Below, piece after piece: positions 1 through 64,000 of a stretch of DNA of 64,000 nucleotides; the stretch's first letter is position 1, and the number at the start of each line of letters is the position of its first letter. The notes below the pieces were generated by a model. That model did no database searches and was not told the DNA's origin. It worked only from the letters and a program-made list of their open reading frames with translations. Made by a program: the position numbers and the translations under genes. The stretch comes from Tetradesmus obliquus. Lineage: Eukaryota > Chlorophyta > Chlorophyceae > Sphaeropleales > Scenedesmaceae. The stretch is from NCBI GenBank assembly GCA_030272155.1, contig CP126206.1:2604001-2668000 (forward strand), written 5' to 3'.

Positions 1-22
1 ATTTCCATATGCCTTCCTGCAG

Positions 23-3000
23 ATACGACGATTTTAAGAACAACTTCCAGCCCAGTGGCCGCCCCCACACCGCCTACCCGCCCTACACGGTGGGCGACAG
101 GGCCAAGAAGTTGTACGGGCACGCGGTGGCAATCGTGGGCTACAACAACACTGACTACAGCTGGACCATCCTCAACAGGTGGGTGCTGATGCACGAGTTT
201 GTTGCATGTGCAGGGATGCAGCTTGTTGGTGCAATGTGCGAAGATTGCATGTGTGTCAGTGGTACCTGCCCATGAAACCTGCGGTGCTAGCAAAATCAGT
301 GCGTCAGGTGCGAGCTAGTGAGAGCTTTGCACGGTTGATGTTGCTTGCGAACACCAAGTTATGTTGGTGGGATGACAGAAGTGGTGCTTGCCTCAGACCA
401 AGCTCGTACGCCAACCACCTTACACGACATCTGAAATTGTCATGTTTGTTGATTGTGCATGTTGCAGCTGGGGCAAGTGCAATGAGACCGCAAAGGACTG
501 CGAGTTCGACACAGGCATCACGGCTGACGGCATGTTCAAGATCGCTATGGGCGCGTCAAGTGAGCCACCGCACACTAACAGGGTTGCAAGCTGCCACGGG
601 TTTTGCTTTTCATCAGCAAGGTGTCTTTCAGCGCAGCACATATGTTGTGCAGCTACATGCTAACACATGTCACTCAAAATGCATGTCGCCACACGCTCCC
701 CCCATGCAGCTTGCTCCGCTGCAACCATGGCTTTTTTGATGGCATCAGCGGGCTCTATGTCTTGATGTCATTCATGTATGTGTGTTGCTTCAACTCCGCC
801 ACTCCTTCCATCTTCCTAACAGGTGTGGGCAGCCCCGAAGATACCTACGGCATCGTGTGTGAACCCCAAGCTGGCACCGACCTCGACCCTCACTACGTCC
901 AACCTTGGTCGCGGCAGCAGCGCAAGCCAGTCACACTACTGAGCGCCAATGACCGCACCAACCTCAGTGCCACCTGCTATGGCTACACGGCGCAACCCGG
1001 TGACACGGCAGCCTCCTTGGCTGATGCATTCTTGGTCGACCTTCGCTTGTTTGCCCGTGACAACGTTGATGTGTGGACACTCACCACCGTCACAGATGTC
1101 TTTGAAGGCAACACCACAGCAGAGCTCCAATCCATCGTCGACACAGTTAAGAGTGTAAAGCTGCCCGGCGCCATCGAGCCGTACTTTGTCTGTAACAAGA
1201 CAGACGGCACTACTGCACGGTGTGACTCCACGGGTGGCTTTGGCGCTTGCTTGGGCATCAACTGCACGTTCTTCTACTCAGAGCAAGACGTGCGCATCGA
1301 CCCCGCGGGCAAGTTGCTGCGGGTCTGCAACATCTCCTCTGCGCCTGGGCAGTTTGAAAAGGTGGCTTACTTTCAGGACCCTAAAACCTCACAACCACGT
1401 GCCTTGCGTTCCATGCTGGACATCCTCAGCCTGTCAAAGGTGGGCCCTGTGCCAGAAAACTACTGCAGTGAAGCTGAGTGGGAGAAGTTCAATGGCCCGG
1501 TGGGCAGGGCGCCGACCTTCACCGACCGTTGGGTTAAGAGTTGCGATGCTGATGGATATGTCACGGAGCTCGACATCTCCATCACAAAAGTGCAGGAGAT
1601 TGCAAAATCGATTGATACCACAATGCTCAATGCGCTGCTCACCCTGGAGAAGCTGGAGAAGGTGTACCTAGTTGTTAAGGAAGGCGAGCTGCCACCTCAG
1701 CTAGGGGCGCTCACGGCCATGAACAACATCAAGATCAGCTACAAGTGCATGTCGGGCCTGCTGCCAACTAACTGGGGCCGGAGCTGGCGAAACATACAGT
1801 ACTTGTCCATCACGCAATACCCGTCGGACGATGGCAGCAGCGAGGATGTTGGGTGCGGCATCATTGGCCAGGTTCCAACTGTGTGGGGGGGCCAAATGAA
1901 GCCAATGTTGGTGCTGGACCTATCAGGCAACGCCCTAACAGGCCCCCTTCCAACAACCCTCAGCGCAATGGTACAGATGCAGGAGCTTTACTTGCAGAAC
2001 AACCGCTTCGACAACAAGATACCACGGCAGTGGAAGATGCTGAGCCGTGTCACTCGCCTTGATCTATCTGGCAACTTGCTCACCGGTGCAGTGCCTCTGG
2101 ACTTCGATGGCCCAGGGTTGACTTACGGACTAGAGGTGTTCCGCCTGGACGACAACCGAGGCATGACTGGGTGTGTACCACTCGGTTCCTTTACCAGGCT
2201 GAGCTACAGCAACACGGGCATCACGGGGTTGTGCAGCGCAACAAGGCTATCCATTGAGGCGGGCCAGGTGCAGGTGGTCAACAAGCTACTGTCGCCGCTC
2301 CTTAATGCGGACGGCAACTGGACACACGTTGTCACGCAGTTCATCAACCGCAACAACGCTGCCTACCTCAAAGAATGGATCACCAATGGCCAGTCAAACG
2401 GGCTCATCCCAGCCAATGATGCCCGTGGCACACTCACCATGGCCCTCACCATCATTGATGGTACTACGTACATCACAAGCGTCAGGTGCACCGGCGGTGG
2501 CATGGACCTCTCCGTGTTGCCAGCCTTCGTCAAAGGCTTGCCACGCATTGACACATTCTCATGCATTGATTGCACCTTCAACACTCGCAACACCACAGCT
2601 AGCAGCTTGCCAGCGAACCTGCCTGATTTTGCTCACGCCTACTTCAAGACGCTGACAATCGGCAGGAGTCGCGTTGTTGGCAAGGTGCCAGCTAGCTGGG
2701 GCGGCTTGCAATACCTGACCAAGTTGGAGCTGTACAACAACTCCCTCACAGGACTGCTCCCGGCTGAGCTTGGCAACATGTCGTCATTGACGAGCCTGAA
2801 CCTTGCTTTCAACCGGCTGCGGGGCAACCTACCACAAGCCTGGGGCACCGGCAGACTCCCCTCGGACTTTCAAATTGAGGCAACAGGCAATACTGGCCTC
2901 ACTGGCTCGGTGCCCAGCACATGGGCTCGCTTTACGGGCTCCATAAGGCTCGAGAAAACCGGCATCAAAGGATGCGTGCCAGACCAGCTCGTATACAGCG

Positions 3001-6000
3001 TCTACAAAGACGACCGCGCAACAATAGACATGGAAGATGCCCCGCCGAACGACCCATGCTCGGCGCTTGCGGGTAACCCATACTACACGCAGGTGGTCAC
3101 GCTGCGTGCAATGCGCAACATGTTGGACCCGAACGGCACGGCGCTTGACAGCTGGAAAAACTCCACCGAGTTTGTTGTGGTGCCAGAGCCTGGTGAGCGC
3201 GTGCGCATCCAACATGCATAGTGTGTTATCATTGTTTCCTACGCGTTGTTGTTATCATACAACCTTTTGACAACTTTGTACATGGTGCATATGCTATCCC
3301 CAAGGCGTCCCTTCCGCACATCATCTGCACCATCATGACCCGCTGCTTGAGCTGTCCTAAACTCTCATGACATACTACATGCTGTGTTTTACACTGCCAA
3401 TGCTTGCTTTGTGTGCCGGCACACCTCTGTCGTTCTTCACCACCATGACGTGCTATGTCTGCCTCTCTGCGCTTCATCGCCAGGCCTCGTCCCGCCCTTC
3501 CACTGCCGCACCTATGTCGGCGTCAAGTGTGACGCAACCAACAAGGTGATCGAACTGGACCTGAGCAAGCTTGCTGCCAAGGGGGCGGTGAGGACAGCAA
3601 AGGCGTCTACGGTCAACTTGGTCAAGCTGGCACCTATGCTGCTCAACTTCCCCCAGCTGCAGGTAAGATCAGACAATCTTTGAGCTAGAAGTCCGCTTGC
3701 CTTGTATGGTGTTGCCATGTTTCACCCATGCACCACCACTGAGCATCATTTGCATGCAACGTGCGTGACATTGTGTCTAGCAGGCGATATGCCAAAGATC
3801 TCGTAACAGAGAAGGTATGGGTATAAGCTGGCGAAAGCTGAAGTTTCAGCAAGCTTACATCGGAACCAACACTTGCGGCAAGTTGTCCAGCGTCATTGAT
3901 GTTCATGTGTTGTTTCGCCGCAGCAGATAACAACAGCCATGGATGTTTCCGTGGCATTAGCAACTGCAGCGTCCTCTGCTACATAACAGCAACTCAACTG
4001 TCTTCGAAGCCGTGCATTGCTAACAACACTTCTGCTTACAAAACTGGAATGCTTATGCAGGTGCTGAACATGTCCGGCAATGCAGCCGTATTCCAAGGCA
4101 GCAGCATCCCTGCAGCGCTCAACAAGCTCAAGCAGCTGAAGCGCCTGGACATGTCTGGGTGTGGGCTGACTGGGCCGCTGCCTGGGGCACTGGCAAGCCT
4201 GCAAAACCTCGAGCTGCTTGATCTCAGCATGAATGCAGGTGAGCGTTGTTGGGCAGCCCGTTGACCAGCCATGTTCTTCTGTAAATGTATGTGGTGCCAT
4301 GTTGCCCATCTGCTTATCCTGATGCCTGCTGTATTTGCTGCCTTGTCACCATCCTGAGCTCGCACACATGGTCCATGCTGCTGCTATCGCAGTTTAAGAA
4401 TGGTTTGATCCGGCTTGACCGCCTGCTGCATGGGCTCCCTTGTCACCTGCTGCAGGCCTGAACTCGCGCATTCCCGACATCTGGGCCGGCATGTGTTTGT
4501 GTGCTGCACACTGCTGAACCTGCGGTCAATTGCTGATCTGATGCCTGCTGCATGGGCTCCCTTGTCATCTGCTGCAGGCCTGAGCGGCCGCATTCCCGAC
4601 ATCTGGGCCGGCATGTGTTTCCAGGCAGTACGCTGCTGACCCTGCGACCGTTTGCTCTTCTGATGCCTGCTGCATTTGCTTCCCTGTCATTTGCCGCAGG
4701 CCTAAGCTCCCGCATTCCCGACATTTGGGCCGGCATGTCATCGCTTCGGTACCTAGACCTCTCACAGACCGGCGTCACAGGCCCACCGCCCGAGTCCCTT
4801 GCAGCACTGCAGCAGCTGCAGGTGCTGCAGGCAGCAAACACAAAGCTGACTGGCCAGATTCCTGCAGCGTACGGCATCCTGGGGAGCTTGACCGAGCTGG
4901 ATGTCAGTAATGCAAACCTTGTCGGGTCGATTCCCGGTGCCTGGGCGGACGCGACAGTGCTGCGGCGTATTGCAGTCGGCCAGCTGCAGCACGCGCAGCG
5001 GCAGCTGCAGCAGGCTGCTGCAGGGGATGCGGCATTAATACAGAGTACTGAAGCCGACGAGAAATACGCAGTGGAATCAGCCTTGACCAACATGAAAGTG
5101 GCATTGGCAAAGCTTGAGAGTGCTGGCGGTGCTGTGGAGGTCAGCAGCAGCAGCGGCCTGGGGCTGCTGCAGCTGCAGGTGCTCAGGCTGCAAGGCAACA
5201 AGCTGGCAGGGAGCATCCCGGGTGGCTTTGCGGTGCTGAGTGAGTTGCGGGAAGTGAGCCTAGCCCGTAACCGGCTAGTGGGGCCGCTGCCGGTGCAGTG
5301 GGCTGCGTTGCGCAAGCTGCAGGTGGGTGGTTGGTTGGTGAGGGGTTGTGCTGACAGCAGCAGCAGCAGCAGGAACAGCAGCAGCAACAGCAACAGCAGC
5401 ACACATGATTGTACCAGCCATGGCTGGGTGCATGAGCAGGGTTGCGGCAGCGTCTGCAAACTATAACAGCAATGGGCCTGCTGCAGCACTCTGCTGTGAG
5501 CTGCTGCGCTGCAGCTACAGCCTTGTTAACACCAATGATGCATGCACCCCGCTCTACCATACACTGCCTGGCACTGTGAAGTGCACTTCAATGTCACGCA
5601 TGTGGTCCTGGCATAACCTGCTGCAACGTTTTTGCCCTGACCTTCACTTGTGCCTCTGCTCCCTGCACTGCGCAGACACTGGACCTCAGCCGCCGCTTGT
5701 ACGGTACACTGCTTACCATTTTACTGCTGCACTCTATCTTCATGTTTGTCCACGCACGGCTTGTTTTCTAGTTTTGCTTCCTTCCCTGACCTTTGGGTAC
5801 CCTTGTACCTTGCTTGTGCACCATTTTGCCATCCCTGCGCTACACAGATGCTTGACCTCAGCCGCAACAACCTCACAGGCAGACCTCCGCTGCAGTGGGC
5901 CCGCCTGTCAGTGCTACAAACCTTGGACTTGTCCCGCAACCGCCTGTCCGGACAGCTGCAGAGCACCTGGGCCAGCATGGTCAATGTGCAGCAGCTGTCC

Positions 6001-6303
6001 CTGGGTGACAACCTTCTCACCGGTACAGTTCCTGGTGTGTGGTTCAGCATGAAGTCCGCTGTGAAGATTGACCTCTCGCTGAATCTTCTCACCGGGAAGT
6101 TTCCGGCGACCTGGGGGGCGATGGCTGACAGGGCGACGTACAAGCTGAGGGCTGTTGATGTCAGCGACAATGTCTGCATGACTCAGAGCGTGCTGGCTGG
6201 CAGTGTGAAAGACTCGGGGATTGAGCGAGGTGCTGCTGTGACGGTGGCACTGTCATGTTGCTCCAGCGCTGCCACGGCCAAGGCACCGCTTTGCAAGAAG
6301 TAG
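23..6303 (+). CDS. C1A (papain-type) cysteine protease fused to leucine-rich repeats, 5' end outside window
   Basis: Exons: 23-178, 468-559, 823-3192, 3484-3662, 4061-4238, 4700-5322, 5848-6303. They join in one frame for about 1,350 residues. The first two exons encode the end of a papain-family domain: YGHAVAIVGY carries the catalytic His, and splicing across 178/468 makes ILNSWG, which carries the catalytic Asn. The catalytic Cys must lie upstream of the window. Exon 3 continues into a Cys-containing spacer and then plant-type LRRs (LxxLxLxxNxLTGxLP). The exon 3/4 junction creates an LRRNT-like segment (CRTYVGVKC), after which further LRRs run to the stop. No transmembrane segment is seen near the C-terminus (ends LCKK), so a secreted or vacuolar protein is inferred. 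The protease and LRR calls are secure; whether the full-length protein is an active protease cannot be judged here. Confidence 0.8.
4456..4699 (+). repeat. Two upstream echo copies of exon 6 start of the protease-LRR gene
   Basis: The segment 'acceptor + first ~40 bases of the exon starting at 4700' occurs three times at exact 122-bp spacing (4456, 4578, 4700). The first two copies lose similarity after about 40 bases and run into stops. Only the third continues into the LRR exon. A decayed copy of the exon 7 start is also visible at about 5677, ahead of the real exon at 5848. Confidence 0.8.
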
Positions 6304-6349
6304 CTGTATGTTGTGTGAGGATTCAGTTGCAGTGTAGCAACGACCACAA

Positions 6350-6383
<34 letters not shown>

Positions 6384-6549
6384 GGCAGCAGCGGCAGCAG
6401 CGGCAGTGTGTGCATGAACCAGGCTGAGCTGGCTTTGCAAGATGTCATGACCGCAGCAATGCAGCTGCAGCACGGCAGCTGCAAGGTGGCGGCTGTAGTG
6501 GCGGCGGCAGCAGCGGCAGCGCAGCCGCAGCAATAACAACCGTGCGAAA

Positions 6550-6586
<37 letters not shown>

Positions 6587-7859
6587 GAAATCTGGGGTTT
6601 GGTTTGCGCAAAATGCATTCACACGAGGTCTGGCCTGGCGTCACATGTCACATGCAGTGCAGCTGCGCTGGCGCCGGCATGCAAAAAGATAGTGGTGTGT
6701 CAAATGTTATTGGCGGTGGTAGTGATGGAAGTGACGGTGGTGGTGGTGGTGGCAGCCCTTGTCCACAACTGCCACACGCTGTAAACGGGTTACTGTCGTA
6801 TGTTATGTTACGGCAGCTGCAAGGCATCTGTTGTGCACCTGGAGGCAGTGTGCTCCACAGAAGGATGGCTTTGGGACTTCTGCATGTTGTGTGATTGGGT
6901 GCAGCTGGTGCGTTTTGGCTGGCATGTGGTGAGGCTGATTTGGCTGCTTGAAGAGCACAATGCATGGGGATTGATGGGTTACTTCAAGCGCGGGGTGGGC
7001 TATTGATGCGAGGTTTGCATATTCTGCAAGTATCGGTGTAGCGGATATTGGGGTTGTAGCAAAAGGCACTGTTGCGGCCCTGCATGCAAGGCATAGCAGC
7101 GCTACTAGGTGAATCTGTGCAAGCTGTTGTTGCATAGTTGGTGTAGCTATAGATTTGGCATCCTCACAAGGCGTTCAGCAGGAGCATCTGCGTGGCATGA
7201 ATTGATTGAAGGTTTGCAGTTGTGCATTTTCCACGGTCCTTAAAAACCCTGGAGATCCTGGAGCCGCATCAACGTCCTTTTAGATGCGCTGTTGCAGAAT
7301 GTACTGTCCTGCAACTCTTCGTACATGTGAGTAATACTTCCTCATGTGCGTTTGGCAGCGGCCAAATTCTAAGAGGCCAGCATGTGGCAGATTGCTTGGC
7401 CCGAGCAGTGCCGGGCACAGGTAACTACGGCATAGAGACCTACTGCAGTCGTATCTGCTTGGTAACTGCGAGGGTGATGATAGATTGGGCCTAGCGCTGC
7501 AATCCGGCCTGCTGTGCTGTTGTGACATGTTGTCACTGCCAATGTGCCTGAAACACTGGCGACACATTTGGGCTTGCAACGTAAGATCGTGAGTACGAAA
7601 GTACTGCAACAGCAAGGTGAAGTTGGGAGCGTTTACTTCAAGCACTAATGCGTGCCTGTGCTTCGCTCGAGTGCCCGGTCTTGTCACTGCTGTTCGTCCA
7701 AACTTTCAAACGGTATTTCACGACTCAGGTGTAAATCGAACGTTACCGGTTCAGAACCCGTTGCAATAAGTTTAAAACTATAGCGAGAGAGCGTAGAATG
7801 GACGGAAGTTCAACATATACGAGCCCTCTGTGGGGAGCCGTGAGGCGCCTCTCCTCCGC
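6304..7859. other. Intergenic region with triplet repeats
   Basis: This stretch lies between the stop of the protease-LRR gene and the signal-peptide start of the next gene. It holds GCA runs (about 6355-6381 and 6551-6583) and a GGT-rich run (about 6715-6755). A TGTAA element at 6780-6784 could be a green-algal poly(A) signal for the upstream gene. No gene is recognised; the open frames here are short and show no family features. The right end should contain the promoter of the 7860 gene. Confidence 0.5.
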
Positions 7860-9060
7860 ATGATGCGCGAAATATCTTCAAAATGTTTTCTGTTAGTGCT
7901 GCTAGTGGGGCTGCAGCTGTCGATCAAGTGCGGTGAAGCGGGCCCAAACGGCACTGTCTCTCAGGTGGGTGGGTCAGCAGGGCAGGCGAAGGGCGGGTGT
8001 GCACCTGCAACAGTGCATGAAAAGTCAGTCAAACGTTACATCAAATGATCGTATGCATCCCTCAACATGCTGAGCGTCACCAGCAGCAGCCAGCAGCAGC
8101 AGCAGCAGCAGCAACAGCGTAGGACAGCCAGCAGCAGCTCAGACCAGCACTACTCTCAAGATAGACAACAGCCCTCTGTTGCACACGCTACAAGCAGCTG
8201 AAGCAGCAGGCAAGGGGTGACATGTCCAGCTTTCAAGCATGTCTGTTGATGCACCGCAGTCGCATCCTGCATGCATGCCTCGTATCACACACACAAACAG
8301 CAGCAGCTCAACACCAGCAGAGCACAGAGCACAGCTGCTGCTGCTGCTGCTGCTGCAGTGAGCACGCGTACCCGTCACTTAATCTCAGCCTGCTGTTTAG
8401 CACTTCACACTACACCAGCCTGCTGTTTAGCACTTCACACTCCACCAGGCGCAGCTCTACTCTTTTATCTCCTTGCTTTGGCACGCACTTGGCATCGCAG
8501 CTGTACCTAGGCCATGTTGAACGCCAGAAACCCTGGTCAGCTACATTGAAATCACAGCCATTGGTCGACATGTCTTCCTCTCCTGCTTCAACCAATGAGC
8601 CAACCATATGTTGCATGCCATCTACCTCACCCCACTGCTTCTTTCCTCTGCTATGTTATGTATGTTGCTAAAATGCAGTTGGCGTCGCAGCTGTGCCCAG
8701 GGCATGTGCTGCTGATCCCCTGCTAGCTGTGTTCTGCTTCAATCACTGCACCAGCCATACCTTGCATGCTATCTCTCACCACTGCCTCTCTCCTCTCCTC
8801 TGTTATGTGTGTTGCTATAATGCAGTTGGCATCGCAGCTGTACCCAAGTCATGCACTGCTGCAGCTGCAGCCTACCACCACCAGTGCCCTGCAGCGGGCA
8901 GTGCAGAAAGCTCTTGCAGGACACTCACAGCCATCTGTGCTGGTTGTGTTTGAAAATTCAAACGGCAAGGGCGGCAAAGCAGCAGTACTGGCAGTGGATG
9001 CAGTGCTGAAAGTGACAGAGGGACAGAGCCTGGTACTGGCGACGGCACCAGCACTGCAGT

Positions 9061-9094
<34 letters not shown>

Positions 9095-10157
9095 AGATGA
9101 GGCAGCAGCAAGGCTGCTGGGTGCAGCAGTGCCGCAGCTGCAGCCCAGCCAGCTGCTGCAGGTGTCCTGCAAAGGATCCAAAGGCGGTTCATTCATCGAA
9201 TCAAGGTGAGAGGGTTGAGTTCGAGGATCAAGGAAAGGCGCATGGTATAGATGCTCTGCTGCCAAGCGCCAAATTAGGAGGTTGTTTGATGTGTTGGTGT
9301 AGGCGTTGGTCGGCACTTAACGTGATACAGAACCACCCTCGCCTCTGCATACTGGTGGCAGCAGCACTGCACTGCTGACTGCTGGTGGACCTTCTGTTGC
9401 TTCTGCTGCTGCCGCTGCTGCTGCTGCTGCCACTGCTGCTGCTGCTGCTGCTGCTGCCGCTGCTGCTGCTGCAGAGGTGCTTCGTCACTTGAGCTGCTGG
9501 GTCTCTCCATCAGCGACTGCCCAGGCTCCGCAGTTGTGGCCAAGGGGGCAGGGCGCGTGGTGATTCAGGTGGGATGGCAGCTATCCTAGTTTCTATGCTG
9601 GTCTGGTGTGCAGCTGTTGCACTAGCAGCATGATGTAGGATGGATGATACTGGAGGCAGGCTCAGTGCTGTGATAAGTATATGAGGGTCCTTGTACAGTC
9701 CTCGGCGCTCCTGCCGTAGGCTGCTTATATATAGAAAGGCCAGCAGCTGCGCTGGCCTGGTGCAAGGTGTAGCTGCGTGCAATGCAGGTGCAGTGCATGA
9801 GTTTTGTCTGCATGTGGTGTGCTGCATGTGCTGCGTGTGGGGCCTGAGCAATTACCCTATTGCTGCTGCTGCTGCTGCTGCTGTGGTTGATGTGGCCGCA
9901 GGATGCATCGCTGCAAGGCAACAACGTCAAGCAGAAGGCAGCATATGGCGGGTCACTGCTGGCAGAGCGAGTGGAGCAGGCGAGTGGCCATGCTCCCCTG
10001 GAATTCTTGAATTTGAAATTTTGAATTTCACCTGGCAGCACAGATAACCATGTCCAGCTTGCTTGCAGGGCAGGTTTGTTTGGTCAGAAACACACAGGCA
10101 GCATCGGGCAGGCATGCTGTGTGCAAGCAAAGCAGTGCGTATGATGCTGCTGCTGCT

Positions 10158-10193
<36 letters not shown>

Positions 10194-12305
10194 GCTGCAG
10201 GTGTTTGTTTCACGCACAAACTGCAGCGGCTGCGCTGCAGGTATCAAGGGCGGCTGCATCTACAGCAACAGAGTGACGCAGCTGCTGGTGACTGACAGCT
10301 CGTTCACATACAACTGGGTGAGGTCTCACAACTAAGATGATTTGTAATATTATATTATATATAATCTTATTATCTATGTTGCTAATATTTATGTAAGACT
10401 GGGTGAGTATTGCTGTGTAGTAGAACTAGACAGCTGCCTCTGCAACATCACATGCACTTGAGGGAAGCTTGAAAGACAATCAGCTGCCGCCCTGTGCAAT
10501 TGTTTGCTGCTACCACCCGTACCAGAGCCAACAGAGCCGCAGCAGGCGGACCGCATTGCCGGCTGTGCTGGCACACCTGCAGGCACTTCATACCAAAACA
10601 CCAGCAGCTGCAGGCACTTCATACCAAAACACCAGCAGCTGCAAACACTTCCTGCCATGACAATCTCTCTTGCATGGCATACGCAAGCTTCTTATTTCGC
10701 ACCCACAACCTGCAACTTTTCATACAACCTGCTTAAACTTATGTTGTATTTGTGCCCGCAGCAAAGTGAGCTTGAGCAGGAGGGCCGCCGGCGGCGGCAT
10801 CACGTGCAGACACTTCACGCCACAACACCAACCTGATACGCCTTTGCTGAACTGTTCTGTTTGCAGCAAAGCGAGCTGGAGCAGGAGGGCCGCATTGGTG
10901 GCGGCTGGCCAGACATACAAAGTGACAGCAGCGCGCTGCCCCTTTGCACAAAACCTTTTTTTTTTTGCAAAACCTGTTGTTTCTGCTCTGTCCTCAGCAA
11001 AATGAGCAATTGGCGGCTCTGCTGGAGCACCTGCAGACACCCCACATACCCACAACAACCCCACATAGACTGCCCCTGCCCTCGCAATGCATCTTGTTCT
11101 CCTTTTTCCTGCAGCAAAGCGAGCTTGAGCAGGAGGGCCGCATTGGTGGCGGCGGCATCGCTGCTGACCAGACATACAAAGTGACAGCAGCGCGCTGCAC
11201 CTTTGCTCACAACCCTTGTTTTTGTTGTGCAAAACCTGTTGTCTCTGCTCTGTCCTCAGCAAAATGAGCAATTGGCGGATCTGCTGGAGCACCTGCAGAC
11301 ACCCCACATACCCACAACAACCCCACATAGACTGCCCCTGCCCTCGCAATGCATCTTGTTCTCCTTTTTCCTGCAGCAAAGCGAGCTTGAGCAGGAGGGC
11401 CGCATTGGTGGCGGCGGCATCGCTGCTGACCAGACATACAAAGTGACAGCAGCGCGCTGCACCTTTGCACACAACACGGCGTATGCATCGCCCAAAGGCC
11501 GTGGCGGGGCGCTGCTGGCGCTGTTCTGTGGCGACGTGGTGCTACTGAACAGCAGCTTCACTAACAACAGCGCGCTGTACGAGGTGCGGGCCTTTCGTTC
11601 TGTTTGGCCATATCTGGTTGTTGAGTTTCGCAGCCGATGCCTGTGTTTGCCTGCAGTTTGTTGCATCTTTGATGTAGTCAATCATCATGTTTGCTGCAAA
11701 GGCAGGGCATGTGTAGGATGGCTGATCTGTAAACATGACCTGGGGATGTGGCGGGGGGCTGCTGGCGCTGTTCTGTGGCGACGTGGTGCTGCTCAACAGC
11801 AGCTTCACCAACAACAGCGCGCTGTACGAGGTGAGTGCGATGATCTGCTGCCTTCCATTGATATGATCGGGTGCGGTCACTGCTGGCAATGGTGCATCAC
11901 CTCTTGCATCAGGCTGCAGCTTCGCTGCAAACTTCTGAGGTCGTAACCTCTGCGCTGCACTGCTGTGTGCTACATGCAGGGTGGTGCTGTCACTGCTGGC
12001 GATGTGGCATCGTTCCTCGCATCAGGCTGCAACCTCCTGCAAAGTGCTGGGGTCTAAATATCTTACACTGCGCTGCTGTGCTGGTTGCAGGGTGGTGCTG
12101 TCACTGCTGGCGATGTGGCCTCGTTCCTCGCATCAGGCTGCAACTTCACTGCCAACGGCAGAGTGCTCACAGAGCTGGAAGATACAGCAGCAGATGATGC
12201 AGACACAGCAGCAGCAGCAGATGATGCAGCTGCAGCAGCAGCAGATGATGCAGCAGCCGCAGGAGATGATGCAGCAGCAGCACCAGCAGATGATGCGGCG
12301 CCGCC

Positions 12306-12343
<38 letters not shown>

Positions 12344-14343
12344 GGAAGGAAACGACACCAGCCGCAGGTGGACGGCGCCGCCTGCTTGCTCCTGCTCCAG
12401 CAGCAGCAACAGCAGCAGCAGCAGCAGCAGCGGCAGCAGCACCGCCAGTGGCAGCAAAAGCTGCAGCAACACGTGTTGCAGCAGCAGCGCCAGCAGCAGC
12501 GGCCGTCGATGCTGCTGTTGCTGGTGACAATACTGCAGCAGATGGCACCACAAAAGCAGCAGCAGCAGCACCTGCAGCTGATGAGGCCAATGCTGACTCA
12601 GCAGCAGCGTCTGATGACTCAGCAGAGGCTGACTCAGCGGAGGCTGACTCAGCGGAGGAAGAAACTCCGGTCATTGCGCCAACCATTGGCGCAGCGCTGG
12701 ACCTGTATGGGCCTCTCGAATCCGACAACAACACCGTCAATGCCGTAATACGCAACTGCAGGTGCGCTTGTTGGCTTAGAGCTTAGGGTTTTGAGCTTAG
12801 GGTATGGCAAAAGCCCTGATCGTTGGCGCAGCGTTGGGCCTGTAAGGTCCTCTTGAGTCCAACAACAACACAGTCAATGCCGTAATACGCAACTGCAGGT
12901 GCGCTCATGGGGCTTAGGGCTGGGGGGTTTTATGTATCAGATTTTGGGGGGTGCTCATCCATGAGGGCAGCGTTGGACCTGTATGGGTTCTTGGATTTTG
13001 GCAACAACACAGTCAGTCCAGTCATCCGCAACTGCAGGTGTTGTAGTTCAAGTTTGTCGAGAGTGCTGCTGCTGCTGCTGCTGCTGCTGCCGCAGGTTTG
13101 TGAACAACAAAGCCAACGAGGACGGGGGGGCCATTCACGCTGCGCAGTGGGGCATGGTGCCGGCTCGCTTGGAGGTGCATGACAGCCACTTTGAGGGGAA
13201 TGAGGTGCGCATGTTGTTGTTATTGAACCAAAACATATGCATGAACATGTAGGATGAGTGCATGTCAAGTAATATTGCGGATGCTCGACGGAGTGCGGTC
13301 TTCAAGGTTTGATGTTCTTCATTGCCTGTGCTGCCTGCACTGCATGCGCTGCTAGATAGCATGTATGTGTGTACTGCAAGAGTGGCAAGTACTGCTTGTA
13401 CTGCTAAGGCACCATGTACAGCCACTTTGAGGGCAATGAGGTGCACATGCGAATATATACCTCTGGTACTCAAAGTGCTGCTTGCTGGGACTTACTGCTT
13501 GCTATGTTGTTACATGCATCACACACTGTTTACAGGGGCAATTGAACGGATGAGGTGTATACTACACCTCAATCTACACCGGAGAGCCCCTGACCACCCT
13601 CAACTTGATAAACACCATATGCTAAATGTACAAATTGTACTGCCGGTACTCTTTGTGCCACATGTACTGCCTGCAGGTGCAATCTAAAGGCCAGCCATTA
13701 CTGCTGTTCCACATACAGTGGAGAGACCCTGACCACCCTGCTGACACTCCTTGTACTGACTGGTTTGCCGATTGACGTTATGCGCCGCCTGCAGTGTGAA
13801 TTCAATGGAGGGGCAATTTACTACACTTCCATCTACAGCGGGGAGCCCCTGACCACCCTCAACCTGACGAGCAGCGTGTTCATCCGTAACAGCGCTGATG
13901 TAGGCGGGGCGCTGAACACCGAAGAGTTGGCGGCAGTAATCACCAACTGCACGTTCACCGGCAACAAGGTAATGTTGCATGCACGTTTTTGGTTGGCTTG
14001 CGTTACAAGCCAGGCAGCAGCAGCAGCAGCAGCCTGAGACAGCAGCAGCAGCCTGAGATGTGTTCGCTGTTGTTGTGGAGTAACAGCCCCGATCTAGGAG
14101 GCACGCCCAACACCAAAGATTTGGCAGCTACAATCATCCACTTCACCGTTACTGGCAACAAGGTGATAGAGTGAGCATGTGCATGAAGCAGAGTGTTTGT
14201 ATCTGTTGTACATGAAGCACAAGAAGACAGACTGCGCTGAACGCCATTCCGCTTATGATCTCTGCCGCGCAAACCATGCCTCACTGCTGCTGCTGCTGCT
14301 GCTGTTACTGTTACTGCTACTGCTGCTGCTGCTGCTGCTGCTG

Positions 14344-14392
<49 letters not shown>

Positions 14393-14760
14393 AGGCAACC
14401 AGGGATGGTGGTGCGATGGCCCACTACCCTGATGTATATGATGTTGGGAAGCTGGTGGTGATGAGAAATGTAACAATGACAAATAACAGTGCTGAGAGCT
14501 GGGGAGGTGGCATGGCGATTGGCTCGCAAGCCCTGGATATGGAGGATGTTACATTCAAAGGCAACAAGGTGAGCCGCACGGGTTTTTGTGTTACTAGCAT
14601 CATGACTATGTAATACAGTGTCATCATTGTGCACATCTTCATAACGTTGATTTGTCTCTTTTTCATATGAATCCTTGTCAACAAAGCTTGTTGTCATCAT
14701 GTATATCATCATCATCCTGACTGTCCATTATGACTGTTGCAGGAAGTTCCTCCGCTGACT

Positions 14761-14794
<34 letters not shown>

Positions 14795-17700
14795 GCAGGC
14801 GAATGAAGGTGGTGGTATGTACGCTGAGTACGGCAGCCAGATCGTCATCCGCAGCTGCAGCTTTGTCGACAACTCAGCCGCCAACTTTGGAGGCGGCGTG
14901 GAGTCTGTTTCACAAAACATGACGCTGACAGACGTGCTGTTTGCAGGCAACAAGGTACGTGGTGATGCAGCTGCGGCGGCAGGCTTGTTTGATCAAAACA
15001 GACATTTAGAATTAGGAACATTCATTCATGAATTGGCCCCAACTTGGTGCTGCATTGGAGGCTGCTGCTGCTGCCTTTGATTGGGGATCCTCCACATGCT
15101 CGAGTATGCATGACGCTTGCATTGATTGTGAATGTTTGAGTGGTTTGAGTGGGTTGACAGCTTTGTACCCAGGCTTGCAGCTTGCAGGCGAGCCGAGGCA
15201 TGTTTTGGCACACACCTTGCCACAAACTGCTCAAGCCCTTCCACGATCCGACCTCAACCTAACCCAGTTACATTGCTGCTGCACTGCTGCTGCTGCGGCA
15301 GGCGTACTATGGTGGCGGCATGCACTTGGCATCCATCTCCGCCGCCCAGCTGTCAAATGTAACAGTGTTAAGTAACACAGCATCTGGAGCCGGCGGCGGT
15401 TTTGCCATCCAGAGGTCCCAGAACATCTTGCTAGAGGGCAGTAGTGTCACTGGGAACTCTGCACCTCTGGGTGGTGGGCTGGCCTCTGACAGCAGCATGG
15501 TTGAACTTCGTGGTGTGAACATGACTGGGAACTCTGCCCAGGTGGCCGGTGACACTGCTGATCAGGTGAGCTGTTGGATGGTGGGCTGGCCTCTTCAGCA
15601 GCGAGGTTGAACTTCGTGGTGTGAACATGACTGGGAACTCTGCACAGGTGGCCGGTGACACCTCTGATCAGGTGAGATGTGGGGCTGGGTGGCGGCGCGA
15701 TCAAATTACTGCGGCAACATGCACCACTTGATAAGTGAGTGGCGTAGTGCAAGTAGCACTTGCTGAATCTGCAGATAACAGTGCAATGCTGCATCTGACT
15801 ACTGCCGCGGATTAGGCAAGGAGCACATGATGGTGACAGCTTTAATCCGAGCAGCAAAGAGTGTTGATCGTGTTGCTCAACTTCTGCTTCGCTGCAGCCG
15901 TCATGACGCAGGCTTCATTTTTCCTGTATTATACTGTCTGAGCACTGCTGCGCATCCTCGGCGGTACATTTTCTGACACAAAGCCTGCCTTGCTGATGCC
16001 TGCAGGACGAAGGCGCTGCAGATGGCAGCAGCAGCAGCAGCGGCGGCGGCATGCCACAGGTCATCAAGTTCTCATCCCTGGTGCATGTGCAAGGAACAGC
16101 TGGCGCTGCTCTGCTGCAGCGCTCTTTCCTGAATGTCAGCGACACCAACATGACCAGCAATAGCGCCGGCTGGGCAGCAGGCGGCCTGCTGCTCCAGCAG
16201 CAGTGGCAGCTGTCAATGGCAAATTCAAACCTGGAAAATAACAGTGTGGCTTGGGGACCTGGCGGCGGCCTCGTCGTGCGGGGCCCGACTGGATCTGGTA
16301 GCATAACAGATTCAAACTTTATTTCGAATCGTGCGACAGTCGGAAGTGGCGGTGCAGTAGCCATTGACTCTGGGCTGGGTCCTTTGGAGCTGCAGTGCCA
16401 GGGATGCCAGTTTGCAGGAAACACAGCTGGCCAGGTGAGCCATATGGCAATGTGGTGTTTGAAAACCTGCTGAAATGCTTCTTGCAACGCATCTGTTGTA
16501 TCTACTGGCGTGCCATTTTGCAATCAGGTTTTTCTTTTCAAAGCATTACCTTTTAACAACAATGCCACAGTTGGAAGTGGCGGTGCTGTGGCCATTGACT
16601 TGGGGCTGGGCCCTTTGGAGCTGCAGTGCCAGGGATGCCAGTTTGCAGGAAACACAGCTGGCCAGGTGAGCCTTTTGAAACTGTTTCGTTATTTGTAACA
16701 TCTTCTGTTGTGTTACTTCATGTGTGGGCCCTTTGGATCTGCAGTGCCAGGGATGCCAGTTTGCAGGAAACACGGCGGGCCAGGTGAGATTCATGCCAAT
16801 GGCCTTCAGCGCAGGAAATGTGTGTCCTGCAAGTCTGCATACCTGTTGAGCGTCAACTGCATCGACTGCAGAGCGATGGAGAGTGACTGAGTGATGATTT
16901 GTTTTGCAATCCTCTATATATTGCGGGCACCTGCTTGCAGGACTGCGGAGGTGTCAAACGCTCCGGGCAGAGACACAATTTACATATGCATCAACTGCAC
17001 CTCCAGCAGCTGACTTGGTTGTGCCAAGTTGCCTGGCATGCGTTGGGTCCGACAAACTTATTGCAATTGACGAGTCCTGTATGTTGCGGGTTCTGCTTGC
17101 AGGATAGTGGAGGTGTAAAGGGCAGCGGGCAGACAACATTCGCCTGCACCAACTGCAGCTCCAGCAGCAACACAGCCAGCCATGATGGCGGCTGGCTCGC
17201 CTGCAGCAGCTGCAGCAGCACAACACTAGCCTCAACAACCTGCAATCCTGTGTAAACGTTGCTGCTTGCAGGATGGCGGAGGGGCATTGCATTTCACCAC
17301 CACTCCCTCCTGTGCTACACCCTGTTTGTCCTGAAATCCTTGTCATCTGCAACTCGGTGCATTGCTTGCAGGACGGCGGAGGCGTGAAAGGCAGCGGACA
17401 GACAACATTCTCCTGCACCAACTGCAGCTCCAGCAGCAACACAGCCAGCCATGATGGCGGCTGGCTCGCCTGCAGCAGCTGCAGCAGCACAACACTAGCC
17501 TCAACAACCTGCAATCCTGTGTAAACGTTGCTGCTTGCAGGATGGCGGAGGGGCATTGCATTTCACCACCACTCCCTCCTGTGCTACACCCTGTTTGTCC
17601 TGAAATCCTTGTCATCTGCAACTCGGTGCATTGCTTGCAGGACGGCGGAGGCGTGAAAGGCAGCGGACAGACAACATTCTCCTGCACCAACTGCAGCTCC

Positions 17701-20399
17701 AGCAGCAACACAGCCAGCCATGATGGCGGCTGGCTCGCCTGCAGCAGCTGCAGCAGCACAACACTAGCCTCAACAACCTGCAATCCTGTGTAAACGTTGC
17801 TGCTTGCAGGATGGCGGAGGGGCATTGCATTTCACCACCACTCCCTCCTGTGCTACACCCTGTTTGTCCTGAAATCCTTGTCATCTGCAACTCGGTGCAT
17901 TGCTTGCAGGACGGCGGAGGCGTGAAAGGCAGCGGACAGACAACATTCTCCTGCACCAACTGCAGCTCCAGCAGCAACACAGCCAGCCATGATGGCGGCT
18001 GGCTGGCCTGCAGCAGCTGCAGCAGCACAACACTAGCCTCTACCACCTGCAGCAACAACAGCGCAGCAGCAGCCGGCGGCTCTGTTTCCTGTGACGGCTG
18101 TGGAGAATTTAACGACTCCTCAAGCACTTACAACAGCAATGCAGCAGCAGCAGGCGGCGCAGTGGCCCTCACAGGTACCGGCAGCGTTGCAATGCGCGGC
18201 GCGAGGTATGAGGATAACACTGCTGCGCCGAATGCAGCAGCAGCAGCGGCAGCGCTGACTGCAGCAGGGGGTGTGCTGCTGCGGCTGCAGCTGGTGAACA
18301 CGCTGCCGCTGCCGTGGCAGCGGTTATACGACTCAGGGTCTGCTGCATTGGGCAGCATCAGTTGCAGCAGCGGCGGCTCGGGCGGTGGGCTGTGCATAGC
18401 TTCTGCAGGTGCGCAGTCACGTTTTAGTCATTTTGCCAAGTGCTTTTGGCCGCTCAGCAAGAAGGTGCGATGCACTGCATGTTATGCGTGTTTGAAAGCA
18501 CAAAAATGCGTTTGAGGGTTACATTGTACGCTTCAGGGTCTGCTGCGCTCGGCAGCAGCGGCTGCAGCAGCGGCGGCTCGGGCGACGGGCTGTGCATTGC
18601 GTCTGCAGGTGCGCTGATACAAGTCTCAGGCCCGGACCTGCCATGTGTGTGTTTTGTTTTCTAGATCAGCCGGGGTAGGTCGCACCATGTGTTACCCAGC
18701 AGTAACAAAGTTTGTAGTTAATCATCTGGGCTGCCTCTGACACGTGCAACTTATGACTTATAATTTGATACAATTGCAGGCGCGGCGAGCATCATAGATG
18801 TCACCATGCCCAACAACCGCGCCAGCAACGGCGCCGCAGTCTTCGTATCTACATGCTGCCTCTGACACGTGTGATCTGCCAATGTGCATGCAGGCGCGGC
18901 GAGTATCGTGGATGTCACCATGCGCAACAACAGCGCCAGCATTGGCGGCGCAGTGTTTGCGTCTGCCGGCTGCGAACCTGTGCGTTACGACAACGCAAGC
19001 TATCGCCCGGGCAGCAGCGCCTGTCTGCTTCAAATGGCGGGGCTTGATGCGAGTGGCAACAGTGCGCAGGAAGCAGGGGGAGCTCTGTACAGCAGCACCC
19101 CTCAGTCGCTGGTGCTGGCAGGTGCGTATTGCATGTAGTTTTCCCTGTTTTGTTCAGTGTTCTGTCTGAATAGCGGGCCCTGCTTGCTGCAGGCTGTTTT
19201 TCCTTTTGGTTGGCCAGACAGCGGTGCCTGCCTGCTGCAGATGGTGGGGCTGGATGCGAGTGGCAACAGTGCGCAGGAAGCAGGCGGAGCTCTGTACAGC
19301 AGCACCCCGCAGTCCCTGGTGCTGGCAGGTGCGTGTTGTATGTCTGATGTTTTGGATTTCAGCAGATTGGCCGCACAGCAGGGCCTGTCTGCTGCAGATG
19401 GCGGGGGTTGATGCAAGTGGCAACAGTGCGCAGGAGGCGGGAGGGGCGCTGTACAGCAGCACCCGGCAGTCACTGGTGCTGGCAGGTGCGCATTTGAAGC
19501 CCCATGTATCTTGCTACTTGTTTTGTTCTGAGAAGCTGTAATATCACATCGGGAGCTGCACAGCAGCACGCAACAATCCTTTGAAGGTTGAAGGTATGTG
19601 TCGATGCGCATTTTTGGGTGCTGCAAGCACAGCCCGCTGACTCCACACATGCACCTGCATTGACTCCCCTCCCCGCCCTCGCAGACAGCACAGCAGACCT
19701 GGCCAACACCGCCACCTTCAGCGCCCTGCGGCAGTACGGAAACAGCTGCTGCATACATTACTCAATGTTATTTAATATATCCTGTCTGCTGCCTTGCAGG
19801 ACAGGATCCCACGTCTAAGTTGTCGTCCAAGCATGTTTCTCTGCTGAACCTCTGTGCCCCCCCCAAGCATAGCGCTCAGCTCACTTCCTGATTCGTACAT
19901 TTCTCTCCCGCCCCACAGACAGCTCAGCAGACGTGGCTAACACAGCCACCTTCAGCGGCCTGCGGCAGTATGAAACAGGCTGCCGCAGGATTGGGGTTCC
20001 TGTCACCGCCTTGCAACATGTGTTGGTTTAATGCAGGACCCTTCGTGCTCAAGTGGATACATCACACCGCAATCAGTTGAAGCTCAATGATTGCTAACTC
20101 CGTTATTGTGCCTGCATCAAACAATTGCTGCAATGCAGACAGCACAGCAGACCTGGCTAACACAGCCACCTTCAGCGCCCTGCGGCAGTACGAGACTCGC
20201 CGCTCCCTGCAGCAGCTGGCAGCAGACAACTCAGTGGCAGAGGGTGGTTATGGGCCTGGTGCTGCCTCATACCCGGTGCAGTTGTCCCTGCAGGCGTCTG
20301 CGGCTGATGAGGCAGCTGTGATGGCCCGCAGCAGCAGCAGTGGCAGTGGACCTGCTGCTGGCAGCAGCAGCGAGAGCGGATCCGTTGCCGGAGCCGCAG

Positions 20400-20432
<33 letters not shown>

Positions 20433-23400
20433 CGCAACAGCAGCAGCAGCAGCAGCTTGTTGGGCGCAAGCTGCTGCAGTCAACAGCCAGCCAGGTGCCC
20501 CCACAGCAGCAGCAGCAGCAGTTGTTTTGGAGGCGCAAGCTGCTGCAGTCCAGGGCCAGCTATGATGCAGGCGGCAGCATCTACGCCGCCCTTCAAAAGG
20601 AGTCAACCGGCCTTTTCAGGGAGACGGCGGGAGCCAGCGACGCAGCAAGCCTGCAAGGTGAGTGAGGGAGTGAGGGAGTGAGCGAGTGAGTGAGCGAGTG
20701 AGTGAGTGGGTGTTTGTGAGTGACAGAGTACTAGGCAGCTCTGCGCTGCCGGGTTGATCAAACCCTGCCGGGCTGGAGAGGTTGTTTTAGTTTGTGGCCA
20801 GGTGGCGGGGCCCTGGTGCTCCAGATCACATTTTGCCTCTGCCTAGGCAAATTGATAAGGGCTTCCAGCAGCACCACCATGAGCCAGTGACGCAGCAAGC
20901 CTGCAAGCTGACATGCTGGATACGCATGGCGGAATGAGGCAGCTTCTTGATGGGGCGTTGGCATTGTCTTATTCTTCAAAACCTGCATTCGCCTCAAATT
21001 CGCCTCCATTCTGCCTCAATTCCGCCACCATTCCGCCTCAATGTCGCCTCAATTTCGCCTCAGTTTCGCCATAATTTGCCTCACTTCCGCCTCAATTTCG
21101 CCTTAATTCCGCCACCATTTCGCCTCCATTTCGCCTGAAATTCGCCCCAGCTTCGCCCCAATTCCGCCTCATTTTCGCCTCAGTTCCGCCACCATTTCGC
21201 CTCAATTTCGCCACCATTTCGCCACCATTTCGCCTCAATTCCGCCACCATTTCGCCTCAATTACGCCTCAATTTCGCCACCATTTCGCCACCATTTCGCC
21301 GCAGTTTCGCCATCATTTCGCCTCAACTCCGCCACCATTCCGCCTCAATCCGCCTCAATTTGGCCTCCAATTTGCCCCGATTGCGCCTCAAATTCGCCAA
21401 CATTCCACCGCCGTTTTACCGCCAGTTTGTCACCCTTTCGCCCACTCTCATACCACAGTTTCGCGACCTGTTATGTCCTGCAGGCGTGGAGCTGGACCCC
21501 ACCTGCCCTGCACTGAAAGTAACAACAGTATGACAAATGTTGTATTCACTCTCAAACTGTTATGCCCTGCAGGTGTGGAGCTGGACCCCACCTTCCCTGC
21601 ACTGAAAGTAACAACAGTATGACAAATGTTGTATCCACTCTCAAACTGTTATGCCCTGCAGGTGTGGAGCTGGACCCCACCTTCCCTGCACTGAAAGTAA
21701 CAACAGTATGACAAATGTTGTATTCACTCTCAAACTGTTATGCCCTGCAGGTGTGGAGCTGGACCCCACCTTCCCTGCACTGAAAGTAACAACAGTATGA
21801 CAAATGTTGTATTCACTCTCAAACTGTTATGCCCTGCAGGTGTGGAGCTGGACCCCACCTGCCCTGCACTGGGAGCAACCGTAACAACAGTATGACAATG
21901 TTGTATTCATTATCAAACTGTTATGCCCTGCAGGCATGGAACTGGACCCCACCTGCCCTGCGCTGGGAGCAACCGTAACAACAGTGTGACAATGATGTAT
22001 TGACTGTTACGCTGTCATGCCATGCAGGCGTGGAGCTGGACCCCACCTGCCCTGCACTGGGAGCAACCGTGCTGGATGCTGCCCGTGTGGGCGTGGACAG
22101 CAACCAAGTCTTCTCCCTACCAGTTTACATGCTGGATGCATTTGGCTCCTTGATTACGCGGGGGCCTGGCAGCGACTGGGTGCTGGCGTTGCAGCTGCCC
22201 AATGCACTTGGTGAGTTTGGCTTTTTTTCTAGAAGCTGTTGTTTGACCAGCCCAGTAGTTTAGTTGTGTGCGGATGAGGGTTCAGAGTCTGCTTCTGGCA
22301 CTCTGACATCTGACAGGGTCGTGTGGACGGCAACCAGGTGTTCTCTATGCCACGTTACATGCTGGATGCCTTCGGCTCTATGCCTGGTCGCGCAAGGGCC
22401 TGGCAGCAACTGGGTGCTGCGCTGCAGCTGCTCACCGCTTTACGTGGGTTAGGCTGCTTTAGAAGGCTGATCTTCCACCAGCAAAGTAGCCAGTTGTGTG
22501 CAGATGAGGTTGCATATTTTGGGGGTTCAGCTGTCTAATATGTATGATGTTTGGATTGTTGAGCTCCGAACAGCTTGTTCTCTCCACAACTAGGCATGTC
22601 AAGCACAGCATCTCGCTCTCGCTCCACCTGTTCCTCCACATCTCTGTCGGATATGTTATCGCATGTCCACAGGCGCCGGGCGGCAGACCAAGGCAGTCTT
22701 CCTGTCAGGCGCATCCCGAGGACGGTTAGGCAGCAGCAGCAGCGTGCTGTCAGGGGTGTCGCCGCACCTTCCACCCAAAAAATAGCATGCCGCTTATGCC
22801 TTCTGGCATGCATGCAGGCGCTGGCATGTTGGTGCAGGCGGCGTCCACCGCTGCATCAACGCCTCCGCTGTGATGCTTGCTCAATGCTCTTTCCTGTTTT
22901 GTTATCATGTGTGTTCACAGGCGCTGGGCGGCAGACCAAGGCAGTGCTCCTGTCAGGCGCGTCAGGCGGAAGGCTGGGCAGCGGCAGCAGCATGCTGTCG
23001 GGTCTGTCACTGAGCCTGCTACCTCCAAGCTCACATACAGCATGTTGTTTTAACGAACTTTGTCTGTGTGTGCACACGTGTATGTTCCTGCTTGCAGGTG
23101 CAGGGCGGCAGACGAAGGCAGTCTTCCTTTCTGGCACATCACGTGGAAGGCTGGGCAGCGGCAGCAGCGTGCTGTCAGGGCTGTTGCTGAGCCTGCACCC
23201 AACTCAACATGCGGGGTGCGCTTTTTGTTCTGCATTTGCAGGAGCTGGCAAAGGGGACACACCTGTCTACACCCTGCCTGTCACCATACTGCTGTTTAGC
23301 CGTGTGTCCCCCATGTTGCTGAATGCATGCAGGTGCTGGGCGGCAGAGCAAGGCAGTATTTCTGTCAGGCGCTTCACGTGGAAGGCTGGGCAGTGGCAGC

Positions 23401-26400
23401 AGCGTGCTGTCGGGTCTGTCGCTGAGCCTGCACCCTGACAGCAATGTGACGCTGGCCATGGTGGGCTGGCCGGCGGCAGGCAGCAGCGCACAGGTGCGTG
23501 ACTAGAAGTCATTGTCGACACGCTGACATTGGCCTTTGTTTGTGCATTTGGGTGATTGTTTTGTGTGCTTTTGAGTGCCTGTTCTGCTTTAGAGTGCCTG
23601 TTCTGTGTGAGCAGCGGCAGCCACAGCAGTACTTTGCTGTCGCTGAGCCTGCACCCCGACAGCAATGTGACGCTGGCCATGGTGGGCTGGCCAGCTCAAG
23701 GGAGCAGCGCACAGGTGAGGGCCCTCCTCCGCGTTGTTGTGTGTGCCTGTTGGAATGAGGAATGACGGCTCAGGCTTGACAGCAGCCCGGTAGCTGAGTT
23801 TCAACAAGTCAGCAAGCAGCAATATGACGCTGGCCATGGTTGGCTGGCCCGCAGTAGGCAGCAGCGCACAGGAGCGTTACTAGAAGGCAGCACCAACAAG
23901 CAGACATACATTGTTGTTTGGGCATTCATGTGTTTAAATTGTGTGCTTTTTTGGTGCCTGTTCTGGGTGAGCTGTGGCAGTGCCATGCTGTCAGGGCTGT
24001 CGCTGAGCCTGCACCCCGACAGCAATGTCATACTGGCCATGGTGGGCTGGCCGGCAGCAGGCAGCGCGGCACAGGTGAGCCGCGCCTGCTAAGTTTGGCT
24101 GTACCTGTTGGACTGCTGGTCGTGCTGCTAGTGCAGGCGGTGTGTGCAGCATCCTCAGCGCAACTGCAAATACCCGCCGCTGACCTGGCGCTTGTAATCA
24201 GTGGAATTAACAGCCCCTCAAGGTTTTGAGCATTGCCGCCACACTCCAAGTATCCGATCGTATCACAGACCGGCGCACTGCTGGTGCTTGTCGCACCTCT
24301 GCTGCTGCTGCTGCTGCTGCTCTTCAGGCGCTCTCCTCGAACATCAGCTTCAACGTGCGGCCCTGCCTGCCCGGCCAGAGCATCAGCAGCAGCGACATCG
24401 GCAACACCAGCATCGCCCAAAGCAGCAGCAACACCCTCTGCTACATGTGTGCCGCACCCTTTTTCAGCTTCAATGCATACCAAACTCACAGCGGCCACAA
24501 CAGCAGCGGTGCTGCGGCAGGGCGCCAGGGCAGCGGCTCGGGGGCAGAGCGCCTGCAGGTGAGCTTCGATTGAGTATTTTCACTGCTGGCGGATTGCGGT
24601 TGCTGTTTTTTTTTATGCCCAGCTACTTGCGCTTTGAGTAGGGTTCAAACCAGGGTCCCAGGTACATGCCGATCCTCTACCTTGCTCTGCCACTAAGAGT
24701 TTTTGCTGTGTGTTGCGCTGTGCAGATCAGCCTGGTGGAAGGGGCTGCTGAAGCGCTGGGGGCCTGCATGCCCTGCCCTGCGAGGGGCATCTGCGTGGCA
24801 GGCATGGTGATCCCCTCCCAGGTAAGTTTGCAAAAAAAACCAAGGTTTCAGGAGAGTGTGCTTCACCCCCGCAGCACCTACACCCGCAGCACCTACACCC
24901 GCGCCTGCCTCAACATGCACGCCTGTAACGTCACTTCTGCAGAAATCCACCTGTGTCTTTATGCTGCAGGGCTGCTTTCATGTGCACCCGCGCAGCACCT
25001 ACATTCGCGCCTGTCCCAACATGGCCGCCTGCACCTTCAGCCCCTGAGCCCAAACTCGTGCCTTCTTTTTCATCCTTTTCCTTACAGGGCTGTTTCCTGG
25101 TGCACCCGCGCAGCACATACATCCACGCCTGCCCCAACACGCAAGCATGCACCTCCACTTCTAAAACCTCCTCTGTATCCCTGTTTCTTTATGCTGCAGG
25201 GCTGCTTTCATGTGCACCCGCGCAGCACCTACATCCGCGCCTGCCCCAACATGCACGCCTGCATCTCCACCTCCCAACAGCCCTGAATCAATACTTACAC
25301 ACCCAAAATCATGTTTGTTATGTTTTGCAGGGCTGTTTCCAGGTGCACCCGCGCAGCACCTACATCCGCGCCTGCCCCAACATGGCCGCCTGCACTCGTG
25401 ACACAGCAGCCATGCAGAACCTGCAGGGCCTGCAGTGCACCAACCGCCGCTTCTCAAACCCCAGGGAGATAGACCCCAAGCCCTACAACGCGATGCAGTG
25501 CAGCTCCGGCTATGTGGGGCCCTTCTGCAGGTGAGGCTGCAGCTGCAACGGTTCAGGGTTTTGGAGGATTGGAGGGTTTGTGAATGACAGCTGCTGAGTT
25601 GCAGGGGCGTGCTTGTCTTGCGTCGGAAGATTCTGTTTTTTTGGCAGGGTTGGTGGTGGCAATTCATGTGCGGCCTGCACGGTAGATGTTTGGGGTGGTG
25701 CTGTGAAACCCCCAAAGAGATAGACCCCAAGCCCTACAACGCCATGCAGTGCAGCACCGGCTACGTTGGGCCCTTCCGCAGGTGAGGCTGTGCATAGACG
25801 CGTTGAGAGAGGTGGTTGTATGTGGGCCCTGTCACCATTATACAAACCATAAAGAAGCCGGTTCTGGCCCTACCGTACACGCGATGCAGTGCAGCTCCGG
25901 CTATCTGGGGCCCTTCTGCAGGTGAGGCTGCAGACAGCAATGGCGTCAGGGTTTTGGAGGATTTAGGGTTTGTGAACGACTGATGTTGAGGTGCAGGGGC
26001 CTGCTCTTGCAGCGGGAGACTCTGTTGTGTGGCACGGGTTGGTGGTGACAGCTCAGGTGCAGTCTGCACAAGAACATGTTTGGGGTGGTGCTGTGAAGAC
26101 CCCAACGGGATAGACCCCAAGCCCTATGACGCCATGCAGTGCAGCACATGCTATGTGGGGCCCTTCTGCAGGTGAGGCTGCAGGGTATCCATAGTGGGTT
26201 GCCTTTTTGTGCTCTGGCATCTGCTGGCGATTGTGACGTTGCCTGACATGCATACGCTGACAATCTGCTGTGTTTCAACTGTCAGAGTCTGACTCCCGCG
26301 CTCCGTGCTGCAACTGCTTGCACACGTTTGCAGTGGCTGCTACCGCCCAGGGCGCAACGCGTGGATCTCGCCGCAGCAGCTGCAGCAGCAGCTGCTGCTG

Positions 26401-29335
26401 AAGGGCCAGAGCACCAAACTCGGCTACTCCTTCGCTCGGGACGGCCCCGTCCTCGTCAACCCGCCAACCGACACGTCAGCAATCCACCAAGCATACGGCC
26501 AGGCAGCACAGAGATGCACCAAATGTCCGCACGTGCTTCTCGCCTGGCTGCGGTTCCTACTGGCGAGGCTCGTGGATATGTTATTTGTGCTGTTATTGGC
26601 GCTGCTGTGGGTGGGTTTGGGCTGGCTGTGCGACTCGCCCGCAGCAGCAATCCTCGACAGTTTGAAGCAAGGCGACGACCGGCAGTTCCGGAAAGAATCG
26701 AAGTTCCGAGCTACGGTGCTGCCACCGGCAATGGCACAAAGCTTAAAGCACTCCTTGAGCATGTGGAAGCCTAGTATGCGGAGGACCGCCACAGCAGCAA
26801 GGAAAAGAGAGGAGGCTGTAGCAGCAGCAGCAGCAGTGTCATCCGCGCCATCGTTTGCAGCATCCGTTGGCGCTCCATCAGTCGCAGCATCCAGTGTAGG
26901 TGATGCAGATACCCTCGAAGATGATTGCGGCGGCTCTCACAGCCCCACCAAGTCCGGCCGTACACAGCCAGGCCTGCTTGCCAGGGTTTTGGGCGGCTCC
27001 AGAACCCCAAGCGTGGCTAGCAGTGTTGTCAGTGATGACGAAGGGGTGCAATCTGATGGCGAAGGGCCCTCAGATCTGGCTTATCTAGAAGACATAACAG
27101 AAGGAGAGAAAGAAGGCGAGGCGTCCCTACACAAGAGCCGCAAATCTGGATCCGGATCAGGCCACTCTCGCAAACAGCAGCAGCAGCAGCAGAAGGCTGC
27201 CGCTACAGACGCAGCAGCAGCAACAGCGCCAGCAGCCGGCGGCTTTGCGTCAGTGGTGGGGGCACTGCTGGGCCGGCGTCATCCATCCAACATATCACGC
27301 GCAGAGTCATCCTTTTCCTCATTTGCTGATGCTGCTGCTGAGCCAGCAGATGCAGCAGGGCCCTTCCACAGTCAGCCTAATCTGTCTAGCCCTAAATCAA
27401 GCTTCACTGCAAGCTGGGATTCCAAGCAGCTGGCAGCAAGGGCCAAATCTACCCCAGGAGCAGCAGCAGCAGCAGGCGGCGCAGCGCATCGCCACGCGCA
27501 GCTGAACGAGCATAATCCCGTGCACGGATTACACCACCCACCGGCTGCGCGGGGCTTAGCACAGCTGCGACAGCAGCGGCAGTCCTTTGTGCAGCGCGTG
27601 GGATCTGCTGGCGGCTCCTTTTTGCAGCGCAGCAGCAGCATTCTGCAGCGTAGCGGCAGTGCTTTGCAGCAGGCCAACAGCAACTTTTATGCGCTGAATC
27701 AGCAGCTCAGTACGCAGTGGTCCCTTGCCATAAAGCTTGTCAATGCACTGCCACACAACCTAGGGGAGTCGCCATCAGCAGCAGCAGCAGCAGCAGGCAG
27801 TGCGGCAGCAGCAGCAGCAAGTGGAGCAGGGCCGGGGCAGCTGGATGCGGCAGGAGTGGCTGCAAAAGCAGCGGCACGCAAGCATGCTGCCAAGAAAGCG
27901 GCGCTGCTGCTGCTGGCTGTGCGGCACCTGGCCTGCCTGGTGCAGGTGAGCCTCGTGAATGCGCACCATTTTTTAAACACATCATATGCCATATTCAACT
28001 GGTTTGAGTATAGAGGGACGAAAGCAGCCACTGTGCATTGCAACTGCTGAAAGCGATGGGCCAATGAAAGCTAACCCAGAAACCACCGTGTTCCCTTACT
28101 TGCATGCGTTGGACATGCTGCTGCTGCTGCAGGTGCTGCTGGACTTTGCTCAGATTGCAGCAGTCATCCTGTCGCAGGACCTCATGTGGCTGCTGCCAGA
28201 CTGGGTGGCTGCAGGATTGTCAGCAGTCTTGATGACTCAGGCCAACACGTGGCAGTGGGTGGCTTTCGAGTGCCTCATCCCTGGCTACAGTGCGGCATCT
28301 GGAGCAGTGCTGCAGTCCATCCTGGTCATGCTGCTGCCAGGTGGGTTGCGTCTTGCCGGGAGTTTTGGCTTTTGCCTGTAGCTGAGTGGAGTGTGAGCAG
28401 GGTGATGTGGCAGTCTTTTGTATGCTGCTAGTGGTTTGGGGGGTTCAAGACTCAAGCCAGCACGTGGCAGTGGGTGGCCTTTGAGTGCCTCATCCCTGGC
28501 TACAGCGCAGCCTCTTGGGCAGTGCTGCAGTCCATCCTGGTCATGCTGCTGCCAGGTGGGTTGCCAAATCAATGGCAGTGAAGTCAAGTTTGGTGAAGTG
28601 GCAGTTTTCTCAGGAAAAAACTTGCAAGCCAGTTGCGCCAGGACACGGAAGGATTTTTGCAGGATCTGCTGCTACCGCATGAGATCCGTGCAGCTGTCAA
28701 TTTATGCCGACGCCTTGCGCCATAACAGCGAACGCCTCTGTTGCGTGCTGTACTTGGTTGCAGAAATGGTGCCGTACTGTCTGCAATGTGCTGAGCTTTT
28801 GGCTGTTGCAGTGCTGTGCACCGCGCTGCTGCTGCCGCTAGTGCTGGCCATCAAGGGGCGCTTTGAAGCTGAACTGCCATTGTGCATTGTGGAGTTTAAC
28901 CTTGCCCTGCCGTGCATAATGTACCGCAGCGCTTTCTGACGCCTGGATCGTGCACAGGCAACAACAAAAGCGGCTGTCACGCGCGAGTCCCTGCTTGGAT
29001 TGCTGTTATCTTGGCGCCTAACAACTGGTTGCAATGTGCTGTTGTCTTGCTGCTGCAGTGCTGTACACCGCGCTGCTGCTGCCGCTGGTGCTGGCCATCA
29101 AGGGCCGCTTCAAGAGCTACATCACGCAGCCCAAGGGGCCCAGCCAGCACCCGGCAGCAGACACTGCTGCTGCTGCCGCTACTGCTGCTGCTGCTGCTGC
29201 TGCTGCCGATGGTCTGCAGCGTCACCCCTCTGCAGACAGCAGCCTGTGCTTCGGCCACTCAGACTCAGGGCTGTCAGACGCTGCTGCAGCAGCAGCAGTA
29301 GACGACGCGGCGGCAACAGCAGCAGCAGGGCAGGA

Positions 29336-29367
<32 letters not shown>

Positions 29368-31280
29368 GTCTGCAGAAGCGCAACAACAGCAGCAAGCTGC
29401 AGGTCATGTATAGCTTAGGGGAGGAGGATGAAGATGCCACTTCAGCTGCTGACTATGCAGTTGACTATGATGACTCACCGCTGCCGCCAGCTGACTTTGT
29501 AACAGTTAGTGACAAACCAGCAGCAGCAGCAGCAGCACCAGCAGCAGCAGCAGGGGGAGCACGACCGAAGCTCAGTCTGATGCACCTTTCCACACTGCTG
29601 CAGACACGGCTCAGCAACAGCGGGAAGTTGGGCAGCAGTGGGAAGTTCAGTGTGAGCAGCCGCGACAGTGACGGCACAGCTGGTGAGAAGTCCGGCGGAG
29701 CGGGAACTTCACCCAAGGAGTCCACCATGAACTTCACAGTGCAGCGCTGGAAGTCCCTGAAAAGGGGCGTGAAGAAGCGCTTCTGGCCCAAGAAGCGCAG
29801 CACGTGGGTGTTACTAACAGCACTAGCTGTAGCTGCCATGTCGTACTGCTTTGCTTTCTACAGCACTACCGTGATCGGCACATTCACTTGCATGCGGTTG
29901 GCAGGGCCGCCAAGAGTTCCCGGTGAAATTGACCTGGCGGGTGTGAACTTCTGGGTTCCAGACCTGCAGCTCAAGTGCTGGAGCAGCCAGCACATGGCTG
30001 TAGTAGTGTTTGCTGTACTGCTGGGCCTGCCGCTGCTGGCTGCTTATGCCTGGCTGCTGCTGGTGCTGGCGTGGCCTGTGGCCAAGGGCAGTACAGGCAG
30101 TACAGCAGGCAGTACAGCATGCAGTACATTGGCGAGTCCTGCAGGCAGTACAGTGGTGAGCCTAGGAGGCGGTACAGCAGGCGGTACAGCAGGCAGTACA
30201 GCAGGCATCCAGCTGCACAGCAGTCTAGCCAGCTCTGCAGCAGCTGGCAGTGCCAAGACCCCAGGGCAGCAGCAGCAGCAGCAGCAGCAGCGGGTCACCT
30301 GGGGCAGGCCGTCTGGGAGGATCATTGAGACAGAAAGCGGCCCAGTCACATCCCCAGCAGCAGCAGCAGCAGCAGTAGCAGCAGCAGCAGCAGCGGCAGC
30401 GGCAAAGCTGCAGGCCAGCAAATCGAACGGCCTGGCAGCGATGCCGTCTGTGAAGCCAGCAGCAGCAGCAGCAGCAGCAGCAGGCAATGCTGCAGTAGCA
30501 CCGCGCACGCCGCAGCCTGACTTCAGCACGCCTTTTGCAACAGGTGGCAGCGCTGCCCTGCACCTGCAACAGCAGCAGCAGCAGGGTGCATCAGGCTTGT
30601 CTCCCCTCAGCAGCTGCAGCACCCCGGCTCTGAGCCCAACGCCAAGCAGCGCTGGGGCAGCAGCAGCAGCAGCAGCAGCAGCAGCTGGCCCTACTGGCGG
30701 CAGCAGCAGCAGCAAGCCGCGCGGCTTGTTTGGCAAGCTCTGGCGGCTGGTGTGGGGCCTGCCGTGCAGCCTTGTCGTGAACTTCGTCGAGAAGTGTGTC
30801 AGGAAGTGCCAAGTTCACACCGTGAAGCACGGCGTGAACGGGCTGCAGTGTGCCGGGCTGGCGGTGTGGAACGTGAAGTGGCGCTGGTGGTGGCTGCTGC
30901 TGCGTGAAGTTCTGAAGTTCACGGTCATCTTCATAGCCAGTGTCACTAGCATGCGGCAGCCGCCGCAGGTGCAGGCACTGCTAGTGATGATGATGGTGGC
31001 ATCTGCATGCTTCCTCACCTGGCAGTTGATGGTGGGCTGCACTACTAGCATGGAAAGGCTGCTATTCACACAGTGCTGCTGGCTACAACTGCTGGCGCTG
31101 CTAGTGCTGCTGCTGACGCTGCCAGGGTTGAACTGGAGCGGTTTAGGGTTTGTGCTGCTGCTGCTGATCGTACTCAAAGTGCTGCAGGATGCGCTGATGC
31201 TGGCGCTGCTGGTGCTGCGGTGTGTCACTGCTGGCCGGGAGCTGAGCGGGCTTGAGGGCTTTGCAGACAATGAGCAGTAG
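7860..31280 (+). CDS. Giant secreted beta-helix (Pmp-like) multi-pass membrane protein
   Basis: 24 exons: 7860-7964, 8826-9205, 9475-9568, 9902-9979, 10201-10317, 11377-11583, 12091-12761, 13096-13204, 13795-13968, 14395-14568, 14799-14954, 15302-15565, 16006-16434, 17910-18408, 18894-19121, 20139-20657, 22028-22210, 23333-23493, 24328-24558, 24726-24821, 25331-25530, 26334-27945, 28133-28340, 29059-31280. Total 9,117 nt, 3,038 residues, phase-consistent throughout. Start: paired ATGs at 7860/7863 opening a signal peptide (FLLVLLVGLQLS). Residues about 200-1230 carry repeated FxxNxAxxGGA-type motifs of a right-handed beta-helix, as in Pmp-repeat proteins. About 1230-1690 are Ser/Gln-rich, then Cys-rich (CMPCPARGIC; CSSGYVGPFCRGCY-like). 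From about 1755 there is a TM helix, a long Ser/Ala/Gln-rich loop, TM helices around 2215-2310, another low-complexity loop, and six TM helices between about 2545 and 3025. Function unknown; cell-surface adhesion or sensing is inference. Some small exon boundaries (notably 9902-9979 and 13795) are less certain. Confidence 0.75.
8388..8825 (+). repeat. Echo copies of exon 2 start (beta-helix gene) and a 30-bp tandem
   Basis: The exon 2 start (TTGGCATCGCAGCTGT) occurs at 8489, 8679 and, as the real exon, 8826. The intron sequence just before it (CTCTG.TATGT..GTTGCTA.AATGCAG) is copied too. Just upstream, a 30-bp unit containing CTGTTTAGCACTTCACACT is repeated twice (about 8388-8447). Confidence 0.75.
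10586..11376 (+). repeat. Echo copies of exon 6 start (beta-helix gene), about 260-bp units
   Basis: The exon that starts QSELEQEGRIGGGG (real copy 11377) has upstream copies at about 10761, 10867 and 11117, each preceded by a usable cag acceptor. The 11117 and 11377 copies are nearly identical across about 260 bp including intron sequence. The oldest copies lose similarity after 30-50 bases. A separate 31-bp tandem (CACTTCATACCAAAACACC core) lies at about 10586-10650. Confidence 0.8.
11752..11833 (+). repeat. Downstream echo copy of exon 6 end
   Basis: The last ~80 bases of the exon ending at 11583, including its donor, are repeated here with few changes (ends CTGTACGAG then gtgagt). It retains a donor but has no obvious acceptor, so it is probably an unused copy. 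Confidence 0.75.
11866..12090 (+). repeat. Two echo copies of exon 7 start
   Basis: The exon 7 start (GGTGGTGCTGTCACTGCTGG, real copy 12091) is preceded by a good copy at about 11980, which diverges after about 70 bases, and by an older copy at about 11866-11935. Confidence 0.75.
12823..13038 (+). repeat. Two downstream echo copies of exon 7 end
   Basis: The end of exon 7 (encoding ALDLYGPLESDNNTVNAVIR) is repeated at about 12823-12899 and 12965-13038. Both keep the CGCAACTGCAG donor context, but the first has an in-frame stop where the real exon reads on. Short copies of the next exon's end occur near 13412-13441. Confidence 0.75.
13540..13794 (+). repeat. Decayed echo copies of exon 9 start
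   Basis: Two diverged copies of the segment encoding YSGEPLTTLNL lie at about 13545-13608 and 13700-13745, ahead of the real exon at 13795. A copy of the same exon's 3' end with donor lies at about 14085-14162, downstream of it. Confidence 0.65.
14281..14394 (+). repeat. (CTG)n tract abutting a splice acceptor
   Basis: Over 100 bases of CTG/TTACTG triplets run straight into the TGCAG acceptor of the exon at 14395. Similar shorter tracts precede the exons at 14799 and 15302. Confidence 0.85.
15581..15671 (+). repeat. Downstream echo copy of exon 12 end
   Basis: The final ~90 bases of the exon ending at 15565 (encoding VNMTGNSAQVAGDT) are repeated, including the CTGATCAG/gtgag donor. Confidence 0.75.
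16560..16783 (+). repeat. Two downstream echo copies of exon 13 end
   Basis: The exon end encoding LQCQGCQFAGNTAGQ (real end 16434) recurs at about 16560-16664 and 16727-16783, each with an intact gtgag donor. The second is shorter. Confidence 0.8.
16941..18046 (+). repeat. 269-bp tandem array, echo copies of exon 14 start
   Basis: Units begin at 17103, 17372, 17641 and 17910, exactly 269 bp apart. The 17372 and 17641 units look identical by eye. An older, diverged copy starts at about 16941. Each unit holds an acceptor, about 145 bases of exon 14 (DGGGVKGSGQTTF...), a stop codon and about 120 bases of intron. Only the 17910 unit reads on into the full exon. Confidence 0.9.
18530..18608 (+). 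repeat. Downstream echo copy of exon 14 end
   Basis: The segment encoding GSAALGS...SGG.G.GLCIASAG is repeated after the real exon end at 18408, with its gtgcgc donor. Confidence 0.75.
18776..18893 (+). repeat. Upstream echo copy of exon 15 start
   Basis: A diverged copy of the acceptor plus the first ~70 bases of exon 15 (GCGCGGCGAG start) precedes the real exon at 18894. Confidence 0.7.
19210..19487 (+). repeat. Two downstream echo copies of exon 15 end
   Basis: The end of exon 15 (encoding LDASGNSAQEAGGALYSS, real end 19121) recurs at about 19215-19328 and 19377-19487. Both keep an open frame over most of their length and the CTGGCAG/gtgcg donor. Confidence 0.8.
19685..20138 (+). repeat. 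Two upstream echo copies of exon 16 start
   Basis: The exon 16 start encoding DSTADLANTATFSALRQY appears at 19685, 19919 and, real, 20139. Each copy has its own acceptor and runs on for about 60 bases. Confidence 0.8.
20985..21470 (+). repeat. CGCC-rich minisatellite in intron 16
   Basis: About 480 bases of short degenerate units of the form TTTCGCCTCAATTCCGCC/ACCA fill this intron. A GTGAGTGAGC simple repeat follows the donor at 20658-20715. Confidence 0.85.
21484..22027 (+). repeat. Seven-step ladder of exon 17 starts, 89/94-bp units
   Basis: Exon-17-like starts (acceptor plus GTGTGGAGCTGGACCCCACC) lie at 21484, 21573, 21662, 21751, 21840, 21934 and 22028. Spacings are 89, 89, 89, 89, 94 and 94 bp. 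Only the last reads through into the full exon (22028-22210). The intron part of the unit (TAACAACAGTATGACAAATG) is conserved as well. Confidence 0.9.
22315..22430 (+). repeat. Downstream echo copy of exon 17
   Basis: A diverged copy of the part of exon 17 encoding VFSLPVYMLDAFGS lies in the following intron. Its frame is disturbed relative to the real exon. Confidence 0.65.
22673..23332 (+). repeat. Three upstream echo copies of exon 18 start
   Basis: Copies of the exon 18 start (GCGCTGGGCGGCAGA.CAAGGCAG) begin at 22673, 22921 and 23098, before the real exon at 23333. Each is about 80-115 bases long and has its own cag acceptor. Confidence 0.8.
23627..24075 (+). repeat. Three downstream echo copies of exon 18 end
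   Basis: The exon 18 end encoding SNVTLAMVGWPAAGSSAQ (real end 23493) recurs at about 23627-23713, 23820-23872 and 23980-24075. The first and third keep a gtgag donor; the middle one has lost it. Confidence 0.8.
24866..25330 (+). repeat. Upstream echo copies of exon 21 start
   Basis: The exon 21 start encoding HPRSTYIRACPNM (real exon 25331) has acceptor-bearing copies at 24970, 25088 and 25200, plus an older fragment at about 24866-24930. Confidence 0.85.
25707..26172 (+). repeat. Three downstream echo copies of exon 21 end
   Basis: The exon 21 end encoding EIDPKPYNAMQCSSGYVGPF (real end 25530) recurs at about 25707-25781, 25881-25920 and 26099-26172. All keep the GCAG/gtgagg donor. Confidence 0.85.
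28447..28860 (+). repeat. Echo copies of exon 23 end and exon 24 start
   Basis: 28447-28555 repeats the end of exon 23 with its CTGCCAG/gtggg donor. About 28808-28863 repeats the acceptor and start of exon 24 (TGCTGT.CACCGCGCTGCTG), real copy 29059. Confidence 0.8.
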
Positions 31281-31339
31281 CGATTACACCGCGCCTGGTG
31301 TTACTGGGTACATTGAGTTGCAGTGGTTACAGTGCCGGT

Positions 31340-31777
31340 GGTGCTGCACGTGTCACTGCTGGCCGGGAGCTGAGTGGGTTAGAGGGCTTTGCAGACAATG
31401 AGCAGTGATGCGGTGTCACTAGTTACGCACGTGGCGCGCTGGGTGCGCTGGCGCTTGTGCTGCACGTGTCACTGCTGGGCGGGAGCTGAGTGGGTTGGAG
31501 GGCTGTGCGGACAATTAGCAGTGATGCGGTGTCTAGTTACATCGGTCAACCTCTGGGTACACCGGCGCTTGTGCTGCGGTCTGTCACTGTTGGGCAGCAG
31601 CGGCCTGGAAGGTTGAGCGGCCTGGAAGCTTCTGCAGACGTTGAATAGTAGCGCAGCGTGCCTAGTTACATCGTTGGCGCGCTGGCGCTGGTGCTGCTGG
31701 CGCTGCTGGTGCTGCGCTGTGTCACTGCTGGGCGGGAGCTGAGTGGGTTGGAGGGCTTTGCAGACAATGAGCAGTGA
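31340..31777 (+). repeat. Four copies of the terminal coding segment with stop
   Basis: The last ~75 bases of the beta-helix gene (encoding RCVTAGRELSGLEGFADNEQ and stop) are repeated after the stop at about 31345-31408, 31455-31523, 31572-31650 and 31683-31777. The last copy is the most complete and includes the preceding Leu-rich stretch. Confidence 0.8.
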
Positions 31778-33296
31778 TTTCATGCCATGGTTCAAGCCAC
31801 TGCGGCAGCGGTGCACTTCTAGTATGTTGGGTGTTTGGTGTGCCTGTGCCAGCATGTCGTTTACATGTGCATTGCAGTCAGCAGAAACGTATGCTGTGAG
31901 CCTGGCGCTGAAGCAGCAGCAGCAGCACCGCGTTTCGGCCAAGCTACTGAGCAGCCGTCGTAGTTCAATTGCATGTATGTTTGTAGCTGATTCTCTGGTG
32001 CTGCAGAAACAGCACAAGCTTCTCTGTGGTGCTGCGCTTGGTATCCATGAGGATATAATCAAAGGTTTTTGTGCAACCCTTCCACAGAGGAAAGATCATT
32101 CAATCCTGGCTGTATGCCAGTGATGAGCTGGGATCAGGTGTGATTGATGCATGTGGCTGCTGACTGTGATCTTGTGCTGCCAGGGGCTGGGGTATCTATG
32201 AGGATTCAATCAAAGAGTTTGTTTTGCAGGATGCATGGGGATGCTGGATCGTCATCGCCGTCATATCATACATCACCAAGCAATCAACCATGTGGCTGCT
32301 GGGTGGGGTCTTGTGCTTGCAAGGGTCGTGGTACCTTTTAAGAGTAGTGAGATTTGGTGACGATTCATAAGCATGATTGTGGGTTTTTAGCAGGGGCTGG
32401 GTTTTGTGGTTCACACAAGATGAGAGCTGCGATGATGTTGCTGGTGCAGGGGCCCTGCAAGACATGGGGCAGCATGTAGGGCTGGGGTTGAGGGTGGCAC
32501 TGCTGCACTTAGAGCAGCAGCAGCAGCAGCCGCAGCAACAGCTGAGGTGCGAGCCAAGCTGGGGGGTGCGCACCATCTGCCGTGCTGAGCAGTGCACTAG
32601 AGCTGTTGTGATATGAAAGTTTTAGGCATGGTAAATGCACAACCGTTCACCTGCAAGCAATGCTGGTCCAGAAGTGTTGTGGCTTGGATGTCCATGCAGC
32701 TGGTGACCAGCCATCGCCCACCGATGGTGGTCACCATGATGTCACACATCATCATATACTTTGCTGATCAAGCCACAGCAAGGATACCATCACGGTAACT
32801 TGCTGCGTTGAGCTGAGTCAGCCGCGCAGGTGTGTTGGGTGTGGCCACCACGCTGGGGCCGGCCAGGCGTCTGTTGCCGCTCCCTTACCCTGCGTCGATC
32901 TCAGCTTCACTACTGCATGTCCTGTAACTTTATGCTGTTTTTGAGTACAGCACACTACTTTAGTTCCTATCTGTTTGACAGTTAAGGTAGCTGTGTCCCA
33001 CCTGTGGCCTACCGCATGCCTCCATGTGACAGCTGACAGGTTGCAGGGCTTACAAACTCAGCACTGTGCCAGTTACTTTGTCACGAGATGGATTTCTAGG
33101 CGTACTGTGTGTCAAAAAACTCAGGACATCTGTTGTTCAGCACTTGCAACCGTTCCAAGCTTGGCACCTCTCCGTCACTTGCAGCAGACTGGCCTGCTCT
33201 ACGAATCACGACTACTGCTGACTGCTAATTTGTTGTACATAGGCAACTCAAAGTCACATACTATCGATTCATAGCTTGATAATTAGCTTCGAAAAA
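31778..33296. other. Intergenic region, no gene recognised
   Basis: No family-like reading frame is visible. A sequence with GAGGAT.TAATCAAAG at about 32048-32075 is loosely repeated at about 32198-32225. At about 32619-32666 lies a segment (TGGTAAATGCACAAC core) that recurs inverted near 62058-62108, suggesting a dispersed repeat. The right end should hold the promoter of the AlkB-like gene. Confidence 0.4.
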
Positions 33297-34145
33297 ATGA
33301 TGATGCGCGCTTCGCTGCCAAAGGCTGGGCGATGCATTGCAGTGCATGCAGCAGGTCCAGCAACACCAGGCGTGCTGAGTCCCCGGCAGCGAAAGCTGGC
33401 AGCTAAGAAACGCAAGTAAGTGAGCTTGTGAAATTTTGCGATGTTTAAAGCCATGGCAGCAACCTTTATGCTGCTGGTGCTTCTGCTTGAGCAGCATGAC
33501 AGCAGCAGCTTGTCCAGCAGCAGCAGCAGCAGCATGCCAGGAACCCTTCTGCGCCTCATATAGCCCTTTCCTGTTACAAATCTGCAGGCAACACACGGAT
33601 GAGTCTAGCAAGGCAGTTACACCTGCAGGCGGGCCCAAGCCAGCCACCAAGCTTCCACAGCAGCAGCAGCAGCAGCAGGTGACAAAGGGACAGCTCTCTG
33701 TACCGCAGCACCCTCCACAACAGCAGCAGCAGCAGCAGCAGGCACAGGGCCAGCCGCCAATAGCCAAGAGCCCTGTGCAACAGCAGGAGCAACAGCAGCA
33801 GCTGCCAGCAAGCATTGTCAGCTTGCAGGCACTCATGCAGCACCAGCAGCAGCAGCAGCAGCAGCATAGTGCTGCAGTAGAACCCTGCCCTCCTCCTAGG
33901 GTTCTGCAGGAGGCCCTTCAAACCCTAAACCCGAACCAGCTGTGCACCCTAGTCAAGCTATGGGCTCAAGAAGCACGAGACATGCAGCCACAGCAGCTGC
34001 AGGAGGCCCAGCAGCAGCTGCTGCTGCACAGCTGCCTGCAGTGTTATAGCGCTGCTGCGCTGCTGCAGCTGCAGCAGCTGGACAGGCAGCAGCTAGCTGA
34101 TGTGGCATGGGGCCTGGCTCACTTCGATGCCCTGGAGTGGCGGTG

Positions 34146-34179
<34 letters not shown>

Positions 34180-34190
34180 ATTGACAGCTG

Positions 34191-34224
<34 letters not shown>

Positions 34225-35011
34225 TGCTGCCGGCTGCCGCTGCGCTGGTCAGGTCCCTTCCAGGCCCAAATGGCAGTGCCATTCCTGGTGCTGCCAAACC
34301 TGATGCCGCAGCTGCGTTTGAATGATGTCACTTCAGAAGTAACACTGTCACGTGACGTCATCTACCTGTCAGATGACGCCGGCGGCAGCAGGGCGGTGCC
34401 TGAGGCACGGCTAACAGGGTGGCAGAGTGACATTGGCGCTACTTTCAATTATTCGGGCAAGGAGATGCAGCCGCAAGCAGGAGGCATGTCACAGACCTGT
34501 GCACAGGTGAGGGGCATATCTTTTCATCATGCTTGTTATTTGATTTGTGATAGCAATTAGCTGCCGCTTTCAAATATTCGGGCAAGGAGATGCAGCCGCA
34601 AGCCGGAGGCATGTCACAGACGTGTGCACAGGTGAGGGGCATATCTGTTCACCATGCTTGTTATTCGATTTGTGATGGCAATTCAGGTGCCACTTTCAAG
34701 TATTCAGGCAAGGAGATGCAGCCGCAAGCGGGAGGCATCTCGCCAACCTGTCCACAGGTGAGACACACTCTTTGTGCTGCTGCAGGTGCAAGCAGCTCTG
34801 CAAGGCGGGAAGGGTGGGGCGGAGGCGGACTGGCGAGGCGTTCAATCCCCTGCTCATCAGCCCTACGCTACGTGTGCTGAAACTTTTGCTGAAATCTGTG
34901 CTGAAACCTGTGCTGCTGCAGGTGCGTGAAGTTTTGCGGGAAGTGACTGGTGAGGCATTCGACTCGCTGCTCATCAATTACTACCCGGACGGCAAAGCAG
35001 GCATGAGGTGA

Positions 35012-35072
<61 letters not shown>

Positions 35073-35306
35073 ACTAACAGAATCAGGCTTGCTGCTAGCG
35101 CCCGCAGCTGGGTGCGTGAAGCATTTGACTGAGCGTGCATACAACCCCTGCTCCTGCTGCAGCGAAGGAAGCCGCCGCTCATCTGTTGCCGCGCATACAG
35201 TACAGTGGATTTGTGTCGAAACACCTGCATTCAGCTCCTATGTTATCGCTGGCGCGCTAGCTTCATACTTCACGCTGATGCACGGCACACGCTGTTGCTG
35301 AATGTA

Positions 35307-35370
<64 letters not shown>

Positions 35371-36072
35371 AGGTTCCATGTGGACCCGCTGTACGCCTGC
35401 TGGACGCCCACCGCTGCAGTGGTGTCGCTGGGTGACACGCGCCAGTTCGTGTTCAGGCGCATCGATGACTTTCCTGTGCGCTGGAACTACAGGTAGGTGC
35501 GGCTGTTTGTATGGATTGGATGTGCTGCAGATGAGTCTCACGCAGCAGCTGCAGTAGCAGCAGTATGCGCTGGAACTACAGCAGATGTCGGCGTTATGTG
35601 TGCTTGGCATTTATGAGCGCACAGCAGCACCCTGAGGTGCAGCTGCAGCAGCTTGGTGGCACGTGCCAGTTTGTGTTCAGATGCATTGTTTACTTCAGTG
35701 TGCGCTGGAACTACAGGTGTGCAGTAAACGTGTGCGACCCGTTAGATGCAGCATTGCTGCTGGCTCTGGTTGCCAGCACAGTGCTGGCCCTTTCTGCAAG
35801 CATGTCGCTGGGGTCGAGGCATGACGGCAAGCGGGTCCTGCATGCTTTGTGTGGCTATGTTACCTGCAGGTTGACATGAAATGTGACAACAGTGCTGCTG
35901 TGTGTTGCTGTGTTGCAGGGTGTCTAACGGCGACGTGGTGGTCATGTTTGGCGACTGTCAGGAGCAGCTGCAGCACGCCATTAAAGTAGAAGCAGCGGCA
36001 GGTGATGCGGGACCGCGAGTGAGCCTGGTGTACAAGCAGCGGCTCAAGCAGCAAGACGGCAGCTGGGCGTGA
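33297..36072 (+). CDS. AlkB-like 2OG/Fe(II) dioxygenase with poly-Gln N-terminal region
   Basis: Exons: 33297-33415, 33588-34506, 34922-35007, 35373-35492, 35919-36072; 465 residues. The N-terminus (MMMRASLPKAGRCIAV) is basic and Ser/Ala-containing, which suits a plastid or mitochondrial transit peptide (inference). Residues about 45-300 hold six poly-Gln tracts around an alpha-helical Leu-rich region; RQQLADVAWGLAHFDAL resembles octotricopeptide (OPR) or FAST-type repeats. From about 310 the protein is AlkB-like: PEARLTGWQSD, YSGKEMQPQ, LLINYYPDG, then HVD (H377, D379) and distal H434 as the Fe(II) triad, with R448 in RVSLVYK for 2-oxoglutarate. The second Arg of the usual RxxxxxR is Lys (454). 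Oxidative dealkylation of nucleic acid or protein is the family role; the substrate cannot be told. Confidence 0.8.
34568..34860 (+). repeat. Echo copies of AlkB-gene exon 2 end and exon 3 start
   Basis: The exon 2 end encoding YSGKEMQPQAGGMSQTCAQ (real end 34506) recurs at about 34568-34632 and 34689-34756 with gtgag donors. At about 34787-34858 is a diverged copy of the exon 3 start (real 34922). The exon 4 end is similarly echoed at about 35563-35581 and 35648-35716. Confidence 0.8.
35008..35372 (+). repeat. (CTG)n tracts in intron 3 of the AlkB-like gene
   Basis: One CTG tract starts at the donor (about 35011-35072). A second, pure tract (about 35309-35372) runs directly into the acceptor of the exon that encodes the HVD motif. 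Confidence 0.85.
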
Positions 36073-37139
36073 TCAAGCCTTTGTGCCTGATGTGGCAGCA
36101 GCTGCTGCAGCTGCAGCAGCAGCAAGACGGCAGATCTCTCGAGATTTGCCTGCGACGAGATTAGCATCTGCTGCTGCTGCTGCAGTTGCTGCTGCAGAAT
36201 TTGACACCAATCCAAAAGTATGCTGTGTGAGTCCAATGGTCACTGTTGTAGTGGACAACAATCTGTCAACAACAGTGAAAAAGGGTGGGTGCTGGGATGA
36301 GCGTTGTCTGGCTCTCCTGCAGGAGCTGGTGTGTGACTGCAGCAGGAATGTGCGTGGTGTAGGAGATGGTCGATGCGGCTTTATTTGAATGTTTTAGCTG
36401 TGCACAGCTGCAGCTGCTTGTACTCCTGTGTTGCTGCATGGCCAACCAGCGATCCGTGCCACTGCTGCTGCTGTGAGGCGTTGCTTAACCAGTCGGAACT
36501 TGAAGCAGACTCATACGTCGCTGTGAATGCGCTGTTATATGCACCACCAACTTGACGCTGCTTTCAAGGTGTTGCCGTGGTACTGTTTTTGAAGTACACT
36601 CCCGCACGCGTGAGGACGCGTCCGCGGGACGTCGTCGACCTTCCCCCTCACACTCCACATGGTAACAGTTTCGAAACCGAAGGGTCAAATCAGCATATAT
36701 GTCGTCAAAGCACATGCTATTGGGCACACCACCACCTTGCTTGCGTCAACACTGGACTAGCTATTGACGGTGCAAGTAAAGTTCACAGCGTCAAAGCAAA
36801 TCAAGTTACTGAGGCAGACTACGTTTCTGTTACAGGTAAGCCTGTGCTTGCAGCAGCACGCTAGTCCACACAGCGTACATGCATCAATGGTCAGTCAGCG
36901 TGAAGACACAGAGAGTACGCTTTCTTGGCAACGTCAGCACCCAATGGTTCATTCAACAACATGTATGAAGTAAAAAATGCGTATGAGGGCAGGAGTGTGC
37001 CCAGACGTATTGCACGCGCGCCAACTTGTTACCGGTCACAAAACGCTGCTCCTGCAAGCCTTGCATGCACTCCAAACGCTTTCAACACCTTCCAATGTGT
37101 CGCTTCTGGCACGCGTGCAGGTCTACTGTGCGAGGCATC
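36073..37139. other. Intergenic region, no gene recognised
   Basis: This stretch holds short CTG/CAG runs (about 36099-36125, 36168-36195) and a decayed echo of the AlkB gene tail (AGCAAGACGGCAG at 36121). No convincing coding sequence is seen. The right end precedes a signal-peptide start codon at 37140. Confidence 0.4.
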
Positions 37140-38873
37140 ATGAAGCTGCAGTTGACAGTGACACTGCTGCTTGTTGGGGCAGCAGCTGTGCTGGCAGGTG
37201 CGTCTACAACCAGAAACAGCAGCCATGCACGTACAAGAAAAACTAGAGCAAATCTCATGCAAAGCAGCAGCAGTCTTGCTGTCGCTGCATGCCGCACTGG
37301 GCTCCAATCCTCAGCATCCCAGGTAGTACCCTTCCAATCACCAGCCCCAACACACCACAATGCCGACACTGCCACATCTGCTGCTGTCTGGAAACCCACC
37401 CACTTACATGGCCATATGCCTCACATGGCCATATGCCTCACATGGCCATATGCCTCACATGGCCATATGCCTCACATGGCCATATGCCTCACATGGCCAT
37501 ATGCCTCACACCATGCACTGATTGTTCTCTTTTTTCCTGCAGGCACAGCATCCGTGGATAAGGTTGATGCTGCTCAGTTTGGCGGCCGCAACGGCGTGAG
37601 GGGCAACATGCCTGGCGGGGGCTCCTGGCTGGATGCACCAGGCAGGATGTGGCAGGGCAGGAAGATGCTGGGTGAGTGTTACAACAGGGTAGCTTAAACA
37701 GCAAGGTACATGTGGCTTTTTTATAAGTGTTAAGAAGCTGCGCCTAGTGGGGGCTCCTGGCTGGATGCACCCGGCAGGATGTGGCAGGGCAGGTAGATGC
37801 TGGGTGAGTGAGGAGACAACAGCAACTGCTTACCAGCATTGCTTGTCGCTGTGGAGGAGCACCTGTGCCTGGGATCAGTGTGTGGCGGGGTTCGGCAGTG
37901 CTGAGTGGGTAGACTGTCAGCAGCAACGCTTGCCAAACATGCCAACAGCGCTGCTGGGAAAATGCACCAGGAATGTTTGTGCTGATGTGACGCCAGTCGC
38001 TGGCTCCCGTTAATGAAGTCTAACATGTATACCACCTGCCCACCACCGCCGCCGCTGCTGCTGCTGCTGCTGCTGCTGCCTGCAGGCATCCAGTGCGGCT
38101 GGCGCTGCAACATGCCCCAGTCAACAGGCAGGACCTGGCAGAACAGCGGGCCTGGTCGCATCTGGCAGAGGTCTGGTGGCAGCAGCTTCCGCTACCTGCT
38201 CTGTGAGTAACCCTTGGCCGCGATGACACTCCGTATTAGTCACTAGGCTTGTTGTAGCACCTGGCAGAACAGTGGGCATGGCCGCATCTGGCAGAGGTCT
38301 GGCGGCAGCAGCTTCCGCTACCTGCTCTGTTAGTAACCCTTAGCCCCGATTACTGCCCCCATTAGTAACTGGGCTTGCAGTAACACCTGGCAGAACGGCC
38401 GGCCTGGCCGCATCTGGCAGAGGACTGGCGGCACATCAGCTTCCGCTACCTGCTCTGTGACGAGACCTTAGCGACAATTCTGCCAACGGCTACTGTTGTC
38501 AAGTGCTGTAGGCAGCTGCATTTCTGCAGCCATCTGCCGCAACTTCTGCCGTGATGTGCTGCCTGCAACTATCTGTTGACGTGCACCTTCCTGCTGTCCT
38601 GCGCTGCCGCCAACCTGTACCTGCTGTCCCAGAATGCCTGCAGTGCTGTTGCTGACCACCTGCTTTGCTGTGCTGCCTGCATCCGCGCCTGCCTGCTGTC
38701 CTGCAGCCGTGACTGAGCAGAAGGCAGCACCCATCCCCGCTACAAGCAGCAAGAAGGAGGCGAGCCAGCAGCAGCAGAACAAGGAATCAGCACAGCAGTG
38801 GCGCAGCAGCATGCCATCCAGTGCCGGCAGGGGCTGGCAGGGCGGCAGCACCGGCCGCATCTGGCAGGGTTGA
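37140..38873 (+). CDS. Small secreted protein with GRxWQ repeats
   Basis: Exons: 37140-37197, 37543-37671, 38086-38202, 38707-38873; 156 residues, all junctions in phase 1. Exon 1 is almost exactly a signal peptide (MKLQLTVTLLLVGAAAVLAG). Each remaining exon carries one unit starting with MP and ending in GRxWQ: MPGGGSWLDAPGRMWQG (residues 42-58), MPQSTGRTWQNSGPGRIWQR (72-91) and MPSSAGRGWQGGSTGRIWQG (137-156, the C-terminus). Units 2 and 3 align over 20 residues. Basic residues follow units 1 and 2 (GRK; RS). Exon 4 begins with a Lys/Gln-rich linker. I do not recognise the family. A secreted peptide precursor or small wall/matrix protein is inference; the secretory signal and the repeats are directly visible. 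Confidence 0.65.
37408..37511 (+). repeat. 17-bp minisatellite in intron 1
   Basis: About six perfect head-to-tail units of ATGGCCATATGCCTCAC lie inside intron 1 of the GRxWQ gene. Confidence 0.9.
37747..38460 (+). repeat. Echo copies of exon 2 and exon 3 ends of the GRxWQ gene
   Basis: About 37747-37803 repeats the exon 2 end (real end 37671), with a stop where the real exon has a sense codon. About 38258-38330 and 38378-38457 repeat the exon 3 end (ACCTGGCAGAAC.G...), downstream of the real end at 38202. Confidence 0.8.
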
Positions 38874-40973
38874 AGGGTTTTGTGGGAGTTCATTGGGTGT
38901 TTATGGGAATAACTGTCCTGGAACCTTGACATAATAGTGATGAGTATTGGTTGAATGATGCTGGCTGCCAGCCCTGGGTTTAGTCTGTCTGACAAACAAA
39001 GGCACCTGGTTCGTTTTGTGGCGGAGAAACTGTTGCAATGCTGTTGCTGTGTGTGCTACCAGCATCTGTTGAGGTGTATTTTGCCTGGTATGGCATGCAG
39101 TGACCGGACGCACCCAAGCAAGCACATGTACTAGGATGTGCATCCAGCAGATAAGCCGTTGCATCACTGCATAAGAACAGGCTTGGGTATGCAGCTGCAA
39201 GCCGATTGGCTGCGGCAGTTTCCATTGGTTCTAGCACACAAGCCTGACGGGGCGCTCTGTGCATGCAAGCATGCAAGCACCATTTTCAGCATGAAATCTA
39301 ATAAGGCTATATTTAGGCATGCATCAACTGCATGGCTTTATTTTTTTATTATCATCAAGATGCACCCATTTTCCACTTGTAGAATAGGCACAATATCAAG
39401 ACGCAAAGGCATTGTTTGGGTTTGGATAGCATAAGCAGTACACTCTACAGCTCAAGGTTGATTGGCTGGCCCTGGCTGCAGCAGACGTGCTGTAAGCATC
39501 AAGTCCTGCAGCAGCAGCCTGCTGCAGTTGTATACCATTGATATGTTCTAGGGTGTCTGTGTTTCAATACAATACAATACACTTTTGGGACTGAACCCGA
39601 CCCCAGGCACTAGCCCAGCGAGCCGCTCCGCTCATGGGGGATAGTAGTAATTGTACCCAGTCTTTCCTTCGTTGTTTGGGCAATCGAAACCACCCGCGCA
39701 AGTCCGTCAATTCCAGTTGCTTTTTATCCCCAGCCACGGGCCATAGTCGGAAGCTTTTTAGGCCCAGCCACGGGCGGTTGGACCAGGACCACAGGCGGCT
39801 GGACCAGGAGGTTTCATTGTGATTGAAGTCCCATGTCAAGTCAGCGAGGTGTTCGGAGATAGTTTTGTGTGACAAGCTTGCTTGCTGCTTGCCGCATCAT
39901 TCCAAGAGCACGAATATCAACATCTGGCTGCCACGGTGTACTGCACAGCTCAGCTGTTCAGCCATACATGCGTCATGCATGCAGATTCACTGCAGCAGGC
40001 CATCAGCAGGGGGTTGTGCAGCAGGGGCCAGCAGCAGCAGCCTACCACTTTGCACATGTGCCTGGCATGCTGGGTGCTTGCAGCTCTGCAGCTGCCCTTT
40101 TGCAAGTGTGTGCTTGTCCTATCCGGGTTGCTCAGCAAATGCTGCAGCACCTTTTTTATACATGGGCACTGGCCACGGCAGCAAGTTGGCAAGTTGCCAT
40201 TGGCATGAGAGTGTCATGTACTATCACTTTTGAATATCAAATCTTGAAGAAGATTCTGCCTAATATATACATGTTTGAAGGAGGGATCCCAGCCATGGCT
40301 TCCAGGCAATGTGCATGACCTGCTGGCAGGTGACAACAATCCAGTAGCCTTTACAAATTGCTCGACTTGGTGTGCAGCAATGCAGACCTGAGCAGTTGTA
40401 TGAGCAGCACGTGCAGCGCTGCAGCACGTCTTCCAGCCAAAGTCAGGTGCAATACTGTGCCAAAACTGGCATGCACAGCAGGCAACCCAGCATTGTCAAA
40501 CCTCTCAGAGTCTGGCGCCGCTCCCACAACACCCAGATGCAGGAAGACCGTCTGACATCAACCCAAGATGGTGTGAGCAGGCTATGATACATTTGATACA
40601 AATTGCCATTGCAGGCACTTGCTTTGCAGGACACCAGCCTGGCGTGTGCCGGGTGCATCACGCACGGCATTCTGACCTGTGTTGACCTTTGTTGACCTGT
40701 GTTGACCAGGCCACGGCACATGGGACGCACCTCAAGCAAACACACGCAACATCTGACATGTTGGAGCTCCAATGTGCGTACTACGAGCAACCACGCCGAC
40801 TAAACCTGGCCAGAGACCCTGGCACACCTGTGCTCCCACCCAGCAAGACAACGTTAACGTTCGCAATCGGCAGGAGTGCACAACACATTTCGTTCAAAAA
40901 TTTATAGTTCGGCGTTGTCTGCTGTTTCGATCTCGAGTTGCGGGGCGTGCTTGCGGAGCAGCACAGCAGCAGC
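38874..40973. other. Intergenic region, no gene recognised
   Basis: About 2.1 kb without a supportable gene. A short AATAC repeat sits at about 39575-39594, followed by 39600-39860, which has an open frame on the minus strand but no recognisable family. A TTGACCTGTG triplication lies at about 40675-40708. The right end holds the putative promoter of the TOC34-like gene. Confidence 0.4.
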
Positions 40974-43900
40974 ATGGCGCCTCGTCCCGAGGATGAACTG
41001 ATTGGGGATGAGGATGAATACGAAGAAGAGTATGAGGAGGAATACGAAGACGAGTTAGAGGAGGTGGAGGAGCTGGAGCTCGCTGCAGGTACGGTGACGG
41101 CTTGCCTCTGCTGCGAATGCAGACACCCTGGGTAGCAGCGGTGCACATAGAACGTTCCGATGATACTTTTTTATTGGTTGTATACGTTTTGCATACGTTC
41201 GACAGCGCTGCGCCAGATCTTGATGTCCTTGCTGCTGTGAGCAGCAGCAGCAGCACTGGCAAATGCTGTCTGCCTTTGGCTTGAGCCTGGCAAATGCAGA
41301 GTGCTAGGTAGCTTACGGAAATGCTTATCTGCTCTCAGTATCGCTTTTGATGCCTTGCTGTCCGTCAATCGGCCGTTCAGGGCTGTTGTGCTGGCTTCAT
41401 CATCTAGCAAATGCAACTGTCATGCAAGCAACAGCATCTTTGCTACGCAGCAAACCCATCAAATCTAGTCAGTTATAGCCAGCAAGCTTGCTCCCAACCT
41501 ACACACTTTCAGCTCCTGCCCTTGCTTTTATATGCTGCAGAAGCAGCAGCTGGCCAGGCAGCAGCAGCAGCAGCAGCAGACCCTCAGGATGATGAGGAAG
41601 TAACAGAAGGAGATGAGGATGATGATGAGGGCAGCACTGAGGAGGAGGAGGAGTCAGAAGATGACAATGAAGTGGCTCAGGACTGGACTGGCCTGCGCCT
41701 CATCCCGGTGAGTTGGGTATTGCTTGGTCTCTTGTAGCTGCTGGGGAGACGTTGTGAGGGCGACACACCGCTTGCATGAGAATGTCCTCACACTGTGCAC
41801 AGCACCAAACAGCTAGCGAGTGATGTGTGAAGCTGAGCATTGCAAGAGGATAATGCGGTGGGTTAGGACTGGACACGGCTGCGCCTCATCCCGGTGCGTC
41901 TGCAGTAATGTGGTAAAAGTGCAAGGCAACAAGCAAGTAATGTGTGTATGTAGCATAGCTTGCTGACAATGAGGTGGCTCAGGACTGGAATGGCCTGCGC
42001 CTCATCCCGGCCAGCCTGCTTTGCTGCAGCAGCGGCAGCAGCAGCAGCAGGAAAGCAGGCTCATATAGTGCAGCAGCAGCAGCAGCAGCCACTGCAGCAT
42101 GTTGCGAGGCTTGCTCGCGCTGGCAGGGTCTCTAACTATCAACCCAGAAACACTGTGCGCAGCAACACAGCAGTAGACAGCTGGAACAGCAACAAGGTGC
42201 TATCAGCGGCCACAGCAGCAGCAACAGCAGCGGGAGCTTGCTGCAATGTGATGCGCCTGCCTTTCTAAAACCTGCTGCAACTGCCTTTCTAAACCCTTCT
42301 GCAGGAGGCCGACCAGCTGCTGGACATCCTTGCACAGCTGAAGCAGGACGGCCGCAAGCAGCTCACGCTGCTGCTGCTGGGCAAGAGCGGCAGCGGCAAG
42401 AGCAGCACGCTGAACAGCCTACTTGGGGAGAAGGCTGCAGCGGTCAGCGCCTTTAAGCTGCAGCCAGACACGGAGAGCAGCACCACCTACCTGCGGCAGG
42501 TGCGGTGCATTCGCTGATCTTGCGATTGTGTTGACTTCATTTAATTAGAGGCAAGGCCATGTTGCACCTGGTGCTGCTGGGGGTGTTTTGTTGCCGACAC
42601 AGAGATGTGCCATGCGTGCGTTGCTGACTTGCGGCCTCAGATCGCACCAGCAATATTGCCATCAGCCCTGGCACTGGTCTGCTGTGTGTCACTGCTGTCA
42701 CCGGTGTCACTGGTTGCGTGCAGGTGTCACTGGTGGGGTGCAGGTGTTACTGGGTGAACTTGAGGTGAACTTGACGGTGGCCTTCGTGAACATCGTAGAC
42801 TTTGTGAAGATCGTATACGTTCCTCTTGACCTCACTGCCTGCTTTGGTTGTGGCACTGCTGCTGCTGCTGCTGCTGCTGCAGGTGTCACTGGGTGACGCT
42901 GAGCTGGACGGGTTCAGGCTGAAGATCATAGACACCTGCGGCCTGGAGGACCCCGAGGCCGGTGACACCGTGAACTACACGGTGAGAAGCATCAGCTGGG
43001 CAGCAGAAGAAGACCACTGTGAAATTGCATGCAATGCCGTCAGTGTACTTTGGCAGCAGCCAGCAGCAGGAGCAGCAGCAGCAGTTAGGCGTGGTATGCA
43101 TGCTGGCGGCAGCGTACGTGTTGTGTGCAGTTCTAGTGTGTGACGCACACAGCTCTGCTCCTGCTGTTATGACTGCCTGGACGTTGCTGCTGACACAACC
43201 TGCCCCTGCTGCTGCTGCTGCTGCTGCCGCTGTGACCGCATGTTGTTGTTATGTAACAAAATACATGTTGTGTAACAGGCGCTGCAGCGCATCTCGGAGG
43301 ACATCAAGGGAGTGCCCATTGATGCGGTGCTGTACGTCGACAGGCTGGACCTGTACAGGGTGGAGCCACTGGACAAGCGGGTGAGTGTTATTTTGTGTAT
43401 TTAAACTGTCATGTAACATGTCATTTTGTAGTTTCACCTGATTTTTCTGCTTGCTGGCATATTGCTGTACCTTCAGCCATGTTTTGTGCACGCCGTGTGT
43501 CTAAGAGTGCACCACAGCTTGCTGCGGAGAGCCGAGCTGTTCACCACCTACACATGTGTACAAGCACTTTTCAACATCAACCTTCTCACCGTATGCCGGG
43601 CTGCCTGCTGCTACGCTGCTGCTGCAGATCATGCAGAGCATCAGCGAGACGTTTGGCCGCCGCATCTGGCAGAAGACGCTGCTGGTGCTCAGCCACGGCA
43701 ACCTGCCGCTGCCGCCACCAGGCACAACCTTTGGTGAGACACTGTTGCCTTTTTTCCCTTCAAAGGAGATCATTACTGTTGTGCTGCTGCTCGTGGTACT
43801 GGTGCTCAGCCACGGCAACCTGCCGCTGCCGCCCCAGGGCACCACGTTTGGTGAGGCGTCGTGGTGTTTTCACTGTCTTCAAAATGATCACTATTGTTGT

Positions 43901-45907
43901 TGCTGATGGTGATTATGCTGCTGCTGGTGCTCAGCCACGGCAACCTGCCGCTGCCGCCCCCAGGCACCACGTTTGGTGAGGCGGCAATTACCTTTACCAT
44001 ATATATCACTGCATACTTGATGTTTTTGTTGCTGCTGGTGCTCAGCCATGGCAGCCTGCCGCTGCCACCACCGCGCCACCACTTTTGGTTGGGCAGCAGC
44101 GCCATGATCATCAACAGTACTTCATGCCATGCTGTAATTAATCACCTCGTCATCGCAAGCAGTTGCTCATCCAGTGTGCCGTCTGTGCTGCTGTGCCCCG
44201 CAGAGACGTTCAGTGAGCGCCGCATCTCGCTGCTGCGCAAGGCCGTGCGCGGCGCCTTTTTCAAGCCAGCGCTGCCAGCTGTCATTGTGGAGAACAGCGA
44301 GGCATGCAAGGTGCGGTTCACGGATCCGGGTTTTAAATGCCTCATGGCCATTGGGCCATGGCCATTGGGCCATGGCCATTGGGCCATGGCCATTGGGTTG
44401 ATTTGGTTTCAACATACCGCCTAGGGCTTTAGTCACAGGCATTAGTCGCAAGGTGTGGCGGGGCTGGAAGTTCTGCAAGTGTGCGCGGGGCTTTCTTCAA
44501 GCCGGCGCTGCCCGCAGTCATTGTGGAGAACAGCGAGGCGTGCAAGGTGAGCTTGGTTGCAGGGTGTTGGTAGGACTGAGGGCTGTCTATTTTGCCCCAT
44601 CTGGGGGCTGTTTTTTCAAGCCGGCGCTGCCAGCTGTCATTGTGGAGAACAGCGAGGCATGCAAGGTGCGTGGTTGGGTGGTCATGGTTCCGTTTGTTGG
44701 ATGCCTGCTGTGGTTTAAAGGTACAGGGCTAGTCAGTGGTGAACGCTGCCGTGCGTGGGGCGTTCTTCAAGCCGGCGCTGCCTGCTGTCATTGTGAAGAA
44801 CAGCGAGGCATGCAAGGTGTGGCTTAAGTGTTGACGATACCGCCCAGGGCTTTAGTCACACAGGGTTAGCCACAGGGTTTGGGGGGCCGTGAGCTGTGCA
44901 GTTGAAGATGTGTGCGGCTCCTTTTTCTTGCCGGCGCTGCCTGCCGTCAGTATGGGGAGCAGTGAGGCGTGCGGGCGTGGGGCTCAGCTGTTTGCCTCCT
45001 GGGTGGTTGCCCTGTGGGGAGCTGCCGCTGTTGCTGCAACTCATCACTGCTGCTGCTGCTGCTGCTGCCGCAGGTTGACAGCGACCGCTGCCGCATCCTT
45101 CCCGACGGCTCTCGCTGGGTGGTTGACTTGTGGGGTGCAGCGGGTGACATGGCGCTGGGCAGCAAGCCGTACAGCTGGCGCAAGGGCATGGGCCGCAAGG
45201 GCGGCAGCAGCCTGAAGTGGCTCATCCCTGTTGTGGCTTATGGCCAGGTGAGAAAGAGTGATCAACTTGTGGAATAATGTGACCAGTGGTTGTAGATGTG
45301 CAACGTGTGTCAGGGCATGAACGGCAAACGCTAATCCCTGAGGTGGCGTACAGCCAGGTGAAGGCAAAGTGTGCCCAGTGTTCCGCAGAAAGTGTGACCA
45401 CTGAGTGAGCAGGGCCTGACCGGTGTCACTCTTCCCATGTCACACCATCGTCAGCATGCTGATCATCTCAGCTTGCCTGCTTGCTTGGTTTCAACCTAGC
45501 CCTGAATACATCAAGCTCTCTGTACAGTCTATGAAAATCTTGCTGCTGCTGCTGCTGCTGCAGTACCTGGCCTGGAAGACGCTGCTGCCGTGCCTGCAGA
45601 AGGAAGAAGACAAACAGGCTGCATTGTGCACCTCACTTTGCCCTCGCTTCACAACAACCATGACAACAAGCTTAACCCTGCTGAACCCTGCTGCTGCTGC
45701 CGCTAAACCCTGCTGCTGCTACAGTACCTGGCCTGGAAGACGCTGCTGCAGCCGCGCCTGCAGAAGGAGGAGGACAAGCAGGCGGAGGCGGATGCAGCAG
45801 CCTGGGCAGCCAAGGCGCAGGAGCGGCGGCGGCTGGGCATCGGCCCACCGCTGCAGCCTACCCCTGAGAACGCGTGGCGGCTGGAGCAGATGTACGACGA
45901 CGACTAG
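40974..45907 (+). CDS. TOC34: TOC34-like chloroplast outer-envelope import GTPase
   Basis: Exons: 40974-41088, 41541-41707, 42305-42499, 42883-42981, 43279-43380, 43628-43733, 44204-44310, 45074-45247, 45725-45907; 415 residues. The protein belongs to the AIG1/TOC paraseptin GTPases that receive preproteins at the plastid surface. Residues about 6-85 are very acidic (EDEYEEEYEEEYEDE). The family signature DWTGLRLIP precedes the G domain: P-loop GKSGSGKSS (about 120-128), switch II DTCG (about 176-179, usually DTPG), VDRLD (about 212-216), LSHG in the G5-like position, and VENSEACK. A C-terminal hydrophobic anchor (KWLIPVVAYGQYLAWKTLL, about 347-365) is followed by a charged tail ending YDDD. 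Length and a single C-terminal anchor fit TOC34 rather than TOC159, although the acidic arm resembles a short A-domain. Confidence 0.88.
41855..42010 (+). repeat. Echo copies of TOC34 exon 2 end
   Basis: The segment encoding DWTGLRLIP (real exon end 41707) is repeated at about 41860-41895 and 41963-42011. The second copy has lost its GT donor. Confidence 0.75.
42719..42882 (+). repeat. Decayed echoes of TOC34 exon 4 start, then (CTG)n
   Basis: Short copies of the exon 4 start (tgcag GTGTCACTGG) lie at about 42724 and 42744. A CTG tract (about 42857-42882) leads into the real acceptor at 42883. Confidence 0.6.
43786..44396 (+). repeat. Three echo copies of TOC34 exon 6 end and a 14-bp minisatellite
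   Basis: The exon 6 end encoding LVLSHGNLPLPPPGTTFG (real end 43733) recurs at about 43797-43851, 43922-43975 and 44031-44095. The first two keep a gtgag donor. In the next intron, 44345-44396 holds about four units of CCATGGCCATTGGG. Confidence 0.85.
44480..44975 (+). repeat. Four echo copies of TOC34 exon 7 end
   Basis: The exon 7 end encoding FFKPALPAVIVENSEACK (real end 44310) recurs at about 44480-44546, 44608-44665, 44750-44816 and 44915-44973. The first two retain donor-like GT(G/A) sequence after AAG; the last is the most diverged. Confidence 0.85.
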
Positions 45908-46020
45908 ATGTTTAGACCGGCATAACAGTGGATCAGCGGGTGTACCAGTGGTGTTGTTGGCATATGGCTGTTCAACTGGCGGGTGGCGGCTGGAGCATAT
46001 GTATGACGACGACCTAACCT
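45330..46020 (+). repeat. Echo copies of TOC34 exon 8 end, exon 9 start and gene tail
   Basis: 45333-45360 echoes the exon 8 end. About 45564-45622 is a copy of the exon 9 acceptor and start (TACCTGGCCTGGAAGACGCT), upstream of the real 45725. About 45975-46018 repeats the tail encoding WRLE.MYDDD after the stop at 45907. Confidence 0.75.
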
Positions 46021-46317
46021 CCGCTCAGCCACACGCGCATGTGTGCAAGTGCATGGCTTGTCAGGTGTGTTGCAGCAATGACCGGCAGCCGCCTGCGTGG
46101 GTGTGCCGGCGCATGTCTAATGCTGCCATGGGAGTGTTTGGCAGCTGCAACAGAGGCTACGCAGCAGGCTCGCATGTCTGTTACGGTGTATGTTCAGCCC
46201 CAGCACTGCCTGTGATGCAGTGCAAAGTGTGCGGCTGCTGGCGTGCCTCGCTTGCGACAAATGCATGGCTGTTGCAGGAGTGTGTGTGGCGCATCAGTGG
46301 GACCCTGTGTGCGGTGC

Positions 46318-46322
46318 TGTAA
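46318..46322 (+). terminator. Possible TGTAA poly(A) signal of the TOC34-like gene
   Basis: TGTAA, the usual green-algal polyadenylation element, lies about 410 bases after the stop. Only the pentamer supports this. Confidence 0.25.
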
Positions 46323-47014
46323 CATGCGCAACATAGTGCGCTGGTGCTGGTGCTGTGCTGTGCTGCAGCTGCACAGCGCTGTTGACAGCGTGCATGTTTC
46401 CAAGGAGGCTGCTATGTGACGTTGCACCATGCAGTCAGCTCAGCTTTACGTGGGGTGCTCAGCGGTGTGCTGCTGCTGCAGCCATGGGACCAAGCGTGTT
46501 TCTGTCGAGTTGTTTCAGGTGCTGCCGCAAGCTGAAAAGGAAAGCTGCTTTCAAAGCAGCTGCACTTTGCTGGTGTCACAGCGGCTGCCTTCGCAGCGTG
46601 TATGGACATCAGGCGCAGCTTTCATGCCAGAGCCTCGCCAACTCTGTAGGGAGCTGCTGCAGACAGGCTGCTGTGCAGCTCTTCACCTGTGAAAGGGCCC
46701 CACGGATCATGGCAGTGCATATTTTCATGTTGCGAGTCAGGCCGAAGGGGCTGCTAGTGCGGCTGCCGCCGTCAGCGTCCTCCACCTTGACATCAGTTCA
46801 GAGCCACATGTAACTATGTGTTCCTGTTTTCTGATGTCTCCTGTGCGCTACTGCACAATCGGCACTGATCACCATCGAACTACCAATCAAGCCATAGCAT
46901 TGACGCCTGCCAGGTGGCGGCCACCCCGTCCTCATCATTGCTGCCCACCATTGCATTGGCAGACTGCAAACCAAGGCGTATGCATTACGAATGACAATGA
47001 CACAAAGCACAAGC
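46323..47014. other. Convergent intergenic region
   Basis: Region between the 3' ends of the TOC34-like gene (+) and the HAD gene (-). About 46918-46962 is a diverged echo of internal sequence of the HAD last exon (compare 47112-47155). No gene is recognised in the rest. Confidence 0.45.
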
Positions 47015-47774
47015 TCACTGGCCGTCACCGCCGGCAGCAGCAGCAGCAGCAGCAACAGCCGGCACCGCAGTTGCAAGCCCTCGGGGCTGCAGCACATACT
47101 GCTGGATAGCCTGTGCCACCCCATCCTCATCATTACTGCCCACCACTGCATCAGCAACACCTTTCACTTTAGCACCGGCATTGCCCATGGCAACACCCAC
47201 AGCAGCCAGCTGCAGCATCTCAATGTCATTCTCGCCATCACCTAGCGCCAGCATGCCGGCAGGGTCCATGCCCAAATAGTCCAGCAGCCACGCGACGCCG
47301 GCACCTTTACTAGCGCCCAGCGGCAGCACCTACAGCACCAGCAGCAGACAAGGCAAAGTTGTTGAAACGGTATGGCCTGCATCGGTATACTTTGCTGCGT
47401 GCCTGCAGGACGCATGCCTAGATCGTCCAGCAGCCAGGCGACGCCAGCACCTTTGCTAGCGCCCAGCGGCAGCACCTGCAGCAGCAGCAGCCGCAGCAGG
47501 CAAGGCAAACTTGTCTAAATAGTATGGCCTGCATCAGTATATTTTGCTTCAGGTCTGCGGGACGCATGCCTAAATGGTCGAGCAGCCAGGCCGCGCCAGT
47601 ACCCTTACTTGCTCCCAGCGGCAGCACCTGTAGTCGCAACAGGCATGACGTACAGCTGTCTTGTTCTGTTTATAGATCTGTGGTGTGCGCAGAACCCAAG
47701 TCTTTTTGCGCACAAGCATTATGCATACGGGCCGGCAGTGGCGCAGCAGCACCAGCGATTCATTAAGCAGCGCA

Positions 47775-47819
<45 letters not shown>

Positions 47820-47835
47820 GCCGCTGCCGCCGCCG

Positions 47836-47866
<31 letters not shown>

Positions 47867-48106
47867 GTGCCTCACCTCCAGCATGCTGCTGAGTGCTGTG
47901 GTGCAGGAGGCACGACAACCCCTCGCACCCTAACAGCAGCTGCGGCTGTTGCTGTTGCTGCTGACACTGCTGCTGATGTCGCTGCTGCTCGAAACAAATC
48001 ACATCTCACCTCCAGCATGCCGCTGAGTGCAGTGGTGCAGGAAGCTCGCCCTGCCAGTGCTGCCTCAATGCCCGGCCTCACCACATCAATCACCGCCTGC
48101 AACATC

Positions 48107-48140
<34 letters not shown>

Positions 48141-49810
48141 CGTCTATGTTTATCACATGATCAACCGAGCACGACACCCCAGAAATACAGCTTCATTGCA
48201 GCGCACCCTGCCAGTGCTGCCTCGACGCCCGGCCGCACCACATCGATCACCGCCTGCAACAGCAGCACGCAGCATACCCGGTCAGCGCTCCAACAAGATT
48301 TGTCTTCGCTCAGGAGGCGCGCCCTGCCAGTGCTGCATCAACGCCCGCCCGCACTGCATCATCGGCCGCCTGCAGCGCACACACCCGCGGGTGACGCCGA
48401 CCATGTCGACGCCAAGCTGGGCGTAGCTGACAACAGCATATAATGCAGTGCATGTGCAGGTGGGCAACATGCCCCTGGGTGCTGCTGGCACGTGCGGTAT
48501 CCTGAGATGTGTCCCACGCTGCGACTTCTGCTGCTGCGCCCCATAGAACGGCATGCACTGTCTGCTGCCGTGTCCCACCTGTGGTGCCATGAAGATGAGC
48601 TTCTGCGCCTCCACACTGCCCAGCAAGTGAGTCGCCAGGTCACCCACGGGCTCAGGGGTGGGCTCCTTGTACCACAACAGCCTGCAGGGCAAGACGTGTC
48701 GGTTGGAAGTGAGCATAAAGTTCTGAAGGCAAGTTTAAAGGATGAGCAAATGAGCCGCCAGGTCACCCACGGGCTCAGGGGTGGGCTCCTTGTACCACAG
48801 CAGCCTGCAGGGTTTGCAGTTCAGTGGTTGCAAAAGATTATTTACTGTTATCATTTGGGCGCTCTGTTGGTGAAACAATTGAGTCAAGGGGTTGCTGGTG
48901 CACGATCACAGCAGCACAGGAGCAGCCACACGTCTAAGTGTCTGGCGAGGCGATGCTAGTGTTGCTTTGCACTTGGCAGTGCAGCACATGACACCGCATC
49001 GCAAGCAGCAAGCTCATATGCTGCATGTTCAACCACGCCGTGACCTACTTTGTGATGTTGCTTTGTGTCTTGTGACCCTCAACCTCCCGCCACTCACGCA
49101 CCTGTTGGTGTGCTCGTCTATCGCCTTGCAGAATATTCTGTCGCTGCAGTACGCTGTGAGGGTGATGTCATGCTGCGCTGCCAGCTGTATGCAGCTGTCA
49201 ACGACGTCATCAGGCAGGCACCTGGCAGCAGAAAGATCAAGCAGCAGCAGCAGCAGCAGCAGCGAGTATGAAGTCATGCTGTGGACAACATAAGCACAGC
49301 AGCAAGGAGGCAGCACCAAAGCAACCTGCTTTGCTGTTCCCATCCTCCCCACCTGCTGTGCAGCACGTTGCCCTGTGCATCTGTGATGAGCAGGCCTTGT
49401 AGCAGGCCTTGTGGGAACACCACTAGCGATTGCCACACCTGTCAAGCCACATCGTCAATTGTGTTTGACACGTAGCGCTGCGTGCAGGGGCAGTACCTGC
49501 AGGAGCGGCTTGCATGTACGTGCTTGTGCTACTTGCAACATAAATCAATTGAAGTAGCAACAACAGTAGCAACGACAGACAAACCCACAGCAATACCAGC
49601 ACAGCCACACTTTTTTAAACGCCATCCTCCCCACCTGCTGTGCAGCACGTTGCCCTGCGCATCTGTGATCAGCAGGCCTTGCAGGAACACGCCAGGCAGC
49701 GTCAGCCCTAGTCGTGGCAGCACCTCCGGCACCCAAGGCCCCCGTGCTTTGCCTGTGGCAACAATCAGCTGCAGCACGTATATACAGACAGCAGCAGCAG
49801 CAGCGGCAGC

Positions 49811-49848
<38 letters not shown>

Positions 49849-50758
49849 TTGTGGGCGTGACCCCGACTGCCTCCGGCACGCTCCGCACTCAATCTGGCAA
49901 TAGGAACAACCATTGAGCAACTACTGTAGCCTGTGTGCGGTGCGCTGTGTGCTTCAGGCTGGATGCTACTGCTGCTGCTTTTGCTGCTGCTGCTGCTGCT
50001 GCCACGCAGCGCGCGCATTGACACTGTGCACACATCGGCTCTCAACGCAGCTGCAGGAGTGCCATCAACACAACTTGGAGTTGTTGCTGGTATCGGTGGA
50101 GTGGCTGCTTGCATGCAGGTGACAGTTTTAAGTATCATGCAAGAAGCAGCGACTAAATTTTCATCCATATACAAGTACAGAGTCAACTGTTGAGTCGTCA
50201 TTCCTTGCGCCTCACCGGCACTCCTGCAGCTGCTGCCTGCTTTACTGCTACCTCCACTGCAGGTGTGAGCTGCTGCTGTGAGTTCAGCAGTGTACCATCC
50301 ACATCACTGGCTATGATGCTGATGTGCTGCTGCTGCTGCTTTGTGCTGCTTGTGCCGTTGCCGTTGCTGCCTGCGCGTGCTACTGTGTTAGGTGCTACTG
50401 CCTGCTTGCAGGAAAGCCTGTGCTGAGGAACAGGCAGGCATGTTGGATGCAACTGCGCTTGTCGGCTGCATGATGTGATGCTGCTGTGTGAAGAGACACT
50501 GTGTGTTGCCTGCAGATGTAAGCAGGAGGCAGCAGCAGCGGGGATTACCCCTAGCACAGGCCTGCAGTGAACAGCTGCTGCTACTGCTGCTTGTTGGTGC
50601 TGGCAGCATAGCACGCCCGCATCACGCCCTGTCAACACGCACAAACCCTGCTTAATGAACTGATACGGCTGTTGAAGCTGCATCCATTGCAGCAACAGAG
50701 AGCAATTGGCGCTGCACGCACTGGGTACAGCCTGGAGATACGAACGCACCAGCTGCAT
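47015..50758 (-). CDS. HAD-superfamily (Cof/IIB type) phosphatase, probably organelle-targeted
   Basis: Exons in coding order on the minus strand: 50758-50216, 49768-49635, 49221-49102, 48681-48579, 48096-48010, 47329-47015; 433 residues, frame-consistent. About 150 residues rich in Gln, Ala, Ser and Cys precede the catalytic domain and may hold a plastid transit peptide (inference). HAD motifs in order: DVDGTLL (from residue 152, nucleophile and acid/base Asp), VATGK (about 184-188; motif II position normally S/T), GASKG (about 334-338, motif III Lys) and GDGEND (about 359-364, Mg-binding motif IV). The layout and MLQLAAVGVAMGNA fit the Cof-type IIB group, which dephosphorylates small phosphorylated metabolites. 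The substrate is unknown. The tail ends in an Ala run. The start could instead be the next Met at residue 26. Confidence 0.82.
47400..47640 (-). repeat. Two echo copies of HAD last-exon start
   Basis: Two copies of the acceptor plus about 75 bases of the last exon (encoding VLPLGASKG.G.AWLLD.LGM) lie at about 47405-47475 and 47563-47630. These are upstream in gene orientation of the real exon start at 47329. Confidence 0.85.
47770..47867 (-). repeat. (CTG/CCG)n tract in a HAD gene intron
   Basis: Almost 100 bases of CTG and CCG triplets on the plus strand (GCA/GCG on the coding strand) in the intron before the last exon. Confidence 0.85.
47870..48375 (-). repeat. Echo copies flanking HAD exon 5
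   Basis: Upstream in gene orientation, about 48310-48375 and 48198-48262 copy the exon 5 start (GCGGTGAT.GATGTGGTG...; real start 48096). Downstream, about 47876-47925 copies its end (CTCAGC.GCATGCTGGAG plus donor; real end 48010). This exon has echoes on both sides with the expected polarity. Confidence 0.85.
48750..48812 (-). repeat. Echo copy of HAD exon 4 start
   Basis: Near-exact copy of the acceptor and first ~55 bases of the exon starting at 48681 (encoding LLWYKEPTPEPVGDL). Confidence 0.85.
49340..49405 (-). repeat. Echo copy of HAD exon 2 end
   Basis: Near-exact copy of the end of the exon 49768-49635, with donor, on its downstream side. An inner duplication of CAGGCCTTGT.G is also present. 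Confidence 0.8.
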
Positions 50759-51599
50759 CGTGATCGTGCGTGTGCTGATATTCTCTACCTTCTGCTAAGA
50801 TATTCAGAAAAGTATTACGACAACCAGCGTATCAAGCCAGCGCACAACTTGTCCAGGGATGACAATCTGGTTCTCTGGAGAGCATGATCGGTGTTGTGCT
50901 TGTAACAGCACCTTAGACGTATGCAAGTCAACGTTAAGCTGATCAGTGGGTCCATGCATATGTGTCACGCATAGCTGCTGGTATGACAGCCGGCTTAGAT
51001 GACACATGGGATGACACAGCAAGCAGCAGGGCTCAAAGGTACAGTCAACTGCACAGCTCTGGCTGTATGCGTCAGATACGCCGTCTTCATGATGTAATGT
51101 TAGGCAAGAAGCTCTACGACTTCAAAGCCGCTCCTCGCACTTCCTTGAAAGCGCCTCAGGCCCTGGCAGGCTGCTAGCCTGGCCCACTGGGCCTGAGGCC
51201 GGGCTAGCTATAGGCTGGCTGCTGCTGCTGCCACATTTCCAACAGGAACCTGTGACACGTACTGCACACATGGGCAACGCATGCACAGGTTTGCAGGATT
51301 GCACCATATGCATCGCTGATACAGTGCAGTAGTGCATGTCGCAAGTTGTAGCACCATACAAACAGTTTCACAAAGTGCAACATGGGCAGTGCATGACAAC
51401 GACAGCTCAATGATAGCTGCAGCTGTTCACAGTATGTGAGTGCTGATAATATCATCGCAGTTTGTGTTGCAATGCGTTTGTGGCCTATGCGCATAGCCTG
51501 CTCACATGGCATAACATTCACCAAGAGCCATCACGAAACCGCCGCAGGCACTTCCTCCGGCTGCAGTGTATGTGTCAGCATCATGTCTATGATAGACGT

Positions 51600-51668
51600 G
51601 TGCAATGCACACTGTGCATAGACACATCCAGTGCATAGACACATCCAGTGCATAGACACATCCAGTGC
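51600..51668 (+). repeat. 17-bp minisatellite
   Basis: About three and a half head-to-tail units of GTGCATAGACACATCCA. Confidence 0.85.
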
Positions 51669-51835
51669 ATGCGCCAGCACATACACCTCCTCAGGCTCCA
51701 GTGTAGGTGTTGGCAGCCAATTTGCCTGCTCAATCAGAGCACAAGTGGCTCAAGCAAACCAACACACGGGGGCACAAGAGATGACAAAAGCCTACGTCAA
51801 CAAACGTACCCAAACCTCACCTCACAGACGCATAA

Positions 51836-51940
51836 AGCCTATGTCAACAAAGCCTATGTCAACAAAGCCTATGTCAACAAAGCCTATGTCAACAAAGCCT
51901 ATGTCAACAAAGCCTATGTCAACAAAGCCTATGTCAACAA
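51836..51940 (+). repeat. 15-bp minisatellite
   Basis: Seven perfect units of CCTATGTCAACAAAG. The flanks repeat too: TACCCAAACCTCACCTCACAG occurs just before and just after the array. A 15-bp unit keeps an open frame (AYVNK), but nothing else suggests coding. Confidence 0.9.
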
Positions 51941-52664
51941 ACGTACCCAAACCTCACCTCACAGACACATATTCAAGCTGCTTTGCACACAGCTGCTGGC
52001 GTTACGCAAACGACTCAACTCTCAGCCAGCAGGTATGCTCCACATGCCAGACCGTCTGTACGGCGTACAGCGCTCAACTTGCCGCCTGCACATCAACACA
52101 CATGTGCACATACATGAGCTGCTCCTAGCAGTGCCTGCTACTGCCAAGCGCACACTAGGCTGAGGCCACTGCAGCGCAAAGGCAGCTGATTTGCTCAGTT
52201 CAAATTAACACAATGACAAAACACCGAGAGATTCACAATGACAGGATTACTCAAGCACGACACACTGAACATATCGTTCTGTTATGAGTAACTTGAAGGT
52301 TGGCACTGTTGAGTTGACTGCAAACAAGCATATACACAGTAGGTGACAAAAAGTGACATACCGGTAGCCAGCGTCTGCGCAACAGCATGGCGACCAGCAG
52401 CACACAGTTTTGCAGCAAACATGCAATGCTTGGCAAGCTGTCATGTCCTGTCCCTCACACCAACCTTCAAATAGACTCAGCCAAAAAATGATGATGTTGG
52501 TCATCTTGCTGAACCGCAAGAACAAAACAGACTGCAGCGCTTTCATGTTTACATACTCCCATGACAGCTATTGCCCAGGACAGCCTGAACCACATACAGA
52601 GAGCACACACCACACAGTGCCTATTGTTGACCAAAACCAGACAGAACTGGCAGCTTCCGTCACC

Positions 52665-53475
52665 CATGGACATTGCCGCTGCCCTGGAATGGCTTCATGC
52701 CTGCTGCCCTTTCCGCAATGCTCAGCACCGCTCCAACGACTGCCATCAGCGCCACTAGAGAGTAACTGGACAGGACAGCACAGCATGCAAAGGAGTGATT
52801 GGAATCAACAGCCAAGCCATGCACGGCAGATACCGCAAGGAGGCATACTGCAACATCAGTAGCGAGCCAACTCATTGTGTGGCAGAGGTGTTTGATCACC
52901 CCTGAACGTTGCCGCTGCCCTGGAATGGCTACATGCCTGCTGCCCCCTCCGCAATGCTCAGCCCCGCCCCCACCAATGCCATCAGCGCCACTGCTCCCGC
53001 TACTGACGTCAGCAGCACAGGCAAATAACAGAGCCTGACAGCAAAGCCACACATGGGAATCCCTGCACCTCACAGACCAGCCATACAGGAGAGACGAGCA
53101 GACACCAAGAGCAGCCTACGTGACGTATCTGCTCACCCGTGCATGCTGCCGCTGCCCTGGAAAGGCTTCATGCCTGCTGCCCCCTCCGCAATGCTCAGCA
53201 CTGCTCCAACCACCGCCATCATTGCCACTGCCCCCATCAGGCCATTGGTGGCAGTGAGAACAGGAACAGAAGGCAGCGACGCCAGGTGGCACAAACAAGC
53301 AGATGAGTGCCAAACCTTGAAGGCGAATAACACAAGTCATCACCCGTGAACGTTGCCGCTGCCTTGGAAAGGCCTCATGCCTGCTGCCCCTTCTGCAATG
53401 CTCAGCACCGCTCCAACCACTGCCATCAGCGCCACTGCCCCCATCAGGCCATCAGCGCCACAGGAACGTCACGCG
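52665..53475 (-). repeat. Four copies of the permease terminal exon end, with stop
   Basis: The last ~100 coding bases of the permease (encoding LMAVVGAVLSIAEGAAGMKP and tail) recur beyond the real stop at about 53340-53455, 53135-53245, 52905-53000 and 52665-52755. Intervening sequence is partly duplicated as well. Confidence 0.85.
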
Positions 53476-53712
53476 CATGACAGCAAAGTCACACAAGGGA
53501 GTGACTGCAATCAACATCCAGTGCTCAACTCAGCTCCCACCACTGTCATCAGCGCCACCAAAGAGTCATTCGACCCAACAGCACAGCTATACAGAGGAGT
53601 GATTGCATTCAACAGCCAACCCATAAACAGCACATACTGCAGGATCATAAGGATCACACACATTTGAAACACCAGGAAGAAGCCAGATTCTGCATGCAGT
53701 CGAGGTGGCTGG

Positions 53713-54993
53713 TCAGCCGTGGACATTGCCGCTGCCTTGGAAAGGCTTCATGCCTGCTGCCCCTTCTGCAATGCTCAGTACCGCCCCCACCACTGCCATC
53801 AGCGCCACTGCCCCCATCAGGCCATTGGTGGCATGCATCAGCCACAGCACAGCGCCCCGAGGTTGGTGCACCGCGCGGTACATGAGCATGGGGAACAGCA
53901 CTGCAGCAGCAGCAGCAACATCAGCAGCGAATAATATTGTCAGCGGCATTTGTAGCACTGTATCAGCCACAGCACAGCACCCCTGGGCGGGTGCACCGCG
54001 CGGTACATGAGCATGGGAAACAGCACTGCAGCAGCAGCAGCAGCAGCAGTGCAGCAGCAACAGATGGTGTCAGCGACATTTGCAGCATTGCATCAGCCAC
54101 AGCACAGGGGGCCTGGGCTGGTGCAGCAGCAACAGCAGCAGCAGCAGCAGCAGCATGTAGTACCGCTCATGTACTATTGTAGGTGTTGTGTCAGCCACAA
54201 TGCAGCTGAACAAAGGCAGCGCCACTGCCAGCCTGCTAAACAACCACATATCAACCGCACCCCAACAATCATGTTGTCCATAGGTCATATCGCACCTGCT
54301 GTTGGCCAGTAGCTGATGGCTCCAATCAAGTCAACGATAGAGCAGAAAAACGGTAGCACCATTTCCAGCACGCCATATGGCGGCCACCAACACAAGCCAC
54401 GCCGTATGAGCCGCATTCTGCAGTTGCCAAGCTCAGTAAGATGTCAAACCTCACCAACAACAGACAAACCTTGTACACTCTCAGTGGCTCACCTGCTGTT
54501 GGCCAGTAGCTGATGGCTCCGATCAAGCCAACAATGGAGCTGAAAAATGGGAGCGCCACCGCCAGCACGCCGATCACAGCCACGTACAGGCAGCGGTAGA
54601 CAGCCCGCACCAGCCACTCCCTCACGTTGGCAAGGCTGGGGCAGCAGCGCAGCAGGATGTCTTCGATGGAGGCAAACAGTGGCTGTGCCAACACCTGTGT
54701 GAAGTGTGAAGGGCGGGGGAGCATGGGTTCGTGGGTTGTGTCAGGCAGCAGAAGGCAGTCTGGTGGTTGGGCTGGGGCAGCAAGCGCATCAAGGCGTTCA
54801 CAATGGCGGCGAACAGCGGTTCTGCAGGCACGCGTCAGGTGGAATGTTGAGCCGACATGATGAAGCCCGTGAGCTGGGATGATCAGCAGGGATGAACGCA
54901 GGTATACATAGGTGTCCAGAAGCAAGGAGGTAGTGGTGGCACAAGCATGAGCATTCCTTGTATTCCAGTTGATGATGATGCCGTGAGCACCGC

Positions 54994-55057
<64 letters not shown>

Positions 55058-55521
55058 GGCCCACCTGGTATGCTGACACCATGTGGATCAGCACCATGAG
55101 GTTGCCTGCAGCCCAGCAGCAGCAGCAGCAGCAGCAGCGGCAGCAGCGGCGGCAGGGCACACATCAGCACTGACTCGAAGCAACATCTGTGGCAAGCAAA
55201 CATGTGAGCACCTGTTGGTGTGTGCCAGCAACAGCATTCCGTGGGAAAACCAGCAGCAGCAGCAGCCATGTGACATCAAGCACGCCGTGGCAAATGCCTC
55301 AACAGAAGACCCGTGGGCCACACACCATGTGATGCGTCACACACCATGTGATGCGTCAGCTGGAGCCCTGCAGTCATATCTACTTCAGTCGACAGAGCGG
55401 TTGTTTCACAGCTGTTCAGGTGCGACATGGCCTGCCTGCACTCGCTGCAGCTGCCCCTCACCCAGCAGTGTGACCCAGCCTGGGGATCCTCTGAAGCCCA
55501 GCAGGATGTTGCCTGGCAGCA

Positions 55522-55580
<59 letters not shown>

Positions 55581-56929
55581 GGCGCTTTGTCATCAGCAAC
55601 CTAGGCCGCACCGAACAACAGCAGCGGCATTGCTAAGCATGCGGCTGCACTCGCAGCACCGCAGCAGCCTTGCAGGTGTTCCGCCCTATGCAGCACGAAG
55701 CTAGGCAGCGGCCTGTTTGTCCCAGAAACCTGAAAATTAACGGCATAACAAGTTGAGGTCGGCGGCTGGCATCAGGCAGCTCACCAGGCACGCCGTCTCC
55801 CAGGGCCATGTAGCCCAACACACTGACGGCAGGGTTGAGGGCAAGAAAGTAAACACCAACCCTTTATGCAACGGGTGGTGTACCAGGCACGTTATCACTC
55901 AGGGCCATGCAGCCCAGCACACACTGACAGCGGATTGTAGTGTTGAGGACAAATTTGCTGACATCTCGAACCCTCCTTATCTTAATCCTGCATCATGCCG
56001 CATGTGTCTCACCAGGCACGCCGTCTCCCAGGGCCATGTAGCCCAACACACTAACAGCAGAGTACACCACAAATGTGACGCTGATGCCTGCAGCAGCAGC
56101 AGCAGTAGCAGTAGCAGCAGCAGCAGCAGCAGCAGGATGCGGCAACTGTTGCAGCCAACGCAGGTTCTGTACTCACCAACCGGAAGGGCTAGCATGAAGG
56201 AGCGCATGCAAACAGCTGGCAGTGGATGGCAGCAGCTATATGGTTGCACCGTGCATGGCAGCCAATGCAGCATAGTGTCAACAACTCACCCTGTCGCATT
56301 GAAATTGCTATAACACAATGTTTATGACTAACGCCTCACCCAGGTTGACGGCCTTTTTCATGCTGACTGAGGCCTTGGGAGGCTCCCTCAAGGTGTCCTC
56401 AATCTCAATCAGCACGATGGCGCAGCTGCAACAGAATGGCAATGAAAAGAGCATTGGAACATCAGTTGGAGCAGCATCAATACACAAAAGCAACAGACAC
56501 AGTGCACATTCACATGCTGCAGTTGGTGGAATCCGGTTACTGCTGGCTGTCAACATTGTGCATGGCAGGAGCAGCAGCAGCAGCATTGCATAAACGCTTG
56601 GAGCAGCTACATACTTCCTAACTTCCTTAGTCACACCTGTATGAGGCGCCCAGTGCCCCCAGTGCGTTGAAGATGCCAAAGGCCTTCTCACTGGGGCTGC
56701 CAGGGTGGCCTGCCACGCTGCCTTGGTGCTGGGACGCCTGGCTGGCCCCAAGGGCGATAGCCACAGCAGAGTACCTGCAGCAGCAGCAGTAGCGGCAGCA
56801 GCAGCGGCAGCAGCAGCAGCAGCAACAGCGGCGGCAGCGACAGCATGTAGCGTCTTAACTTCTGTCCCACTGCACTGCCCTGGTGCTGAGACGCCTGGGA
56901 GGCACCAAGGGCAATTGCCCCAGCAGAAT

Positions 56930-56969
<40 letters not shown>

Positions 56970-59647
56970 TTTAACGTTGTAGTTGTGCCCGAGACACTGC
57001 CCTGGTGTTGAAACGCCTGGCTGGCACCAAGGGCAATGGCCACAGCAGAATACCTGCAGCAGCAGCAGCAGCAGCAGCTCGCTTGAATGACATGTCCATG
57101 ATCATACAGATTTCACCCAAGCGGCTTCAGGTCGGGTAGTTGATGGCCAGCATGTGCACATCCCCAAAGCTGTGTGCCCTGAGCCGGCCCAAGCCACTCC
57201 CCACTGCTCACTGAGCCCACTCGCCCAGATGACATGGCTGCTGATGTACCCCCCAAGCCCTCCAAAACCTGAGCCTGTGAACCATAATCCCTCACCCAAA
57301 TGACATGGCAGTGACTATGAGTGACGTCCACCAAGCCGCTTCAAGGTTGGGCAGCTGGCTGGGCAGCATCTGCACCCCCCCCCCAAACCCCACAGCTGCA
57401 AAGCATAAATCGTTCCATAGTAAAACCCTGCAAAAGCCAGGTCCTCACCCAAATGACATGGCTGCGCCAATCAGGGATGTCCACCACGCTGCTTCCAGAT
57501 TTGGTAGTTGGCTGGTCAGCATCTGCATGGCCCCAAAGATAACTGCCATGACCCAGTAGGTGTCCATGCAGCTGTCTTGAGGCTTGCCCATCATCTGCAG
57601 GCAGCAACAAGCACGCATACAGAGTTTGAGCCAGTGAGTAGCATTAGCACACCAGCGGTGATGGCAGCCACCAGCTGCGCTGGCCATTTCCTGGCAAGCT
57701 GCTGCAGCAGCAGCAGCAGCAGCACAGCAGCGGCAGCAGCAACGCGCAAACAACAGCAGCAGGAGCGTGTGCCAGAGAACTCAAATCAGGTTTGCTGCAG
57801 CAGAAATGAGTGCCATGGCCCAGAAGACATTCAGGAAGCTGCCAGCAGCCCTGGCCCACGTCCTCAAGGCGTAGGCCCAGGTTGAAGCAGGCCTGGTTGC
57901 AACGATGAGTCAGCAGCTGCAGGAGCCATGCACCTCACACGCCTGTCCCTAGGTGTAGCACAGTGGCTGAACCTGCTTAAAACATGATAAAAAATTTCAA
58001 CTCTGAAGCCCTTGAAACCCTGGAACCCTTGCTTGATCTGCAGGTGGCAGGCCTGACGCACCTGGCAGGCCTGGCCAGCGATGTATCCCAGCGACTCTGC
58101 CCCTGCAATGTGGTAGCCCAGCGTCACCAGTAGCATGGTGGGACCCTATATCCCCAAACCCTTTCTACACCTTGAACCCAACCCCTGACCCCTGCTACAC
58201 ATGCCGCGCACCTGGCAGGCCTGGCCAGCGATGTATGCGAGTGACTCAGTGCCCGCGATGTGGTAGCCCAGCTTCACCGGCAGCATGGTGGGACCCTGCA
58301 CCCTGACATGCTAAGCCTTCTAAGACGTGGTAGCTGATTGTCACCAGCAGCATGGTAAGGTATGCCGGTGACATCTGTAACACAGAGCTCCGGCACCCTT
58401 AAACCTCACTCTAGCTTCAGATTTGAATGCAGCTCACCTGGCAGGCCTGGCCAGCGATGTATGCCAGCGACTCTGCCCCCGCAATGTGGTAGCCTAGTGT
58501 CACCAGCAGCATGGTGGCATGCTGCAGCACACTCAGCACCACCGCCGCCCTGGGGCCTGCACAGAAAAATAAAGCAGTAGGCATGTTAGTTGGGGAGAAG
58601 ACACGGAAAAAGAGCAAGCAAGTGCCACCAGCAGCATGGTGGCATGCTGCAGCACACTCAGCACCACGGCAGCTCTGGGGCCTGCATACAGAAAACTTCC
58701 GCAGTAGGCGCGGTGTGTGTGATGTGTGAGGACAGCGGGAAGGGTTGTAGCTGCTTTGCAACAGCACCACCGTAGCGCGCGGGCCTGCATCCAGCCAGCA
58801 GCAGGCATGTGAATTGGGGAGAAGAAGGGAAAAGCAAGCAAGCAAGTGCCAGCAGCAGCATGGTGGCGTGCTGCAGCACAGACAGCACCACTGCAGCCCT
58901 GGGACCTGCACAGAATGGCAAAGCAGTAGGCACGGTGTGTGTGGTGTGTCAGGAAAGTGGGAAGGCTTGTAGCTGCCTTGCAACATCACTACCGCAGCGC
59001 GCGGGCATGCAGAAGAGCAGCAGGCATGTTAGTTGGGGAGAAGAAGGGGATGAAGAGCAAGCAAGTGCCACCAGCAGCATGGTGGCATGCTGCAGCACAC
59101 TCAGCACCACGGCAGCTCTGGGGCCTGCACATAAAAATCATCAAGTAGGCACGGTGTGTGTGTTTTAGGAGAAAAGTGGGAGGGGTTGTAGCTGCCTTGC
59201 AACAGCACTCCCGCAGCGCGCGGGCCTGCATACAGCCAGGAGCAGGCACGTGAATTTGGGAAGATAATAGGTTGTGTGAGCAAGCGTCGACAGCAGCACA
59301 ACTGCACTATCAACTCCATGTAGCCGCACACAAGGTGCAGAGCAGACCAGCAAGCAGGGTGCGAGAACAGTACTCAAGGCCCGAATATCATAGCTGCAAT
59401 AAATCAGTGGCCCCCTCACCTAAGATAGATGCCACTGCGTCCTTGTAGCGGCTGTGGCGCCGCCCCTTCACTGCATACACGTCCGCCAGCATCCACATGC
59501 ACCAGAGCGTTATAACATAAAATAACAGCAGCGCGCCGCAGCCGCCGACCCAGCCCAGCCAGGCCATGCTGTGAGGCAGGCCCAGCACGCCTGCTCCGAT
59601 GATGGTGGTGATGATGTGGCCGGTGGCGATCGGCCAGCTGGCTGCGC

Positions 59648-59690
<43 letters not shown>

Positions 59691-59793
59691 GTAGCGGGAG
59701 CAGCAGCAGCGTCAGTGTGTGGCAGGCCCAGCACGCCTGCTCCGATGATGGTGGTGATGATGTGGCCGGTGGCGATCGGCCAGCTGGCTGCGC

Positions 59794-59870
<77 letters not shown>

Positions 59871-59963
59871 CGTCAGATGTGTCATGCTGTGAGGCAGGCC
59901 CAGCACGCCTGCTCCAGTAATGGTGGTAATGATGTGGCCGGTGGCAACTGGCCAGCTGGCTGT

Positions 59964-60002
<39 letters not shown>

Positions 60003-60747
60003 TCAGCGTGTGGCAGGCCCAGCACGCCTGCTCCGATGATGGTGGTGATGATGTGGCCGGTGGCGACCGGCCAGCTGGCTGTAGCAGCAGCAGCAGCAGC
60101 GGCAGCAGCAACAGCGGCTCCAGCAGCGATGGTTGCAGCTGTCACCAGGTGCATTAAGGCGCAGCTCCCGCTGCACAGCTGGCACACCATGGTGCCAGGA
60201 TCCAGTCTCATGTCAGCCGCAACACCCTGCAGCTGCAAGCTGTGCACAGCTGTGACAAGGCCTGTGGGTTTGTGTGGGACTGTGGGCTGCTGCTGCCTCA
60301 GGAGCTGCTGGTCGAAAGCACGGGCTGCTGTGGGCACTCAAGCACATGCAGGCGGCACTCACTGTGTCCCGTGTCTTGAGACGCCAGAGTGGGTCCTTGG
60401 GACAGGTCAGCACACAGCAGAACACAAACACACATGCAGGCAGCCACGCATTGTGGCTGTTGCGGTGTGATCTAAGAGGAAATCCTTGGGACAGATCCAG
60501 CACACACCAGCACACACCAGCACACACGCACATGCAGGCAGCTACTCACTGTGTCCATTGCGGTGTGATCCAAGAGGAATTCCTTGGGACAGATCCAGCA
60601 CACACCAGCACATAACAGCACACGCACATGCAGGCCGTCACTCACTGTGTCCCGTGTGGTGTGAGCCCAGCATAGAACCTTGAGACAGGTCAGCGCGCAG
60701 CAGCAGTGAGGAGCGCCGCCGCAGCCCCGACACGTCACCATGATGGC

Positions 60748-60778
<31 letters not shown>

Positions 60779-60841
60779 CAACTCCACGTCGTGTGTGCCA
60801 TGTGTGTGCGCGCCTCTGCTGCTGCTGCCGCGTGGTGCCAT
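53713..60841 (-). CDS. Plant-type amino acid permease (AAAP family)
   Basis: Exons in coding order, minus strand: 60841-60646, 59641-59420, 58556-58438, 57594-57449, 56774-56637, 56425-56340, 56087-56013, 55512-55462, 55105-55065, 54694-54493, 53900-53713; 487 residues, phase-consistent. The family imports amino acids with protons across the plasma membrane or tonoplast. Visible signatures: GHIITTIIGAGVLGLPHSMAW (TM1), GYHIAGAESLAYI, IFGAMQMLTSQLPNLEAAWW, AAMSFGYSAVAIALG, EIEDTLREPP, VLGYMALGDGVPGNILLGF, LMVLIHMVSAYQV and AQPLFASIEDIL. Two more TM helices and an LFPMLMYRA segment follow. About 10-11 TM helices are expected, the normal AAP plan and length. The N-terminus (HDVEL then an Ala run) is the least certain part. 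The 17-residue exon 8 and 14-residue exon 9 rest on splice sites and family fit. Confidence 0.85.
53975..54360 (-). repeat. Echo copies of permease exon 11 start and exon 10 end
   Basis: About 53988-54032 copies the exon 11 acceptor and start (encoding LFPMLMYRAVH; real start 53900), with a decayed second copy near 54110-54175. About 54296-54360 copies the exon 10 end (encoding IVGLIGAISYWPTAG; real end 54493). Confidence 0.8.
54783..54832 (-). repeat. Echo copy of permease exon 10 start
   Basis: Diverged copy of the exon 10 start (encoding PLFA.I...L.R.LP), upstream in gene orientation of the real start at 54694. Confidence 0.7.
54991..55057 (-). repeat. Pure (CTG)n tract in permease intron 9
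   Basis: About 22 triplets just after the donor of the exon ending at 55065. Confidence 0.9.
55788..55930 (-). repeat. Two echo copies of permease exon 7 end
   Basis: Copies of the exon 7 end encoding VLGYMALGDGVPG (real end 56013) at about 55885-55928 and 55790-55830, the second nearly exact. Confidence 0.8.
56840..57440 (-). repeat. Echo copies of permease exon 5 start and exon 4 end
   Basis: About 57000-57056 and 56880-56935 copy the exon 5 start (encoding YSAVAIALGASQA; real start 56774). About 57295-57365 and 57108-57165 are diverged copies of the exon 4 end (real end 57449). Both types share this intron, in the order expected from the polarity rule. Confidence 0.75.
58060..58290 (-). 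repeat. Two echo copies of permease exon 3 end
   Basis: About 58211-58290 and 58061-58140 copy the exon 3 end (encoding GYHIAGAESLAYIAGQACQ; real end 58438). Confidence 0.85.
58618..59240 (-). repeat. Three echo copies of permease exon 3 start
   Basis: About 58629-58685, 58855-58909 and 59077-59129 copy the exon 3 start (encoding GPRAAVVLSVLQHATMLL; real start 58556). Over 200 bases of intron are copied with them, so units of about 220 bp can be aligned. Confidence 0.85.
59642..60110 (-). repeat. Three echo copies of permease exon 2 start with (GCA)n tracts
   Basis: The exon 2 start encoding SWP.ATGHIITTIIGAGVLGLP (real start 59641) recurs with acceptors near 59790, 59957 and 60078. Each copy is followed upstream by a GCA/CTG tract; the longest (about 59796-59868) has roughly 25 triplets. 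Confidence 0.9.
60359..60610 (-). repeat. Three echo copies of permease exon 1 end
   Basis: The exon 1 end encoding DLSQGSMLGSHHTGH (real end 60646) recurs at about 60548-60600, 60453-60510 and 60359-60412. The first keeps a gtgag donor. Confidence 0.8.
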
Positions 60842-61389
60842 GGAGCTGCTGCTGCTGCTGCTGTGCTAGGCTCGACTGCTAGCAGTGCTGATGCGTGTGT
60901 GGCGGCTGTGCTGTCACCTGCACAGTGTGATGACGCTGCTTGCTAGCACTGCTGGCGCTTGCAGTCAAACGCATTGAAGTTCAGGGCAGCAGGTGGCAGC
61001 AGCAGCAGCAGCAGCAACTCAGGCTTTGGGCTTTCTAACTGACATGCACAGGTCGCAGGCTGAGCGTTCAGCATGGCACAGAAAGGGGTGCGCAACTGCT
61101 GCTGCTGCTGTTGCTGTTGCTGCTACATTCTGTAATCATGAAAGCCTGAGTGCGAGTCAGCTGCACTTGCTGTGATCCTAGCACTGCAGCAGCAAGGCTG
61201 CTCAAGCACTCATGCTGCATCCCCAGCACAGCATGTGACATGCTGGGTGGAGTGCAGCAGCCAAGCAAGTGTTGTGGGTAGTGGGATTGCTGCCTGCACC
61301 AGGGAGCAGCGCTTCACAAGCTCTTGTTATTCTGGGAAAATCACTCTGCTTAGATAGCCGCTGACAGCAGCAGCAAAGTCGAACACCTG

Positions 61390-61422
<33 letters not shown>

Positions 61423-62399
61423 AAGCGGAATGCTGCAGCTGGCGCTGCTCTTCAGCATGTACCTCTGCGAGGTTACAACGACAAGGTTTCTTTTGCTACG
61501 GTGCTTGTTCGAGGGGCTTGGTCGGATCTTTGGCCTGCACAGGCGAGTCACCCAATCACGGCAGTCACTGATGAAGTGCACGATGAAGATCCCGTAAAGG
61601 AATGCCGCATATGAAAATTTTCGCGTGTACTAAGTGAAATCACGAACCAATGTCACTAAGCCCTGCACGGCGTGCGCCCCCACTTATCCCGTGATTAGTC
61701 AACAGGCACCTACGAAGCAGCAATGATCATAACAAACTGCTGCGGCCGCAGGTAGCCTAAACCATGAATAAGCAAAGTTTGTTTTAATGAATGTCAATGG
61801 TTGCTATGGCAGCTTCAAGCGGCGTGGCCGTGGCAAAGACAGGACACGTAGTTACTGGCATGCCATGATGGATCGTGGATTGCTAAGGCAGTTCCAATTG
61901 CCACAGCACCCGTGCGCACATGTGCTGCACTGGGCTGCTTTGACCACCTTGTAATGGTCAACGACAACATGTTACCCATCACACCACAGCTATCGAACCA
62001 TGGTGATACCATCGCTGCACAACGGCCTGTGCAAGCCAGCAAGCACAGCAGAAGGCTGCAGCGTTGCTTGCAGGTGCACAGTTGTGCATTTACCATGCTA
62101 AAACTGTCATTTTGCAGGCGCCTGGCCACGCCTTGGCAACCCTTGCCTACACAGTGAAAACGGTTGAAGGTGGAACGCTTTGTAACAGCACGTGCACAGC
62201 AACCAGAAGTACTAAAACCCTACGCCCACAATTTACACGCAGCTTCACAGCGGTAACTACGCTGCATGCATAATTGCACCTCGCCTAGCTGCCGCAATTG
62301 GCAAGCAGGCTGCATGCCGAGCCAGCAGGCCCAGCTGCTGCTGCTGCTGCTGCTGCTGCCACTCAAAGCCAGCCGGCTGGCAAGCTAGCTGCTGCCAAT
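60842..62399. other. Intergenic region upstream of the permease
   Basis: Holds the putative permease promoter next to 60841, CTG/GCA tracts (about 61001-61018, 61100-61120, 61390-61421) and, at about 62058-62108, an inverted relative of the 32619-32666 repeat. No gene is recognised. Confidence 0.45.
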
Positions 62400-63289
62400 C
62401 AGACAACCCAGACGCTGCGCCGCACCAGCAGCAGCACCATCCGCCAGACGGCCGAGTTGCTGCTGCTACTGCTGCTGCAGCTGCCCTAGCTGCTGCCGAT
62501 CAGCCTCCCCAGCCGCTGCGCCTGCTCGCCCAGCCCAACATGCACCAGCAGCAGCAATGCACGCTGCTGGGGCCGACTGCTGTTGCTGCTGCTGCTGTTG
62601 CTGCTGCTGCTGTTGCTGCTGACCTAGCTGCTGCCGATCAACCTTCCTAACCGCTGCGCCTGCTCGCCCAGCCCTACATGCACCAGCAGCAGCGCCACAC
62701 GCCAGTGGGCCCTGCTGCTGCTGCTGCTGCATGCTGGCCTAGCTGCTGCCAGCCTAGCTGCTGCTGATCAGCCTCCCCAGCCGCTGCGCCTGCTCCGCTA
62801 GCCCAACATGCACCAGGAGCAGCGCTCTGCTGCTGCTGCTGCTGACCTAGCTGCTGCCAATCAGCCTCCCCAGCCGCTGCGCCTGCTCGCCCAGCCCAAT
62901 ATGAACCAGCAGCTGCTGCTGTTGCTGGCCTAGCTGCTGCTGATGAGCCTCCCCAGCCGCTGCGCCTGCTCGCCCAGCCCCACATGCACCAGCAGCAGCG
63001 CCAAACGCCACACCAGCTGCTGCTGCCACTGCTGCTGCTGCTGCTGCCAGCCTAGCTGCTGCCAATGAGCCTCCCCAGCCGCTGCGCCTGCTCGCCCAGC
63101 CCAACATGCACCAGCCACAGCGCCCTGCTGCTGCCCGCTGCTGCTGCTGCCAGCCTAACTGCTGCCGCTGCCGCCAGCCTAGCTGCTGCCAATCAACCTT
63201 CCTAACCGCTGCGCCTGCTCCCCCAGCCCCACATGCACCAGCAGCAGCGCCACCCGCCACACCAGCTGCTGCTGCTGCGGCATGCTGCC
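62400..63289 (-). repeat. About eight copies of the ILP1-like terminal exon end
   Basis: The segment encoding VALLLVHVGLAEQAQRLGRL plus stop is repeated beyond the true stop. The core CGCTGCGCC lies near 62412, 62513, 62653, 62781, 62873, 62956, 63078 and 63208, with the real copy near 63319. Units are 80-140 bp and vary mainly by CTG tract length. Confidence 0.9.
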
Positions 63290-63890
63290 CTAGCTGCTGC
63301 CAATCAGCCTGCCAAGCCGCTGCGCCTGCTCCGCCAGCCCAACATGCACCAGCAGCAGCGCCACACGCCTTGCCAGCGGGCCCAACTGCTGCTGCTGCTG
63401 CTGCTGCTCTATGCTGCGTGCAAGGCTCGCCAGCACATCAAGCAGCGGCTGAGCCTCCCGGGGCGCTGAACCCTCCCTAAACCACGACCCCGGTAAACCC
63501 TGAACCACAGCCTCTGCCCGCGCTACTGCCAGGGGCAGATCTGACAAGCTGCCACGTAAGCAGGGTACAAGCTGCGCCACTAAACCCTGCAGCGTTAGTT
63601 TGACCATCAGCTGCTGACTCAGCAGCTCCTTGAACCCTAGTAAACCCTGCAGCAGCGCGGCGGCTCGCCTAAACCGCAGCTGCAGCACTGCCTGTGCGAT
63701 TGGGGACGCTGCTGCTGCTGCCGAGGGCCAGGGTGGCACTGCTGCTGCTGCTGCTGCTGCTTCTAGGGAGCCTGTTGTCAGTGCCAGCAGCTGAGCCATA
63801 TCTTCCTTGTCTGCTGGAACATACACAAACAGGTCTGACACCAGGGCAGCTACTGCGCGGCTCTGAGGGAGTTGGCAGGGGTCCCAGCAC
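63290..63890 (-). CDS. Probable ILP1/GCFC (PAXBP1-like) splicing factor, last exon only
   Basis: Terminal exon of a minus-strand gene whose body lies beyond the right edge; about 200 residues. It enters in phase 2 through a TGCAG acceptor and starts CWDPCQLPQSRAVAALVS. Points of resemblance to the plant ILP1/GCFC C-terminus: SDLFVYVPADKEDM, the LRFRRAAALLQGLLGFKELL block (family: FWR...LL.N.L.W...F), AEAVVQGLPGSWF, and a final LARRVALLLVHVGLAEQAQR (plant ILP1 ends with a similar LARRLKKML...-type helix). The family acts with the NTR spliceosome-disassembly complex. A CAG tract encodes a short poly-Gln, and Ala runs replace loops. The assignment rests on remembered family patterns and would need a profile search. 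A decayed echo of the exon start lies at about 63930-63962. Confidence 0.55.
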
Positions 63891-64000
63891 CTGCATGCAA
63901 AAGAAACATCAGGGATGAGAAGAGTATGAACTGTAACTGCTACTGGGCGCCTCTGAGGCAACCTGACCTGAATATTCTAAGCCCTCACCCCCGCCCCCAC

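Follow-up and report, generated by a model that had tools for sequence, protein, structure and literature searches.

In a 64,000-nucleotide stretch of the Tetradesmus obliquus genome (contig CP126206.1, positions 2,604,001 to 2,668,000; hereafter the window), introns hold truncated copies of neighboring exon ends, here called echoes. How do these copies arise, and how do they relate to the exons beside them? We mapped exons by spliced alignment to proteins, which anchored three genes: an AAP-type permease, a TOC34 GTPase, and a beta-helix/TRP-like gene (Table 1). Over 488 residues, 2 substitutions and 1 gap separate the spliced permease product from P0001; for the TOC34 product and P0154, the count is 3 substitutions over 424 residues. 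Identical codons number 475/488 and 413/424, with codons split by introns not counted. Both annotated proteins align with the exons joined and the echoes absent. The beta-helix gene was mapped with a paralog, P0034, with only 904 unsplit codons identical out of 2109. Exons outside the three anchored genes are predictions, and a corrected segment-based gene finder served solely for drafting proteins and for proposing candidate exons there.

Repeats in this region are local. Self-comparison of the whole window gave 135 same-strand repeat pairs, and in every pair the copies lie less than 1.1 kb from each other. A wider comparison covering 264 kb (the window, in pieces, together with 20 other loci) found 268 pairs less than 2 kb apart, 12 separated by 2 kb or more, and no inverted pairs; the near pairs take up 16% of bases. 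Markov-shuffled control sequence yielded no same-strand pairs. The repeats form 44 clusters in the window and 65 further clusters in 14 of the 20 other 10-kb loci, a number that includes the satellites of L008 and L020; one of the 14 positive stretches has satellites only. The exon-end pattern is also present on several contigs. Contrary to the initial annotation, it does not extend to every gene: two paralogs of the beta-helix gene on contig 1 (C1) are without tandem duplication (10 kb each).

Within the three genes, 65 copies of mapped exons lie at most 1.5 kb away, comprising 31 3'-end, 26 5'-end, 6 "whole," and 2 "internal" copies. All 31 of the 3'-end copies are downstream and all 26 of the 5'-end copies are upstream (57/57 edge copies), in agreement with the polarity first reported for this locus. 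Profile searches outside the window gave the same sense in 29/29 copies, from all 96 PF00118 rows, all 90 PF01490 rows, and 12 kinesin rows, the latter being one gene chosen by eye for its echoes from 155 matches. Selection had been proposed as the cause of the polarity. We rejected this as unnecessary, because a tandem duplication always yields exactly this order when it breaks once within an exon and once within an intron; geometry alone forces it, and polarity is therefore uninformative on selection.

The initial annotation had also seen no duplicated whole internal exon. Here, 6 of the 65 copies were classed as whole (beta-helix exons 9, 17, 18, 19, and 39), and none of the six has both AG and GT, so they are not the complete duplicates with both splice sites that characterize mutually exclusive exons. 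We judged exons 9, 18, 19, and 39 to be mis-modelled by the paralog and therefore excluded their 5 hits from later counts; the exon 17 copy was retained as a 3' echo. The resulting working set has 60 echoes, representing 31 exon ends, from the three genes. Echo units include an exon end with its splice site: with the last AAP exon left out, 25/26 5' echoes retain AG and 23/27 3' echoes retain GT. A frameshift is present in 12/60 echoes and a stop in 1/60.

Table 1. Mapped genes, exons, and echo arrays in the window (positions are those of the window)
Feature	Position	Strand	Echoes and details	Basis
Real beta-helix exon	11377..11583	+	5' echoes 10867-10954, 11115-11213; 3' echo 11748-11830	P0034 map
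Exon 15302-15565 with 3' echo 15575-15671	15302..15671	+	Unit 107 nt
POMP16 array, outermost 5' echo of 17910 exon	17103..17244	+	Outer flank unrelated past 9 nt
POMP16 array, two hybrid 5' echoes of 17910 exon	17372..17782	+	17372-17513, 17641-17782
POMP16 array, real start of beta-helix exon	17910..18051	+	Acceptor before 17910	Spliced alignment with P0034
Real exon	23333..23493	+	5' echoes 22675-22762, 22923-23019, 23098-23200; 3' echoes 23637-23714, 23817-23871, 23965-24074	P0034 map
Real exon	25331..25530	+	5' echoes 24885-24925, 24970-25034, 25088-25152, 25200-25263; 3' echoes 25707-25781, 25873-25921, 26099-26171	P0034 map
3' array (labelled AlkB)	34436..34757	+	Predicted exon ends at 34506; echoes end at 34631 and about 34757	Predicted exon end
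TOC34-type GTPase gene	40947..45904	+	9 exons	P0154 spliced alignment, Pfam AIG1
TOC34 exon 6, 3' echoes		+	43799-43850, 43920-43975, 44031-44087
TOC34 exon 7, 3' echoes		+	44481-44546, 44612-44665, 44748-44816
Last AAP exon, four downstream echoes	52664..53452	-	53344-53452, 53147-53253, 52900-52998, 52664-52756
AAP-type amino-acid permease gene	53716..60841	-	11 exons; echoes at 9 exon ends	P0001 spliced alignment, Pfam Aa_trans
AAP exon 3 (58438-58556), three 5' echoes	58621..59124	-	One inner junction in common

We examined the sequences flanking the copies in 19 arrays. Nine young arrays (POMP16, POMP7, the 34436 array, L018, L019, L021, L009, L012, and L017) show introns that match from one copy to the next, whereas the flank outside the outermost copy is unrelated; the calls for L009 and L012 were made without a computed threshold, and that for L017 is a reading of the sequence by eye. 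In L021 all 196 aligned bases are identical, and decay therefore cannot account for its unrelated outer flank. Two arrays, AAP exon 3 and the array at 4421, are exceptions with related outermost flanks, and the rest are weak or uninformative. The 23493 array has weak flank matches barely above threshold, one involving the outermost copy. The spacers of the kinesin array (L027) consist of CTG repeats, and this array was therefore kept out of the flank tests.

Among individual echoes, flank similarity is absent by score in 36 of 60, or in 29 once 6 with CTG-rich flanks and 1 with a 9-nt spacer are set aside. One TOC34 exon 7 echo pairs a 98% identical exon copy with unrelated flanks. Among the echoes of the last AAP exon, similarity drops at the stop codon, with 52900-52998 continuing weakly and 53147-53253 borderline. 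The real 3' flank of exon 25331..25530 matches the flank of a non-adjacent echo, the one ending at 25921. Three spacer segments searched genome-wide matched only inside their own arrays, and these three gave no sign of a foreign origin.

Unequal exchange is expected to leave hybrid copies that change type partway along the unit, and such copies were found, most clearly in POMP16. Within their first 40 nt, its hybrid echoes are of the real type at the 8 sites that differ, and at positions 96-135 they are of the outermost-echo type at the 3 sites that differ, and the 127-nt intron parts are identical, three times. Across 12 arrays, the switch test was clear in POMP16, pointed in the same sense in L019 and the 34436 array (where the middle copy changes from echo type to real type), and was opposite in L009; five arrays were mixed and three uninformative. 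No clean switch in the predicted order was seen in L012, L017, the 38130 array, the 4421 array, or AAP exon 3. Mosaic site patterns are incompatible in 26 of 41 informative pairs, 25 of these 26 coming from two families.

Most differences between an echo and its real exon are at third codon positions, whereas the flanks often lack any remaining similarity. Third positions account for 217/309 differences in frame-intact echoes versus 51/105 in frameshifted ones (Fisher P 9e-5), the latter being gapped and possibly misaligned in part. This pattern disagrees with the simple decay previously assumed, although a faster third-position rate could explain part of it: with a mutation rate at third positions roughly double that of the others, a neutral model would fit the pooled share. 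In a tally of 56 of the 60 echoes (those with >3 gaps dropped), third-position differences make up 19/22 real-private, 16/19 shared, 13/14 three-state, and 56/106 echo-private sites, indicating that array tips are under less constraint than the real exon. The echo at 15575-15671 is different. It is frameshifted, its differences fall 2, 3, and 2 by codon position, without third-position bias, and the duplicated unit comprises 98 nt of exon and 9 nt of intron with an overlap of about 3 nt. This is likely a primary duplication.

We propose, with a probability of roughly 0.6, that exon-end copies are seeded rarely and that homology-dependent recombination with the real exon afterwards drives both their multiplication and their exchange, selection on the real exon purging the pool indirectly. 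The seed would be a rare local event that copies an exon end and splice site into the adjoining intron, most likely a short tandem duplication spanning the splice junction, a step with one clear candidate and hardly seen otherwise. The resulting 40-140-nt exon copies would then provide homology for unequal exchange or slippage, a role shown in one array by the hybrids and supported in others by flank patterns. Every exchange would gain or lose one intron plus exon-end unit, always leaving a single intact exon and its splice site in place. The real exon would itself participate, so that copies recombining into its position must still encode the protein, and protein-changing mutations would therefore be purged from the pool. 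The codon-position patterns suggest that the introns between copies drift freely while the pool is purged. Judging from the annotated proteins, the spliceosome would skip echoes, since no acceptor comes after the real one and no donor before it. A wider reading, which we put forward tentatively, is that recombination substrates in flanking introns arise and persist because of purifying selection on exons. Echoes would be a semi-protected pool exchanging with the real exon, introns would grow by intron plus exon-end units, and noncoding DNA would carry the codon signature of selection on its neighbor.

The initial annotation had instead envisaged short tandem duplications that occur independently and in large numbers, break once in an exon and once in the flanking intron, and then decay neutrally. 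Part of this is supported: the process is widespread, local, and tandem, it leaves a complete exon, and at least one seed looks to be of this kind (15302-15565). Independent events account for polarity and locality and fit the two arrays with related outermost flanks, and a potato case of this type is documented (PMC4974935). However, they predict related outer flanks in young arrays, and these are missing in nine; most young arrays tested are bounded by exon copies, with unrelated outer flanks and one hybrid case. Random placement would also make 57% of splice-compatible outcomes intron-only, or 33% in a compact gene, whereas 7 of 103 pairs in the three genes were flagged as such; 5 of these belong to a single 11-bp satellite, another is probably from an exon-edge family, and the last lies outside the gene. 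As the general explanation, independent duplication is unlikely.

We consider it improbable that exchange between deeply divergent alleles or lineages, instead of purging within the array, produced the synonymous-only differences. Two T. obliquus beta-helix proteins taken from separate annotations, P0034 and P0036, share 92.9% identity across 1995 aligned residues, which would suit such exchange, but they may be paralogs. The permease and TOC34 products are nearly equal to those from another strain or source, and therefore give no pointer to deep divergence, and deep-allele exchange alone leaves unrelated flanks beside the 98%-identical TOC34 exon 7 copy unexplained. Third-position bias and the retained AG and GT would also be expected if echoes were themselves selected as alternative exon ends or coding parts. 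This seems very improbable given the frameshifts and the stop, the relaxed tips, and the omission of echoes from P0001 and P0154. Inner boundaries lack consistent splice sites, and inclusion of echoes through splicing within the exon was rejected on that ground. An assembly artefact is scarcely credible, as most copies diverge in sequence, their flanks differ, and the pattern recurs on several contigs.

The arrays resemble several known systems and differ from each. Minisatellites and other tandem arrays in concerted evolution expand by unequal exchange and have mosaic copies, as proposed here; in T. obliquus, however, one member is a selected coding exon end, and the unit farthest out usually lacks a part. 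Genome-scale intron growth is a feature in common with introner elements, in which nearly the same sequence is inserted as an intron into many unrelated genes. The process here was earlier set apart from them, rightly on our data: no sequence is spread between the window's genes (0 pairs >1.1 kb apart), no whole introns are inserted, and the three spacers match only their own arrays genome-wide. In potato RdRp, a tandem genomic duplication crosses an intron-exon boundary, and its unit likewise contains an intron end, acceptor, and the next exon's start, with splice signals inherited; there, a new intron and extra exonic sequence join the mRNA (PMC4974935), whereas T. obliquus echoes are missing from annotated proteins, affect many exon ends and genes, and appear to multiply further. 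Daphnia neointrons (PMC4202315) have internal direct repeats from staggered breaks, so that local duplication in break repair similarly lengthens introns and adds repeats. Repeats in common with the adjoining exon are 4-12 bp there, in contrast to arrayed copies of 40-140 nt with splice sites in T. obliquus.

If echo recombination is real, conserved exons would act as a motor of intron growth, and intron length would be tied to recombination and exon conservation, a testable reason for long introns in some lineages. The many decoy splice sites would make gene annotation error-prone and would offer a natural experiment on the choice between exon and decoy, and the two array-free C1 paralogs provide a built-in contrast within one genome. 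In one published table (PMC5966456), the mean intron is 462 bp in T. obliquus versus 230-302 bp in four other green algae.

Comparison of the window with itself gave 135 same-strand repeat pairs, every one local. Across 264 kb there were 0 inverted pairs, and shuffled controls gave 0 pairs. Exon maps of the AAP-type permease and the TOC34 GTPase were anchored on proteins, and that of a beta-helix/TRP-like gene on a distant paralog. The permease draft is a 98% match to a Tetradesmus obliquus protein. The TOC34 protein used (P0154) probably stems from spliced RNA, since its source contig has 2106 bases and is shorter than the 4958-base gene in the window.

Within these three genes, 96 of 103 repeat pairs touch an exon or an echo, that is, a truncated copy of an exon end within the flanking intron. 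The remaining seven comprise five from one 11-bp satellite, one that probably belongs to an exon-edge family, and one outside the gene. Simulated random placement puts the expected share of intron-only duplications among splice-compatible outcomes at 57%, or at 33% when the gene is compact. Young full-unit matches number 25. Loci L008 and L020 account for 11 of them, all satellites in which no exon is predicted. The remaining 14 belong to 12 arrays and fall at exon ends, which beyond the anchored genes are predictions and at locus L017 were recognized only by reading the sequence. Six short-period repeats are distinct from the exon-edge arrays, whose periods are longer.

Coordinates of repeat features and comparison loci (L, loci elsewhere in the genome; C1 and C2, contigs 1 and 2; others, window positions)
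Feature	Position	Strand	Description
Beta-helix gene paralogs L025, L026	C1:7453001-7463000, C1:7389001-7399000		inverted pair, ~70 kb apart
Kinesin array L027	C2:7430665-7431657	minus	exon start repeated six times upstream
11-bp minisatellite	20987-21442		~37 copies in 20988-21398, period 11; only clear intron-only array flagged in three genes
Short-period tandem repeats	37406-37510, 51614-51670, 51834-51941, 55319-55358, 8386-8448, 10577-10651		15-31 bp
Satellite-like arrays without predicted exons	L008:1-1135; L020:1-3959, 4086-6039		spacings ~191, 275, 351 bp

The initial annotation had placed echoes in every gene, which does not hold for L025 and L026 (97.7% identity to each other across 2583 bases): neither has a tandem duplication or an echo in its 10 kb. 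Tandem duplications were also absent from 6 of 20 random loci. We found no description of exon-end echoes in T. obliquus or related algae in the titles and abstract openings of the open-access papers that our searches listed, nor are they described in the portions consulted of PMC4974935, PMC4202315, PMC12571836, and PMC5966456.

Copies of exon starts had been said to lie upstream, and copies of exon ends downstream, with selection proposed to spare only outcomes that retain one complete exon. The polarity itself stands: in the three genes, 26/26 copies of exon starts lie upstream and 31/31 copies of exon ends downstream. Whole-genome profile searches (Aa_trans, Cpn60_TCP1, and Kinesin) gave 29 echo-like matches by our own rule, all 29 of the same sense; these include two from the window's own permease and six kinesin matches from a single gene chosen by eye, and a few 3'/downstream matches may instead represent successive exons whose profile ranges overlap. 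A stricter subset, sharing an exon start within 5 residues or an exon end within 2, retains 21 of the 29, and all 21 agree in sense. If an intron end and exon start were duplicated, the second copy would stay whole; if an exon end and intron start were, the first would. The sense of the copies is thus a geometric necessity and therefore uninformative on selection.

Plain tandem duplication, with one breakpoint in an exon and one in an intron, predicts matching intron sequence next to real ends and their echoes. By score, 36 of 60 echoes lack a flank match. CTG-rich flanks make six of them impossible to judge, and a seventh has a spacer of 9 nt; in the 29 left, identity of the exon parts is 78-98%. 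Great age could account for some of these cases, though not in young arrays. Within POMP16 (an array of the beta-helix gene), POMP7, the 34436 array of the window, and loci L018, L019, and L021 (100% identity across 196 aligned bases), inner flanks compared with one another reach 72-100 of 100, and the outermost flank falls under the 99% control threshold, narrowly so in L018 (20 versus 21). L009 and L012 repeat this pattern, as does L017 by eye. Unmatched outermost flanks in these nine young arrays argue against plain duplication, which is favored by the exceptions, AAP exon 3 and the 4421 array, where outermost flanks are related. Two flanks match, and the outermost matches none, both at TOC34 exon 6 and on beta-helix exon 28 (3' side). 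Flank matches at exon 25 (3' side) are weak and include the outermost; four other arrays gave none above threshold, and kinesin array flanks are CTG repeats. At 25530-25921, the intron sequence flanking the real exon end is matched at a non-adjacent echo and not at the intervening one, as if flanks had been reshuffled.

Recombination of echoes with the real exon appears to have left hybrid copies. In POMP16 (17094-18051), 11 sites separate the outermost echo from the real exon, and 9 of these are third codon positions; both middle copies are real-type at the first 8 sites and outermost-echo-type at the last 3; the three 127-nt spacers are identical. One unequal exchange within an exon copy, then further unit duplication, would leave this pattern. 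Both the 34436 array and L019 show a switch of the sense predicted in 3' arrays; L009 switches the opposite way. A clean switch in the predicted order is absent from L012, L017, the 38130 and 4421 arrays, and AAP exon 3; POMP7, L018, and TOC34 exon 6 are uninformative.

Differences from the real exon number 48, 44, and 217 at codon positions 1, 2, and 3 in frame-intact echoes, and 34, 20, and 51 in frameshifted ones. By branch, the corresponding counts are 1, 2, and 19 for changes private to the real exon, 2, 1, and 16 for those common to at least two copies, 0, 1, and 13 for three-state sites, and 27, 23, and 56 for changes private to a single echo. Constraint seems to have acted on the old branches and far less on young echo branches, a contrast compatible with purging via the real exon. 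The pooled third-position share would also fit a neutral history in which third positions change about twice as fast as others, and this is the weakest point of the argument.

In the kinesin array, an open frame runs through the entire array because its spacers are nearly pure CTG repeat. CTG runs at acceptors may favor slippage near exon starts. Acceptors lie at the end of such runs in AAP exons 2, 5, and 11 and in TOC34 exon 9.
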